Shown here piece after piece: positions 1 to 64,000 of a stretch of DNA of 64,000 nt. Source of the DNA: Scolanthus callimorphus (lineage: Eukaryota > Cnidaria > Anthozoa > Actiniaria > Edwardsiidae); NCBI GenBank assembly GCA_033964015.1, contig CM066914.1, positions 10,407,831-10,471,830 of the forward strand, written 5' to 3'. Numbering within the stretch: the stretch's first letter is position 1; every line of letters begins with the position of its first letter. Below the pieces are notes generated by a model, which did not search any database, had not been told where the DNA came from, and saw only the letters and a program-made list of their open reading frames with translations. The translations under genes and the position numbers were made by a program.

Positions 1-981
1 GCTGCCAGGTTTGACGTCATTTCCGCTGTTTTGACTTTACTCTGCATAAGCTTCCGTAGATCCTCGTAATTCTCATTGTTTTGTTTCGGGTCATTGTTCA
101 GTGGATTAATCTTCAGTTTTGACATTAACGGTCTCACCTGCATTCCCAAATGGGGACCAACTTTATGGTTCAATACTTTGTGTATGGTACCATTCATTTT
201 TGGCGCAAAAGCAGCAGCTACAGCCTCTTGCCAAGACAGCGTGGGTCCTACTTTCTCGATCAGCTTCTTGAGGTAGGTTTTCAGAACATGTGATGGAAGC
301 CTGAGTTGAGGATTATATACATACTCCTTTAGCGGAGAGAAATGTGACCCTAGTGACTCCGCTTCTTCTTCTGTGCGATAACCCACTGGAGGACCAGACG
401 ACAAAAGTGGGGAAGGGTACATCGAAGAGAAACTAAGTTGAGAATTTTGTTCAAGAGGGAACTCATTTTCAGTGATTGCAAGAGGAACTTTGGCTTGTGG
501 ATGTACAAACGACACCTGATCAGGAGGTTCCTCGACAAGTCTACTATCTGCTAAAGATGGAGTTTCTTGGGCGCCATTGTAAAGGTAACTCGGCACTTGT
601 TCTTCAAAATGTGGCACCTTATCTTCCACGTAAGAGCCTACAGCAGAATCTAGATTCTCTGGTGGGGCCTCTGCAAAGGGGCTTTCTTGCATTTGTTGGC
701 CCATATACATCAATCTATCTTGACCTACTCTTATTGTGTCCCCTTCATTTGGGCCCTCGTTATCTGTGTAACCTTGGATTTGTTGTAAGTTGAGAGGTCC
801 TTGGGAAAAGGAATTTCCCTGGGGAAAAATGGAACTTTGAGGATTTCCCGTGGTATATATTGTAGGAATGTGCTCTTCAATAGATCCATATACTGCATCC
901 GTTGTGGTATGAGCAGGGCCAGTTATTTTGTGTTTCTTGACTATCGGAGGTGAGTCCTTTGCTCCGGGGCTCTCAGTGGCT
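1..981 (-). CDS. Partial coding exon of an unrecognised gene, running off the left edge
   Basis: On the minus strand one frame is open from a splice acceptor (TTTTAG, ending at 982) to base 1, about 326 codons with no stop. It has neither a start nor a stop inside the window, so simple ORF scans miss it. The exon enters with one base before the first full codon (GCC at 980-978), so the upstream exon should end in phase 2; I could not find that exon. The translation is rich in Pro, Ser, Gln and Glu and looks disordered. Near the left edge it becomes more helical (LPSHVLKTYLKKLIEKVGP, then SWQEAVAAAFAPKMNGTIHK). I see no domain, signal peptide or membrane segment and do not recognise the family. 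Chance openness over 980 bases in AT-rich DNA is very unlikely. Confidence 0.6.
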
Positions 982-2135
982 CTAAAACGACAACGACAAA
1001 AACATCACCACCGTAAATAAGGAGTCCCGGGACCGAGTTCTCCATCCGTGTATCTGACCAGGCTCCGATATGGTAAGCCTCCTACGAAGCCGCTCGCATT
1101 ACGAGGGTCACGCAAGTGAAGGCGTAGCCGTAGGAGGCTACGATCTGGCCTGATATCTGCATTTATTTACACAGATGGGACTGATAAGAGAAATCAACGT
1201 CCTTGGTTCCCGCGCGCCAAAAAATCAAATATCCGAAAACACCCACTGGCGAGCAGGATTATAGCAGACTTCCCTTCCACTCTTCCGTCGCAGGAAGGTC
1301 CGATAAACAGACATATAATTTTAATTGAGTTTTTTGTCACTGCGATAAGTGTATATTTAACGCGATCTAATAGTTGGTAAAGGTCAATCCAACATGCATG
1401 GTTGCCCGCTTTCATTTCTTGTTTTCAGTTCTTTAAACAAGACATTTCAAGGAACGTTCGTTTTAGCGAGAAATAGAAAAACTATTTATTTTTCTTGTTA
1501 CTTTTAAATCTTGTAAACATACCAATCTTTATTGATGAGTTAACCGCTCCGACAAGGAACCAGACAATCGCCAAGAAATAGAGTCGCATCACTCTGACGA
1601 CAGTTAAACACTAAAAAAATAGATAGAGAAGGAAAAGCGCGTTACCAACAACTAAATGTATGTAGAGAGACAAGCGAATACGCAAACCGACGCTACTAAA
1701 AACACTTTTCGGCGTCTTGACCTCATACCAGACTAATTTGCCAGTAAAAATAAAATAGTGAATACAAACACTTTCAACTTTTTTTTAATAACCTTACGCC
1801 TCACCTTAGCAATTTTTTGATGTTCACTTTTACTTCTTTATGGTGTCATGGCTGTTTGTATTTTTTTACAGTAACACTATGGTTCAAACTTCATTTTCAA
1901 ATCAGACTCTCGCCTACTGTGGCTGTATTTGTGCTTTCGTTCTGCTTGGAGGAAATGTTTATATAAATTTCTTTATCACAGGACGGTGAGACGACTGGTA
2001 CCGTTGACTGAATTGTATACAAAGGGGTAACTGGTCTTCAAATAATCAAAGACATTGCTGTCATGGCAACAAGTATCTGGCAGAGCAAGAAAGCAAGTCA
2101 TACTAGTTATACAATGCCTTCGAGTGGCATACTTA

Positions 2136-2250
2136 ACCATTATCCTTCGAGATTGCGCAGAATATCGTCTGATACTTAGCCGACGAGGGGGCGAAGTCCC
2201 GAGTTGGCTAAAATCAGACGATATTCTGCAAAATCGAGCAGGATAATGGT
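2136..2250. repeat. Inverted repeat (hairpin), about 115 bp
   Basis: The left arm begins ACCATTATCC and contains GCAGAATATCGTCTGAT. The right arm contains ATCAGACGATATTCTGC and ends GGATAATGGT. The loop is around GGGGGCGAAGTCCC. It looks like a small non-autonomous fold-back element. Confidence 0.75.
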
Positions 2251-2251
2251 T

Positions 2252-2437
2252 TTATTATTCAGCACATCGATAGCACAAAACCCCCGAAAAACATGACTTT
2301 TGTGTATTATTTACGAGCTCAAAACATCATATTTCCCTCAGAGACGGATATCGCAGGATAGCTGTCATGTACAGAAGACAGCTATTGGCGTTCCAATGAC
2401 CATATTTGGGCAGTGCATCGATGTGCTGAATAATACT
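2252..2437. repeat. Second inverted repeat with an inner hairpin
   Basis: TTATTATTCAGCACATCGAT at 2252-2271 is mirrored by ATCGATGTGCTGAATAATA near 2416-2436. Inside is a smaller hairpin, TAGCTGTC...GACAGCTA, near 2357-2385. It lies directly next to the previous inverted repeat, so both may be parts of one compound element. Confidence 0.65.
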
Positions 2438-3054
2438 GCAGAATATCCCACGTGAACCTTCAGGCGAGTGTGTATGCTAAGAAAACACAAATTTTATACC
2501 ACGCTACAGTGCACGATGGGAAGGTTGAGTGGAATACCGCCGAATATACAACGCAATTCCTGCATTCTGGTGTGAATTTCGTTTTTGATTCTCGTTTCTC
2601 CACCTCCCCCCCCCCCCCCTTTCCCCCCCCCCCCCTCCCCCCCTGGCTACGGGCCTGCAATAGCAGTTTGATGAAATCACAAGATTCGCCACAATCAGAT
2701 CCATTTTGAACTCTAACACACAAAAAACACTAAATGTATAACGTGATAAATATTTTCATCAAAGGTTGCTTGTTCGTCGGGTGCCATTCTTGGTGGGCAC
2801 TAAATCAAAGCAACGGCCAATTCCCAAAGTGTACGCTCTTATACGGAAAGGGCGTTCTTGTGAAACATCAGACTATAGCTTCATTTAAAACTGGTAAACT
2901 ACTAGATCCTTCTAGGATTCAAACTATACTGTTAGCACTTCCCTTTGGAACCAGCAGATAGCCAAAGCAGCTATCGGACAGTCAATCTATTCCCATCATT
3001 TCGTTCAGTTTCGTCGCACCAAAACATATCTTCACTGAACTACAACCATAGAGT

Positions 3055-4776
3055 TTATCTTCCATGCAAGAAAATTGGTCTGTCATGTATATAATGCGGC
3101 GCCTCCATTCTCGCGTGGGCCTGGATCGGTCCGTTATAGTTCCAAAGGGCGTGGTAAGGGCTGTGTAGGTATACGGGATTCATGGCGTTAGCCCAGTATC
3201 TCCGCCGCGCGGCCAAGATCCGTGCGCGTAACAGCTCTTCATAAGTATAGGGAGTGTTCCCGTGGAATGTGTCTGAGATAAAGGAGATATACGGCGAGTG
3301 ATTCAATCTTTTATTGAATCACTTAATTAATTAATTAATTAATTATTTCCTAATTTTGTCGATTGCAATGGACGTAAAGGGGCTTTTTGAAGAGATGATG
3401 AAAAAACATTAGATAAAAAGACTACAACTGTCTCTACATTGGCCGAGAATCAACTTGTAGTATTACTTCTTTAAGAACTGCTGTGAATAGTATAAGTCTA
3501 CGCCAGAAAATATGTTTAGCCTTTGAATCTGAGCGCGCTGGTTAGAATAGCGAATAGACATATCGAGTACTGGACACGTTATTGAACCTCCCGTCAAGTT
3601 CGCAATCAGAAATAGCAATTCGAATAAAACATGGGCATTAAACTTGAAAGGCTTACCTAGTATGTGTTGGCCACCAAGAAAAACTGTACTGGGAGTGTTC
3701 TCGCCATATAAAACATGATTACTGTGATGAAAAGGGAGCTGATGAAAGCCTTCCTCTTCCACTTCTCCGTGTGGGACAAACGCATTCACTCCTGAGATGT
3801 GGTACAGGCCATGTGGCTCTCCTCTCAACACAACAGGGCCCTCATGGACGCCTATAGACGATAGAGGACGTACGTACGGGAGGCGTACCCCAAGGACTGT
3901 CCTGAGAGGGGCAAAATGGTGCCCTTCCAGGGCGAAAAATTGCGCTCTATCGGAACACCGACGTTGGGTCCAAAATGAAGTCCCATGTGGGTACCCTCGT
4001 AACCAGCTAAACCATGTAGCAGATTAGGAGCGTGGAACACATTCGGGTATTGCCTGAAAAGAAAATGAAGTGCTTGTATATAGCCCATCAACAGGAGCCT
4101 CTGCCCATCAACAGGAGCCTCTACCTTCATCGCCTATTGGCGGGAGTACATGAATTTAGATTGTAGATTTTGAATCCCGCGCGGGAGAATTAGTTGTCAT
4201 GGTTACAATTTATGCTCCCTCTCTCAAAAGAAAGATGACTAAAATGAATGCCGTTATCTCTGCCGCCAACGTTCTCGCTCTCACAGTACAAATTTCCTGC
4301 TGATGGGCTCCCTAGTATTCACACTACAATCTTCATATTCAATTACGTTTTTATGAAATTATGTTATCTATTAATTATATAGCGTTCGAAATGTATCATT
4401 CTTTCCAATCTGAGCTCGCGTGATCTGTGTCCTCGTTCCCAGGGTCTTTTCCTGTCTAAAAACGAGGTCGGCGCAAGATTTGGGGCAATATTGACTTGCG
4501 CTCGGTGCTTCTCGCTAGCATAACGTCATACCTGAAGATGTTGTGAATAACGCTCCCGTAACTCGCGGGAATCCCGTTAGGCATGAGGGTGACGTCACTC
4601 GCGGCAGGTAGTAGGGATGGCGTGATTGGTGGATTTGCCATGATATTATTGACGTGGGGTGGCAGAGTCATTATGTCTTCGCGCTTGTGAAGAGTCGTTA
4701 GCTTCGGCACGCTGGGTTTTTGTGTGGATTCTTTGGTAGAATAAAGGATAGGCAATGGGTTAGCCTGGTTCAACAT
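3055..4776 (-). CDS. Three-exon gene of unknown family, one frame break in exon 2
   Basis: Exons on the minus strand are 4776-4532, 4053-3657 and 3272-3055. The splice phases join cleanly. Exon 1 ends ...ATC TTC AG|GTATGA and exon 2 supplies the G (HNIFR|QYPNVF). Exon 2 ends ...ATA CTA G|GTAAGC and exon 3 supplies AC (GGQHIL|DTFHG). The start is the first ATG after an in-frame TGA; the stop is TAA after FLHGR. The product would be about 286 residues, rich in His, Pro, Asn and Tyr, without signal peptide or membrane segment. Inside exon 2 the upstream frame hits TAG at 3854-3852, while the downstream frame (VHEGPVVLRGEPHGLYHI) is open from about 4017 down. One lost base between 4017 and 3852 explains this; a 26-base intron would also fit formally but is implausibly short. 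I do not recognise the family. Confidence 0.6.
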
Positions 4777-7172
4777 TGTGTGGTTTAGCAAGGTTATTTC
4801 TCATCTCTAAATCGACCCTAAAGAAGCGCCCACTCTTTGGATATGGAGATCCTTGTGCTGTGTGATCGTGCGCAGAAGACATGTGCAGTGCAATTCAAGG
4901 GAACCACTGCGCCCTAGTAGCAACACCCAACGTCACCACCGCGGTCAACATTGTTGAACGCTGCTGAGTGTCACGTGTCAGCAGTGTTGAATGGTGTGTC
5001 AACTTGGCGCGTTCAACAATTGCGCTTGTTTACCCCGGTGCCTCCTATATTATCGGTTCTGCCTACCTTGTAAAGGTCTTGCTGCTGTCAAACTCCATAA
5101 TATCGCCAACACCACGTAACCAGTCCGGATGGCTAACATGGTTATTACTCTACTGGGAGCTAATATTTGAAATCAAATCTGATTAAAATTTAGGAGTAAT
5201 GATGCAATAACATTTTTTGAAGGGCAAACATTTTCGACAAAACAATACAGGGGAGGAGGGGGCCGATCAAGAAAAGTCAAAGGGGATGACATTCGCGAGG
5301 GGTCACTACAATGAAATGTGACATAGAACGAGGCAAGCCCCTATAGCTCAGTCATACATTCCTCAAATACAAACAGAAAGCAGGGAACACCACCCCCATC
5401 CACCCCCATGGTCCCCATCCTAGTCTTGGGTTCACCACTAGAGCACGTTTTTGAACGAAAAACCTTACAATTCTCTCGAGCTCCTGACCTCGCAACGAGC
5501 CTGAGCTTCTCATCGGCAACGTGTTTCATATCATCATGATCTGCAAGTGTTTTGCCCAAGTCAAGGGGCGTTATTGTATTTTTCAAAAATAAAATGTTAA
5601 AAAATTCGTAGAGTTTCGCTTCGGAGGCCGGAGTGGTATCTTAAGCGAGACTTTTAACAAAAGGAAACGCACTTTTCGGGTAATAGTACACCTTTTCAGG
5701 GTCATGGTTAAAGATTTGATAACACGTTAAATCGCTACTTTATTCAGTTGTTTGTTTTTAGGAACCGTGAAAAACAGTACAAACTTTGGTTGCTTGACTA
5801 GCGCCACATCGCTGAAGTCGAGTTGTTCATATTGCTTGAAATAATCAAGTAAAACTGTTCTGTTCTTACACACACTAAGATCTAAATGTGATCTAAATGC
5901 ATTTCCTAGCTGATGTTTTACATTTATGTTTAGATTTTCCTACAGACACATATGTCCAAATAATTCGACGTCACCACCCTACAAAATACTCTATAGGTTA
6001 TTATGGACATGTTTCACTGTCCAGGATTAGGTAACTTGTATAAAATCAGAAGATAGACTTACCTTTGTAGACAAAAAACTACAGAATATTTTGAAAGTGA
6101 TAGAAAGAGAGTTCATAAGGCCCTGCATAGGCTTTGGCTCACTGCGTCTCACACGTAAATCCAAGCTGATCAGGTTGTTTTACTGGACGGAAGCTCACAA
6201 TTTGTCAAACTTGTAAAAACATCTTCACGGTGAATGCCTTCATTTACAGGTCACTAAACAATTCTTGTGCGTCTTATCTTGTGCTTCCACAGTATTCTGA
6301 AAGCGAACGACTTTTTACAGAAAAAAAATAAAAGATGGATTTTTTAGATTCGAAGGTGCGTGAACGAAAAAATGCCATCCAGTGAGAAAAAGGTGCCAAA
6401 AATACTTAACACTGATATAAATATTTTGAACACAAATTATAAATACGCCCCCTGCCCACAGACAAGAAAGAAAAACAGATTTCGGAGAGAAACGCTAAAC
6501 CCGTGTATGTAGGCCGCCATCAACACAGGTAACCCGCGTCACACACGGGTATTAAATCTCAGGTTATAAAAACTTGTGCACTTTTTCTCGTTGTTCTCTA
6601 AATGTAACCCGTATTTTATTTACCAGTGGCAATTTGTGGAAAGAAATGATTGCGGAGGATGTCGTAGCCATCTGAAAATCTAGCTGTTGCTTGCGCAGTC
6701 ATTTTCATTGCAAGAATGCTAGCGCCGTGGTAATATATATATATAGGATATTACATGAAAATTTATCACACGAGAAGATGAAATTCATATCTACAAGCGG
6801 CCATGTAATGTTCTGTTTATAGGGATTATATAACATCAATGAAAGAAAAACATTTCTAATTATTTGAGTACCTACAATCGAGCATGGAGCACAGGCAAGC
6901 ATGTATCTTATGTGACACCCGGTGTTTCACTGGTGGATTTTTTTATAATAAAAAGGTTCCAAACTTGCCGTCAAGTAGCATCCGAAATGCAAAAGAAACC
7001 AAAAATAATGGTTTGAGCCTCAGATGACCAAGTATCTCGCAGAAGCAAGTGGAGGCGCTCGGCAGAACACCGGGTTTGGCCAATCATCACAAGCGATAAA
7101 GTACCTCCGCGAAACTATATATAAGTCTGGCACTAGTCCTTCTTAATCCATGTGGGTTCGTTTATGTAAACA

Positions 7173-7182
7173 GCGCATGCGC
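7173..7182. promoter_or_regulatory. NRF1-type palindrome GCGCATGCGC
   Basis: It is a perfect match to the core of the nuclear respiratory factor 1 site, which is common in animal housekeeping promoters. No gene start could be tied to it, so a function is only possible. Confidence 0.3.
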
Positions 7183-7757
7183 GGAACTAAAACCGTAAAA
7201 AAGTATAAACGATTTTCTGTTTGAGAATAAAATCAATCGGCATTTATTCTAAACTAACTTATTTTACGTGATCAATAATAATCAGCAGCTTAAAAGCAAA
7301 AATAATGAACTTTGAAATTTCAATTGCATTATGACGTCATATCAATAAAACAACGCGGCTTAAAATGCATATGATATCAGGTAAAACAGATTGCATGTAA
7401 TTAGATTATTAATGCGGAAATGCGATTATTCTTTTCGGCTCAAAGAAGGCGGCGGTAAGAGCAGTTCTTTATAAAAAGGAAAATAAATTCTCTTTTAAAA
7501 CCGCAATGACTTGGAGTCCGTAACAATTACACATTATTCGCGGAATTTCTTTAAAAAGTTTTCACTAACAAGATATTTTTCAATTAAAATACGGATTTGA
7601 TATTCAACTTTGCGCTCTTGGGCGCTCGTCTTAGCATTATCAGGCAGGAGTGAGAACGGGAAAGAGATAATCTGCTGTGCAAAGGGAGAAGGATGAAGAC
7701 AGAAGGCACTGTGGTGTCCTACAACAAGCCTTCAGTTTATTCCAAAATATTATGTAC

Positions 7758-7785
7758 TAATAATAATAATAATAATAATAATAAT
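7758..7785. repeat. (AAT)n microsatellite, short
   Basis: A run of about nine TAA/AAT triplets, with the same unit as the longer array 200 bp downstream. Confidence 0.9.
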
Positions 7786-7998
7786 TCGTTTATTAACACC
7801 TTTTGCAGCTAGGAGCTGAATTACAGGTATGGCCAGGCAATTTACAATAAATAGTTAAATAATGAAATGTTCAATGTCAATCCACTTGTCCCGCGTATTT
7901 ATGCGTGCAGAAGTTACCAAAGCGATCAGTGTTAATCGTACGAGTTAAAAGTTACGAGTTACTAAAAGTACATTGAACTGTGTAGTGCAACAACAACA

Positions 7999-8205
<207 letters not shown>

Positions 8206-9432
8206 GGTTTATTTAGAATACTTGCACAAGTGTGGCTCTTCGCCTCTAAATAGCTACATATAAAGTAATACTATAATAAAATCAAAGTAACTTGAAGCTA
8301 CTACTCGAGTTAAATGCTTATAGATGTGCATCGGGATGTGCACTAAGTAAAGGTGATATAAATACAGACGTTTCGGAACTACTGCTCTCCTTCATCAGAT
8401 TATATTTCAACTGTGGAAATTGACGGGTGTTAGCAATCCGTGGATGGACGGAAAAGGGAACTCGTGAGCAAGCGGAAACAGCCCCAAAGTCTCTCTATTT
8501 TCATTATCAATGACCCTAATACATGGGCCTACTGATTGTTAAAAGCTTCATTTTTAGCTTTGTTAAAACGGAGTCGCGGAGTCACTTTATCGATGGTATA
8601 TACCCGGTGTTTGGTTGAGAATTATCTCTGAGAAGTTTTGAATTTGCGTACGTCTTAACTATGTTGCTGCCGGATTCCGATGGCCGCGCGTTGATGATTA
8701 CCAAGTTTTATTCATTCATTCTTTATTAATTTTACAAAATCAATTTTGTTTGCGGCATCCCCACCACATAAATGGGGCAATCTGGATGGCATTTTGAGCT
8801 CCCAACAGAATTCATACTCGGCCATGCATGCATGGTTAATGTGCTGAAATTTCTAAACGCCTACACGAACTGCGATGAACGTCTCGGTAAAAAATCAAGT
8901 ATGAAGCCAGTTTAATCAATTAACTCACACTGGGTAAAAATTATAGTGCTGCGAAGCCAAATCCTGTGCTGTGCATCCATCTACTTTAATCTAATGCATC
9001 CAATTTATTTTCGCTCCTCGGAGACGGCTATACACGGCAACCCAACGACGGCAATTCGCTTATATCACTCAAACGACCGCAATTCTGTTTCGAAGAGCTA
9101 GATGAGCTTGAAGAAACTTCCAATCCATTTCCTCAACTCCTGGATGACAACAAAATACCAGCAAGTCACTTAAGGTATGAGTATACCTTTGAGGGGTCTC
9201 GCGGGGAAAAAATTCGTATCGCGTCACAATTTACACCACAAACGTCGTTCACATATCATTTTAAAGCTAAAAGATTGGTCTATCTGATGAATACTTTTGT
9301 TTTCATTATATTGTACATGAACATATATTTTGTTAGCTCTAAAGAAAAAACGACCGACTTTCTTTAAAAAGTTCCATCTTTTTCCAATTAAATTGCACAG
9401 CTCCAAATATAAGCAAAATCTATTCTTTAGAA

Positions 9433-9600
9433 GGCGATCTAAAAAAAGGTGTGCGGGATTTTGATTTTCCTTTTAAAACATATTTTATGCTAATTTTTGT
9501 GTTAGCATTGCCAAAAATATCTGTTTTCGACCTTTTTTACGTGATATTTCCGCAAATATGTGAAATATCAATAATCCCGCACACCTTTTTTTCAGATCGC
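9433..9600. mobile_element. Short inverted-repeat element (MITE-like)
   Basis: The left end reads GCGATCTAAAAAAAGGTGTG and continues CGGGATT. The right end is its reverse complement, AATCCCGCACACC...AGATCGC. The element is about 168 bp with no coding capacity. Confidence 0.7.
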
Positions 9601-9965
9601 ACTCTAAGGAATACATCAGTCGACTCGGGCGCGTGAAGGTCCGTGAAGTGTCCGAAGGCCGGCCAAAGGTAGAATGGCTCGTCGTTCGTCGCTGTTTCGG
9701 AAAGGCCGGGTCGCGTTTTCAACGTAGTTCAAGGCCGTGTCGCTTGTCGGAATTTACCCCTGGTAGGGCCTCATTCAAGTATAGTAGTATATTCAAAGTC
9801 TTGACAGTCGGTAGATTCCGGCCGCCGAAAACAGAACTCAAAAAAGCCGGCCATATTGTCCTCGTTGCAAGAAATAATAAGCTTTGAATAATCCTATAGA
9901 ATCGTATATCTCTTTTGTGTGAAAATTAAGGACGAGATATCATGACGATTCAAGTCTTCAGTGTA

Positions 9966-10037
9966 CTAGATTCCGCCGAAAATAGCACGAAAAAAGGCGA
10001 TATCGCTTTTTGAGTGCTATTTCTTAGCGGAATCTAG
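9966..10037. repeat. Inverted repeat, about 70 bp
   Basis: CTAGATTCCGCCGAAAATAG is mirrored by CTATTTCTTAGCGGAATCTAG with a few mismatches. The hairpin is flanked by direct copies of CTTTGAATAATCCTATAGA. Confidence 0.6.
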
Positions 10038-12481
10038 CCCCCTGAAGCTTTGAATAATCCTATAGAGTATGCCGACCTGTCCTGACTTGCGTATGGTAGA
10101 TAGATAGATAGATCATCACGGATTCATCACGGTAGCGGTAGTCATCACGGATTTCACTAAAGAAACGAACGTTGAAAGTTTCCGAAGCCCTGTATGACTC
10201 GTCTTGCGCTAATCATGCTTCACGATTTCTAAACTGAGTCTCTGCTTTTCAAATTTCAGGCAATTGACTAATTTTCGAGGAGCTCTTTTCAGAGGTGCGG
10301 ATAGATTTTTACGCCATCCTGCTAAAGGCGAACAAGAAACGTCGATGGTTACCTCTGGTCGAATGCTTACCTCTAACGGCCTCTTCTTATAATGACGGGT
10401 ATGGCCTTCACGGCCGTACTGCTTTTTTTCCTTATAATACCCGAAGTACTAAGCTATAGCCACTGGACAGGACTGGAGGCCATTTAGAGGCAAAATCTGA
10501 TTCACGGTAGAACTGATTCGGAACTAAAAACTTCACGAACATTTCGTCTGCTTGTTTGGCGTTAAACGATGAGCTCCTGTCAGCTTTTGTTTCATCTCCG
10601 GTTCCTCGTTTTCTCGGTATATATTATTTTTTGTTCGATATTGTAGTCGACAATAAACTACAACTCGACGTTGCTGCTGTCGATTGTTGGACTGTACGCG
10701 GTGGCTAAAAAGAAAATGTTTTAATAATTCTAAATAACGGCCGTACCGAGAAACGCTTCAGCCTTGGCCGTTCTTCTATACATTGACCGGAATTTACGCC
10801 TATCGAGACTGAACCAACACAGAGTATTAATTTCTATTGACTATCAAACAACACAAGCCTGGTCGAATATATTTTGCTTTACTGAGGCGAGGCGTTCACT
10901 TCTGCAGTTCTTGTGACTAACACAGCTCAACTAGTCACAGCTCAACATGTACGTAATCTTTTCTTAGTTTCGAGTTCTCCCGTTATTATTGCTACCATAA
11001 ATCCCGAAAAGATGTTGAGACCTTTTAGGAAAACAACATTTTGGCCCCCTTATGTGTTTCACAACAAAGCCTTTGGGGAGACTGGTGCGATAACGTCACG
11101 TGACCCACCAGTCAATAGCAACGTGTTCTCGCTCAATTAATTCATCACCGAAATCCGTAGAGATTCACCTACGAAAAACGGTAAGTTTGGCCAGTTAGAG
11201 TTGTCAGTGTACAATTATAGTTACTACAACGTTAGGAGAATAGTTTTCCTTGCCTCTGATATAAAATTTGTGGCGATAGATTAGTTTTCGAAGGCAAAAC
11301 CATCGCCTCAATATAGCAGTTTGTTGACCGGCTTTAGTGACGAGTTTGCTTGTTTCGTTTCGTCAGAGCTGCCTGTCAGTGGCGAGCATATCACACTTTT
11401 AGATTGATGCATACGCTGTGGATTAGAGCAAATTTAGATTCAAAATGACCCAGAAGTAAAAATTGCTTATCAAATATTTTGAAATGGCGCTAGTTTTGAA
11501 TGCTTTGAAGTGAATTCTTGGAACATTTGAAGCTAGTTTTGCACAAGAATCAGATCTGGGAAAATTCGTCAACCATGGCTGTGAAACCATTTGCATGTCA
11601 TACCACCGAATTTGTTTCCTGCATCCTCGCGACTTTTTGAAAGATCACAGTCAGACTTGCAGTTAATTTTAAGCTTGTATGTTTAATACTTCAGCCAAGC
11701 AGTTAGTCATAGATAGATTTGATAGGAAGAGCTAGCCATAGGGAGCAGTTTTTCTAGTGTAACAAAAACCCAGTCGGTTTACTAAAGATTTGAATTAAGT
11801 TACTTCCCTTGAATAGAGGTCATGCGATGGAAGTTCGGTGTATTTCTGCATCCAGACAGTTTCTTTATATCTCAACCAAGGCATACTAACAACTCCGTGG
11901 AATAAATGACGGGGATTTTACGACAAAACTAACAAATCCAGGCCGATACTCGAATCCACCTAAGAATTCAATGGGGTCTTGGCCGACCTCACGGCTGTTT
12001 TGTTGGGAAAATTCGTTAGATCGCAAGTCGCGTGGCCTTGTCCATTTCATTCAGGTTTCCCTCACTTTGTTTTACGCTGGTCTACAACAAATTAGCGACG
12101 AATTCGTTCAATTTCCTTATATAACAAGTTTTGGTCCTATAAGAAATTCATCTACATGCCTTTGATCACCTCGGTTGCATCTCTTATTGGGTGTTTGTCA
12201 GTCTTCGGTATGACGGCGACTCCGATGCCGATATATTTGAAACTGGATAGCAGAACCTAGTGGATGGAAAATAGAAAACATAAAAAACAGCTATTCGAAT
12301 ATAAAGTTAAATGGATAAACGGGAAGATTATTTTCTCCTCGAAAGTAACAGAGCGTACGATATACGGCCATTAAAACGCGACACAAAACTCACCCGCATA
12401 TGTAGTTTTTACTTGGTCATTTTATACAAATTTTAACACTTGCATTTATGTTCTTGCAGGTTTAAATATCCAGCCTACGAT

Positions 12482-15400
12482 ATGTTACGTTCAATGGCTT
12501 TAAAAGACCTGAACCCGCACATAATTTGCGTGTTATGTGGAGGGTACCTCATCGATGCTACAACTATTATAGAGTGTTTACACTCGTGTAAGTTGTCGAG
12601 CGTCACGTTTTCAAATGATATCGATGCCTCGGGTTTCTTACATTTTCGATCATGAATTGCTAAAACTTTGGCTAAACAAGAATACATTTTAAACCTGTAT
12701 TGCTGCCAGTAGCTTCGCTCCAAAAGTCCGCGGATTGGACTTCGGGGAGTCTGGCAAGGAGCAAGAAAAGGCACACGGTTTGAGTTCTCCGACTTGAACC
12801 GCGTTTTGTACTTTGTATTCTGTCTCGCTGTTGTTACGCACTTTGTTGGTCACGCAGACCCATGAACTTAACTTTTAAACGAAAAACATAAAATAACGTA
12901 TCCAACGTATCTTTTGCCGCAGGTTTTTACGCGAAAAAGCAAAAAAAAAACACGACCTTCTAAATATAAAAGGCTCAATTTCAGGGTGATTCACAATTTT
13001 TATCATCAGTTTTCTTTTTTAAAAACACACAACACAAACACATTAACCGCAGTGCAGTACTTTTGCTTTGGAGAGTTTTGGAAGCGGTAAAAAATGTTGC
13101 GAATGTTAAGAACTTTATTGGAAAAAGGGTTATCCAGTCTAACGAACTAGTGCTATATAGTTATCCATAATATAAACAAATGAAAACAAAACAGGTTTTG
13201 AAACAAATGAACTAGTCGGTCTCACAGAAAAGGAAAATGTAATAGTGTGTAGGAAGAGGAGCAAAGTCAAAAAGTTAACAAAATTCCGCTATACTTTTTT
13301 CTTCCTTTCCTTGCCAATAACATTTTGAATCGAAGAGTGAAGATTTCATGCCACTACCGTTTGGCAAGAAATGTGTTTTGCCATCAAGTGAATTTGTGTT
13401 ATAAATTTCTCCCTTTTGTTTTCTTGACGCAAAATCAACATCCCTGGGGGAGGGAGCTTCCCTAACAGTCGTGAACCGCGAGATATATAAGAAATATAAA
13501 ATTCAAAAACGCTCTGAAATTAGCGTTTCTTTAGTCTGCTTCTGAAATCGTTCAATGGCGCGCGTTAGGAAACCAGTACGATTTATTGTTATTTGGCAAC
13601 TGCACCAGATAGGCCTGACTTGATCTGGATATGCCGCAACCCGTAGCGGGTTGAGCGGGGGTTCGTATGCTGGAGGCCATATATGTATCGGTGGGGAAAT
13701 TGGGGAGGGGGGGGGGAGAGAAAGTATGCGACATAACTCCCAAACGGGGGTTCTTACTGATCGTGGTTGTCTGATCGTGGTTTTGTTTGTGTTCAGTCTG
13801 CAGGAGCTGTATTGTCAGATGGTTACAAACGAGCTACCATTGTCCCGTCTGCGATACTGAGGTGCACAAAACCAGACCCTTCCTAAATATCAGGTAAACT
13901 GCCTCCCTCTTGTTAGAGTAAATTACCTTGTTTTGATTCGGCGGTTAATCGTGTTTTCTCGGATTTGCCGCAAGGAAACGTCATGAATTGGCTAAATGGG
14001 AACTTTGTGGCATAACATATTACGCGAAAGTTGCTTTTTTTTGCGCGTGCTATCATCAGTGTTAGCGAGACTTGATCCTGAACGAGCCTCCCGTTTCTCT
14101 CTAGGCCTGACCATGTACTTCAAGACATCGTCTACAAGATGATACCAGGCTTATACGACAGTAAGTTAACCGAAGATTCCCTAGATTTAGTAGCGAATTG
14201 AATTGACACTTGCTTCTTTACTTGCAGAAGAGCTGCAAGGACGAAAAGACTTCCAGGCAGAAATAGGTATTGTACTTCGTTTACATGAAGCTTGTGAGTC
14301 GGCTAAATTTTAGGGAAGCACGACTCACAGCTACTCACACAGCGTTACTTCTAGGCCTCTCGCCCTTGCTGGTTCGATTGCTGGCTCGTTCTATTTGGGT
14401 CGTGCGAGTTCTGGACAGCTTAGCCGTTTCACGTTGTCGGTACAAAGTAGATAACGTTGTTTTAACTTTTAGATAAACAAGAGCAAACTGAGCAACAAGT
14501 TTCTCCCAAGGAAGAGAAAGAAAAGGAAGACAAGAAACAAGATGATATTATTGACGATCCCGTCTGCCTCACTCTAGAATACTATGGGTTGGTAACACAA
14601 TATTGCGTATCTCAAAGACACGAAATAACTTATTTTATCGACCTGCGCGCGAGCAGGACCAAAATTCTTAGGAATGACGTTATGAATGCATCTACAAGAC
14701 TCCGGTTCAGGATTTGCCTCTAACTGGAATCATCCAGAGTACTGTGTGGGCATCCGGAAATGGAGATCATTTTAGACTGACTCTTGATTGAACATGATAA
14801 GGATGCTGATGGTGAATTCTCTTATTTTAGGACCAAAAGATATCGCGGGAAAGAAAAACCGGTAAGAAATGTACCCATAGCTCGCGTAAACAGCCATCCT
14901 TTATCGCGCAAGTAGCTGGGTTCCCTGTGGGAAAAGTCTTTCTCGCATACCAGGAAGCAGCGCAATACAGGATGGTTTACTTGGCTGATCTACCCAAGGC
15001 TTTCTTCGATTCAATAGACATTTTAAAAGACGTTAAGGTTTCTTGGACTACGATGACATAATTTTTTTTCACCAGGTGTTTCCTACTCGATATCTGCGCT
15101 GCTCTTCGAAGATGACGGTCAACGTGCTAAAGAAGTTCGTCATCATGAAATTCAGCATCCCACGCTCACACGAGGTAACATCCCCCCCCCCCCCCCCCAT
15201 CCTCCTCGACAATTTCAATCAAATCTCTGCCGTGCACGAATGAAATCGATGATTGTGCCCATCCAGTAGATTTTTCAAGAGGAAGAAACTTCAGCTCTAC
15301 CAGCGAACCAAATGCCAAAACTTCACTTCGCCCAGTTTCGCATTTTGAGAACTGGGTGTTTCGCGCGCTCGACTTTGTCCAGTTCTTCTGTCCAGTTCTT

Positions 15401-16293
15401 GCCCGTGTTTGGTTATTTATTTGTCATTTACCCTGTTTTAGGCTGAAATTGTTCGCAGCGATGAGATTCTCAGTGACCAACTGACAATGAAGGAGCTGTC
15501 CAGGATATATGGCCTGCATTCCAAGGTGTGTAATAAGAGAGAAATCACTGTTCTAAAAATAACTCGGTCTGTGATAGGGATCACTCTCAGTAACAAAAGA
15601 GGAGTTGCATTCTCTGAGTAATGAGCTCTTTGGATGGACTTTGGGGGGAGGCGAAGGGGTTGTCGTGCCATTTGGATTCCCTGGCACTCTTTACTTTCCA
15701 AGATGGTATTTGCCATCGGGGCATCATGTCAACATCGGGCTCACCTTCGTAGCTCATGTCTTGAGATGGGTGTGGCGGTCTATAGCGACGAGTTTGCACC
15801 CGTCTTTAGTCACAAAACTCGGCTCTCACTAACACACGTTCTTGTTTTATTCCCACAGTCGTTCCTGGACCTTCAATACGTCTTCATGGGAACTGAGGAA
15901 CATGCAGCTATGAATGAAGAGGCAGCGCCAAAACACAAGAAGTTCCGACCTTTGAAATTGGTACTCAAAAATTCCCCACAGCCAAAGAAGTTTAAACCTT
16001 CCCTTGGAGACGATCAATCAAATTTTAAAACAGAAACATTGACAGTGAATTCCTCTGAGCCCTCTCCGGCTCCCTCCCAAGACAATAAGATTAATAATGG
16101 ACTTGCCGGGCTTGCGTCATTGAAAGATAAATTATTAACCAACTCGTCAACAACGCCTTTAGCGTCTACGGAGAAGACGCCGATGTCCACTACGATGGAA
16201 TGCCCTGACACGCCCGAGAGCGACAAACAAGTGCCAGAGTTCCCCTCTATTGGTGAGAGCGAACCTGCTCAGGTTGGGATGGAGGCTGTATGA
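12482..16293 (+). CDS. Polycomb group RING-finger protein, BMI1/MEL18 (PCGF2/4) type, copy A
   Basis: PCGF proteins are RING subunits of Polycomb repressive complex 1; they pair with RING1/RNF2 to ubiquitinate histone H2A in the nucleus. Nine exons: 12482-12587, 13797-13893, 14105-14160, 14228-14266, 14473-14587, 14831-14861, 15076-15174, 15442-15525, 15859-16293 (353 residues). All phases join. The C3HC4 RING is complete: C16, C19, C32, H34, C37, C40, C51, C54. It is followed by the family signature [14 protein letters not shown]. Exons 5-9 carry a RAWUL-like domain ([36 protein letters not shown]). The tail is Ser/Pro/Thr-rich and starts with a basic [10 protein letters not shown] patch. 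[20 protein letters not shown] fits BMI1/PCGF2 better than PCGF1, 3, 5 or 6. An acceptor at 12459 implies a 5' non-coding exon. The exon 5 donor GG|GTTGGT is unusual, but copy B has the same arrangement. Confidence 0.93.
15181..15199 (+). repeat. Poly-C tract in intron 7 of PCGF copy A
   Basis: A homopolymer C run starts a few bases after the exon 7 donor. Its length in the assembly is probably unreliable. Confidence 0.8.
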
Positions 16294-17068
16294 TTACCAG
16301 CTACATGGTTTGTACACAGCGGAGTGGGGTTGGAGGTGCATTCTGTACTGTGTACTATCCAGCCTCCCGGTTCTTGGTGCAATCCTCGGCGTATGGATTG
16401 TTCGTCCTTCGGTGCGAGATCGAAAAAGCAACAAGTATAAACTGACAAACCAGTCTAAATACTTGATATTACAATACTCTTGTCGCACATCAAACTCCAT
16501 TTGTATTTCAAGGATGGTGGAGACTGCCAATAGCAATAGAGCCAGTGAGTCCCCTGCACTCTATACTTGGTCATTTGTACATTTTCTTCATATTACAGAC
16601 TGCTCTGAAAGGACATCAAACCTTTTAAAATTCTCTTCCTTCTTCGAAGAAGATTGTCTATAATCCATGTCTTGGAATTATCTTCGAGGTTGCGCTGTCG
16701 TGATTCTTGATACCTTGAGTTTCTCTGGGTTGCTCGATTCTCTTGCTGCTTCTGGCAAGAATCAGGTAAGCCCATTGTCATATGTAATATATTATATTAT
16801 AGCCACCTCCGAAGGACTAATGGTCTTGCGTTCTCCTAATTTCATGTTCTCGTAGTCGTAGCTCGTGTGTAGTTTCCATACTTCATATTCATGAAGCTTC
16901 ACAAATTCTCTTTCCAGCGAGTCATTAAGTAAAAAGTCATTAAGTAAAAAGTAAATATCGCGAAGATCAATTACAATTCTTGTAATATATTTTTTAATTT
17001 GTAAATAAAGATTCATATTGTCGAGAAGATGTCAATTTACATGTGTGGACGTCATTAAAGGGTGTGTA
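16294..17068. other. Convergent intergenic spacer between the two PCGF genes
   Basis: About 775 bp shared by the 3' ends of copies A (+) and B (-). A candidate plus-strand poly(A) signal AATAAA lies at about 17004. A small direct repeat (GTCATTAAGTAAAAA, twice) lies near 16920. The open frames here are not supported as genes. Confidence 0.6.
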
Positions 17069-20000
17069 CTAGGATCCAGGGCCTTCCCCTTCACCGCCTA
17101 TTGCGCCTATGAACTCAGCAAAAGAATTTTCACTCGTTTCAGAGTGAAAATTCAACAAACCGTCCATCTTTACCTCGCCTTGGCTACCAGAACCAGCAGT
17201 TCCGCTAGGCGATATGTGCTCTTGTAATGAGCTTCTGAGCGGCAAACATGGCTTTTCCCCGCCAGGTTGAGTGTAGAAAGGAAGCACGTGTCGATTGTGG
17301 TGGATAACCCGTATCTCCCCAGCGTTCACCACGTGTTTGACCGGTTGTTTGTCCTTCAACACGTGCCCCACACGTGGCTGCTCTCGTCCGTTGCTACTCT
17401 TCCTTCTCTCCTCTTCTTGTGCTCTTTTCCGTTGTTTCTCGACACGTTCTTGCTCCTCCCTCTCCTGTCGCTCCAGTTCGAGTCTTCTCTGTTGTTGTTT
17501 TTTGTATCTGAGAAAGAGTTCTTGTTGTTTCTGTTGTTGTTCGGTTTTCAAACGTTTCGCGCGCTGCTCTGCTTCGTCCTCGTCTTCCTCCTTGCCCTCC
17601 GCAATAAAAAGATATTGGAGATCCAAGAAAGGCTAAAAAGACAGGGAAATACATTATTCCTTGCGTACAATGCACATCTAATATATAGAACCATATAGTA
17701 ACTCAAAACGTAGCCATTAAATTAAAAGGAAATTCGGCAGTTTTATGTTAGTATCCACAGGTTTAAGAAAAACGCTAGAATTCGTTCACAGCGGCAAACA
17801 AATTAAAACCGCTGTAGTAAACTACCTTTGCATATAGACCGTATATCCTTGTCAATTCTTTCAAGGTCAAGTGATCTTCTAGAATCTCGTCACATCGGAC
17901 TAGCTCTGACTACAATAGAGAAACCCATGTGTTAGAACTATAGTGCACTCTTCGGGTCTCCGGAATTCCGGGATGGCTGGTCCTAGAGCAGCCTGGAATT
18001 CCGGGTTGTGTATCCTAGTACTGGAGTAAAATTACAAGGTGGGTATTCCCAAAATATAGTATTCCAGTGTGGCATGGGTAAACATTTCCAGGGTGGTCGC
18101 GAGAACATTCGCTGGAATTCCAAGGGTGGATATAGGAGCAAAAAGAAATTTATAGGATGGGTACCTGAAACTAGTGTCCAGAGTTTGCTTGCGACTGCCA
18201 AATAACAGCCACAAGTTGAAAAAAATGGCGCGCGTCACTCACCCTGTGTGTAGGAGGAATACCAAATTTGATTGTCAGGAACTTCTTGAGCACACGAACA
18301 GGCACCGATGATGAACAGCGTAGATACCGAGTAGGGAAAATCTGCAAGAGAAAATAACAATCTTCTTAATTGTGTCGTCTTTTGAGCCTCATAAAGTTCT
18401 CAGGTCTCACGTACGAGGCTCTGGTAACAGCTATTTGCGGGGCTTCACTGAATATTTTGAACGTCAGGGCATGCGCACAAAGATTTTCTCATGCATCAAT
18501 GGCTGTTACCTTCCCCGCGATTTCTCAGGAGCGAGGGAGCTCTAGGTTCGAGAATGAAAAGGGACGTAAATACAAACAATGGGCTGTTCCCAAACAAATT
18601 TGTACCCCCCTATTGAGGAACTCCAAATTTTCACAAATTGCTCTACCCCTGTGGAAATTCCAGACTCCTGTACTACCCCTGTGGAAATTTGAAGCAACCC
18701 TTGTGGAAATTCCTTATTCTCTTGTGTGCCTGTGGAAATTCCACAGTTGCAAAATGAATAACCTGTGGAAATTCCAGGGTAAAATGGATGGTCCTGTGGA
18801 AATTCCAGGGTCAAAATCAACAAACCCTATGGAAATTCCAGGGCCAAACAGCGATCCCTGTGGAATTTCCAGGTTCCTCGATAGGGGGGATACAATTTTT
18901 TTGGGGAACAGCCCATACAAAAAGCAAGAACAAAAATCTTTTAATTTACCTGCTTTTCAAATGTGTTTCTTTGACGCCTAGAAAACAAGAGGGAGAGTTC
19001 CGTTGCCGTCAGTCTTTCTTACGTTGCAACATGCCAGAACAAATGAGAACATCCCTAACCTGTAGAACTCTAGTGTAATGCACACAGGGTCCTCGATATC
19101 AGGGTCGCCATTTTTAGGGGTTTTTTCCTGCTTCTCCGTGACTTTATTCTCTTCCTTGGCTGCAGCTTCTGACATGGAAGAATACGTAAATGGAATAAAA
19201 AAAAACAAGTGGTAGGGGGTCGTTTTACCTCTCACGAGATGGGATGTCAGATTTTCGATATCACTTGGATGAACAGGACATGGTACAACGTTTACAATAG
19301 GATACGATTTAATAAAACCATGGGACGTCGTATGACGTCACTTAGGGTAGATAAGAAATATTTTGACGTCACTTTTGGGAAAATCATCATGACGTCACTT
19401 GAATGGAACAATAGGCATGGTATGACGTCACTTAGAGAACAAAACATGGTATGGCGTCACGTATGGAGTAACATGACGTCACTTTTGAATCCACGAATCC
19501 ACATGCTTAGTATGACGTCACTTATGGAATAACCCATATAATGACGTCACGTATGGATCCATAGGCATTGCATGACGTTCACTTATGGAATAACCCACAT
19601 TATTTTATGGCATGTTATGATGTCAATTGTTAAACCTTAGTACGGGGTATGATATCAGTTGTCAAACCAATCATATGGTACAACATGGCACGCATTCATT
19701 CATGGAACAATAGACTATTGTCATGATACGTCACAATACATGGTATGACGTCACGGAACTTGGGAAGACGTCATATATGGAATAACAGGACATCAGATGA
19801 CGTCATCTATGAAACCATAGACTGGCATGACGTCAATTGAAAGCATACGTCATGATATGGCGTCACAAGACATGGTATGATGTCACTTGTAAAAATACAA
19901 ACAGAATACAAAACCATGTGTGGCGTGGCACTGATGGAATGTATGGAACCATTGAATAATGATCATAGTATTAGCCGGCAAATAAGAATAATTGTTTAAA

Positions 20001-21880
20001 CTCGGCTTTCCATACCCTTGCTTGTGGATGGCTTCAAATTCTCTTCAGCATCTACCCGTCTCTTCTTCTCTTCTGCAGGAAAATCAGTGTTTGATTAGAT
20101 ATCTACTTCAGTTTGATTAGATATCGAACGAAGCGACTGTTACTGCCCTTCCTTGAATAGTTCAATAGTTCCGTAACGTTTGGTAAGGACAGCTGTTTGA
20201 GGTCACATAGGGGTGCTTACCATAATAGAGTCCGGGGACCAGCTTGTACACGATATCTTGAAGAACGTGATCCGATCTGAGATGGGTAAAAACACCGTTA
20301 CATATGGCGTAAAAGGAGGGTTGAGGAGGAAAAGGTAAGAGGTTCAAGGCCAGCTAGGTAGCCAGCCTACCAACAGACAGACGAGTAGGAAGACAGACAG
20401 TCAAGCAGACAGACAGACAGACAAGCTGACAAACAGGCGAGAAGGCAGGCAGGTGAGGTGATAGACAGACAGACAAGCTGACAGACAGACAAGCAGACAG
20501 ACAAGCAGACAGACAGACAAGCTGACAGACAGACAAGCCCACAGACAGACAAGCTGACAGACAGACAAGCTGACAGACAAGCTGACAGACAGACAACACA
20601 GACAGACAAGCAGACAGACAGACAGGCTGACAGACAGACAGACAGACAGACAAGCTGACAGACAGGCGAGCTGACAGACAGACAGACAAGCTGACGGACA
20701 GACAGACAAGCAGACAGACAGACAAGCTGACAGACAGACAAGCTGACAGACAGACAAGCCCACAGACAAGCTGACAGACAGACAAGCTGACAGACAGACA
20801 AGCTGACAGACAGACAAGCTGACAGACAGACAAGCTGACAGACAGACAAGCTGACAGACAGGCGAGCTGACAGACAGACAGACAAGCTGACGGACAGACA
20901 AGCTGACAGACAGGCGAGCAGGCAGGCAGGTAAGATGACAGACAGATCCAAGTGTTTACCCACCTGATGTTGAGAAGTGGCCTTGTCTTGTGAATTTCCA
21001 CATCACATACTGGGCAACGGTAGCTCGTCTCTAGATATCTCACAATACATGCTCGACAGACTGAAGGTCGTCCGATCAACAGTAACAGCAAAAGAAAACA
21101 AAAACTCAAATTAGTTCTGGTAAATGGTATCGACCTTGTATGATGTGCCAAAGTGCTGCAAACGTGAGGGAAAGCAAATACATCGCATGGAAATATATAC
21201 AATGCATTTTCGGATACCCAGAAACAACACCCGTTGACGCTGTGGAAATCTTAAGTCGCAACATATGATGCTGAAGAGGTCACAGAGCAGATTTCGTGTG
21301 ACTCGTCAAAAGGCACGGAACATGGTACGGTCACGGTACGGTCACGGTACGGTCACAGTACGGTCACGGTACGGTCACGGTACGGTCACGGTACGGTCAC
21401 GGTACGGTCACGGTACGGTCACGGTACGGTCACGGTACGGTCACGGTACGGTCACGGTACGGTCACGGTACGGTCACGGTACGGTCACGGTACGGTCACG
21501 GTACGGTCACGGTACGGTCACGGTACGGTCACGGTACGGTCACGGTACGGTCACGGTCCAGAACCTCGCCTTCTCGTGAACATTCAACCAATCACAACAC
21601 GCGAAACGACTGATCAACCAATTAAAATGCTTAGACACGGCACGGCGCACGCACCGTGACGTTTTCACAGTCATGCGAAACTCTTCTCTAGCCATGATTC
21701 CGTGACGTCACTCCAAGCTCTTTGTTCGCATTCAAGCTCATTCATATCTGCTCTGTTTGAGCGTTAGGACTTACATGAGTGTAGACACTCTACGATAGTT
21801 GTCGCGTCCACGAGATACCCCCCGCAAAGCACGCAGATGATATGCGGATTGAGGTCCTTTAATGCCATCGTACGCAACAT
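17069..21880 (-). CDS. Polycomb group RING-finger protein, BMI1/MEL18 (PCGF2/4) type, copy B
   Basis: Second PRC1 RING subunit gene, tail-to-tail with copy A. Nine exons on the minus strand: 21880-21775, 21060-20964, 20276-20221, 20072-20016, 19168-19060, 18977-18950, 18341-18243, 17909-17826, 17632-17069 (399 residues). Exons 1, 2, 3, 7 and 8 have exactly the lengths of copy A (106, 97, 56, 99, 84 bp) and every phase agrees. The RING is intact ([40 protein letters not shown]), then [19 protein letters not shown]-like segments are [27 protein letters not shown] and PFLDLQYLF. Unlike copy A, the tail is a long Gln/Glu/Arg-rich coiled coil (about residues 220-290), ending acidic and Gly-rich. 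An acceptor just upstream of the ATG implies a 5' non-coding exon. COMMD3 lies upstream on the same strand, as in human COMMD3-BMI1. Confidence 0.94.
18586..18895. repeat. Dispersed repeat with TGTGGAAATTCCAGG units, copy 1
   Basis: It starts GGGCTGTTCCCAAA near a C run and contains about eight TGGAAATTCC or TGGAATTTCC palindromes spaced 25-40 bp apart. Unit order and spacers (AAAATGGATGG, TCAAAATCAACAAACC, GCCAAACAGCGATCC) match the copy at 46.15-46.58 kb, so both descend from one element. It lies in intron 6 of PCGF copy B, just 55 bp from exon 6. Open frames through it (repeated EIPG) are repeat artefacts. Confidence 0.85.
19325..19885. repeat. Degenerate array of TGACGTCA (CRE-like) sites
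   Basis: About ten perfect TGACGTCA palindromes, plus variants (TGGCGTCA, TGATGTCA, TGACGTTCA), recur every 25-60 bp in a degenerate unit of the form ATGGTATGACGTCACTTATG. TGACGTCA is the consensus cAMP-response element bound by CREB/ATF proteins. It lies in intron 4 of PCGF copy B. Confidence 0.85.
20372..20944. repeat. GACAGACAAGCT minisatellite, about 570 bp
   Basis: Units built from GACA and GACAAGCT form mainly 12-bp repeats, with some CCCACA and GGCGAG variants. It fills intron 2 of PCGF copy B and starts only about 20 bp after the exon 2 donor. On the minus strand all three frames are open, giving long Cys/Leu/Ser/Val-repeat ORFs that are artefacts unless the intron is retained. Confidence 0.95.
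21324..21558. repeat. GGTACGGTCAC minisatellite, 11-bp unit, about 21 copies
   Basis: Nearly perfect tandem 11-mers in intron 1 of PCGF copy B; one early unit has CAGTACGG. The high identity suggests recent expansion. The plus-strand open frame through it ([11 protein letters not shown] repeats) is an artefact. Confidence 0.97.
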
Positions 21881-22056
21881 TTTCGTTCGGATTCTAGAGG
21901 AGAAAACAAAGGCTCTTCGTTGATGATGTCAGTTTCACGGCCCGGGATGTAACTCGCCAGCCTCTTTTATCATTATCTAGTGTAGTTTAATGTTCTTTTG
22001 CAAGCTTCACTAGTTTATCGTGGCGTCTTGGCTTAGCGTGTCAATAAACGAGTGAA

Positions 22057-22308
22057 CATACCTGCCAACCTTGGACAAGTGAAAACCGGGAGATAGGGGA
22101 AAGTGTTGTCATAACCTCGTCTCACCTCCCCCCCCCCCCCAAAAAAAAAAAAAAAAAACGTTGCTCGCTTAAAATCTTTAGGTTTTAATGCAGAAATTGA
22201 CTGAGCAAGTTGATTTCCCGGGAGATTTACGGTGAAAACCGGGGAGACCGGGAGATTTGACTCAAAACCGGGAGTCTCCCGCGTAAACCGGGAGAGTTGG
22301 CAGGTATG
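22057..22308. mobile_element. MITE with CATACCTGCCAAC terminal repeats
   Basis: The left end is CATACCTGCCAACCTT and the right end is GAGAGTTGGCAGGTATG. The inside contains several ACCGGGAG motifs and a C-run/A-run junction. About 250 bp, non-coding. Confidence 0.75.
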
Positions 22309-22337
22309 GAGTGAAGCTTGTAGGTCTACTCTGGAAC

Positions 22338-22612
22338 CATTTTTCCCCTTATCTCGCCTTATCTCGCCTTTCAATTGGACCATTTTCCCCTTATCTCGCC
22401 TTATCTCGCCTTTCAATTGGACCATTTCCCCTTATCTCGCCTTATCTCGCCTTTCAATTGGACCATTTTCCCTTATCTCGCCTTATCTCGCCTTTCAATT
22501 GGACCATTTCTCCCTTATCTCGCCTTTCAATTGGACCATTTTCCCCTTATCTCGCCTTTCAATTGGACCATTTCCCCCTTATCTCGCTTTATCTCGCATA
22601 AACTCGCGGCGA
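22338..22612. repeat. Minisatellite of CCTTATCTCGCC and TTTCAATTGGACCATT units
   Basis: Alternating blocks of CTTATCTCGCC (one or two copies) and TTTCAATTGGACCATTTTCC repeat about eight times. Overlapping open frames in all three plus-strand frames are produced by the repeat. Confidence 0.93.
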
Positions 22613-23144
22613 GATAAGGTCACAGAGCAGGCCTGCTTGTAGACTCTGGTACCCAGGGTATCAATCTACTGGAGTTGAGTTCGGAGCAGTTATAGTTTTG
22701 TCAGTATAAGTTTTTTTGCGTTTGTTTTAGCGTCTGAAAAGTCCATTGACAAGGTCCGTAACGTTGTCAACAAAAAGCTCTCGTGATTTGGAAACTTTGT
22801 CTCGACATTCCTTGACAACGTTATGAAGTGGCCTTGACAACATGGTTTTTGAGACACAAATCTGTCAAAACAAAACAACCAGATAATTTATCAACAAACC
22901 GCTCCAACCTCAACTGGATAGCGCAGTATTTTCATTATTCAAATGGTACTTGGTTCGATTTTCGAAAGTCGTCTCTTTAGATATCGTGTTGAGTGAAAAG
23001 TTATAAAGGAAAAGAAAATCAGTTGCCCCGAGAACCGTAGCGCTAAGACCATTTGTTTGTTTGCTAGTGCGTTGTGCCCGTCCTCTAGATTGAGGGGGTA
23101 TCACCAACTGCTAACGGGCGTTCCAACTCCCAGATACAAACTAA

Positions 23145-23330
23145 GTCCCCGTCCACACTACACCGTTTTCAAGATACTTTTTGCTCCGTTTTCAAAAAGA
23201 TTTGCGTCCACAGTTATCGTTTTCGTATTGTTTTCGGTGATCGTTTTCGGCGTTGTAGTGTGAACGATAGCCGTATCCGGAGCAAAAAGTATCCGTTTTC
23301 GTTTGAAAACGGTGTAGTGTGGACGGGGTC
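23145..23330. mobile_element. TIR element, Harbinger-type MITE
   Basis: TIRs begin GTCCCCGTCCACACTACACC and are flanked on both sides by TAA, consistent with the 3-bp TWA target duplication of PIF/Harbinger elements. The two arms include GCTCC...GGAGC and cover most of the 186 bp. Confidence 0.8.
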
Positions 23331-26254
23331 TAAAACAAATCATAATATTTTATTTCAGTATAACTTATGTTAATATTTCATTCATTTGCTTCGAGTCTAA
23401 ACACGTTAGCTTTTGGTTTCGAAGTAATCGGAAATCTAAACGTCGAAGGTGGTCCGAGCTTTTGTCGTTGATTGAAGGATAAAATCTCCAGGTGGACTCT
23501 GACGTTTAAGCTCAAAGTATTGTAGGTTTACCAGGCTTGTCCGTGAGTAGTGATACATCGTGCAAGGAAGCGAAACGCAGTTTGTTTTGATTTTTGTACT
23601 TTCATTTTCGCATCATATTTGGATAGCGGACTTTCTTTCCGGCGTGTAATGGTAACACGCATTACTATTATCGCAAAAGACATCAGTTAGAAAAGCTTTA
23701 CTCCAAATATGAAATTCTCCCCAGATGCGGAACTTTTAAGATGATATTCCCGCAATGATCATACACTCAATTTACACGTTCATGGAGGTCGAGACGGACT
23801 CGCGTTTCCAGGGATCCGAGAACTCGTACATTTATTTCAAGAAAAGATCGTTTCACAAGTAAACCGTGCTTTTTTGTCCGAGAAACGTATCCCGCTCGTT
23901 GTTCTTATGGAAATAATCTTTACGTTTGATGTAAAAAAACATCGTCTTTGATGAAAAGTGACGGCTGTCCAATGACATGAATAACCGGTTTCTTTGCGTA
24001 AATGTCGACTTGATTTTGCACCGTGTTTTGAGTTTTGCTTTACTCAGACGAAATGGTGGATTTACTCACTAAACTTTATTTGACACACGGACACACGAAA
24101 TAACGTGGTTTACCAAGGATGTTTAGTTCTCAGAGTCCTTCACGGCAACATGACGCAAGAATCACAGCACCGCAAAATATGTTGGAGTTAATTTTACTCG
24201 TCGGTATAACAAGTCTAACAACCATATACGGATATTTTTACACAAATGGAAACTCAATATACGCCAGTTCCTGTTAGGCAATTCCTGCTTTAGAATATTC
24301 CAATATTTATTGTGGGGGTTTCGGCCAGAGCATTGTACAATAGAATAAGGCAGACTGCTGGGCTTGCATTTATTTTGTAAGACTGGAGTGTAGATAGTAA
24401 TTGTTTTCTTGTAAAAGGACAATCTGCTCAGATTACACCGCATGACTCTCGATACACTCTTTATTTTCTTCTAGGTTTCTATTTTACTAACAAAAAATTG
24501 TCAAAAGTGCAAAGTTTTAATTTTCGTTTTGACACTGTCATCTGCCGGCGTCCGTTCCGTGATATGACCCAACCACGACGTCACCGACTAAAAGTCCAAC
24601 TATAACAAATTTTAATTATCATACCCCGAATAAAGGACTGGCTGAATCAAATAAACATCATTTTGTTAGTATAGAACAAATACTATTACAAGGTAATAAA
24701 CACAGAGCATTATCAAAACTAAGATAGTCAATATATCTAAAATGTTAAACGGAACTTCTACGTCGGGTACGGACTTAGAACTCCCAACGAACAAACACTC
24801 CGTATCGTCACTCAAATTGCCTCCAAAATGTCAAAATGTTACAAATATTTTTATACAGTCAGCAAGACTAGTTATTATTCTAACGTAATGCGAAGTTTCA
24901 AGCCATAGTTTTGAGCGCAAGTTGATATTTTACCTGTTTTCTGTGTCGTGGTTGTAGGTCTTGCAAATTTGTCGAAAGCTTTCTGGTTCATGCTGTTATC
25001 GATTAACGACCCCATGGCCACGTGACCGATCGTGCCAGTCTCTCTCTACCGACTCTTACGTAATAGATAGTGCACTGGCAAAAATTGCTGATCGAAGAAG
25101 ACTAACCGCGTTACACTTTTTAGAAATGAAAACGGGTTTTAAAAATATCAGTGCATTATTTTCTACAGTTGCAAATCAAGCAAACGAATCCTTGATCCAG
25201 GAAAAAACGTTCTCTGTACATAAATTACAAATACAATGTGTTCTGAGTGCGAAAGACCGCACAGACAGCGCAGAATGCGAATATGAGTTTTGTCGAGCAA
25301 AGAAACCCAGAAAAAGCAATGAGAGAAATTGAAGAATTTATTCGTTGTGCCAACAACACTCAATCGTTTCTCTTTCTGTCCTTTTCTCCAAGGTTTCTCT
25401 GCTCTGTGAGACCGAGGGAATGCCGACATATTACTGTAGCTTTGTTTTCAGTGTTTTCCACTTTAAGATTTTCTTTGGTTTGTCTTTACACAATATTTAA
25501 TTTCTTCTGTTGCCGAATGCATTATGCTTAAATGACCACTTGTGAAGCGCAATACTAATAATTGAACGCTTTTTATACTGAGTTTTGATTCACAAGACAA
25601 GACGCATCTCATCACGTAGGGCCTTTGCACACACAAAAACTCGCCGACTTGCACGTGAAAATACAGTACGACTTTCCAGAATCTGAACAGATATCTGAAG
25701 TAATGTTTATACCTTGTAAAAAATTGTAATAATTATTACTATTACTGAATGGTGAGGCTTTAGTTACCTGAATGGACTGCTCCTGTAGAAAAGAAGAAGA
25801 CAGTTCCATCAGCAACAAACTGGGATTTCCCTCTATCCTCTACTCTACTGCTCACTAGAATATTACGCAACGATGCTCATGTGGTCTCCTGGAACAAGCC
25901 ACGTGAGTCGGCCGGCACTAAAGAAATAGTTTATAGCAAATGAACGAATAAGTTAAGTAATAACACGCTCAATCATTAGGATAACCGGGTATTGAGTATT
26001 TGACGGGGTGAAATTTTGGCGCTACTCCTAAGCGCTAACAACAGTCACACGCGTTTAGCCGGAATTTTTTTCGCAGTAATTCTGGTCGTTCCAACAAGTT
26101 TGCAACGTTGTAAAAATGTAGAAATTCTGGACTATTATTGGACGCTATTTTGTCACATTTGGCAGGTGGTCCTTCGTGTAGAATTATCCCATCAAAAAAA
26201 GTCTCAACCAAGCGAAATTTTCACAACAGCGACGTGGTCAGATTTATCTTTCTA

Positions 26255-26538
26255 AAGGCCAGTTTACACTTACGATTTTCCTCGCGCGAGTTGCAATTCC
26301 AACTCGCTTGTGTAAACGATATGCAAATCTGATTTCTGTGCTCTCTTTTTCTTCAAATCGCATCAAGTTGCAAAGAGTGTGTGCCATGTTTGAAATCTTC
26401 ACGATATCACGCGACAAATATCGTGGCAGATCGCGCCGAGTTGCAACTAGTTTACATTAGTGATTTTGAGTTCACGCGTATGTGCGAGAAAAATCGCCGC
26501 GACTCGCGCGACAAAAATTGCAAGTGTAAACGGACCTC
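26255..26538. mobile_element. TIR element with GGCCAGTTTACACTT ends
   Basis: Left end AGGCCAGTTTACACTTACGA; right end TTGCAAGTGTAAACGGACCT. Inner parts repeat sub-motifs of the ends (GAGTTGCAA, GTTTACA). About 280 bp, non-coding. Confidence 0.7.
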
Positions 26539-26999
26539 AAAAAATAGATATTTGCATTGTCAATCATGTCTTCATGAGGTACGCACGTACGTACTGTTTT
26601 GCTACGCACGTGTACACCACACCACAGACACCACACCAGACACCACACACCACACCACAGTGTGAATACAGAAATCCTCTAGCATGCACTGGGTTTACTG
26701 GACTAGGGGGTCCCATGAGGGGGTCCTCTTGGCTATTTCGGGTGACAAAACGAGAGTAGCTTTAAAGGGGCAACATATCATGCCCACAATACATTGCCTT
26801 TTTTAGTACAAACGATTTAGTGCATCAGAAACTCTCTCTAGTCATGCAAACGATCGTGTACTTTTACGAGCATTCACGCGTTCGTTTCGTAAAATGAGCT
26901 AAACCTGGCCCGTAGCTCACGCCCTTGGTTCGTTGTCTTCATTTTTCCAGAGAAAACAAAAACCTCGTTTTTGTGGCCTGAGGAGGGTTCGTTCGAACC

Positions 27000-27205
27000 C
27001 CTCGAACCCCCTCCCCTACGGCCCCCCTCTCCTACGGCCCCCCTCTCCTACGGCCCCCCTCTCCTACGGCCCCCCTCTCCTACGGCCCCCCTCTCCTACG
27101 GGCCCCCTCTCCTACGGCCCCCTCTCCTACGGCCCCCCTCTCCTACGGGCCCCCTCTCCTACGGCCCCCCTCTCCTACGGGCCCCCTCTCCTACGGGCCC
27201 CCTCT
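27000..27205. repeat. CTCCTACGGCCCCC minisatellite, about 14 copies
   Basis: 15-16 bp units CTCCTACGGCCCCCCT or CTCCTACGGGCCCCCT. The array resumes for two units at 28011-28040, on the far side of the inserted element at 27206-28010. Confidence 0.93.
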
Positions 27206-28010
27206 CACGATGGTCGGTTGCTAGGGTTTTTTCCTCCCGGAAGCTACTTAAATTAAATTTTAGGCTCAACGAGGAGTAGATTATATTCCAAATGAAGCAA
27301 AACAATACTAAACATCTTACTCAAGAAAAATCCAATTTTGTACAATTGTAAAGGTTTTTTCGTGTTTTCTTGAAAATATGACGTCATAAGTGACTCCTAT
27401 TTTTAGTAACAACATCGGAAATTTGTAAAGCAAGAAAAACGTTGAAAACGTTACAAACTTTTTTGCTACACAAAAATAAGATTTATAGCGAAAACTCCAA
27501 CTCAATCCGATAAAATGGTGTGAAGTTACAGCTAATGAAAGGATTCAAAATTCCCGCCTGATGACCATATATGGTCAATATTGAGGCTATTAAACGCGAG
27601 GAAGAATTAATGGTTCGACTAATTCTTCCTCGCGTTTAAATAGCCTCAATATTGACCATATATGGTCATTAGGCGGGAATTTTGAATTCTTTCATTAGCT
27701 GTAACTTCACGCCATTTTATCCAATCGAGATGCGGTTTTCGCCATAAATCATAACATTCTATAAAGAAAACTAATATGTGATTTTGACTGTTTCTTTCCT
27801 AAATTTTTATACTAATGTCAAATTTGGTCATCAATTATGACGTCACAATAGCAGTCACATGGGATCACATGACACAAATTGAAATATAATTTATTGACCT
27901 ACTTTCCTGCCAAGTTTCGTCACATTCGATGCAAACTAATTCTGTCTATGCCCGGAAACTCTCAGTTTTGAGAGGTGTGGGAGAAAAAGCCCTAGCAACC
28001 GACCACCGTG
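27206..28010. mobile_element. TIR transposon inserted inside the minisatellite, with a central palindrome
   Basis: The left end CACGATGGTCGGTTGCTAGG and the right end CCTAGCAACCGACCACCGTG are reverse complements with one mismatch, and the TIR extends about 10 more bases inward. A 3-bp TCT flanks both sides. The centre (27540-27725) is a nearly perfect palindrome around TTAATGGTTCGACTAATTC. Both flanks belong to the same minisatellite, so the insertion is younger than the array. CAC... ends with a 3-bp duplication resemble CMC/EnSpm elements, but the family is not certain. No transposase is present. Confidence 0.88.
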
Positions 28011-28849
28011 TCTCCTACGGGCCCCCTCTCCTACGGGCCTGTTAACTGACAAAAAGTATTCACAGTATTGAGCTTTATGCAAAGACTTTATGCAAAGACC
28101 TCCATACAAATTTGCCTCGGTATATCGGTAAAATTGCTAAAAAGACGCGATATTTCGATATTCTCATTCCGCTCGGTATGCGGGATGTGGCTTAAAAACA
28201 CGTGTTTTTTTTCGGGAAAAAGTTCTGAAATGACGATAATTCGGTATTATCTTTGTTTGCGGTGACCGGGATTTTATAGAGCTGGGAGATCAGGCGCGAA
28301 GCATGCCAAATCTTCTGCGATTAGCTTCCTGAACCAGTATAATTTTCACGGTCAGTCGAATGAAATAATAGTGCAGTGTCTTCTAGACGAGTTTTTAACA
28401 CGGTATCGCGATATTTGTCGAATTTCGGACGCGATATTACGGTATTTGCGACTTGTGGACGCGATATTCGAGGGTCCCCTCACCCCCTTCATAAATAATC
28501 TGTGTCAAGAGCGCTTTTGTTTGTGTACATAACCTCACCTTTAAAAAAACAAAGTTCTACTATAAAAACTTTTAAAAAAATAATAATTTGCCCACTATGA
28601 CAAAAGTAAAACAGATAATAACAGGAGTGTGCAGTGAGTGTGATTTTACTAAGTTAATTTAGACACACATATTCCTTTGTTCTATTTTTTGGGTAATTGA
28701 AGCGCAAAAGCCACACATAAAGATGATATAGGAAATTATTTATTCAAGAATCTAGTCTACATAATATACATATAACTCGTTCAAAAAAGGTCTCTTTGGC
28801 AATTGAGCTTTGATAATTGAGAGCCATTAAAAAGTATTGCAGGCTATTT

Positions 28850-29550
28850 AAGGTTACTGAGAACCTTCGCGCACGTGTTCGAAAAAAAAATCATACACGT
28901 CCTTAGTTTAACCAAAACATATCAACCTATATATCGTTGGAAAGCTTATAGAATGGACTAGCGAACTATGGAAAAAGAATTATTTTTTTCATAATTACAA
29001 ATTTTTTTAAGGTTTTATTAAAAATTCGGCTGTGAGAGTTTCAAGAGATAACGCTGACGAACTGCTAGACCTTGACTCCCAAGTAACACATTGTTTTAAT
29101 CATTAAAGGTGTTTCTCAAAAACCGTGTCTGCGTTTTTTAAAATTTTGCTTTGCTCAAAAGTTATCGAACTTTTAAATTTCGAAGGTCAAATTTTGTGGA
29201 ATTTTCACGCTCTAAAAATTTTAAAAATTCATAACTGCTGAACTAAACAAAATTTAAAAAATCGCAGACACGGTTTTTGAGAAACACCTTTAAGGATTAA
29301 AACAATGTGTTACTTGGGAGTCATGGTCCAGCAGTTCGACAGCGCTAGCTCGTGAAAATAGCACACCAAAATATTTAATCAATGCTTTAAAAAAAATAAA
29401 AGGTATCAATAAGTGATTTCTTTTTGCCATAGCCCGCTAGTCCATTCTATAAGCTTTCCAACCATATATAGGTTGACATATTTTGGTTAAACTAAGGACG
29501 TGTATGATTTTTTTTTCGAACAACGTGCGCGAAGGTTCTCAGTAACCTTA
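28850..29550. mobile_element. Fold-back element, about 700 bp palindrome
   Basis: The left arm starts AAGGTTACTGAGAACCTTCG and the right arm ends CGAAGGTTCTCAGTAACCTT. Matching inner blocks include CACGTCCTTAGTTTAACC, AAGCTTATAGAATGGACTA and TGACTCCCAAGTAACACATT. The arms are about 330 bp each with a short centre near 29200. No coding capacity. Confidence 0.88.
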
Positions 29551-29968
29551 ACAAATCTAGACGATTATTTCGCTAATTTCTTGCGAATTTGACTGCATTA
29601 AAGCTACCTCAAGTAACCCTAAAGTGGTGACACTACCCCCTTTAAGTTGCCATTAGCAAAAGATTGAAAATTTATCGATTGGGCCTCTTAGACTATTTGA
29701 AAATGCTTTTGCATGCCAGACCCACAAAGGCTATTGCATCTGTATCTTTTGGGGTGTATAAGTGAAAGTTAATGAATCATACAAGGGCAATGACTAATTG
29801 AGTATTGATCATCTTTCTGCCTTTCAACAAAGCTATATTACAACAGCTATATCATCAGTTGTCACAACATGGGTCCTTTGCTTCCACCCATATTGCTTGA
29901 GTAGCTATATTTCACTGATGTGCATTTGTTACCTTCCTGGTACATCTAGAGTGACATGATAACACTAT

Positions 29969-32900
29969 TTACATGTTTGCAGCTCGCTCTAAAGTTTTAC
30001 AGGCATCTTTGAGCTTTCCAACAAGATCCTGGAAAATGAAAAATATAATATATACATTTACTTTTTTCCTAGAGGGCACGGTACCAAATTCCGCATTCTG
30101 ATTAGTTCTTAGAGTGTGCACGCATGGGCGATATTTTCCTATATTTGACCTAGGTCACGGTAACCATTTGCGTGCGCTTGTTTTCATAAAATATTTTATT
30201 AGAGTTGGAAAAGGATAAAAAATAAGTTATTTACTGGCTAAGGTCGGTCAGTATTGGGAAAAACCGTGACCTCAGCCTGGAAAATGTTTGCCTCTGTAAG
30301 AGCCTTGGTCAACATTTTCCATCCCTTAGTCACAGTATTTCCCCATAAGGACCTCCCAGTCGGTGAATAACATATATCCATGATATACCAGATTCCAGGT
30401 TAGAATACCTTTACACACAATTATATTGTTGGGAAAGGGGCCACAACACTAAAGTTTGGGAAAGCAGTTGTCCAACAAGGATCAATGCCAGCTTTGAAAT
30501 GCATCTATACTACCTTTTTTGGAACTTCAAAATGTCTGGTCTTAGAACAGAACAAACAATATTGTTATACCTGTAACTGCTCCATAGAACAAGAAAACTG
30601 GACATCTTTCTGATTAGAAGTGTTGCTATCCTGTGATGGTCAGAAGAACAAAAGTTTGTTGCCATGGTCTGTTGTCAAAAAACAATTCAAATTTTTTTTT
30701 TTTTGGGGGGGGCATAATTATTTGTGGGCCAAGTAAATTTTATTTTAAGGGACAACAACAAACAGCACAACTCATTAGACAAGGCTTAATGTAAAAAATC
30801 ATTGGTTGAAAAAATAAGTCTTTCATTTGCAGCAGCTGGATGACAACTTAAAGTGCCACTAAAGGCAGAAGTCAACTACATTTCATCAAAAAGATCCATC
30901 ATCCAAGGGAACAGTAGCGAAACAAAAATGTGCTTTACGCCCGCCGTTAATATTTTATTGATTTTTGAATACTTTCGATTGGCGTTTTTTTTTTTTCGTT
31001 CAACTATGCGCGATGCATCTTGGGGGAGAAGTTCTTCAGAACAATGGTTCCTATGACGCATGAAGAAGACATAGAAAATACAACAAAGAAGGTCTTTGTT
31101 CTTCTTTCATTGTCTTCTTCATGGTCTTTGTTCTACTTTCTATGTCTTCTTCATGCGTCACAGGAACCATTGTTCACCCCACAGGATGCAGAAACACATA
31201 GTTGAACGAAAAAAAAATCGCCAATCGGAAATATTAAAAAATCATAAAATATTAACGGCGCGCGGTAAACACATTTTTCTTTCATTACTGTTCCTTTGGA
31301 TAATGGATCTTTTTGATGAAATGTAGTTGACTTCTACCTTTAGTGGCACTTTAAAGTAGGCCCTAAGCAACCTGTTACCCTGATGGCTTAACAGAGCTTC
31401 TTAAAGTGGCTTGAACAGATCAGGGCTCACATTAATTTGTAAAGTATTCAGAGTGTACAGTACCTCCGTTTTTAATGTGATTAGATATGTGGGCTTGTTA
31501 ACTTTCTCCATATGATTGTTCTGTAGATAAAAAAAACATTTAATACTGAGAACTGAAAATCTACTTTTCTCTGAATTAAATTGACAAGTTGTTTTAGGAT
31601 GCTTGCCTTGATGTAATAATCTAACCTCCAGTCCACATCAACAATATGTGGAAAAGAGCTTCCAGTGCTGTTGAAAAAGTAAAAAAAAAAGTTACAGTAA
31701 CATGAATACAATTGAACTTGAAGGTAGTTAATAGCTTATGTGCTCACCTGCTAAGAATGGCCTCTACTGCTGTCTTGTTCTCCTGGTAGCAGAAGTAATA
31801 GAATCAGGTAAACAGAAAATAAATATTTGCATTCGAATAGGAATTTTATGCTCTCGCCCCCATGTATTTAATATGTACATCAAAGTGCATGTGATGTAGG
31901 AATTAACTGGAAGGAGGGTTGGGTGTCATATGGTGGGATAGAATTTCAAGCACACAGAGTCGCTCATTCGAGCCCTCCAACACGGTCGAGCAGCATCTTG
32001 TGTTTTCTTCAACTCCCTTTTTTACAGCCAGCGAACAGAGCTCAGGCTAGCCGCAGCATTTGTTTAACAATGGGGGCGAAGGCATAAAGGGAGGTATTAC
32101 CATCCTTACATGGCACCACATGGCTAATGTGAGATTTGAGAAAAAACAATATACCATCCCCATTGAAGGGATTGGAAATTCCAGAGGGTTGTGGTGGTGG
32201 GAGGGGCACTCAGTTTTCCTGCAATTCCCCATACAATCACTGCATTTTTCGCTGGAAATTAGGGGTGGGTCAGGGGGTCATATTTCAAACCCTTCCATGG
32301 GAGGGTATGGATAATTTTGGAATCACGCAAACATATTTGGAAATCAACATACCTGGTAAACATTTCCAAAGTATTCAATTCTCTCAGTTGTCCATTTACA
32401 GTCTTCTAGATTGGAACTGTTTTTAACAAACATATGTCACAGAGTCAGTAATAAGAAGGCTAATAATATAGAGCAGATTTTATGAGTGTTGAAATTAAGT
32501 CAGACTTGCTCTTTCTACGTGGTCCTATTAGTTGAAGTCTTGGATATTTGTTTAGCAGCCAATAAGAATGCAAAGAAAAACCAAACACACAGTGACCTTT
32601 GTTTTCTTGGGTCAGAATTAACTCAAATCATACTGACTTCATCACATGTTGGCCATTTGTTGAATAGACCTCCTCAGCTTGGGTGTAATGTTTTGCCCAT
32701 TTCAGATCACATGGCATTCCCATGAGTATTCTCTCTTTGTTTGGAATGCTTCAATATTCATATATCCTTCGCTGCACAGCAGAAAAAGAAAGAGGAATGC
32801 CACATGGGAATGCCACATGATCTGAAGTGGGAAAACATTATGCCCAAGCCGAGGAGGTCTATTTGTTCTATTTCTGAATGACTATGTGTATTTACTTTGC

Positions 32901-33813
32901 ATTAAGTTTCGACACTCATCCAACAACTACTCTATGGAAATGATGGTGGTGATACATATCTTATGAAGTATGACAGCACAAGCAGTTTGTGAAATACCTG
33001 ATATTTGTGGAATCACTATCTGTTTTTACAGCTTCTAATATCAATGAGACTATTCCAGCATAAGCTTGTTTCAGAGTAGCAGCATCTACTATAGACAAAT
33101 CCTCATTGACTGTAAATGATAGAGGAATAGGGTTGTGAGACAGGAAAACCCTGATCTCTGGGGAGAGTTGGGATCCCTGTGTAGCCCATTCACATGCTTC
33201 AATTTTAGCTGCAATAGGCCACTTGCACTAACTGGGTCAAATCCAATACATTGAGTCAAAATCTTGAAAATTCAACTTGCTCCCATTTGCTCCAGGCTAG
33301 AGATTTTATGCTGAAACTTCAGTTTCTGACTAGTAATATCAATTGGTTCTTTGTATTTCTGGAATTGATTTTGACAAAACATCTTGTTAAGAGGTAGTTG
33401 GGGTCACGACCCAGGGTTCCAGAAAATATCCACACCAAAATATCCATCACACCTCAAGTTGCATGTGGGCCATCAAGCCAGCCATTCCAGGATAATTTCA
33501 CAGGTTGTCATTCAGCACGTCCCATATAACATCAGGTCCATGGCAGTCGCCCGGCCTGACAAATGTTTTCTTTCAGATTTATTAGTCTATTAGAAGATAG
33601 ATTGCTCTCTATCTAGCAAAATAAAGATAATTATTGCAGAGCTAAGAAGGACACATATCGTAAATGCGTCATACCTTGCAGAGAACTCTCATCTTTGCGT
33701 CTGAGTAGAATATCAAATGCAGCTCCAAGCAAAGCCCGGAAGCTACGGTCGCCAACTCTTGCAGAATCTCCACACAAACTCACTCCCTCGCTCACCAAAC
33801 TGCTCAGCTCCAT
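29969..33813 (-). CDS. COMMD3: COMM domain-containing protein 3
   Basis: COMMD3 is a subunit of the Commander (CCC/retriever) endosomal recycling complex. Eight exons on the minus strand: 33813-33675, 33109-32998, 32416-32353, 31782-31748, 31667-31607, 31520-31464, 30630-30571, 30028-29969. All phases join, giving 195 residues, exactly the human length. The N terminus (MELSSLVSEGVSL, then FRALLGAAFDILL) and the central segment (LKQAYAGIVSLILEA, LEDCKWTTERIEYF) match the helical N-domain. The COMM domain begins at about residue 124 with the family Trp motif (FPHIVDVDWRLDYYIK), followed by PTYLITL, FSCSMEQLQ and DLVGKLKDACKTLERA. Intron 5 appears to use a GC donor (AAG|GCAAGC). Intron 6 carries a TTAA-flanked palindromic element. 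CISD3 is divergent from it across 294 bp, so a shared promoter is likely. Confidence 0.96.
30852..31350. mobile_element. TTAA-flanked palindromic MITE in COMMD3 intron 6
   Basis: The ends are AGTGCCACTAAAGGCAGAAG and its complement CTTCTACCTTTAGTGGCACT, each flanked by TTAA, the target of piggyBac-like transposases. The arms are about 200 bp and include ACTACATTTCATCAAAAAGA. The centre is GAAGAAGACATAGAA-type imperfect repeats. No transposase ORF. Confidence 0.82.
32662..32865. mobile_element. Inverted-repeat element in COMMD3 intron 2
   Basis: AATAGACCTCCTCAGCTTGG at the left and CCAAGCCGAGGAGGTCTATT at the right are complementary. The arms continue through ATGTTTTGCCCATTTCAGATC and its complement. 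About 200 bp, non-coding. Confidence 0.75.
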
Positions 33814-34107
33814 TGGTAAAAACCACTAAGTCTGTTCTCCAGATAAATATGCTACTTTTACGCTTTAAATAATTACAATTTAGGTCGCAGGTGCGGAAAA
33901 AAGAAGTGTTTTTAGATCCTCAACTTTCACGCGCCTTCGCCGCCATCTTCACAGTCAAGAATACTCTCCAGTCCCCTCGCGCGCGGGACGCGAGGAACGC
34001 CTGATGATCATTGCAGAGTCGGAGTCGAAGAACTATTTAGAGTTGTCGCCAGTGCGCACATTCTAAAAGCTGTTTCTTTGCCTAGATTGCCTAACAATTG
34101 TACTAGC
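33814..34107. promoter_or_regulatory. Likely bidirectional promoter, COMMD3 / CISD3
   Basis: The start codons of two divergent housekeeping-type genes are 294 bp apart. The spacer contains GCCGCCATCTT (33939-33949), which on the minus strand reads AAGATGGCGGC, the YY1 site often found near animal transcription starts. CG dinucleotides are locally enriched (CGCGCGCGGGACGCGAGG). Promoter activity is inferred from layout. Confidence 0.6.
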
Positions 34108-35782
34108 ATGGCTTTATTAGTCAGGGGAATGTACAGCAAAGTTGGTATTCGGCTGGTTTCGACCGGTGTGAAGCAGGTTAGAGAAGTGATGCATGATGTA
34201 GATGTTGCTAACGTTTTCAGCTTGATGATGCAAGTCCTTTTATTGTTTGTTCTTGAATCAACATTTGCCCTAAAGGCGCTACGGCCCTGTATAAGAACCA
34301 TATGACATTTTATAATTATGTTTTCAGTTTTGTTACCGTGGCTTTGCATCAGCATGTGTTGCAGCAAAACAGCCTTTCCAGGTTGAGCTCCAGCAAGGCA
34401 AGAGGTACTCCTGGTGTAGATGTGGGCTTAGCAAGAAACAGGTAATACATGTTTAACAGAATAGAAGTTCCTAATGTTATATATTCCCCACCCTATTTCT
34501 CATTCATAGTTCTAAGCAATGCCATACTTCCGGGGAGGTGGGTTGGGTGCAGACGCAACCCCTTTGTGATACAAAAATGGGAAAATGTAGTCCCAAATGC
34601 GGGCTCTTTGGACCACAAATGCACCCCCCCCCCCCTCCCTTTCCAAAAGCCTGGATCCGCTCCCCCCCCCCCCCCCCCCCCTCCATTTCCAAAAGCCTGG
34701 ATCCGCTCTTGCACATAAAAGAGTTAAGGGGTACACAGGAAAAATAAACTTCAACCGAAAGAGCTATACTGATGTGGGAGTGAACTATTGATCTGTCTGA
34801 CTTCTAGCTACTTAACTCGACTAGCCTTTGCTATTTTTAAGTAGCTTTGTTCTCCCCGCTATAATCTATTTCCAATACTATAATTAATTATCTCAGAGGA
34901 CAAATAAAGTATTTTGTTGTTGTTGTTTGAACCCTAAAAGACACTGGAAGTTGCAATATATTGCTTTTGCGAGAGCAATTTCCAGTGGAATCAGTCTAGT
35001 CTGCATGTGATGTTTCCTTTGTGATTCAGTTATGTAATTCTATAGAAAATAAGGTATTTGCTCCCTGGTAAATTGATTCCCCTCATACCTTATTATTGTA
35101 CCTCAGCTACAATTCCCAATCCCAATGCTAAAGGTGCATACCAGTATTTTATGGCATCAAATATTTAAACAAACTGCACAGTTGTTCTGCAAAATGAAGC
35201 AGTCACCCCAGCAGTTATTGCCTGGAAATCGAACCACACTAGAGTGAGATTAACCAAAATGATTCATAACACCTGGAAGTTATTAAAAGGATACAGAATC
35301 TTTACATCTGACAGGGATTTTGCAGCTTGTTTGCTCACCCTAGAGCTGACACAATACTGAGGTGAGTATCCACCCACCTCAGTGCCATTCATCAATGCCT
35401 TTGTCTTTGAAGTCAAATGCTTGTTTTCTAGAATAAATGGTATGCAATGCATGTCTCACATTCAGGGAATCCCCCCTTTGGATGACGGTTTGATGAATCT
35501 GTGATTGCTACTGGAGCATGCACATATCCTGACAGGCTCCCTTTACAAAAATCTTTAATTAGTTAATTACAAAGTGATTTTTTTTTTGCTTTCTCTCATT
35601 AGCCATTCTGTGATGGAAGTCACAAAGGGACAGGTATCAGTCCTGAACGATTTCGTCCTGAGGAAAGCAATCCAGAGGCATTTCTGTGTGGTTGTAAACA
35701 GACAAGCACTCCTCCATTCTGTGATGGGACTCATGCTACTGAGAGTGTACAAGCAGCAGAAATAGGGAAGCCTTTAAACTGA
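34108..35782 (+). CDS. CISD3: CDGSH iron-sulfur domain protein 3 (mitochondrial MiNT)
   Basis: CISD3 is a mitochondrial matrix protein holding two 2Fe-2S clusters in one chain. Exons 34108-34176, 34328-34441 and 35603-35782 join in phase 0 to give 120 residues. Two CDGSH motifs are complete. The first has C53, C55, C64, H68 (WCRCG, then PFCDGSH); the second has C90, C92, C101, H105 (LCGCK, then PFCDGTH). The preceding KQPFQVELQQGKRYSWCRCG is the canonical lead-in. The first 35 residues (MALLVRGMYSKVGIRLVSTG) are basic and hydroxylated without acids, as expected for a mitochondrial targeting sequence. An AATAAA lies within 10 bases after the stop. It is divergent from COMMD3. Confidence 0.96.
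34621..34706. repeat. C-run repeat with AAAAGCCTGGATCCGCTC, two copies, in CISD3 intron 2
   Basis: Two copies of CCTTTCCAAAAGCCTGGATCCGCT-like sequence alternate with long C runs. Open frames through it on both strands (poly-Pro and poly-Gly) are artefacts. Confidence 0.8.
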
Positions 35783-35784
35783 TA

Positions 35785-35791
35785 AATAAAT
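35785..35791 (+). terminator. Candidate poly(A) signal of CISD3
   Basis: AATAAA within GATAAATAAATC immediately downstream of the CISD3 stop codon. The position is very close to the stop, so other signals downstream may be used instead. Confidence 0.45.
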
Positions 35792-35963
35792 CAGTTAGAT
35801 ACTGTTCTGATAATAACAATTATGGTAAAAATAAGTTCTGTGTGTGATGAAGATGGTAATGACGGTGATTATGATAATAATGATGATGCAAGTTGGAGTT
35901 GCACTCCTTCTGGGGTCTCACCAACATTTGGGAAAGGGGGTTCAGAACTACTGAAAATGTATA

Positions 35964-36137
35964 ATCAGGGACGGCGAAACAGTTTTCAATTTTGTGTGTG
36001 GGGAGGGGGGGGGGCTCATTAGTAAGATTGTATGGCAAGATGGGGGGCTGAGTTCAGTGAAAATGTATGAAAACTTGGCACAATTTGGGAGGGGGGGCTA
36101 AAGCCCCCCTAGCCCCTCTGGCTCCGCCATCCCTGAT
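35964..36137. mobile_element. Short TIR element with ATCAGGGACGGCG ends
   Basis: Left end ATCAGGGACGGCGAAACAG; right end CTGGCTCCGCCATCCCTGAT. Inside are G runs and a C run that also pair. About 174 bp. Confidence 0.65.
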
Positions 36138-36440
36138 AATGACCTTGATCATTTTTGACAATTTTTCTTTGATGTTTATTATTATTTTTAGCCCAGAAGG
36201 GGCAACCCTATGTTCCCCCACTATATTGTACTATGCATTTATCCTTTGCCTGTCATGATTTTGAACCAACACCCTACTGTACTATTATTTTATGGTCTCT
36301 GGTGCTTTCTTTTTAATTGGTGCTTTTCACTTGTCACGTGACTAAAATTATCTCCCTAAATTGCCATCTGAACACTAAATGCGCTACAGAACCGTGAAGA
36401 GAACATAAAAATATGTTTCTTGTGAAAATTTGAGATCGAT

Positions 36441-37181
36441 TAGGCGTTTTCCGGCCTAAATATAAGCGAATGAATGCCCGCCGTTTTGTTCAGTAATTGT
36501 ATGGAGCCGCCATGTTGGTGTTCATCCCGGGGGGGGGGTTCTCCCAAGTAAGAGTGATAGGGGTGCTCATCGGGACATCGGAAAATATACCCTTAAAAAT
36601 ACCAGGACATAAAAAATCCACCCCCTAAAAATACCGTATAAAACAAAATGACCCCTAAAAAATACCAATAAATAAACCCTTTTTGTGATTGTTCATTGTT
36701 TCTTATCTCAAAACAGGCCTTTTTTTAGAGCTATAAATGAAGAAAGAAAGCTAGAAAACGTTTTGCTTGGTTTGTGACCCTTTCATTCATTCGCGTACCC
36801 CTAAAAAAAACTAGGCGTTTTCCGGCCTAAATATAAGCGAATGAATGCCCGCCGTTTTGTTCAGTAATTGTATGGAGCCGCCATGTTGGTGTTCATCCCG
36901 GGGGGGGGGGTTCTCCCAAGTAAGAGTGATAGGGGTGCTCATCGGGACATCGGAAAATATACCCTTAAAAATACCAGGACATAAAAAATCCACCCCTAAA
37001 AAATACCGTATAAAACAAAATGACCCCTAAAAAATACCAATAAATAAACCCTTTTTGTGATTGTTCATTGTTTCTTATCTCAAAACAGGCCTTTTTTTAG
37101 AGCTATAAATGAAGAAAGAAAGCTAGAAAACGTTTTGCTTGGTTTGTGACCCTTTCATTCATTCGCGTACCCCTAAAAAAT
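36441..37181. repeat. 371-bp unit in tandem duplication
   Basis: The unit starting TAGGCGTTTTCCGGCCTAAA at 36441 recurs at 36812 and is nearly identical to the end, differing mainly in lengths of G and A runs. Such identity suggests a recent duplication or an assembly duplication. Confidence 0.93.
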
Positions 37182-37219
37182 ACCCCCCCCCCCATGCTGA
37201 AGGACACCAACATGGCGGC
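36506..37219. mobile_element. TIR element with GCCGCCATGTTGGTGT ends
   Basis: The left end GCCGCCATGTTGGTGTTCAT is followed by a G run. The right end is a C run, then AAGGACACCAACATGGCGGC. The tandem duplication copied the left end, so the element now has two left ends (36506 and about 36878) and one right end. Confidence 0.7.
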
Positions 37220-40200
37220 CAACCTACCAGTTGTCTAAAAGGCTATTTCTACGGACTCTATCGATAAAAATCTTATTGGATCGGTAGGATATCAACCATT
37301 AAGACATGCTGGCTTGCAAATATTGTAAGCACTGAACAAATTGAGCGAAATACGGCACGATCAAAATCCGTGACTGGTGTTGCGTGACATAAATCACCTC
37401 GGCGATATCTCCGAGACCATTTGTTAGAAAGTGTTGAAATTTTGTGTGCAGACTCCCTCGGTAGAGTTGTAATAAAGAATGAAAGTGTATATTCGTAGAG
37501 AGTTTAGTTTAGAAGTTAGCATTTTGATGACGTCACGTGAAAAGCAAGAATACTTGGGGAAGGAAACCAGAGATGAGCCTGATCATAATATGATTATAAA
37601 AGTGCTACTGATATTCAATATATTGTGGCGAAAATAGTTTCATTGCCTCTTGAAAATGAAATGCTTGCAAAATCTGCAATGACGAATTTCCCAGTTCCTT
37701 AAGCGTATATAAGCAAGACAAACTTTGGAATTACAAATATGTGATCCTTCACAGAAAAAAGGTAAACTAACGACTTTCTGTTCGGTCCCCAATCCCGTTG
37801 GCAACCCGTTCACACGGCTTGAAAGCCGTTCGGAAAAAAAAACAGCGGTTGAATTGGATTCGACGCGGCAAAATTGTAACAGTTCTTTATTGGACATCGC
37901 TCTTTCCCCTGGTTTTCATATCGTGGAAATCACTTCACAAGAAAAAAAAATCTCTCAGACTGTTCGTCAAATTTATCGGAATCGGCGCTCTTAAGACATT
38001 TGACTGACAGACACCAAACTGCGGTTGGGGGAGAGTTATGAAAACCACAGTAAGAAAAGTTTCTGTGTGCATAAGAAACTGTCATTCTCCTTCATTGCTA
38101 TTTTACTGCATTTTAAATTGGCAATGGCCAAGTGGTTTGTGTAGCTTAATTGACGTGAAAAGGAAACACAGTGCTTCATTGTAAGCTCGCAAGTATTTTG
38201 TCAAACCTAATTTGTCATTGAGTTTATAATGCACCACGATATAAATTCAGTATAGGTCAGTATAGTTATTCACAGGGCGTACTTTTTCAGAAATGATTTT
38301 TGGTTTATATCTTTTAAGAACTTTGACTTGTGCATTTCCTGTTATCTGTTTGGGATATACTTACCCTAAAGGCAAACACATGAGCGGGTACTCGCCACTA
38401 GTTATCTCTTGCTACTTTTATCCTTAATGTGACAAAAGCCCTTTATAACCGACGGCAAGGGAAATGTAGGTAGTAAAAACATCTTTGAGAGATCTTGAAG
38501 GGGATCTTTAGATCAGAGACAGATGCTGAGTGAAAAATGAAAGTTTATTGTCTAGTCTTATTTCTCTCGATATTTCTCGCACTCTTTCTCGAAATATTTG
38601 TAAAAAGTAGGCTAAATCGATTTTCTTTATCGTATAATTACATGTTTTCGGTGTTTAAGGTTAATCGCAGGAATGGTATAAAAGACAAATAATGCGCTTG
38701 TTGCATAATAACATCTTGTTAATAAAGGACCGTCAAATTTAAAAATAATAGCTCGAAATATGTGTCTGGTTGGTGTAAAGCGAGATGAGGAACCTCTTCA
38801 CAAGCTCGAAGCCTTACTGATTAGTGACGGATGGTGTTCTAATAATTCTATCGCACGCTATTCGGGACGGATTATTATACGCTTGAAGTTTATCGCTCAG
38901 TCGGAGTCTATTACGCCGCAGATTTTAGAAAACCGATAAGATTTGTTTTGGCCTCCTAGACAGTATGCTATGAAGCCAAATATCAGTTCAAAAGATGTCT
39001 CAAAGCCTCCGTAAAATCACCCAGAGCTGTTCATTCGTTTGACAGACGGAAGCCAAACCGTGGTTTGTTGGTTGGCGTAGAAAGTTTGCAGAATTTAATA
39101 AAAATTAAAGTAAAACTCGGGTAAATTTTAGGGTAAAAGTGCAGTTCTTCACGATAGTTTTACTGTGGTCGTCAATCTATCTGCATTGTGTTTGTCAGGG
39201 TGACACTTGACGTCTATTTGGATCACTCTTTTTGTTTCGAGTGTGGCGATTTTGCGAGATGCATGGTGGAGAAAAAAACATGGATTTTTATAACAGGTGG
39301 AAGTTCGGTAATGAAAAAAAGTAAAGCTGAATGATGAAACTTGTGCAAAAATTAATCATTAGAAAACACCTGTCTTTTGGCAGTGTTTGTAATACAAAAA
39401 TAAGACAGAACATACAAAGACGGATATTACAATACTGAAGCACAGTAAAGTTCTTTGTACTTTGCTTTAAAAAATAACATCCACAAAGCACTCCCATAAT
39501 AGAATGGTTTTGACTTCCAAGTGCAAAGGAATTTCATAAGTATGATTATTTGTGTTCTAATGTAATTAAAAAGCAAAATAGTAATAAAAGTAATTTTGAC
39601 TGTAAGACATCCGTTTATTTTTGTTATAATATTGAATATTTCCTTGGGCCAAATTTGTAATTATTTGCTTAGTTGCTAATAGATCGCGCTTGGACGCTTT
39701 TCAAAAATTAAAATGCAATGCATATTCTTGATGGGAAATATGGAAAAGGAAGAACAGGTACTTTGTGAAGTACACAGCTAAATGCTCTCGGTTTTATATT
39801 GTTTATGACGAAGCTACTTAAACCCTTGGACATGATTTTATGAAAGTGAAAACAAGTTGTGTACTTGTAAGTGGTGGGTTATTGCCCAGTGGGGGAAGCT
39901 GAATTGTGACGACAGCATGCATATAAATACACCAGATTATCAGTGGCTCGTACAGACCACCTTCAGGTCATCCTTGAAATGGCCACGCTTGTCTAACCCG
40001 ACATGCAAATTTAGTTTTGTTGCGTGTTTTCGTTGGGAAAACTGGCCAAGTGCATCGAGGCTCTAGCTTATTCACTGAGACTACACGATACAGTCACGCC
40101 AAGTTACAGCACTAAAGACAATACAAGTTTGACAGAAAGGCAGCAGAATTGCTAAGATTTCAAGAAAGAGAAACAGCGGTACTACATTCCAGAGGCCTTG

Positions 40201-40247
40201 CTGTGCGGCATTTGTATTTAATTCATCCAGAGTGTAAAATTTCCAAG

Positions 40248-41524
40248 ATGGCGAGCCCCACAAACGCAACTCTACTAAATCAACCGTCAATGAAAGACGT
40301 ACATTTTACTTTAGCAGAAACTTCAGCTACGGCGGGAGCTTTAACGCTAATAATGGGACTTACAGTGGTTGGCAATTTAATGGTATTCTTCGTCGTTCTA
40401 GCGAATAAGCGGCTTTGGACCGAGATGAACATGTTTCTACTCAATCTAGCGTTTGGGGATTTGGCCGTCGGTCTAGTTAGCATGGTCTTTCCATTGATCA
40501 CAGCCATAAAGCGAGAATGGATTTTCGGTCGCGGGACGATCTGTCAGCTGAGTGCGTGCTGTAACTCCGTTCTCTTTTGCAGTACAATCTTCACGCACAC
40601 TATTATAAGCATCGATCGCTACCTTATCATTGTTCATCCCATGAAAAAGATCATGACTCGGAAAAAGGCGCTCGCTATGATTCTAGGAGTGTGGGTCTTT
40701 TCCGTGGTTATTGTTCTTGGACCGATATTTGGCTGGGGAAACATGGAGTATAACCCTTCTACTCTACAATGCGGGTTCGGTTTTCCGCGAGATAAGTCAG
40801 CTCGTATGTATATCATCATTTTAGCCGCGATAGCCTTTATTATCCCCTTAATCGTCATGACATATGCCTACATCCGAATCTACATCAGTGTCAAGAAACA
40901 CACTCAAAGAATGTCACACAATGTCAGAATGCTTGAACAAGATGCTGCCTTCAAAGCGCAAAAAAGAATCGTCGTGACGTTTTTTCTTGCGCTTATCGCG
41001 TTTTTATTTGCTGGGCGCCTTTTTTCAGCTTCATAGCCATTGCTGTTGTTGTTAAAATCCCAAGTCAGATCCCCCACGGACTTGGATTAGCTGCATACGT
41101 GTGCGGATTCTTGAACTCTGCCTGTAACCCATTTATTGTTGGACTCAGAAGCGAGCAGTTCAAATCTGGGTTCTCAAAAATTTTATGTTGTTGTTTTTGT
41201 TGCGTGGAGAGTGATGGTGGTAGCGACGAGAGCACGCGGGGTTTGCAGCCTGCTAAGACCACTATGAGTAGCCGAATAGTTAGCGATGAATACGAGCCGT
41301 ACAGAAATACCAAGTGCATCCATGAGAGAGATGACAATTCGGTGTTTATTGATGGAAACGATGACACCCAGGAATTGACTCTTCCAAAGAAACATAAAGT
41401 GCATATGGTGCGACCAAGAAAAAGAAGTTCAGAGACTGAAAGTAGCAATTCCAACAAACCAGTGGCATACAAGCAATTCTTGCATATCAAGGGAGAGGCC
41501 TCGTGGCGCGAATCTGGAGTCTAA
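40248..41524 (+). CDS. Class A (rhodopsin-like) G protein-coupled receptor, intronless, one frame break
   Basis: Seven-transmembrane plasma-membrane receptor, ligand unknown. The start ATG at 40248 sits in CCAAGATGGCG; an upstream in-frame extension is unlikely to be used. There is an N-glycosylation site (NAT) at residue 6. Family landmarks: GN in TM1 (VVGNLMVFF), LAFGD in TM2, the TM3 cysteine (TICQL), DRY (SIDRYLIIVHP), a TM4 Trp, the extracellular cysteine (LQCGFGF), a TM5 Pro (FIIPLIV), TM6, and NPFIV at the TM7 NPxxY position. A Cys cluster (CCCFCC) after helix 8 suggests palmitoylation. No TM7 lysine of opsins is present. After 41009 the frame runs to a stop at 41034; one extra T in the T run at 41007-41009 would give the CWAP motif of TM6 and keep the frame open to TAA at 41524 (about 425 residues). 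Either an assembly error or a recent pseudogene. Confidence 0.85.
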
Positions 41525-43797
41525 CGAAAGCAATGCTTTACCAAAGTATTTTCAGTGTGAAAGTTAAAATAGGGATTAGTTAGGGACTCCGCCTAGAGCC
41601 GGATATTTTTCTTTCTCCGTTTTAGGATTTCCTGTATGGATTTTATTTAGAGCTCTTGGATTTGAACTATACTTTTGGAGGGAAACGGAGCGGGATCGCG
41701 ACAATGCAAAGGTCACAAAAAAGCTTTTCCAGGTTTTTCATAAACTGGCGGGGAAGGCACAAGTTCAAAAGCTATGTATGCGGTAGGAAAACAGTATATA
41801 GAACAAAGGAATAAAGACCGTAATGCGCTAAAATGGTTCCGCGGGTTTATGAAAGCCCCCTTAGTCAGCAAAGATTTTTGCGATAGTTGGTTGACTCCTC
41901 GGATGCCAGATGCGCCAAAGTTCAGGGAATTTATCAGTTGTAATTGATGTTTTAGAAATTGAAATAATTGTAAATATAAGAATAAACAGGGAAGCACACT
42001 CCACCGGAATAAGTTAGTGTGTGTAGCGCAAACCGGGGGAAGTGAAGTGCCACTCCCCTATGCAAACGGACAAATAATAAGAAAATAAAAAACCCAAGCA
42101 AAATGAAGAATACATTAAGATAACGAGTTGTGACCGAGGAAATGATAAGCATAAGACAAAAGGAAAGGTAAATTTGCGAATCAATGGGAAAACGGCGAAA
42201 CTGTAGGAGAGATTATGATTGATTAAAATACGGATTATTTAGACAATCTAATGTCAATATTGCAGATCGCTTGTGACTGCGGTTGACGGTTGCAGATAAG
42301 GAGCAAATTTCGCATGTTTTTATAGATGCAAATAATGTTGGGTGAGGCAGTGAGGACCCGCGATAAAATAGTCGCGGCTTTTCGCCTTGGATTGAATCCC
42401 CTGCAGATTTTCTAAACAGGCGGAAATCCGCAAGAAATGTAATACGAATGATTGTTAAAAAAATATGTCGTTTTCACCAGGTGCGCATTTTTCAGCAGAA
42501 GAGCGTATGGTAGTTGGACATTGCACAAGCTCTCAGAAAGGTTGCTGTCTATAGAATAGGGATGACAAAGACCTCGGCTTTAGATCAGTTACTAAACCCA
42601 AGCTCAGTGTCCCGTTCCCTTTCGCGCGCACTCCATGTAAGGGCTTCAAAACTTGATTTCCACACGGGCGAGCGAAAATCTCAGGGTGATAATTTATCTT
42701 TATGGGCCAGCGAAGTACGCGACGATAGCCGGGCTGTTTTACTCGCCCTGAACTAATAGTCTAACATAACACACACAGCAAACACACTTCAGTAGAATAA
42801 AGTTTAGTGATGTGTTGCTCTTTTTGGGGGACCTAACCTACAAGGTAATCAATAGCGCGCATGTCTCTCCAAATTTGCTATTTTCTGGCCCAGGCTTGCG
42901 TTATAAATGTGCGCTGTATCTGTGCTGCGTGAATGTTTTGTAACTACAGCGCGAGTCTGCCATTGATCATTATCCAGAGATCACGTGGTTAAACCATCGA
43001 GACATTGGTAATGATCACTTGTTGATTACAAGACGCTCGATTGGCTAAAGAGTTCTTTATTCAGTTTTTTTTTTTCAGTTTCATTTACAAGAACAGTTTT
43101 GAAAGACCACGTTTTTAGTTGCAAGAAATTAAGCCAATTCCTATTCACACTGTACGAACTAAGATAAAGTTAATACAAGTTATTTAACGTTATGTCAATA
43201 GTTTAACTTAGTATATTATTCTCTCCTTAAGTGCTTTAATTTGTTAAGTTGCCTAATCTTCAAGTGCTATCTAAATCACCACACATTGCTACACACGTAA
43301 AAAAATCGCGACAACAAAAACTTTCGGCTTGTTAGATTTGCAGCAGAGTCCCATACAAGATTGACCATCAAGTTCCAATTACGTTATTCCATGGCGCAGC
43401 AGTCGCGGGCCGATAATCCAGGGTATGGACCGGCTAACGACCTGCGTTACTGTTACACGGTCCGACTTGCATTAAATACTGTAAAGAATTCAGACAAGGG
43501 GTATACTTGCAGACGGTAGGCCAACGCCCCTTGGACTTTACATAGGCGCTATATTATCAGCAGCCAATTAAATGAGTCCCATACGCCGTTCTGTAGATGT
43601 TCTGTGAACGTTGTCATCTGAAAGTTGTTGAGTCAGAAGTACAAGGTGGAATGTACCGTTACGAATGAGCGCACATTTGGTTGGTAGTAGCCAGAGATTT
43701 CGTGTTGTGAACCAGCACTGAATGACGCTTGCCCTCGAACACTCGGCGATATCACGATGTGTAAATGTAAATGATGTCTAGAAAATACGAGGCGGAG
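41525..43797. other. Intergenic region between the GPCR and PSMC5
   Basis: No gene, clear repeat or element recognised. The short open frames here have no recognisable features. It should contain the 3' untranslated regions of the GPCR (+) and PSMC5 (-). Confidence 0.5.
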
Positions 43798-50367
<6,570 letters not shown>

Positions 50368-51124
50368 CTTGAAAAATGACTTGGGGAAAATTGGCAAGGC
50401 TATCCCATGATGCACCGCACCATTCATAACGCAAGGTCGTGACCGCGATGCACGGCGGGTAGGAACTGGCGAACTACCCAACATACAAAGGATCAATCAA
50501 TCAATCAACCAATCAGACCCTTCTTTCCAATCCTTTGGTGGGAGCGCGAACTGGAACACAGCACTTCACCAACTGTGAGCACTGCGCGTTTCATCAGCAC
50601 ATTAGTGAGCACTAGCATGCAATATATTATTTCACGAACAACAACTCAATAATTTTAGTGGCGTAGCCGATATAATTTCTTGCCGTACGCAATGTAAACA
50701 AATGATTGTATTGATTAAGCAGCTATTGTCGTCGTAAGTAACCCTTCAGGAACATGTTCTACAGGGACAAATTAAATGGGGCGTGATACTAAACATGGTA
50801 ACGTGTCACATCGAATTTGTTTATCAGGCTCATTTAGAAACTTTAAATCAGCCAATGAGCGCAAGGGAACAACTAGCCAATGAGAATGTAGCACTTTCTC
50901 TGTCCTTCGCGCCTTTTCAAAGTTTGCAAAGCTAGGAGGATGAAATCGACACTTCTTTTGCTAGTTTTAACGAAGATTTAGATTTTGAAATTTACAGGAT
51001 TTCCATTTTACGTAAGCGATCAGTTTTTTACTTACCTGAGCAGATTACAAATAATTTATAATAGCTTTTTTCAGATGAAGGGTCTCCACATGCAAGTGAA
51101 AATGTAAGTTCGATTACCTACTTT

Positions 51125-51447
51125 TGTTACTGGCCGTATTTATACTAGGAGACTAAGCCGTCCAGCTAGTATAAATTCGGAAGTGCGTTTAGGACGACCG
51201 TGAATTCTGAAGACCGACCGTGAATTCTGAAAAAAGAAGTGTCGAGTTTTGAAATAAGCTGCGCAATTTGCGGTAAGGCCGTGCGTCTTGATTTAGTCGT
51301 CTCGTTGGATGCCCTTAATTTCAGACGGCTAAGTTGTCCGACGGCTAAGACGTCTGCTACTTTTCTCGACTTTCCCTAGACGGCTAACTGAGGTGGCTGA
51401 AGGTCGTCCAGATGGCTATAGCCGTCTCTAGTATAAAAACGGCTATT
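51125..51447. mobile_element. TIR element with AGACGGCTA sub-repeats
   Basis: Left end GGCCGTATTTATACTAGGAG and right end CTCTAGTATAAAAACGGCTA are inverted repeats. The inside repeats AGACGGCTAAG and GCCGTC many times. About 320 bp, non-coding. Confidence 0.65.
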
Positions 51448-51822
51448 ATTAAGTTAAACCGTTTATTTTGATTGGGGAAAAAACGGGACCATACATCCAG
51501 ACATCTCCCCGCCGATCGAGAAGCGTCGTATGGCAACCACACGGTTCTTACGTCCACGCCAGAGGTTTCTGACAGCCGCTATCCCGAAGGGAACTCAGTC
51601 AATTACTCGGTAGCGACTCAGTGACCTAGCGGTGAGAGTACGCCCGGCCACCAGACCATTTTAAGGACGTCCCTTGTATATATATTTTATCGCGTTTCGG
51701 AATGTACACTTGTGTTGTGTCCCTAGGGATGTTAGTTCAGTATTTAAAGGAGCTTAATGTATGTTAAGTCATTCGAAGCGTCTTTTTCTCTTGTTGAGCT
51801 TTTCGTTAATTTTCATTTACAA

Positions 51823-52068
51823 TAGAGCGGTTTTCACATGACTGTCGTGAAAACAATTGCAATTGAGCAATCACTAGCCAATCAGAATTGAGAGAAATCA
51901 CTACTTGCTCCTAAATGGCTTTTTTCTCAGCCAATTGCAAGCCGAACCAATTACTAAGTAATTACACAATTGTATTTACTACAGAATTTGATTGGCTGAG
52001 ATAAACGAGTAGCCAATGAGAACGCAAATTACATAACAAGTCTTGACAGTCATGTGAAATCCGCTCTA
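51823..52068. mobile_element. TIR element with TAGAGCGGTTTTCACATGAC ends
   Basis: Left end TAGAGCGGTTTTCACATGAC and right end GTCATGTGAAATCCGCTCTA are inverted repeats of more than 20 bp with one indel. TA at both ends may be the target duplication. The interior contains CAATTG-rich sequence and AGCCAAT boxes. Confidence 0.8.
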
Positions 52069-52491
52069 TATTGCCTTCCTAATTTAATTGTGCCTAAAAT
52101 CACTTGTTGCGTGTTATACCACGCTCACCTTATGATCTATTGTCTATATACATGCCACATCAGCTATCAATAAAGAGACGCTCACTCCTAATTGGTATTG
52201 TGTTATTAATGTAGATTAGAGATAAAATATTTTATACTCGTTCAGAAAGTAAGAGTATGAGAGCAGTGAACAATCAACCTTATCCCTGTTACTAGCTGTT
52301 CGCGCAAAGTATTTATAATAGGACAGAACGTCATCAATGCCATTCATGTGGGACCACTTGTTATCCCTTTCTGTTTTCATAAACTTCAATTTCTTATTCT
52401 TGCTTAATTTTGGTATCATTTTTCATCGCTGTCATTAATTTCTTTGACAAAAAGCACCTAGCACGCCCTTTTCTGGCAACTTTCCAAGTTT

Positions 52492-52502
52492 ACGCATGCG
52501 CA
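52492..52502. promoter_or_regulatory. NRF1-like site upstream of a possible first exon
   Basis: ACGCATGCGCA matches the NRF1 core. It lies 71 bases upstream of the ATG at 52573, a typical place for such a site in a compact promoter. Confidence 0.35.
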
Positions 52503-52572
52503 GAACATTTTAAAAATCGCAGTTTCTCGAAATCATCAGGGTCACGAAGTAGAAGTATGAACTGGTGAAAGA

Positions 52573-52745
52573 ATGTCGAAAGGAGAAAGCTGTCGAACAT
52601 TCCAACAACACTCGTGTAAATGCACGGGTCTTTGCTGTATTTTAAGCACTTCGATTTTCGAAGTCGCCTCTGCAGTTTTTGCAAAACTCGGCTATGCCAT
52701 GTTGATGAGACCTAACAAGGACGAAACAGCTGGCCTGATGGTTGC
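52573..52745 (+). CDS. Possible first exon of an unrecognised gene
   Basis: The ATG at 52573 opens a frame of 57 codons (MSKGESCRTFQQ..., then CTGLCCILSTSIFEVASAVF), ending CAC GG|GTAATA, a plausible donor; otherwise TAA TAG follows after the Gly. The middle is Cys-rich and hydrophobic. An NRF1-like site lies just upstream. A matching acceptor exists near 54117, but the joined frame stops soon after, so the continuation is not established. Function unknown. Confidence 0.35.
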
Positions 52746-55537
52746 CGAACTGCACGGGTAATAGACTGTGCTAGCGTTCTGTCTTGGCCAGACTACTGAT
52801 GCCGATCTGTAAATAGTTAGTGTTCTTTCTCACTGAAAATTTGTAATGAGTTACCAAAATATATTATGAGAGAATTTTAGCGGTACTCCCAACACCGAGA
52901 TCTCTGTGCGCTGTGCCGTAGTGCGCAACTTTCGAATCTGGGATCCCTGTACTCAGCGTGATACAGTTTCCTCTCAACCCTCATGGGACCCATGTGCGCG
53001 GAATGAAGTTTCAGGTGCGCGTCGATACTCTGGGATCCCTGCGCACAGTACGGTATTCTGATCTTCGAAGTATCCCTGTGTGTACAGTGCGCACTACACT
53101 CAACTCTCGTGGGATCCAGGTGCGTTGCTACCCTCAGGGATACCTGTGCGTAGTGCGCTACTCTGGGTTCCCTGTGGTGTGCAGTGCGCTATTATGGGTT
53201 CCCTGTGGTGTGTAGTGCACTGCTGGCACCTTTCAGCAATCTTTCAACTCTTGGGTATCCTCTGCATGGATCTCTCTGCTCTCTGTGCGCAGTACAGTGT
53301 ACTACTGTTATCATGCGATAGTTGCTCAACCATCTTGTTCCACTTGATTTCTGTACTGTACTGTACTGTACTGTACTTTGCACTCGGAATATAAATATGA
53401 TGTTTTACGCCAACTTTAGTAAATAACATTTTTTTTCGAGTGAAGTTTCTTTTTAAGGTAAAATTTTCTGAAATCGTGCAACGAAACAAAGGGAGTCCAT
53501 TGCACTGGAAATTCCTGAAATAAAGATGAGCTTTGTCTAATAAACGCACAAAGGAGTCCGAGACTAACGCCTGAAAAGCTTTCCTTTTTTGGTCCTGCCA
53601 TCCCAAGTGGTTAAAAATGCACGCCAGGCTGTGCAGGAGAGCAAACTCAGCTAATATGCCTTCGCTGTGGCCGTCTTTCGAACAAGCAGGCATCCCGAAC
53701 CTCACAGCCCAACCTAGATATATCCCAGCATGCCACGGTGACCTCTCCATCTTCCTCCTTCCTCCCCAAATTTCCATCGCCATTTTGTACACTTGATACT
53801 ACTGCTGTCTTGTACAGTTTGTATAAAATTATGCTCTAGAGTGAGGTACAAAACAGAGAAATGTTTACAAAACCTGCTAATAGCTTGTAGCAAAACTAAA
53901 GTTTGTGTTAGGTATAGTATTAAACAAGGAGGTTGACCTCAGCTCATTCAAGCTGAGGCACAGACAGTGCTTTATCGACTTCATTTTAACTACGTTCGCA
54001 TTCTAGTCATTCCGCTGTTTAAGCTCCCTTCAGAGCACATCCACTGAATATCTTATTGGCCAGAATACCCCGTGGAGAAGGCAAAATTTGATTTGTTTTT
54101 CTATGTAACATGAACTTTCAGTGGGTTCCCAGTGATTCCAGTCGAGTGCAAACTTGGTGGGAATCTTTGTTTTTGCTTTCGAGACTTTGGTTGTGGGATT
54201 TAACACAGGAAAGCGGAAAGATTTTACTTATACCGGCGGGTCAACTTACTGTAAGTATCTACAGCCTATTAAGGAACTCTCAGTACAACAAAATGCTACT
54301 GTAGTACCCTTCAAAGACAATTCTCTAATTGCTTGTATGATTCCTCAAAGTACATCTTCTTATGGTGTGAAATGACAGCTCTCATCAAACGTTTGGAAAA
54401 ATCAAAACATGCACACGAAAAATCAGCAGCGGTATGCATTCTAGTGTTGCCGGTTGACATAAATTATAGCTCACCTTTTTATTATGGATCACATTTTTAA
54501 CAAAGACCATGTATTGTGTACGTTTAACCGAAAAAAAGTTTTTAGTTAGACAAGAGCAACAGGAGCTAGCCGGCAAAAATGGACGGTCGACGTAGTTCAG
54601 TTGTTCTTTTGCGTGAAATTAGAGGCGTCGTGATGTAGTCGCCAAGGTTAATGTCCCGGAAATTGCTTGTTCGTTTCCACTGAGAACTTCTAGTCTGTTT
54701 GCTCTGTGTACTCAGGGGTACTGAGCTCACCCTTGTTTACTACTTGGCGACTTGGAATATTTAACTCCAGTATAAGCATAATTACGTTTTAATGACTTCC
54801 CAGTATTTTGCCTCATTGTTTATCTTTCTATCTTTCTAAAAACGCTTTATAGAGGACACTAGATTAAGCAATGGGATGCATTTATCCGTTTCCCGTTTCT
54901 GCGCAGTACATATTCAGGATTAACGCAGAACTTCACTATACCCGCCATGAGAACCATAGCAAACCTCGTCAGCTAAAGAAATTAGGAAAATTAAGAATTG
55001 TTGATGTAGTGCTAAGGATTATCCGCTATCGGTGTTAGGACGCCAAATGATTATTGACTTGACTCGTCTGATATCCTGATTCTTGCCGGGGTATATCAAC
55101 AGAACTTTGAAAGACACGGTCCGTGATTTATTTACCTGACATTTCAAATGTTTTTCTGTGACAAGATAACCAACAGTATTAGAGAGTGGCGAGTATTTTT
55201 ATAGACCCCAACAATTCGAGTTCAGCCTGTCGTCACCATAATAGATTTTCATTCTCTCTTTGCACAAAAAAACAATGCTAGGCTGTTGATCCCCGAGTAA
55301 TGAGCTTTGTGGGCTGTAATAACTGCAAAGGACTTTCTTCGGATTTCTAGGCTATTCTGCGCAGGAAAATTGGGAAAACAGGGGACATTTAATTAGTACG
55401 CTCACAAATAACGCAGTAAAAATCACACAAAACGTCTTGTTATGATGACGACGGATATCCCAATAGGTGATTTTTTTAACACGCGCTCGCTCAAATAAAA
55501 TTGACTACGGGTTGCGACTTAAGCGAAAGCAAGAGTT
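52746..55537. other. Region without a supported gene
   Basis: It holds imperfect GGATCCCTGTGCGCAGT-type repeats (about 52930-53225), a (TGTAC)n run near 53357, and a 179-codon minus-strand open frame (53783-53244, start in ATGGCGATGG) with no recognisable domain, whose end is inside the repeats. It could be an exon or chance. Confidence 0.4.
52930..53225. repeat. Imperfect tandem repeats of CTGTGCGCAGTGCG type
   Basis: GGGATCCCTGTG, GTGCGC and CTCTGGGTTCCCTGTGGTGT recur at 30-60 bp spacing. The best pair is the two GGGTTCCCTGTGGTGTG copies at 53166 and 53198. Confidence 0.6.
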
Positions 55538-55676
55538 ATGGGCCAAATCGGTTCATCCGCCCATATTGACAACGAAGCGTTCCTGCAATTGCTTGCTCAG
55601 AAAATTAGCGTAGAAGTGATGAAAATAAACTGGGATTCAGCCAAATGTTCTGCCGAGAAACCGAAGTCCCCCGGGG
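55538..55676 (+). CDS. Probable first exon, N-myristoylation-type start
   Basis: The ATG at 55538 opens 46 codons ending G|GTAAAT, a good donor. The N terminus MGQIGSSA fits the N-myristoylation consensus (Gly2, Ser6). It is followed by a helical stretch (NEAFLQLLAQKISVEVMKIN) and a Lys/Pro tail (EKPKSPG). It is too short for most ORF filters. A possible next exon starts at 55779 after CTAAAG and would add GEPEEALCNRMTVKYI and a stop, giving about 62 residues; that join is weak. Family not recognised. Confidence 0.45.
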
Positions 55677-58600
55677 GTAAATGATGTTAGTTAGAACAAT
55701 ATTTCACGTGTAGAAAAAGGAAGACCCAACCACTTTTGAGTTTTTTAAAGTGTTTGCAATGCTTATCTCTAACTAAAGGTGAACCAGAAGAAGCACTATG
55801 CAACCGAATGACAGTTAAATACATCTAGAGTAGAGCCTAGAATCAGGTCTTGATTTATGAAGGGCGTTTCCGGAGAATGTTGATAAGTGGCGCGAAGCCC
55901 CAGGCGTTCTTTATGTCCGCCATGATTATTTTCGTTCTGAAAGAAGCGAGCTCTTTTTTCTTTTTTCGCTGGTCGCAACACTTATTGGATCTAAAGCTCT
56001 TGTTCTTGCGTTTTCTTGCACGCTTTCTCTCAATATGACATGCCGCGACGCACACCAATATGACATGCCGCGACGCACACCAATATGACATGCCGCGACG
56101 CACACTTTGCCACCACCTCTCCAACGACGCGGCATACAATATAAACATCCATTCTTAAGATAGATAGATAGATAGATATTACTTTACTTTTTTTACAGTT
56201 CACCTGGCGCGCCTTGTAAATACTTGGCCTGAAACATGTCCAGACTAAACATTTCAAAATGTATCTCATCCATTTGCGCCTCCTGTGAAATATCACAACT
56301 CACAATGTGTTGTTTGTCTCTAATAATATCTACTGTAGTGACATTTGTAAGGTTTTAAGTTATTGAGTTCTGAATAAGTTATTTTTGTATCGCGTGCGAT
56401 GCGCAGCCATGAGTAGCGGTTGATTCTACACTTAGACACTCTAGTATCAGCAGGAACATGGTCTCACAGCCACACAGGGAGCTCGAGATGTTTTTTCTGA
56501 CCCCTTTGTTCCAGTCACTGTTGCCAGGTATTTGATCAAATGGAAGGATGTCTCATGTCCTGGAGAGAGGTATTAACTTATCTGGTGACACTTGGCGTGG
56601 GATAACTGTGGTTGCCATTTCAGCTCCATTTCTCCCTGCTAGAATTCCTTCTGCTGGCCTAGCAAAAGGGAGAGAAATGCGCCATTATGGGGGTTTAATT
56701 GCTAAAGTTTGCAGTGAAAAAACTAACTACGCGCTGCGTTTAACAAAAACACGGCATACAATAGTCCAGATATTTCGAGAATGAAAACATACACTGCAGA
56801 CTACGTAAAATGCTCAAAAAGAACAACAGGTTTGCAAACGAGGTACTTTCTATTGTCCACGCGGTGTTATTCCCAGGAGCAAACAAGGCCGGTAAATATG
56901 AAAATTCTTGTCAGGCTTTCTACTGATTTCTAACCAAGTTGAATGCGTTAAATGCATAAGTAATTGTTGCTTGCGATCGTGCGCTACAGTATCGTAAATT
57001 ACACAAGTGATCTCATCAAATGAAGGGAGCACTAACATTATTTTATCTGCCCACACACGCCCTCCCATCCACTTTAATACTGGAGTATATCTCTGGTGTA
57101 TCGATTGCTAAAAGAGACGTCGTTTGACGCGCGCGGACGGCCTTTCGTATCTAATCTGTCCGGATTTGTAAGCGATACCATGGGAAACCACACAAGCATC
57201 ACGGTGAACTTGCACATTTGTGGAAAATGTTGTAGGAAAACAGACGGCTATTAGTGTCTCCCGTGAAAATTAATTACTGTAATCATTCTGTGGCGCCGTA
57301 CAGGACAGATCACCGGCACCGCACGGCAGCCTGTGATGTATGACAGGCAGATCTTGGATGATGAACTGGTGCTCAACTCATCCAAATGAGAGTTACACTT
57401 GAGGCTAGGCCTTAGTGCCTTCTAGCAGCAAGGCAAGGAATTTGCAATGGAATTTCCTCTTCCTCGCAAAATATCTTGGCATTTAAAAATCTTTAGTATT
57501 ATGAGCCTTAATTTTCTTTTTCTCTGAGTGCAAAGGTAAGGGTTTTTGTCGTATCGTTGACTTCAAAGCTTTCTCTAGACGATTCCGTAGTAGCGCAACT
57601 ATTTTAGCTCTCTGAGATATTTAGTCTTCCTTGTGTTTGATGGATTCTTCTTAGATTGCCGGTATCCCTTCATTCGACACGCCTACATCCACCCTAGGAA
57701 ACTACACTGATGTCATCTGTATACATTAGTCCCCTTTTAATGTTGTTATTTTGTGCGTCTCCTTTCCTTCAACAATCATAAAGAGATACAGTAACTATAA
57801 CAGAATTCATATGGCATTGCGAATTTTCCGGGGTAAAGTTGAAAAGAGCTAGCTAGAGCACGATCGAGGTTCTAAAAATAAGCATCAAGGAAAGAGTAGT
57901 TTTCCTATTTGGTTTACTAGAAAACACTCAGACGACGCGTGTATTCGGGCGTGGCCGGGTTTAGTATTCGTGGTCGGTGTCGCTCGCCAAATTCTCCAAT
58001 TTATACAACCTGACTAAATCATCGGATAACAGCGTAATGTACTGATTAAACACTAGAGACTTAATCCTTGGATAAGCCGTGTTCCCATCACCTCAAGTGA
58101 CCTGTTTTGTATATAGAAAACTCTCCTTTAAAAGCATTGTAACTTTGTACTACTGTACGCTGGGACTGAACGCAGAGTGTAATTCTTTATTTACACTCCC
58201 ATGTGTGCCATGCATTTCCCCACCCATTCAACTGCTAAACAATCTCTGAGTGCATGTCTGCTAAAATGCCGGAGGCAAGTACTGTTTCCTCTTCCTTTCG
58301 GGATTAAACTTTAGGCTTGGCCGACAGTTCGGCAACTGAGAAGCATTTGATCGGACCGGGCATTCGTAAGCGTGGTCACAAGAAAAGAAAACATTTCTAT
58401 AGTTGAGAGAAACAAACATAGGATGATTCCGCGTCATAAAAATGCTCCTAGAAAACACAAGAGCGATCAGCAGTGCCACACAGTGATTTGATACACTTTA
58501 AATTGTGCAAGTCAATTGACTCGGGGTCATGGCTATTAACGTGATGCGCCGAGTCTGATGACATATAACTCATCCTCGCACACAGCGATTCATTCGAATC

Positions 58601-59112
58601 ATTGATCGATCGAAGCTTCGAAGGTGAGTATTTTTTTCCCACCGCGGAAAACCTTTCTCCCGCGTAAATACTCAATCATCCTGCCCAATGAACAGATACT
58701 CGACACCCAATACATCATTGTCAGTGAAGAAGGGCTGACGTTAATTAAATCACTAATAGATTACTAATAGCACCTTTATCTATCTGTTCCACAGGGCCAG
58801 GCCGCAGCAGAGCAGTTATCTATGCGAGACACTTCAACTAGAGCAAGACACACACGGATTTACAGCAGCACTGTACGCCATTATATCTCTGGTATGCAGG
58901 ATCCATGACTTCATTAAATCACAAATCAGGCGCTGGAATTCTACTGTAGATTAGCTTAACCTAGAGATGAAACTCGGAGAAATTATTCTAACGGGCACCG
59001 AGAGATTTTACGGATAAGCATTTTAGATCTCTGCTGAGAGCTCCCGACGGGAAGCCCGCCACATTAGCTGTTGAAATCCTGTTACAAATATTTGGACAAA
59101 TAGTTGTACAAA
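55677..59112. other. Region without a firmly supported gene
   Basis: It contains a three-copy 25-bp repeat (56031-56105) and a TAGA run near 56160. A possible terminal exon (57307-57389, after CCGTACAG) reads QITGTARQPVMYDRQILDDE and ends at TGA, but no upstream exon could be joined to it. The open frame at 56548-56784 is unrecognised. Confidence 0.4.
56031..56105. repeat. 25-bp tandem repeat, three copies
   Basis: CAATATGACATGCCGCGACG plus CACAC, repeated perfectly at 56031, 56056 and 56081. A TAGATAGATAGATAGATA microsatellite follows near 56159. Confidence 0.95.
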
Positions 59113-62100
59113 ATGGGAATGCTTTTTACATCTACTCGCCGGGCCTATCTCGCGATTCTGCTTACACTTATAACGATGGACGGCTTTGTACAGCCATGTA
59201 TCATGTTATTAAATGGATGGACTAAGATGAGTGTTGGAAAGAGAGCCCAGCTCGCCAAGGTTGTCTTCGTTGGCAAAGTTGCTAGCGTGTACCCAGTTGA
59301 CGCTGGTTCACAGACTTACGCCGCGGATTTGAGATCTACAGAATTCTAAAAGGAAAAGCAATTGTTGACGAAGTGTTTCAAATGTATTCTGGGCCTACTG
59401 TGAAAGTATACGGTTTCGGTGAGAAAAGGTTATGCTACTCTGAGGTGTTTGAAGGAGAGATGCATCTCGTGTTTACAGTGTATCACCCCAAATCGCGCTC
59501 GCTCGTGGCCCGATATGATGACATTTTTGGCGCCATATCAAGAGCCAGTGAAGAAAACGAGGACGAAGTCTTAACTGCTTTAGGTAAGTAGAGTTTAGTG
59601 AATTTTAAGAACTCTCCGATTTGCATCATATATGCATTTTTCCAACTCAACTCAGCGCAGAATGTGTATCTTACAAACTTTGCATTTACAGGTCTTCTAA
59701 GTAGAACTTTTCAGCTAACTTTGCAATGCCAAAGTTTTGTGCGTGACTCAGTCTCGTTTGTGGCAGCAGCCTTGAGAGATCTGTCAATGTGTTACAGAGG
59801 GGTCGAGAGCTGTTTGCAAAAACGTAAAAGAAAACACAGTGTTTTGTCGCATTAGTAAGATCTCTGACCTGAACTTGCAATTACTTTAAGAGCGCATAAG
59901 CAAAGAGTAAATCTGAATATCGGGCCGTGCTAAATGCTTGATGTACTTGAGGGGGCCCCTTGTGCTTAGCAATGCACGAGTACCCTGTTGTATCTCTCTT
60001 CGGTTCGGTTAATATACAGCCTTTCGGAACAGGTCAACTGCTCTGGTTACATCAGCGCATATCTATGAATGATCTAAAAGACCAGTTTTTTTATGAACTA
60101 TCTCGCATAGAGCGGAAGTTCGGCGCTCGAGAGCAGAAAGGTCTTCATGCGATTGATAGCTGCTTTCGTCTTATCTTCTGTAGCTTATCTCAAACAGCTT
60201 AGTGGAATTCCTTTACGCCCTTAAAGTACCGACTTGTATCCACGTTAAATGGAAGTTCAGGTTTTATTTGTCCTTTAACTTATGCCGTTTGCCCCGAAAA
60301 TTGATGGGCTGTCATATTCGCTTTTCCAGAATTCGTGAAATTGTACTTTACGCACATTAGAGCGGCCATTACCGGGACGGCATGCCTTGAAAGGGTAATT
60401 TTTATTTGTGAATACTTTTGTGTAGTTTAGTTTGAGTCTAAATCGTTGCGCAAGGGTTCAAAGACACTTGATTCCATGCAAAATGCACAATATAATCAGA
60501 TTGGTATATTTATCAATTTCAAATGTTTTTTTCCTTCTCGCACGTACTAGATTCAAGCCCGTCTCTCCGTCTGCTGCAAGCGACTTTAATCCATACACTT
60601 CTTTCATCGAGTCCACCAACAAAAATCTAATTTTGTTAAAGATCACATCAGAGTTAATCAAATAGAAAACAGATTTGCAGAGGATTAATGTTTGTTAAAT
60701 CATGTCATTAAATTAATTGGAGAGTCGACTTGCGGTCAAAAACGCAAATTCACACGTGAGGGGGTGGAAGGAGGGGAATCCCGAGGGATCCTCGAGGACA
60801 CGGCGCGTCGCGGCGAGCGGAAACAGCTCTCACAGGGTACGTGTTGTCGCGGTAGATCTTCCGGTCAAGAACGTCGGGAATTCCTGCACTTGTTCTCCTA
60901 TCGTCCGGGGAACGGGGAATTTATCCGAGCTTTACATGTAAAATTTGAGGAGACCACAAAAGCGTAAGGATGACCAGGACGGTACAGTTTGGCGCACCAC
61001 TAGACCCTAAGAGTCTAATAGCCGACTCCCCTTCATGTGTTTTCCCGAGAGATTGCATGTTGTAGTTGTTAAGCCGGACGCTATGCTGCACTTAGAAGAA
61101 GCTGAGCCCAATAATAATTTCTCAATTCTTGGCGACAGGTCGAAGTGTTAAAATCTATGGACTATTCTCCCGTAGTTGATGCAGGAGGAAGTGGAGAAGA
61201 TTTCGCACTCATGACTGATTTATGGTTTTATCCATGCGCTCGCACTTCGACTCATTTTCATTAATTGGCGAATCTTTTCTTCTTCCCAGTGCATTCTTTC
61301 AAGTGAAAAAGGGATATTTATATGTACGTCCTTCAATCTCAATGTTTCCCAAATCCCGCTGTCTTCGAAAAGATGCTCAACCGCGCAACCTGTTTTCGAT
61401 AATTTTGCTTTTTTTAAGCCGACAATTTACGAAACCTGTTACAATGTGGACGGGAGACAAAACTGGATTTCGAAAATGTCCGGCAAGGCAAACGAATCTC
61501 TCGTGGACCAATCGCCGCGCGCTTTTCTCGCAAACAAAGGCAAGAGATTCTAAATTCAATTGGGAAAAGGTTAGACGATCACAATACGTTTTTAATCCAC
61601 GCTCAAGGTTATGATATATTACTGTCAGATATGCAGTCTTAGAGTCTCCTGGGAAGCGAAACGCGGTAGATGAGGTGTTATGAGTTCAGTAGTCCGAGTG
61701 TCGCCCGCTTGATTACACGCGGATAGTCATAAATCATGGCAATGCGGGTTTGTGACCCCATATCAACTCCATCCACGCGCACAAACACTTTTAACTCATG
61801 AACAACCACAGAGCCGCATTGAGCAACTACAGAGCTACAACCGTCTTTGAACGTCTCAAGTGTCTTTGCACTCTCTTTTGTTATATGCACGAAGAGAATC
61901 GAATAATTTTGGCCTTCTAAAAGTCCAACAAAAAGGGTCAACATCTTTTGAGTTCAATTTAGATTCATCAAATGCACATCCACTTCTCGCAGGTCATGGG
62001 AACGTGATGGATACCCATTGTGTTCGCTTTTAAAGCTCAAGTGATATCAACCTTTGCACCTGAAACCTAATTAGGTGAATTCTGTTTGCGAAGATACGTT

Positions 62101-64000
62101 GTGCTCTGCCCTTGGTCAGTCATTTGTTAGAGGAGTCGGGCGCCAGAGCATGTATTCCGTCTGTAATGTAAACTCTGTGCCCTAGCCTGACGGACTATTT
62201 CTAATGGTCTAGTAAGTGGAAACTCATTACTCGTTCTATCATGAAAGGCATCAGATATGTGCCCCAATTCACGTCTATTTACTGTTTTAGATAAATCGTT
62301 CTGATTGGTCGAGATCTAAGTCGTATTTTGTCGTCAACGTATTGAAAGCGCACGCACGTGGCACGTGAAATCCAAGCGCACAGTTTTGAAATTTTCAAAG
62401 AGTTTTGCAAAGAGCTAATGATATTGGGTTGTGGCTACAATGAAACATCTGGTATAACGTAAACTGTACTCCATTCCAAATAAGATCTAATAATTTAGGC
62501 CTAACAGGTTCGGATTCAGAGGATCGTGGGTTCCATGGGGCCCCCTTTTATTTTATGGGACCCCTTTTTTGCGAGGATGATTGTCAGAAAGACCTAGACA
62601 ATATACCACAGGCAGTAGGTGAATTGAAAGTTTGGATTCTAGTGTTTGCGATCCCTGTATCCGATCCAACTTCACCTGCACATGCATAACAACAAAAGAT
62701 TCTCTGCTTCTCTATGCAAGGAATTCTATGACATGCGCGCCTTTCTGCAAGCCGCATTAACGCTAAGCAATGTGTCTTGTTATCAGGCTGGAGGGCGTGG
62801 TCTCCGTGGTCCCCTTGTACCCATAGTTGTTCTGGTGGATCCCAATGGCGGACAAGACAATGCAGCAAAAAACCGTGTGAAGGGAACAATCGCGAGCGCA
62901 GGAGGTGTAACTTCTTCAAATGCTATGGTAAGCTATTTTCAACGCAATAATCTTTCAAAACCATTTCATTTATTCTATTTCTTTTCTACGACAAAAAGAC
63001 TTTGTTAACATGGAGAATGTTCTCCAGGGACGAAGGGTTAACTCGCCTCGGCTAAGTTAGCTATCCCTGGCACCCGAGACAACCCTTCATCTCGGGACGT
63101 CATGTAAACGGTTTATTGTATTTTATACAGAAATGTTTGAAAACATATAACATAGATTATATATATGGGATATGTCACTCGCGTTGCCGGACAATAAAAT
63201 CAAATGCTGCGCCTTTTTCTAACTAGTGACACAACCAAGTATTTTCCCTGGAAACGCGTGCCTGGAAACTAAGTGCGAGTCTCGTGCATTTTCATCCGAA
63301 AATCTTAGTAAACAGGGCTTTTGGGCCACGGTGCTCTACATGCGCAAATGTTTGGGTGGAGAGGTGTAATTTTTAGCATGGACATGATTATCTATATCCA
63401 CCCAAGAGTGGATTACCAAGAGTTTCCATATTCACTATGTACGCCCGAATCACAGTCAGAAAAGTGTCTATTTTTAGAACTAGGATTCCCGCGAAAATTC
63501 GTCATCCACAGGGTTCCCATTTTCTCGCCACGCAAACAGTTGTGAGATCCAGCCTAAAATTAAATCGCAGATCAATCAAAAAAACCTTTAAAGTCGCAAA
63601 GATAAGGCAGGATATTCTCTATTGTTGTGTATTGGGTATACGAGCATTCGAACCTGAGCATTCGAATACTTTTGCGCGCGAAATTCAAATCTAAAAATAG
63701 ACACTTTTCTGACTGTGATGTGGACTCCACTCTTGATCCACCTCATTTCAGGCATCAAAAATGTAGGCCAGTACTTCAGTCCGTCGCATCCAAACAGAGT
63801 CAGCTCCGCCGTTCGATCAGGCCGAGCACGGCACGTGTGGCTTCGAGGTCCCAAGCCCCTCTCACTACAAACACCACAGGTCTTCCAATACTACTTCCCC
63901 GAGGAATACTCCGTCGCGCTCACATTCCGCGCGGTCAAATATTCCGATGTCTACCTTCTTGTGTTATACGACTACGCACATAAGTTACAGTTTGGGTTAC
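59113..64000 (+). CDS. Secreted modular protein: NtA-like, thrombospondin type 1, TSPN/laminin-G-like (partial)
   Basis: Exons 59113-59583, 62787-62927 and 63752 to the right edge are joined by matching phases (each exon ends in G, each next one starts GC). The N terminus has a signal-peptide-like segment (RRAYLAILLTLITMDGFVQP). Exon 1 then resembles the agrin N-terminal (NtA) domain: KVVFVGKVASVYPVD, YRILKGK, KVYGFGEKRLC, GEMHLVFTV. Exon 2 is one thrombospondin type 1 repeat: WRAWSPWSPC, CSGGSQWRTRQC, then further Cys. Exon 3 resembles a TSPN/laminin-G-like domain (PQVFQYYFPEEYSVALTF, YLLVLYDYAHKLQFGL) and is cut by the edge. Such proteins act in extracellular matrix. Exon 1 carries a frame break at about 59326-59331: one more T in GATTTGAG would restore continuity; otherwise TAA stops it at 59347-59349. 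Further exons in the 3.2-kb intron cannot be excluded. Confidence 0.68.
59584..62786. other. Large intron of the modular secreted-protein gene
   Basis: No additional exon with matching phase was found. Open frames at 60692-60967 and 61222-61614 (+) and 61944-61678 (-) have no recognisable domain and lack supporting splice sites. Confidence 0.4.
63449..63719. repeat. Inverted repeat in the intron before the TSPN-like exon
   Basis: ATCACAGTCAGAAAAGTGTC at 63449 is the perfect complement of GACACTTTTCTGACTGTGAT ending at 63719, and the arms are about 30 bp. The outer flanks also contain AAGAGTGGA and TCCACTCTT. Probably a MITE, ending 32 bp before the exon acceptor. Confidence 0.75.

What the first reader, a model, noticed from the sequence alone, without database searches (positions are those of the whole stretch)
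12482..35782. COMMD3, CISD3 and BMI1/MEL18-type PCGF genes in one cluster
Seen: two PCGF genes, COMMD3 and CISD3 within 23 kb, all supported by full exon chains. Known: in human, COMMD3 is the immediate neighbour of BMI1 (PCGF4), with read-through transcripts, and CISD3 is the neighbour of PCGF2 (MEL18) on another chromosome. Inference: the human pairs are two halves of one ancestral cluster split by genome duplication and loss, and this genome keeps both. COMMD3 and PCGF copy B are also in the same order and orientation as human COMMD3-BMI1. Conservation this old in a Polycomb locus suggests a regulatory constraint.
Basis: partly seen in the sequence, partly recalled or inferred. Interest (0 to 1): 0.9.

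Follow-up and report, generated by a model that had tools for sequence, protein, structure and literature searches.

The report
Ancient CISD3–COMMD3–PCGF2/4 gene cluster
A sea anemone chromosome keeps CISD3, COMMD3 and two Polycomb RING genes side by side; in humans the same genes sit in two pairs on two chromosomes, which is best explained by one old gene block that was duplicated and thinned out in vertebrates.

Summary
The window (a sea anemone; nearest named relative Nematostella; C4:10.41–10.47 Mb of a 597-Mb assembly) holds PCGF_A (+), PCGF_B (−), COMMD3 (−) and CISD3 (+), with 25 introns (24 GT–AG, one GC–AG). COMMD3 and PCGF_B follow the human COMMD3–BMI1 order and orientation. COMMD3 and CISD3 are head-to-head, 294 bp between start codons.

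The main inference is well supported. CISD3, COMMD3 and PCGF2/4 genes share a contig, all three or in pairs, in other anemones and stony corals (Oculina tags 025806/807/810), and PCGF and COMMD3 do in a nemertean. The MLLT6/10 and PSMB3 genes, human neighbours of CISD3–PCGF2, are on the same anemone contig.

Two corrections. PCGF_A and PCGF_B are not MEL18 and BMI1 side by side: they are anthozoan duplicates, jointly orthologous to both. "Regulatory constraint" is unproven: 8.1 kb of repeat-rich DNA separates COMMD3 from PCGF_B, none of 25 named cnidarian PCGF entries listed carries a COMMD3 domain, and CISD3's orientation differs from human.

Found on the way: PCGF1-, PCGF3- and two PCGF5-like genes in one 52-kb cluster on contig C6.

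The parts
12482..16293 (+). PCGF_A, PCGF2/4-type RING–RAWUL protein, 353 aa; coding exons 12482-12587, 13797-13893, 14105-14160, 14228-14266, 14473-14587, 14831-14861, 15076-15174, 15442-15525, 15859-16293
   Evidence: Pfam RAWUL 2.9e-12 and RING; clade with Nematostella P0012, Actinia P0007, Exaiptasia P0033
17069..21880 (-). PCGF_B, PCGF2/4-type RING–RAWUL protein with a long charged C-terminal part, 399 aa; coding exons 21775-21880, 20964-21060, 20221-20276, 20016-20072, 19060-19168, 18950-18977, 18243-18341, 17826-17909, 17069-17632
   Evidence: Pfam RAWUL 1.6e-10 and RING; BMI1 8.1e-55; clade with Nematostella P0001/P0002
16294..17068 (.). 775-bp interval between the stop codons of the convergent PCGF_A and PCGF_B
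21881..29968 (.). 8,088-bp interval between PCGF_B and COMMD3; tandem and inverted repeats, no recognised gene
   Evidence: repeats; six ORFs of 68-132 aa gave no Pfam match above cut-off; length
29969..33813 (-). COMMD3, 195 aa; exons 33675-33813, 32998-33109, 32353-32416, 31748-31782, 31607-31667 (GC donor), 31464-31520, 30571-30630, 29969-30028
   Evidence: Pfam COMM_HN and COMM_domain; PDB COMMD3 1e-49; 73% identical to Nematostella COMMD3 over 100%; one copy
33814..34107 (.). 294-bp interval between the divergent COMMD3 and CISD3 start codons, putative shared promoter; GCCGCCATCTT (YY1/Pho-like, motif name recalled) at 33939-33949 and an imperfect GC palindrome at 33975-33995
34108..35782 (+). 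CISD3 (two CDGSH motifs), 120 aa; exons 34108-34176, 34328-34441, 35603-35782
   Evidence: Pfam zf-CDGSH, two stretches; human CISD3 structure 1.1e-26; better match to human, gar and amphioxus CISD3 than the two-motif paralogue on C1

Best explanation
This is the cnidarian version of an old animal gene block, CISD3–COMMD3–PCGF2/4, with MLLT6/10 on the same chromosome. In vertebrates genome duplication made copies of the block. One kept COMMD3 next to BMI1 (PCGF4) and lost CISD3. The other kept CISD3 next to PCGF2 and lost COMMD3. In sea anemones the block stayed on one chromosome and the PCGF2/4 gene was itself duplicated locally. Products (inferred from families): PCGF_A and PCGF_B are RING–RAWUL partners of RING1 in canonical PRC1; COMMD3 is a Commander-complex subunit; CISD3 is a mitochondrial 2Fe–2S protein. 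How the link is held (inferred): CISD3 and COMMD3 probably share the 294-bp divergent promoter and so cannot be separated easily; PCGF stays next to COMMD3 by slow rearrangement or, less surely, by a shared cis-regulatory region.
For: Shown: four intact genes. Oculina tags G025806 CISD3, G025807 COMMD3, G025810 PCGF. PCGF2/4 clade support 100/99, with cnidarian and bilaterian sister groups 99/99 and 96/95. In this genome an MLLT6/10 match lies at C4:11.08 Mb (four exons, 67–89% identical) and PSMB3 at C4:4.41 Mb (78%), while PCGF1/3/5-like genes lie on C6 and the second CDGSH gene on C1. A human 17q12 gene list runs MLLT6, CISD3, PCGF2, PSMB3, PIP4K2B (PMC2958950, passages seen). COMMD3-BMI1 read-through is annotated at 10p12.2, and vertebrate fusion proteins have the order COMM_HN–COMM–RING–RAWUL in 5 of 5 scanned.
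Against: In the older Nematostella assembly one PCGF (P0023, A type) is on a 558-kb scaffold and COMMD3/CISD3 on a 2.66-Mb scaffold, so close linkage of that copy is not shown. One of three listed Actinia PCGFs (P0007) is on another contig. CISD3 orientation relative to PCGF differs between anemone and human. A second two-motif CDGSH gene exists on C1, though it is the poorer CISD3 match. Outside cnidarians and vertebrates only Lineus could be tested, and only for one 16.5-Mb contig. Several shared contigs are tens of megabases long, which shows linkage but not closeness. The comparisons use contig length as contig identity. Two further human neighbours (PIP4K2A, LASP1) could not be located because the server did not complete.
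Confidence: 0.85

Rival explanations
1. The linkage is real but passive: the genes belong to one ancestral chromosome, and slow rearrangement in anthozoans leaves neighbours together. No regulatory constraint acts.
For: MLLT6/10 and PSMB3 are on the same contig but 0.6 and 6 Mb away, as expected of chromosome-scale inheritance. 8.1 kb of repeat-rich DNA lies between COMMD3 and PCGF_B. CISD3 differs in orientation between anemone and human.
Against: The three kinds of gene sit within about 14 kb here (PCGF_B start codon to CISD3 stop codon) and are direct neighbours in pairs in human. Whole-chromosome inheritance alone does not predict that; Oculina tags put CISD3 and COMMD3 next to each other.
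Confidence: 0.5
2. A regulatory constraint, shared enhancers or COMMD3–PCGF read-through, has held PCGF next to COMMD3 since the cnidarian–bilaterian ancestor.
For: Same order and orientation COMMD3→PCGF in anemone and, as the read-through implies, in human. Predicted COMMD3–BMI1 fusion proteins occur in cartilaginous fishes, teleosts, mammals and a bird: 20 of the 120 listed PCGF hits carry the COMMD3 N-terminal domain, 13 of them the COMM domain too (756 hits in all, 120 listed).
Against: 0 of 25 named cnidarian PCGF entries in the same list carry a COMMD3 domain. The 8.1-kb spacer is repeat-rich. COMMD3's last residue, near which the two full-length fusions read (a chimaera, P0060, and a teleost, P0075) leave the COMMD3 frame, is not conserved: M in 23 of 120.
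Confidence: 0.25
3. PCGF_A and PCGF_B are counterparts of PCGF2 and BMI1, so the duplication is older than the cnidarian–bilaterian split.
For: Two copies in one cluster, both PCGF2/4 type.
Against: Vertebrate BMI1 and PCGF2 group together (99/98), and the 18 cnidarian rows form the sister group of the bilaterian rows (99/99). A groups with Nematostella P0012, Actinia P0007 and Exaiptasia (98/96), B with Nematostella P0001/P0002 (100/99).
Confidence: 0.02
4. The adjacency in this window is a coincidence or an assembly artefact.
For: None found.
Against: The same genes share contigs in several other cnidarian assemblies, and the window lies inside a 34-Mb contig.
Confidence: 0.02

Closest known systems
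Human COMMD3–BMI1 pair (10p12.2) with read-through transcript
   Same: COMMD3 lies upstream of a PCGF2/4 gene on the same strand
   Different: Here 8.1 kb apart, with no sign of read-through proteins; CISD3 is head-to-head with COMMD3 on its other side
Human CISD3–PCGF2 pair (17q12; MLLT6, CISD3, PCGF2, PSMB3, PIP4K2B)
   Same: CISD3 close to a PCGF2/4 gene; MLLT6/10 and PSMB3 on the same 34-Mb contig
   Different: Human genes are convergent and overlapping; here COMMD3 lies between them, CISD3 points away, MLLT6/10 is 0.6 Mb and PSMB3 6 Mb away
Ancient metazoan microsynteny blocks (Robert et al. 2022, PMC8851819; outline and abstract seen)
   Same: Small gene group kept together; [quoted passage not shown]
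   Different: Whether this block is in that paper's tables was not checked (supplements could not be opened here); it contains a Polycomb gene with local duplicates
Drosophila Psc / Su(z)2 tandem pair (recalled, not tested)
   Same: Local duplication of a PCGF2/4-type gene
   Different: An independent event in insects; here the two copies are inverted and sit beside COMMD3 and CISD3

Membership tests
PCGF2/4 (canonical PRC1 PCGF) | N-terminal C3HC4 RING plus C-terminal RAWUL domain | tested here: met
   A: RING 16-54, RAWUL 153-216; B: RING 16-54, RAWUL 156-219
PCGF2/4 (canonical PRC1 PCGF) | Groups with BMI1/PCGF2 and not with PCGF1/3/5 | tested here: met
PCGF2/4 (canonical PRC1 PCGF) | Assembles with RING1, CBX and PHC and binds nucleosomes | not testable with these tools
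   Needs biochemistry; the HKTRP stretch after the RING is present in A and B, its role being recalled
COMMD3 | HN domain plus COMM domain and best match to COMMD3 rather than other COMMDs | tested here: met
   Pfam; PDB COMMD3 1e-49 against COMMD4 3.6e-6
CISD3 | Two CDGSH motifs and closer to vertebrate and amphioxus CISD3 than the other two-motif gene of the genome | tested here: met
   Two zf-CDGSH stretches; summed tblastn bits of the two main stretches to recalled human CISD3 about 115 for the window gene against about 81 for the C1 gene, and only the window gene matches the tail after the second motif
CISD3 | Mitochondrial presequence, no transmembrane anchor | not tested
   No targeting or membrane predictor was run
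Human COMMD3–BMI1 / CISD3–PCGF2 arrangement | Direct adjacency, COMMD3→PCGF on one strand | tested here: met
   PCGF_B is the next recognised gene downstream of COMMD3
Human COMMD3–BMI1 / CISD3–PCGF2 arrangement | CISD3 convergent with PCGF2 | tested here: not met
   CISD3 is divergent from COMMD3 and points away from the PCGFs (human state from PMC6746723)
Human COMMD3–BMI1 / CISD3–PCGF2 arrangement | Read-through COMMD3–PCGF transcript | tested here: inconclusive
   0 of 25 named cnidarian PCGF entries listed have a COMMD3 domain; no RNA data available

The most novel reading that the evidence does not exclude
The cnidarian–bilaterian ancestor carried two Polycomb loci: one canonical (MLLT6/10 near CISD3–COMMD3–PCGF2/4) and one non-canonical (PCGF1–PCGF3–PCGF5 in a local cluster). 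The canonical locus was held by a coupled unit, a CISD3/COMMD3 shared promoter plus a COMMD3–PCGF regulatory domain, whose trace in vertebrates is the COMMD3-BMI1 read-through.
Probability: 0.2. Interest if true: 0.75.

Novelty: new member of a known kind. Interest (0 to 1): 0.55.

Why it matters
It gives an outgroup state for two human gene pairs and explains both by one block plus complementary loss. It also makes a testable case of whether a Polycomb gene's neighbourhood has been kept since the cnidarian–bilaterian ancestor by regulation or by inertia. Together with the non-canonical PCGF cluster on contig C6, it suggests that much of the PCGF family grew by local duplication and that anemones still show it.

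Tried and rejected
Latent splice donor overlapping the COMMD3 stop codon as a conserved read-through device: two full-length fusion proteins run to the end of COMMD3, and the window has ATG TAA there, but the final M occurs in only 23 of 120 listed COMMD3 proteins. Dropped.

PCGF_A/B as MEL18/BMI1 counterparts: rejected by the trees.

Human paralogon neighbours inside the window: recalled PSMB3, LASP1, MLLT10 and PIP4K2A gave no match at E 0.05 in the window and none at 0.01 in 40 kb of flanks; PSMC5 did match in the window.

CpG enrichment of the COMMD3/CISD3 interval: CpG o/e 1.22, only the 81st percentile of 300-bp windows. Not used as evidence.

CISD3 as the only two-motif CDGSH gene: I first took the C1 match for a CISD1/2-like gene; a check showed two CDGSH motifs there.

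A search of the PSMC5 stretch against plasmids gave no match and says nothing here.

Literature: no paper in the held library contains COMMD3, BMI1, CISD3 and PCGF2 together; the listings (20 or fewer papers each) showed no title about this cluster. These are open-licence PMC papers only; supplements were not opened. Passages of PMC7891386 and PMC7230241 were looked at and added nothing.
Full report
What is there. The window lies at C4:10407831–10471830 of a 596.8-Mb, 302-contig assembly. PCGF_B and COMMD3 are closest to proteins of the sea anemone Nematostella vectensis (63–70% and 73% identity), so the organism is taken to be a sea anemone but not that species. All 25 introns have AG acceptors, 24 with GT and one with a GC donor. 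PCGF_A and PCGF_B are convergent, 775 bp between stops, with the same exon phases. COMMD3 and PCGF_B share strand and order, 8,088 bp apart. COMMD3 and CISD3 are divergent, 294 bp between start codons. The COMMD3–PCGF_B interval holds tandem and inverted repeats, and six ORFs tested there gave no Pfam match above cut-off.

Copy number. The genome search scores only its best candidates and works exon by exon. COMMD3 is found once (one further match at 22% identity on C7). Of 27 PCGF matches, those outside the window are PCGF1-, PCGF3- or PCGF5-like on C6, an unassigned pair on C6 and C30, and RING proteins of other kinds or not examined. The PCGF2/4 genes recognised in this genome are thus those of the window. 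CISD3 has a second, more divergent two-motif relative on C1. Recalled human CISD3, a gar CISD3 and an amphioxus CISD3 all match the window gene better than the C1 gene, and only the window gene shares the tail after the second motif.

What the two PCGF copies are. In a 28-row tree and a 26-row tree without two long octocoral branches, PCGF2/4-type proteins separate from PCGF1/3/5 with 100/99 support. Within them, bilaterian (96/95) and cnidarian (99/99) proteins are sister groups. PCGF_A groups with Nematostella P0012, Actinia P0007 and Exaiptasia P0033 (98/96), PCGF_B with Nematostella P0001 and P0002 (100/99). Forcing A and B together is rejected (AU p = 2.95e-5; the pair is the finding's own, but the test was run after the first tree had been seen). 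The A lineage is thus older than the split of these anemones, while both copies are younger than the cnidarian–bilaterian split; they correspond jointly to PCGF2 plus BMI1. Branching among coral and anemone groups is poorly resolved. Identity A/B is 81% in the RING part, 67% in the RAWUL part, 32% between them, and little in the C-terminal part (3 of 17 aligned positions). [quoted passage not shown]

Linkage in other animals. The protein database gives the length of the contig that holds each protein; equal lengths within a species were taken as the same contig (an inference). PCGF and COMMD3: same contig in Nematostella (22,031,953 bp), Exaiptasia (1,148,405), Oculina (33,308,145), Desmophyllum (1,575,597), Acropora palmata (24,464,178) and the nemertean Lineus (16,534,156), 6 of 6 species. 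Against this, in the older Nematostella assembly PCGF P0023 is on 558,438 bp and COMMD3 P0192 on 2,658,636 bp. COMMD3 and CISD3: same contig in Oculina, A. palmata, Pocillopora damicornis (302,957) and older Nematostella (2,658,636), 4 of 4. PCGF and CISD3: same contig in Oculina, A. palmata and Actinia (76,214; two of its three listed PCGFs, the third on 101,495), not in older Nematostella, 3 of 4. These tallies, made by eye, cover the non-vertebrate species for which two of the genes appear, with a contig, among the best 120 hits of each search. In Oculina the tags run CISD3 G025806, COMMD3 G025807, PCGF G025810; in Desmophyllum two PCGFs are OS493_022029 and OS493_022036. Tag order is taken as gene order (inference).

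The human side. CISD3 and PCGF2 are a convergent overlapping pair (PMC6746723, one passage), named in the order MLLT6, CISD3, PCGF2, PSMB3, PIP4K2B in a list of 17q12-q21.2 genes (PMC2958950, passages). BMI1 and COMMD3-BMI1 read-through are at 10p12.2 (PMC6862657, one table passage); that MLLT10 and PIP4K2A lie near BMI1 is recalled. In the anemone a match to recalled human MLLT10 lies at C4:11.080–11.085 Mb, 0.61 Mb from the window (four exons, 67–89% identical; a single-exon match on C3 has the lowest E-value but only 50% identity and is taken for a more distant PHD protein; no reverse search was done), and the one PSMB3 match is at C4:4.41 Mb. PSMC5 lies in the window (43.8–49.0 kb) and a SPOP-like gene just beyond it; both are on human chromosome 17 by recall. 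The contig is 34.3 Mb, about 6% of the assembly. Two further neighbours, PIP4K2A and LASP1, could not be placed.

Interpretation. One ancestral block, doubled at the vertebrate genome duplications and then thinned in complementary ways, explains both human pairs and the anemone cluster. The claim of regulatory constraint is weaker. Fusion proteins appear only in vertebrates in this sample: 20 of the 120 listed PCGF hits carry the COMMD3 N-terminal domain (13 also the COMM domain), and none of the 25 named cnidarian entries does. The spacer is repeat-rich and CISD3 differs in orientation. The one element that would itself tie two genes together is the 294-bp divergent interval of COMMD3 and CISD3, which holds a GCCGCCATCTT site and an imperfect GC palindrome. 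That motif class has five matches in the window against 0.07 expected, but three of the other four cluster at 36.5–37.2 kb, so its meaning is open. CpG content of the interval is not exceptional. Divergent transcription from it is not shown.

Overall: observation confirmed, main inference about 85% likely, regulatory constraint about 25%.

Noticed in passing
G000:C6:31707063-31758867 (loci L035-L040): Non-canonical PCGF genes form one cluster within 52 kb: two PCGF5-like (−), one PCGF3-like (+) and one PCGF1-like (−), by tblastn with recalled human proteins, no tree made. It looks like a surviving local cluster of the PCGF1/3/5 group, whose human members are scattered (recalled).
   Followed up: partly
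G000:C6:4788730-4792949 and G000:C30:377245-381257 (L005, L006, L026-L029): A further divergent PCGF-like gene with a very similar twin on contig C30, perhaps a second haplotype; class (PCGF6?) not settled.
   Followed up: partly
G000:C1:34627336-34628240 (L048, L049): A second gene with two CDGSH motifs, about 49-66% identical to the window CISD3 over its motifs.
   Followed up: partly
window 40116-41033 (+): Long single-exon ORF of a class A G-protein-coupled receptor (7tm_1, 6.8e-47).
   Followed up: no
window 43801-49011 (−): PSMC5 (26S proteasome ATPase), ten tblastn stretches, 56-100% identical to recalled human PSMC5.
   Followed up: partly
window 59301-59588 (+): Possible agrin NtA-like exon, below the Pfam cut-off (E 0.004).
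   Followed up: no
window 3-5000 (−), roughly: Exon-like ORFs of an unidentified protein (334-aa ORF at 3-1004), no Pfam match.
   Followed up: no
window 20313-21612 and 26975-27238: Dense tandem repeats of 8/16 and 11 bp, mostly in the first two introns of PCGF_B, and a 16-bp array in the COMMD3–PCGF_B spacer; inverted-repeat pairs at 27.46-27.77 and 28.88-29.52 kb might be MITE-like.
   Followed up: no
PCGF_A C-terminus (window 15859-16293) and P0007, P0012, P0033: A short motif C-P-x-T-P-E-S-D near the C-terminus is present in 4 of 4 A-type anemone PCGFs and absent from PCGF_B; coral copies P0011 and P0021 have a looser F-P-(D/E)-T-P-P. It might be a phosphorylation or docking motif.
   Followed up: partly
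L045 (C4:10481831-10491830), L043 (C4:10397831-10407830): SPOP-like MATH and BTB exons on one side of the window and a FAM124-domain exon on the other.
   Followed up: no
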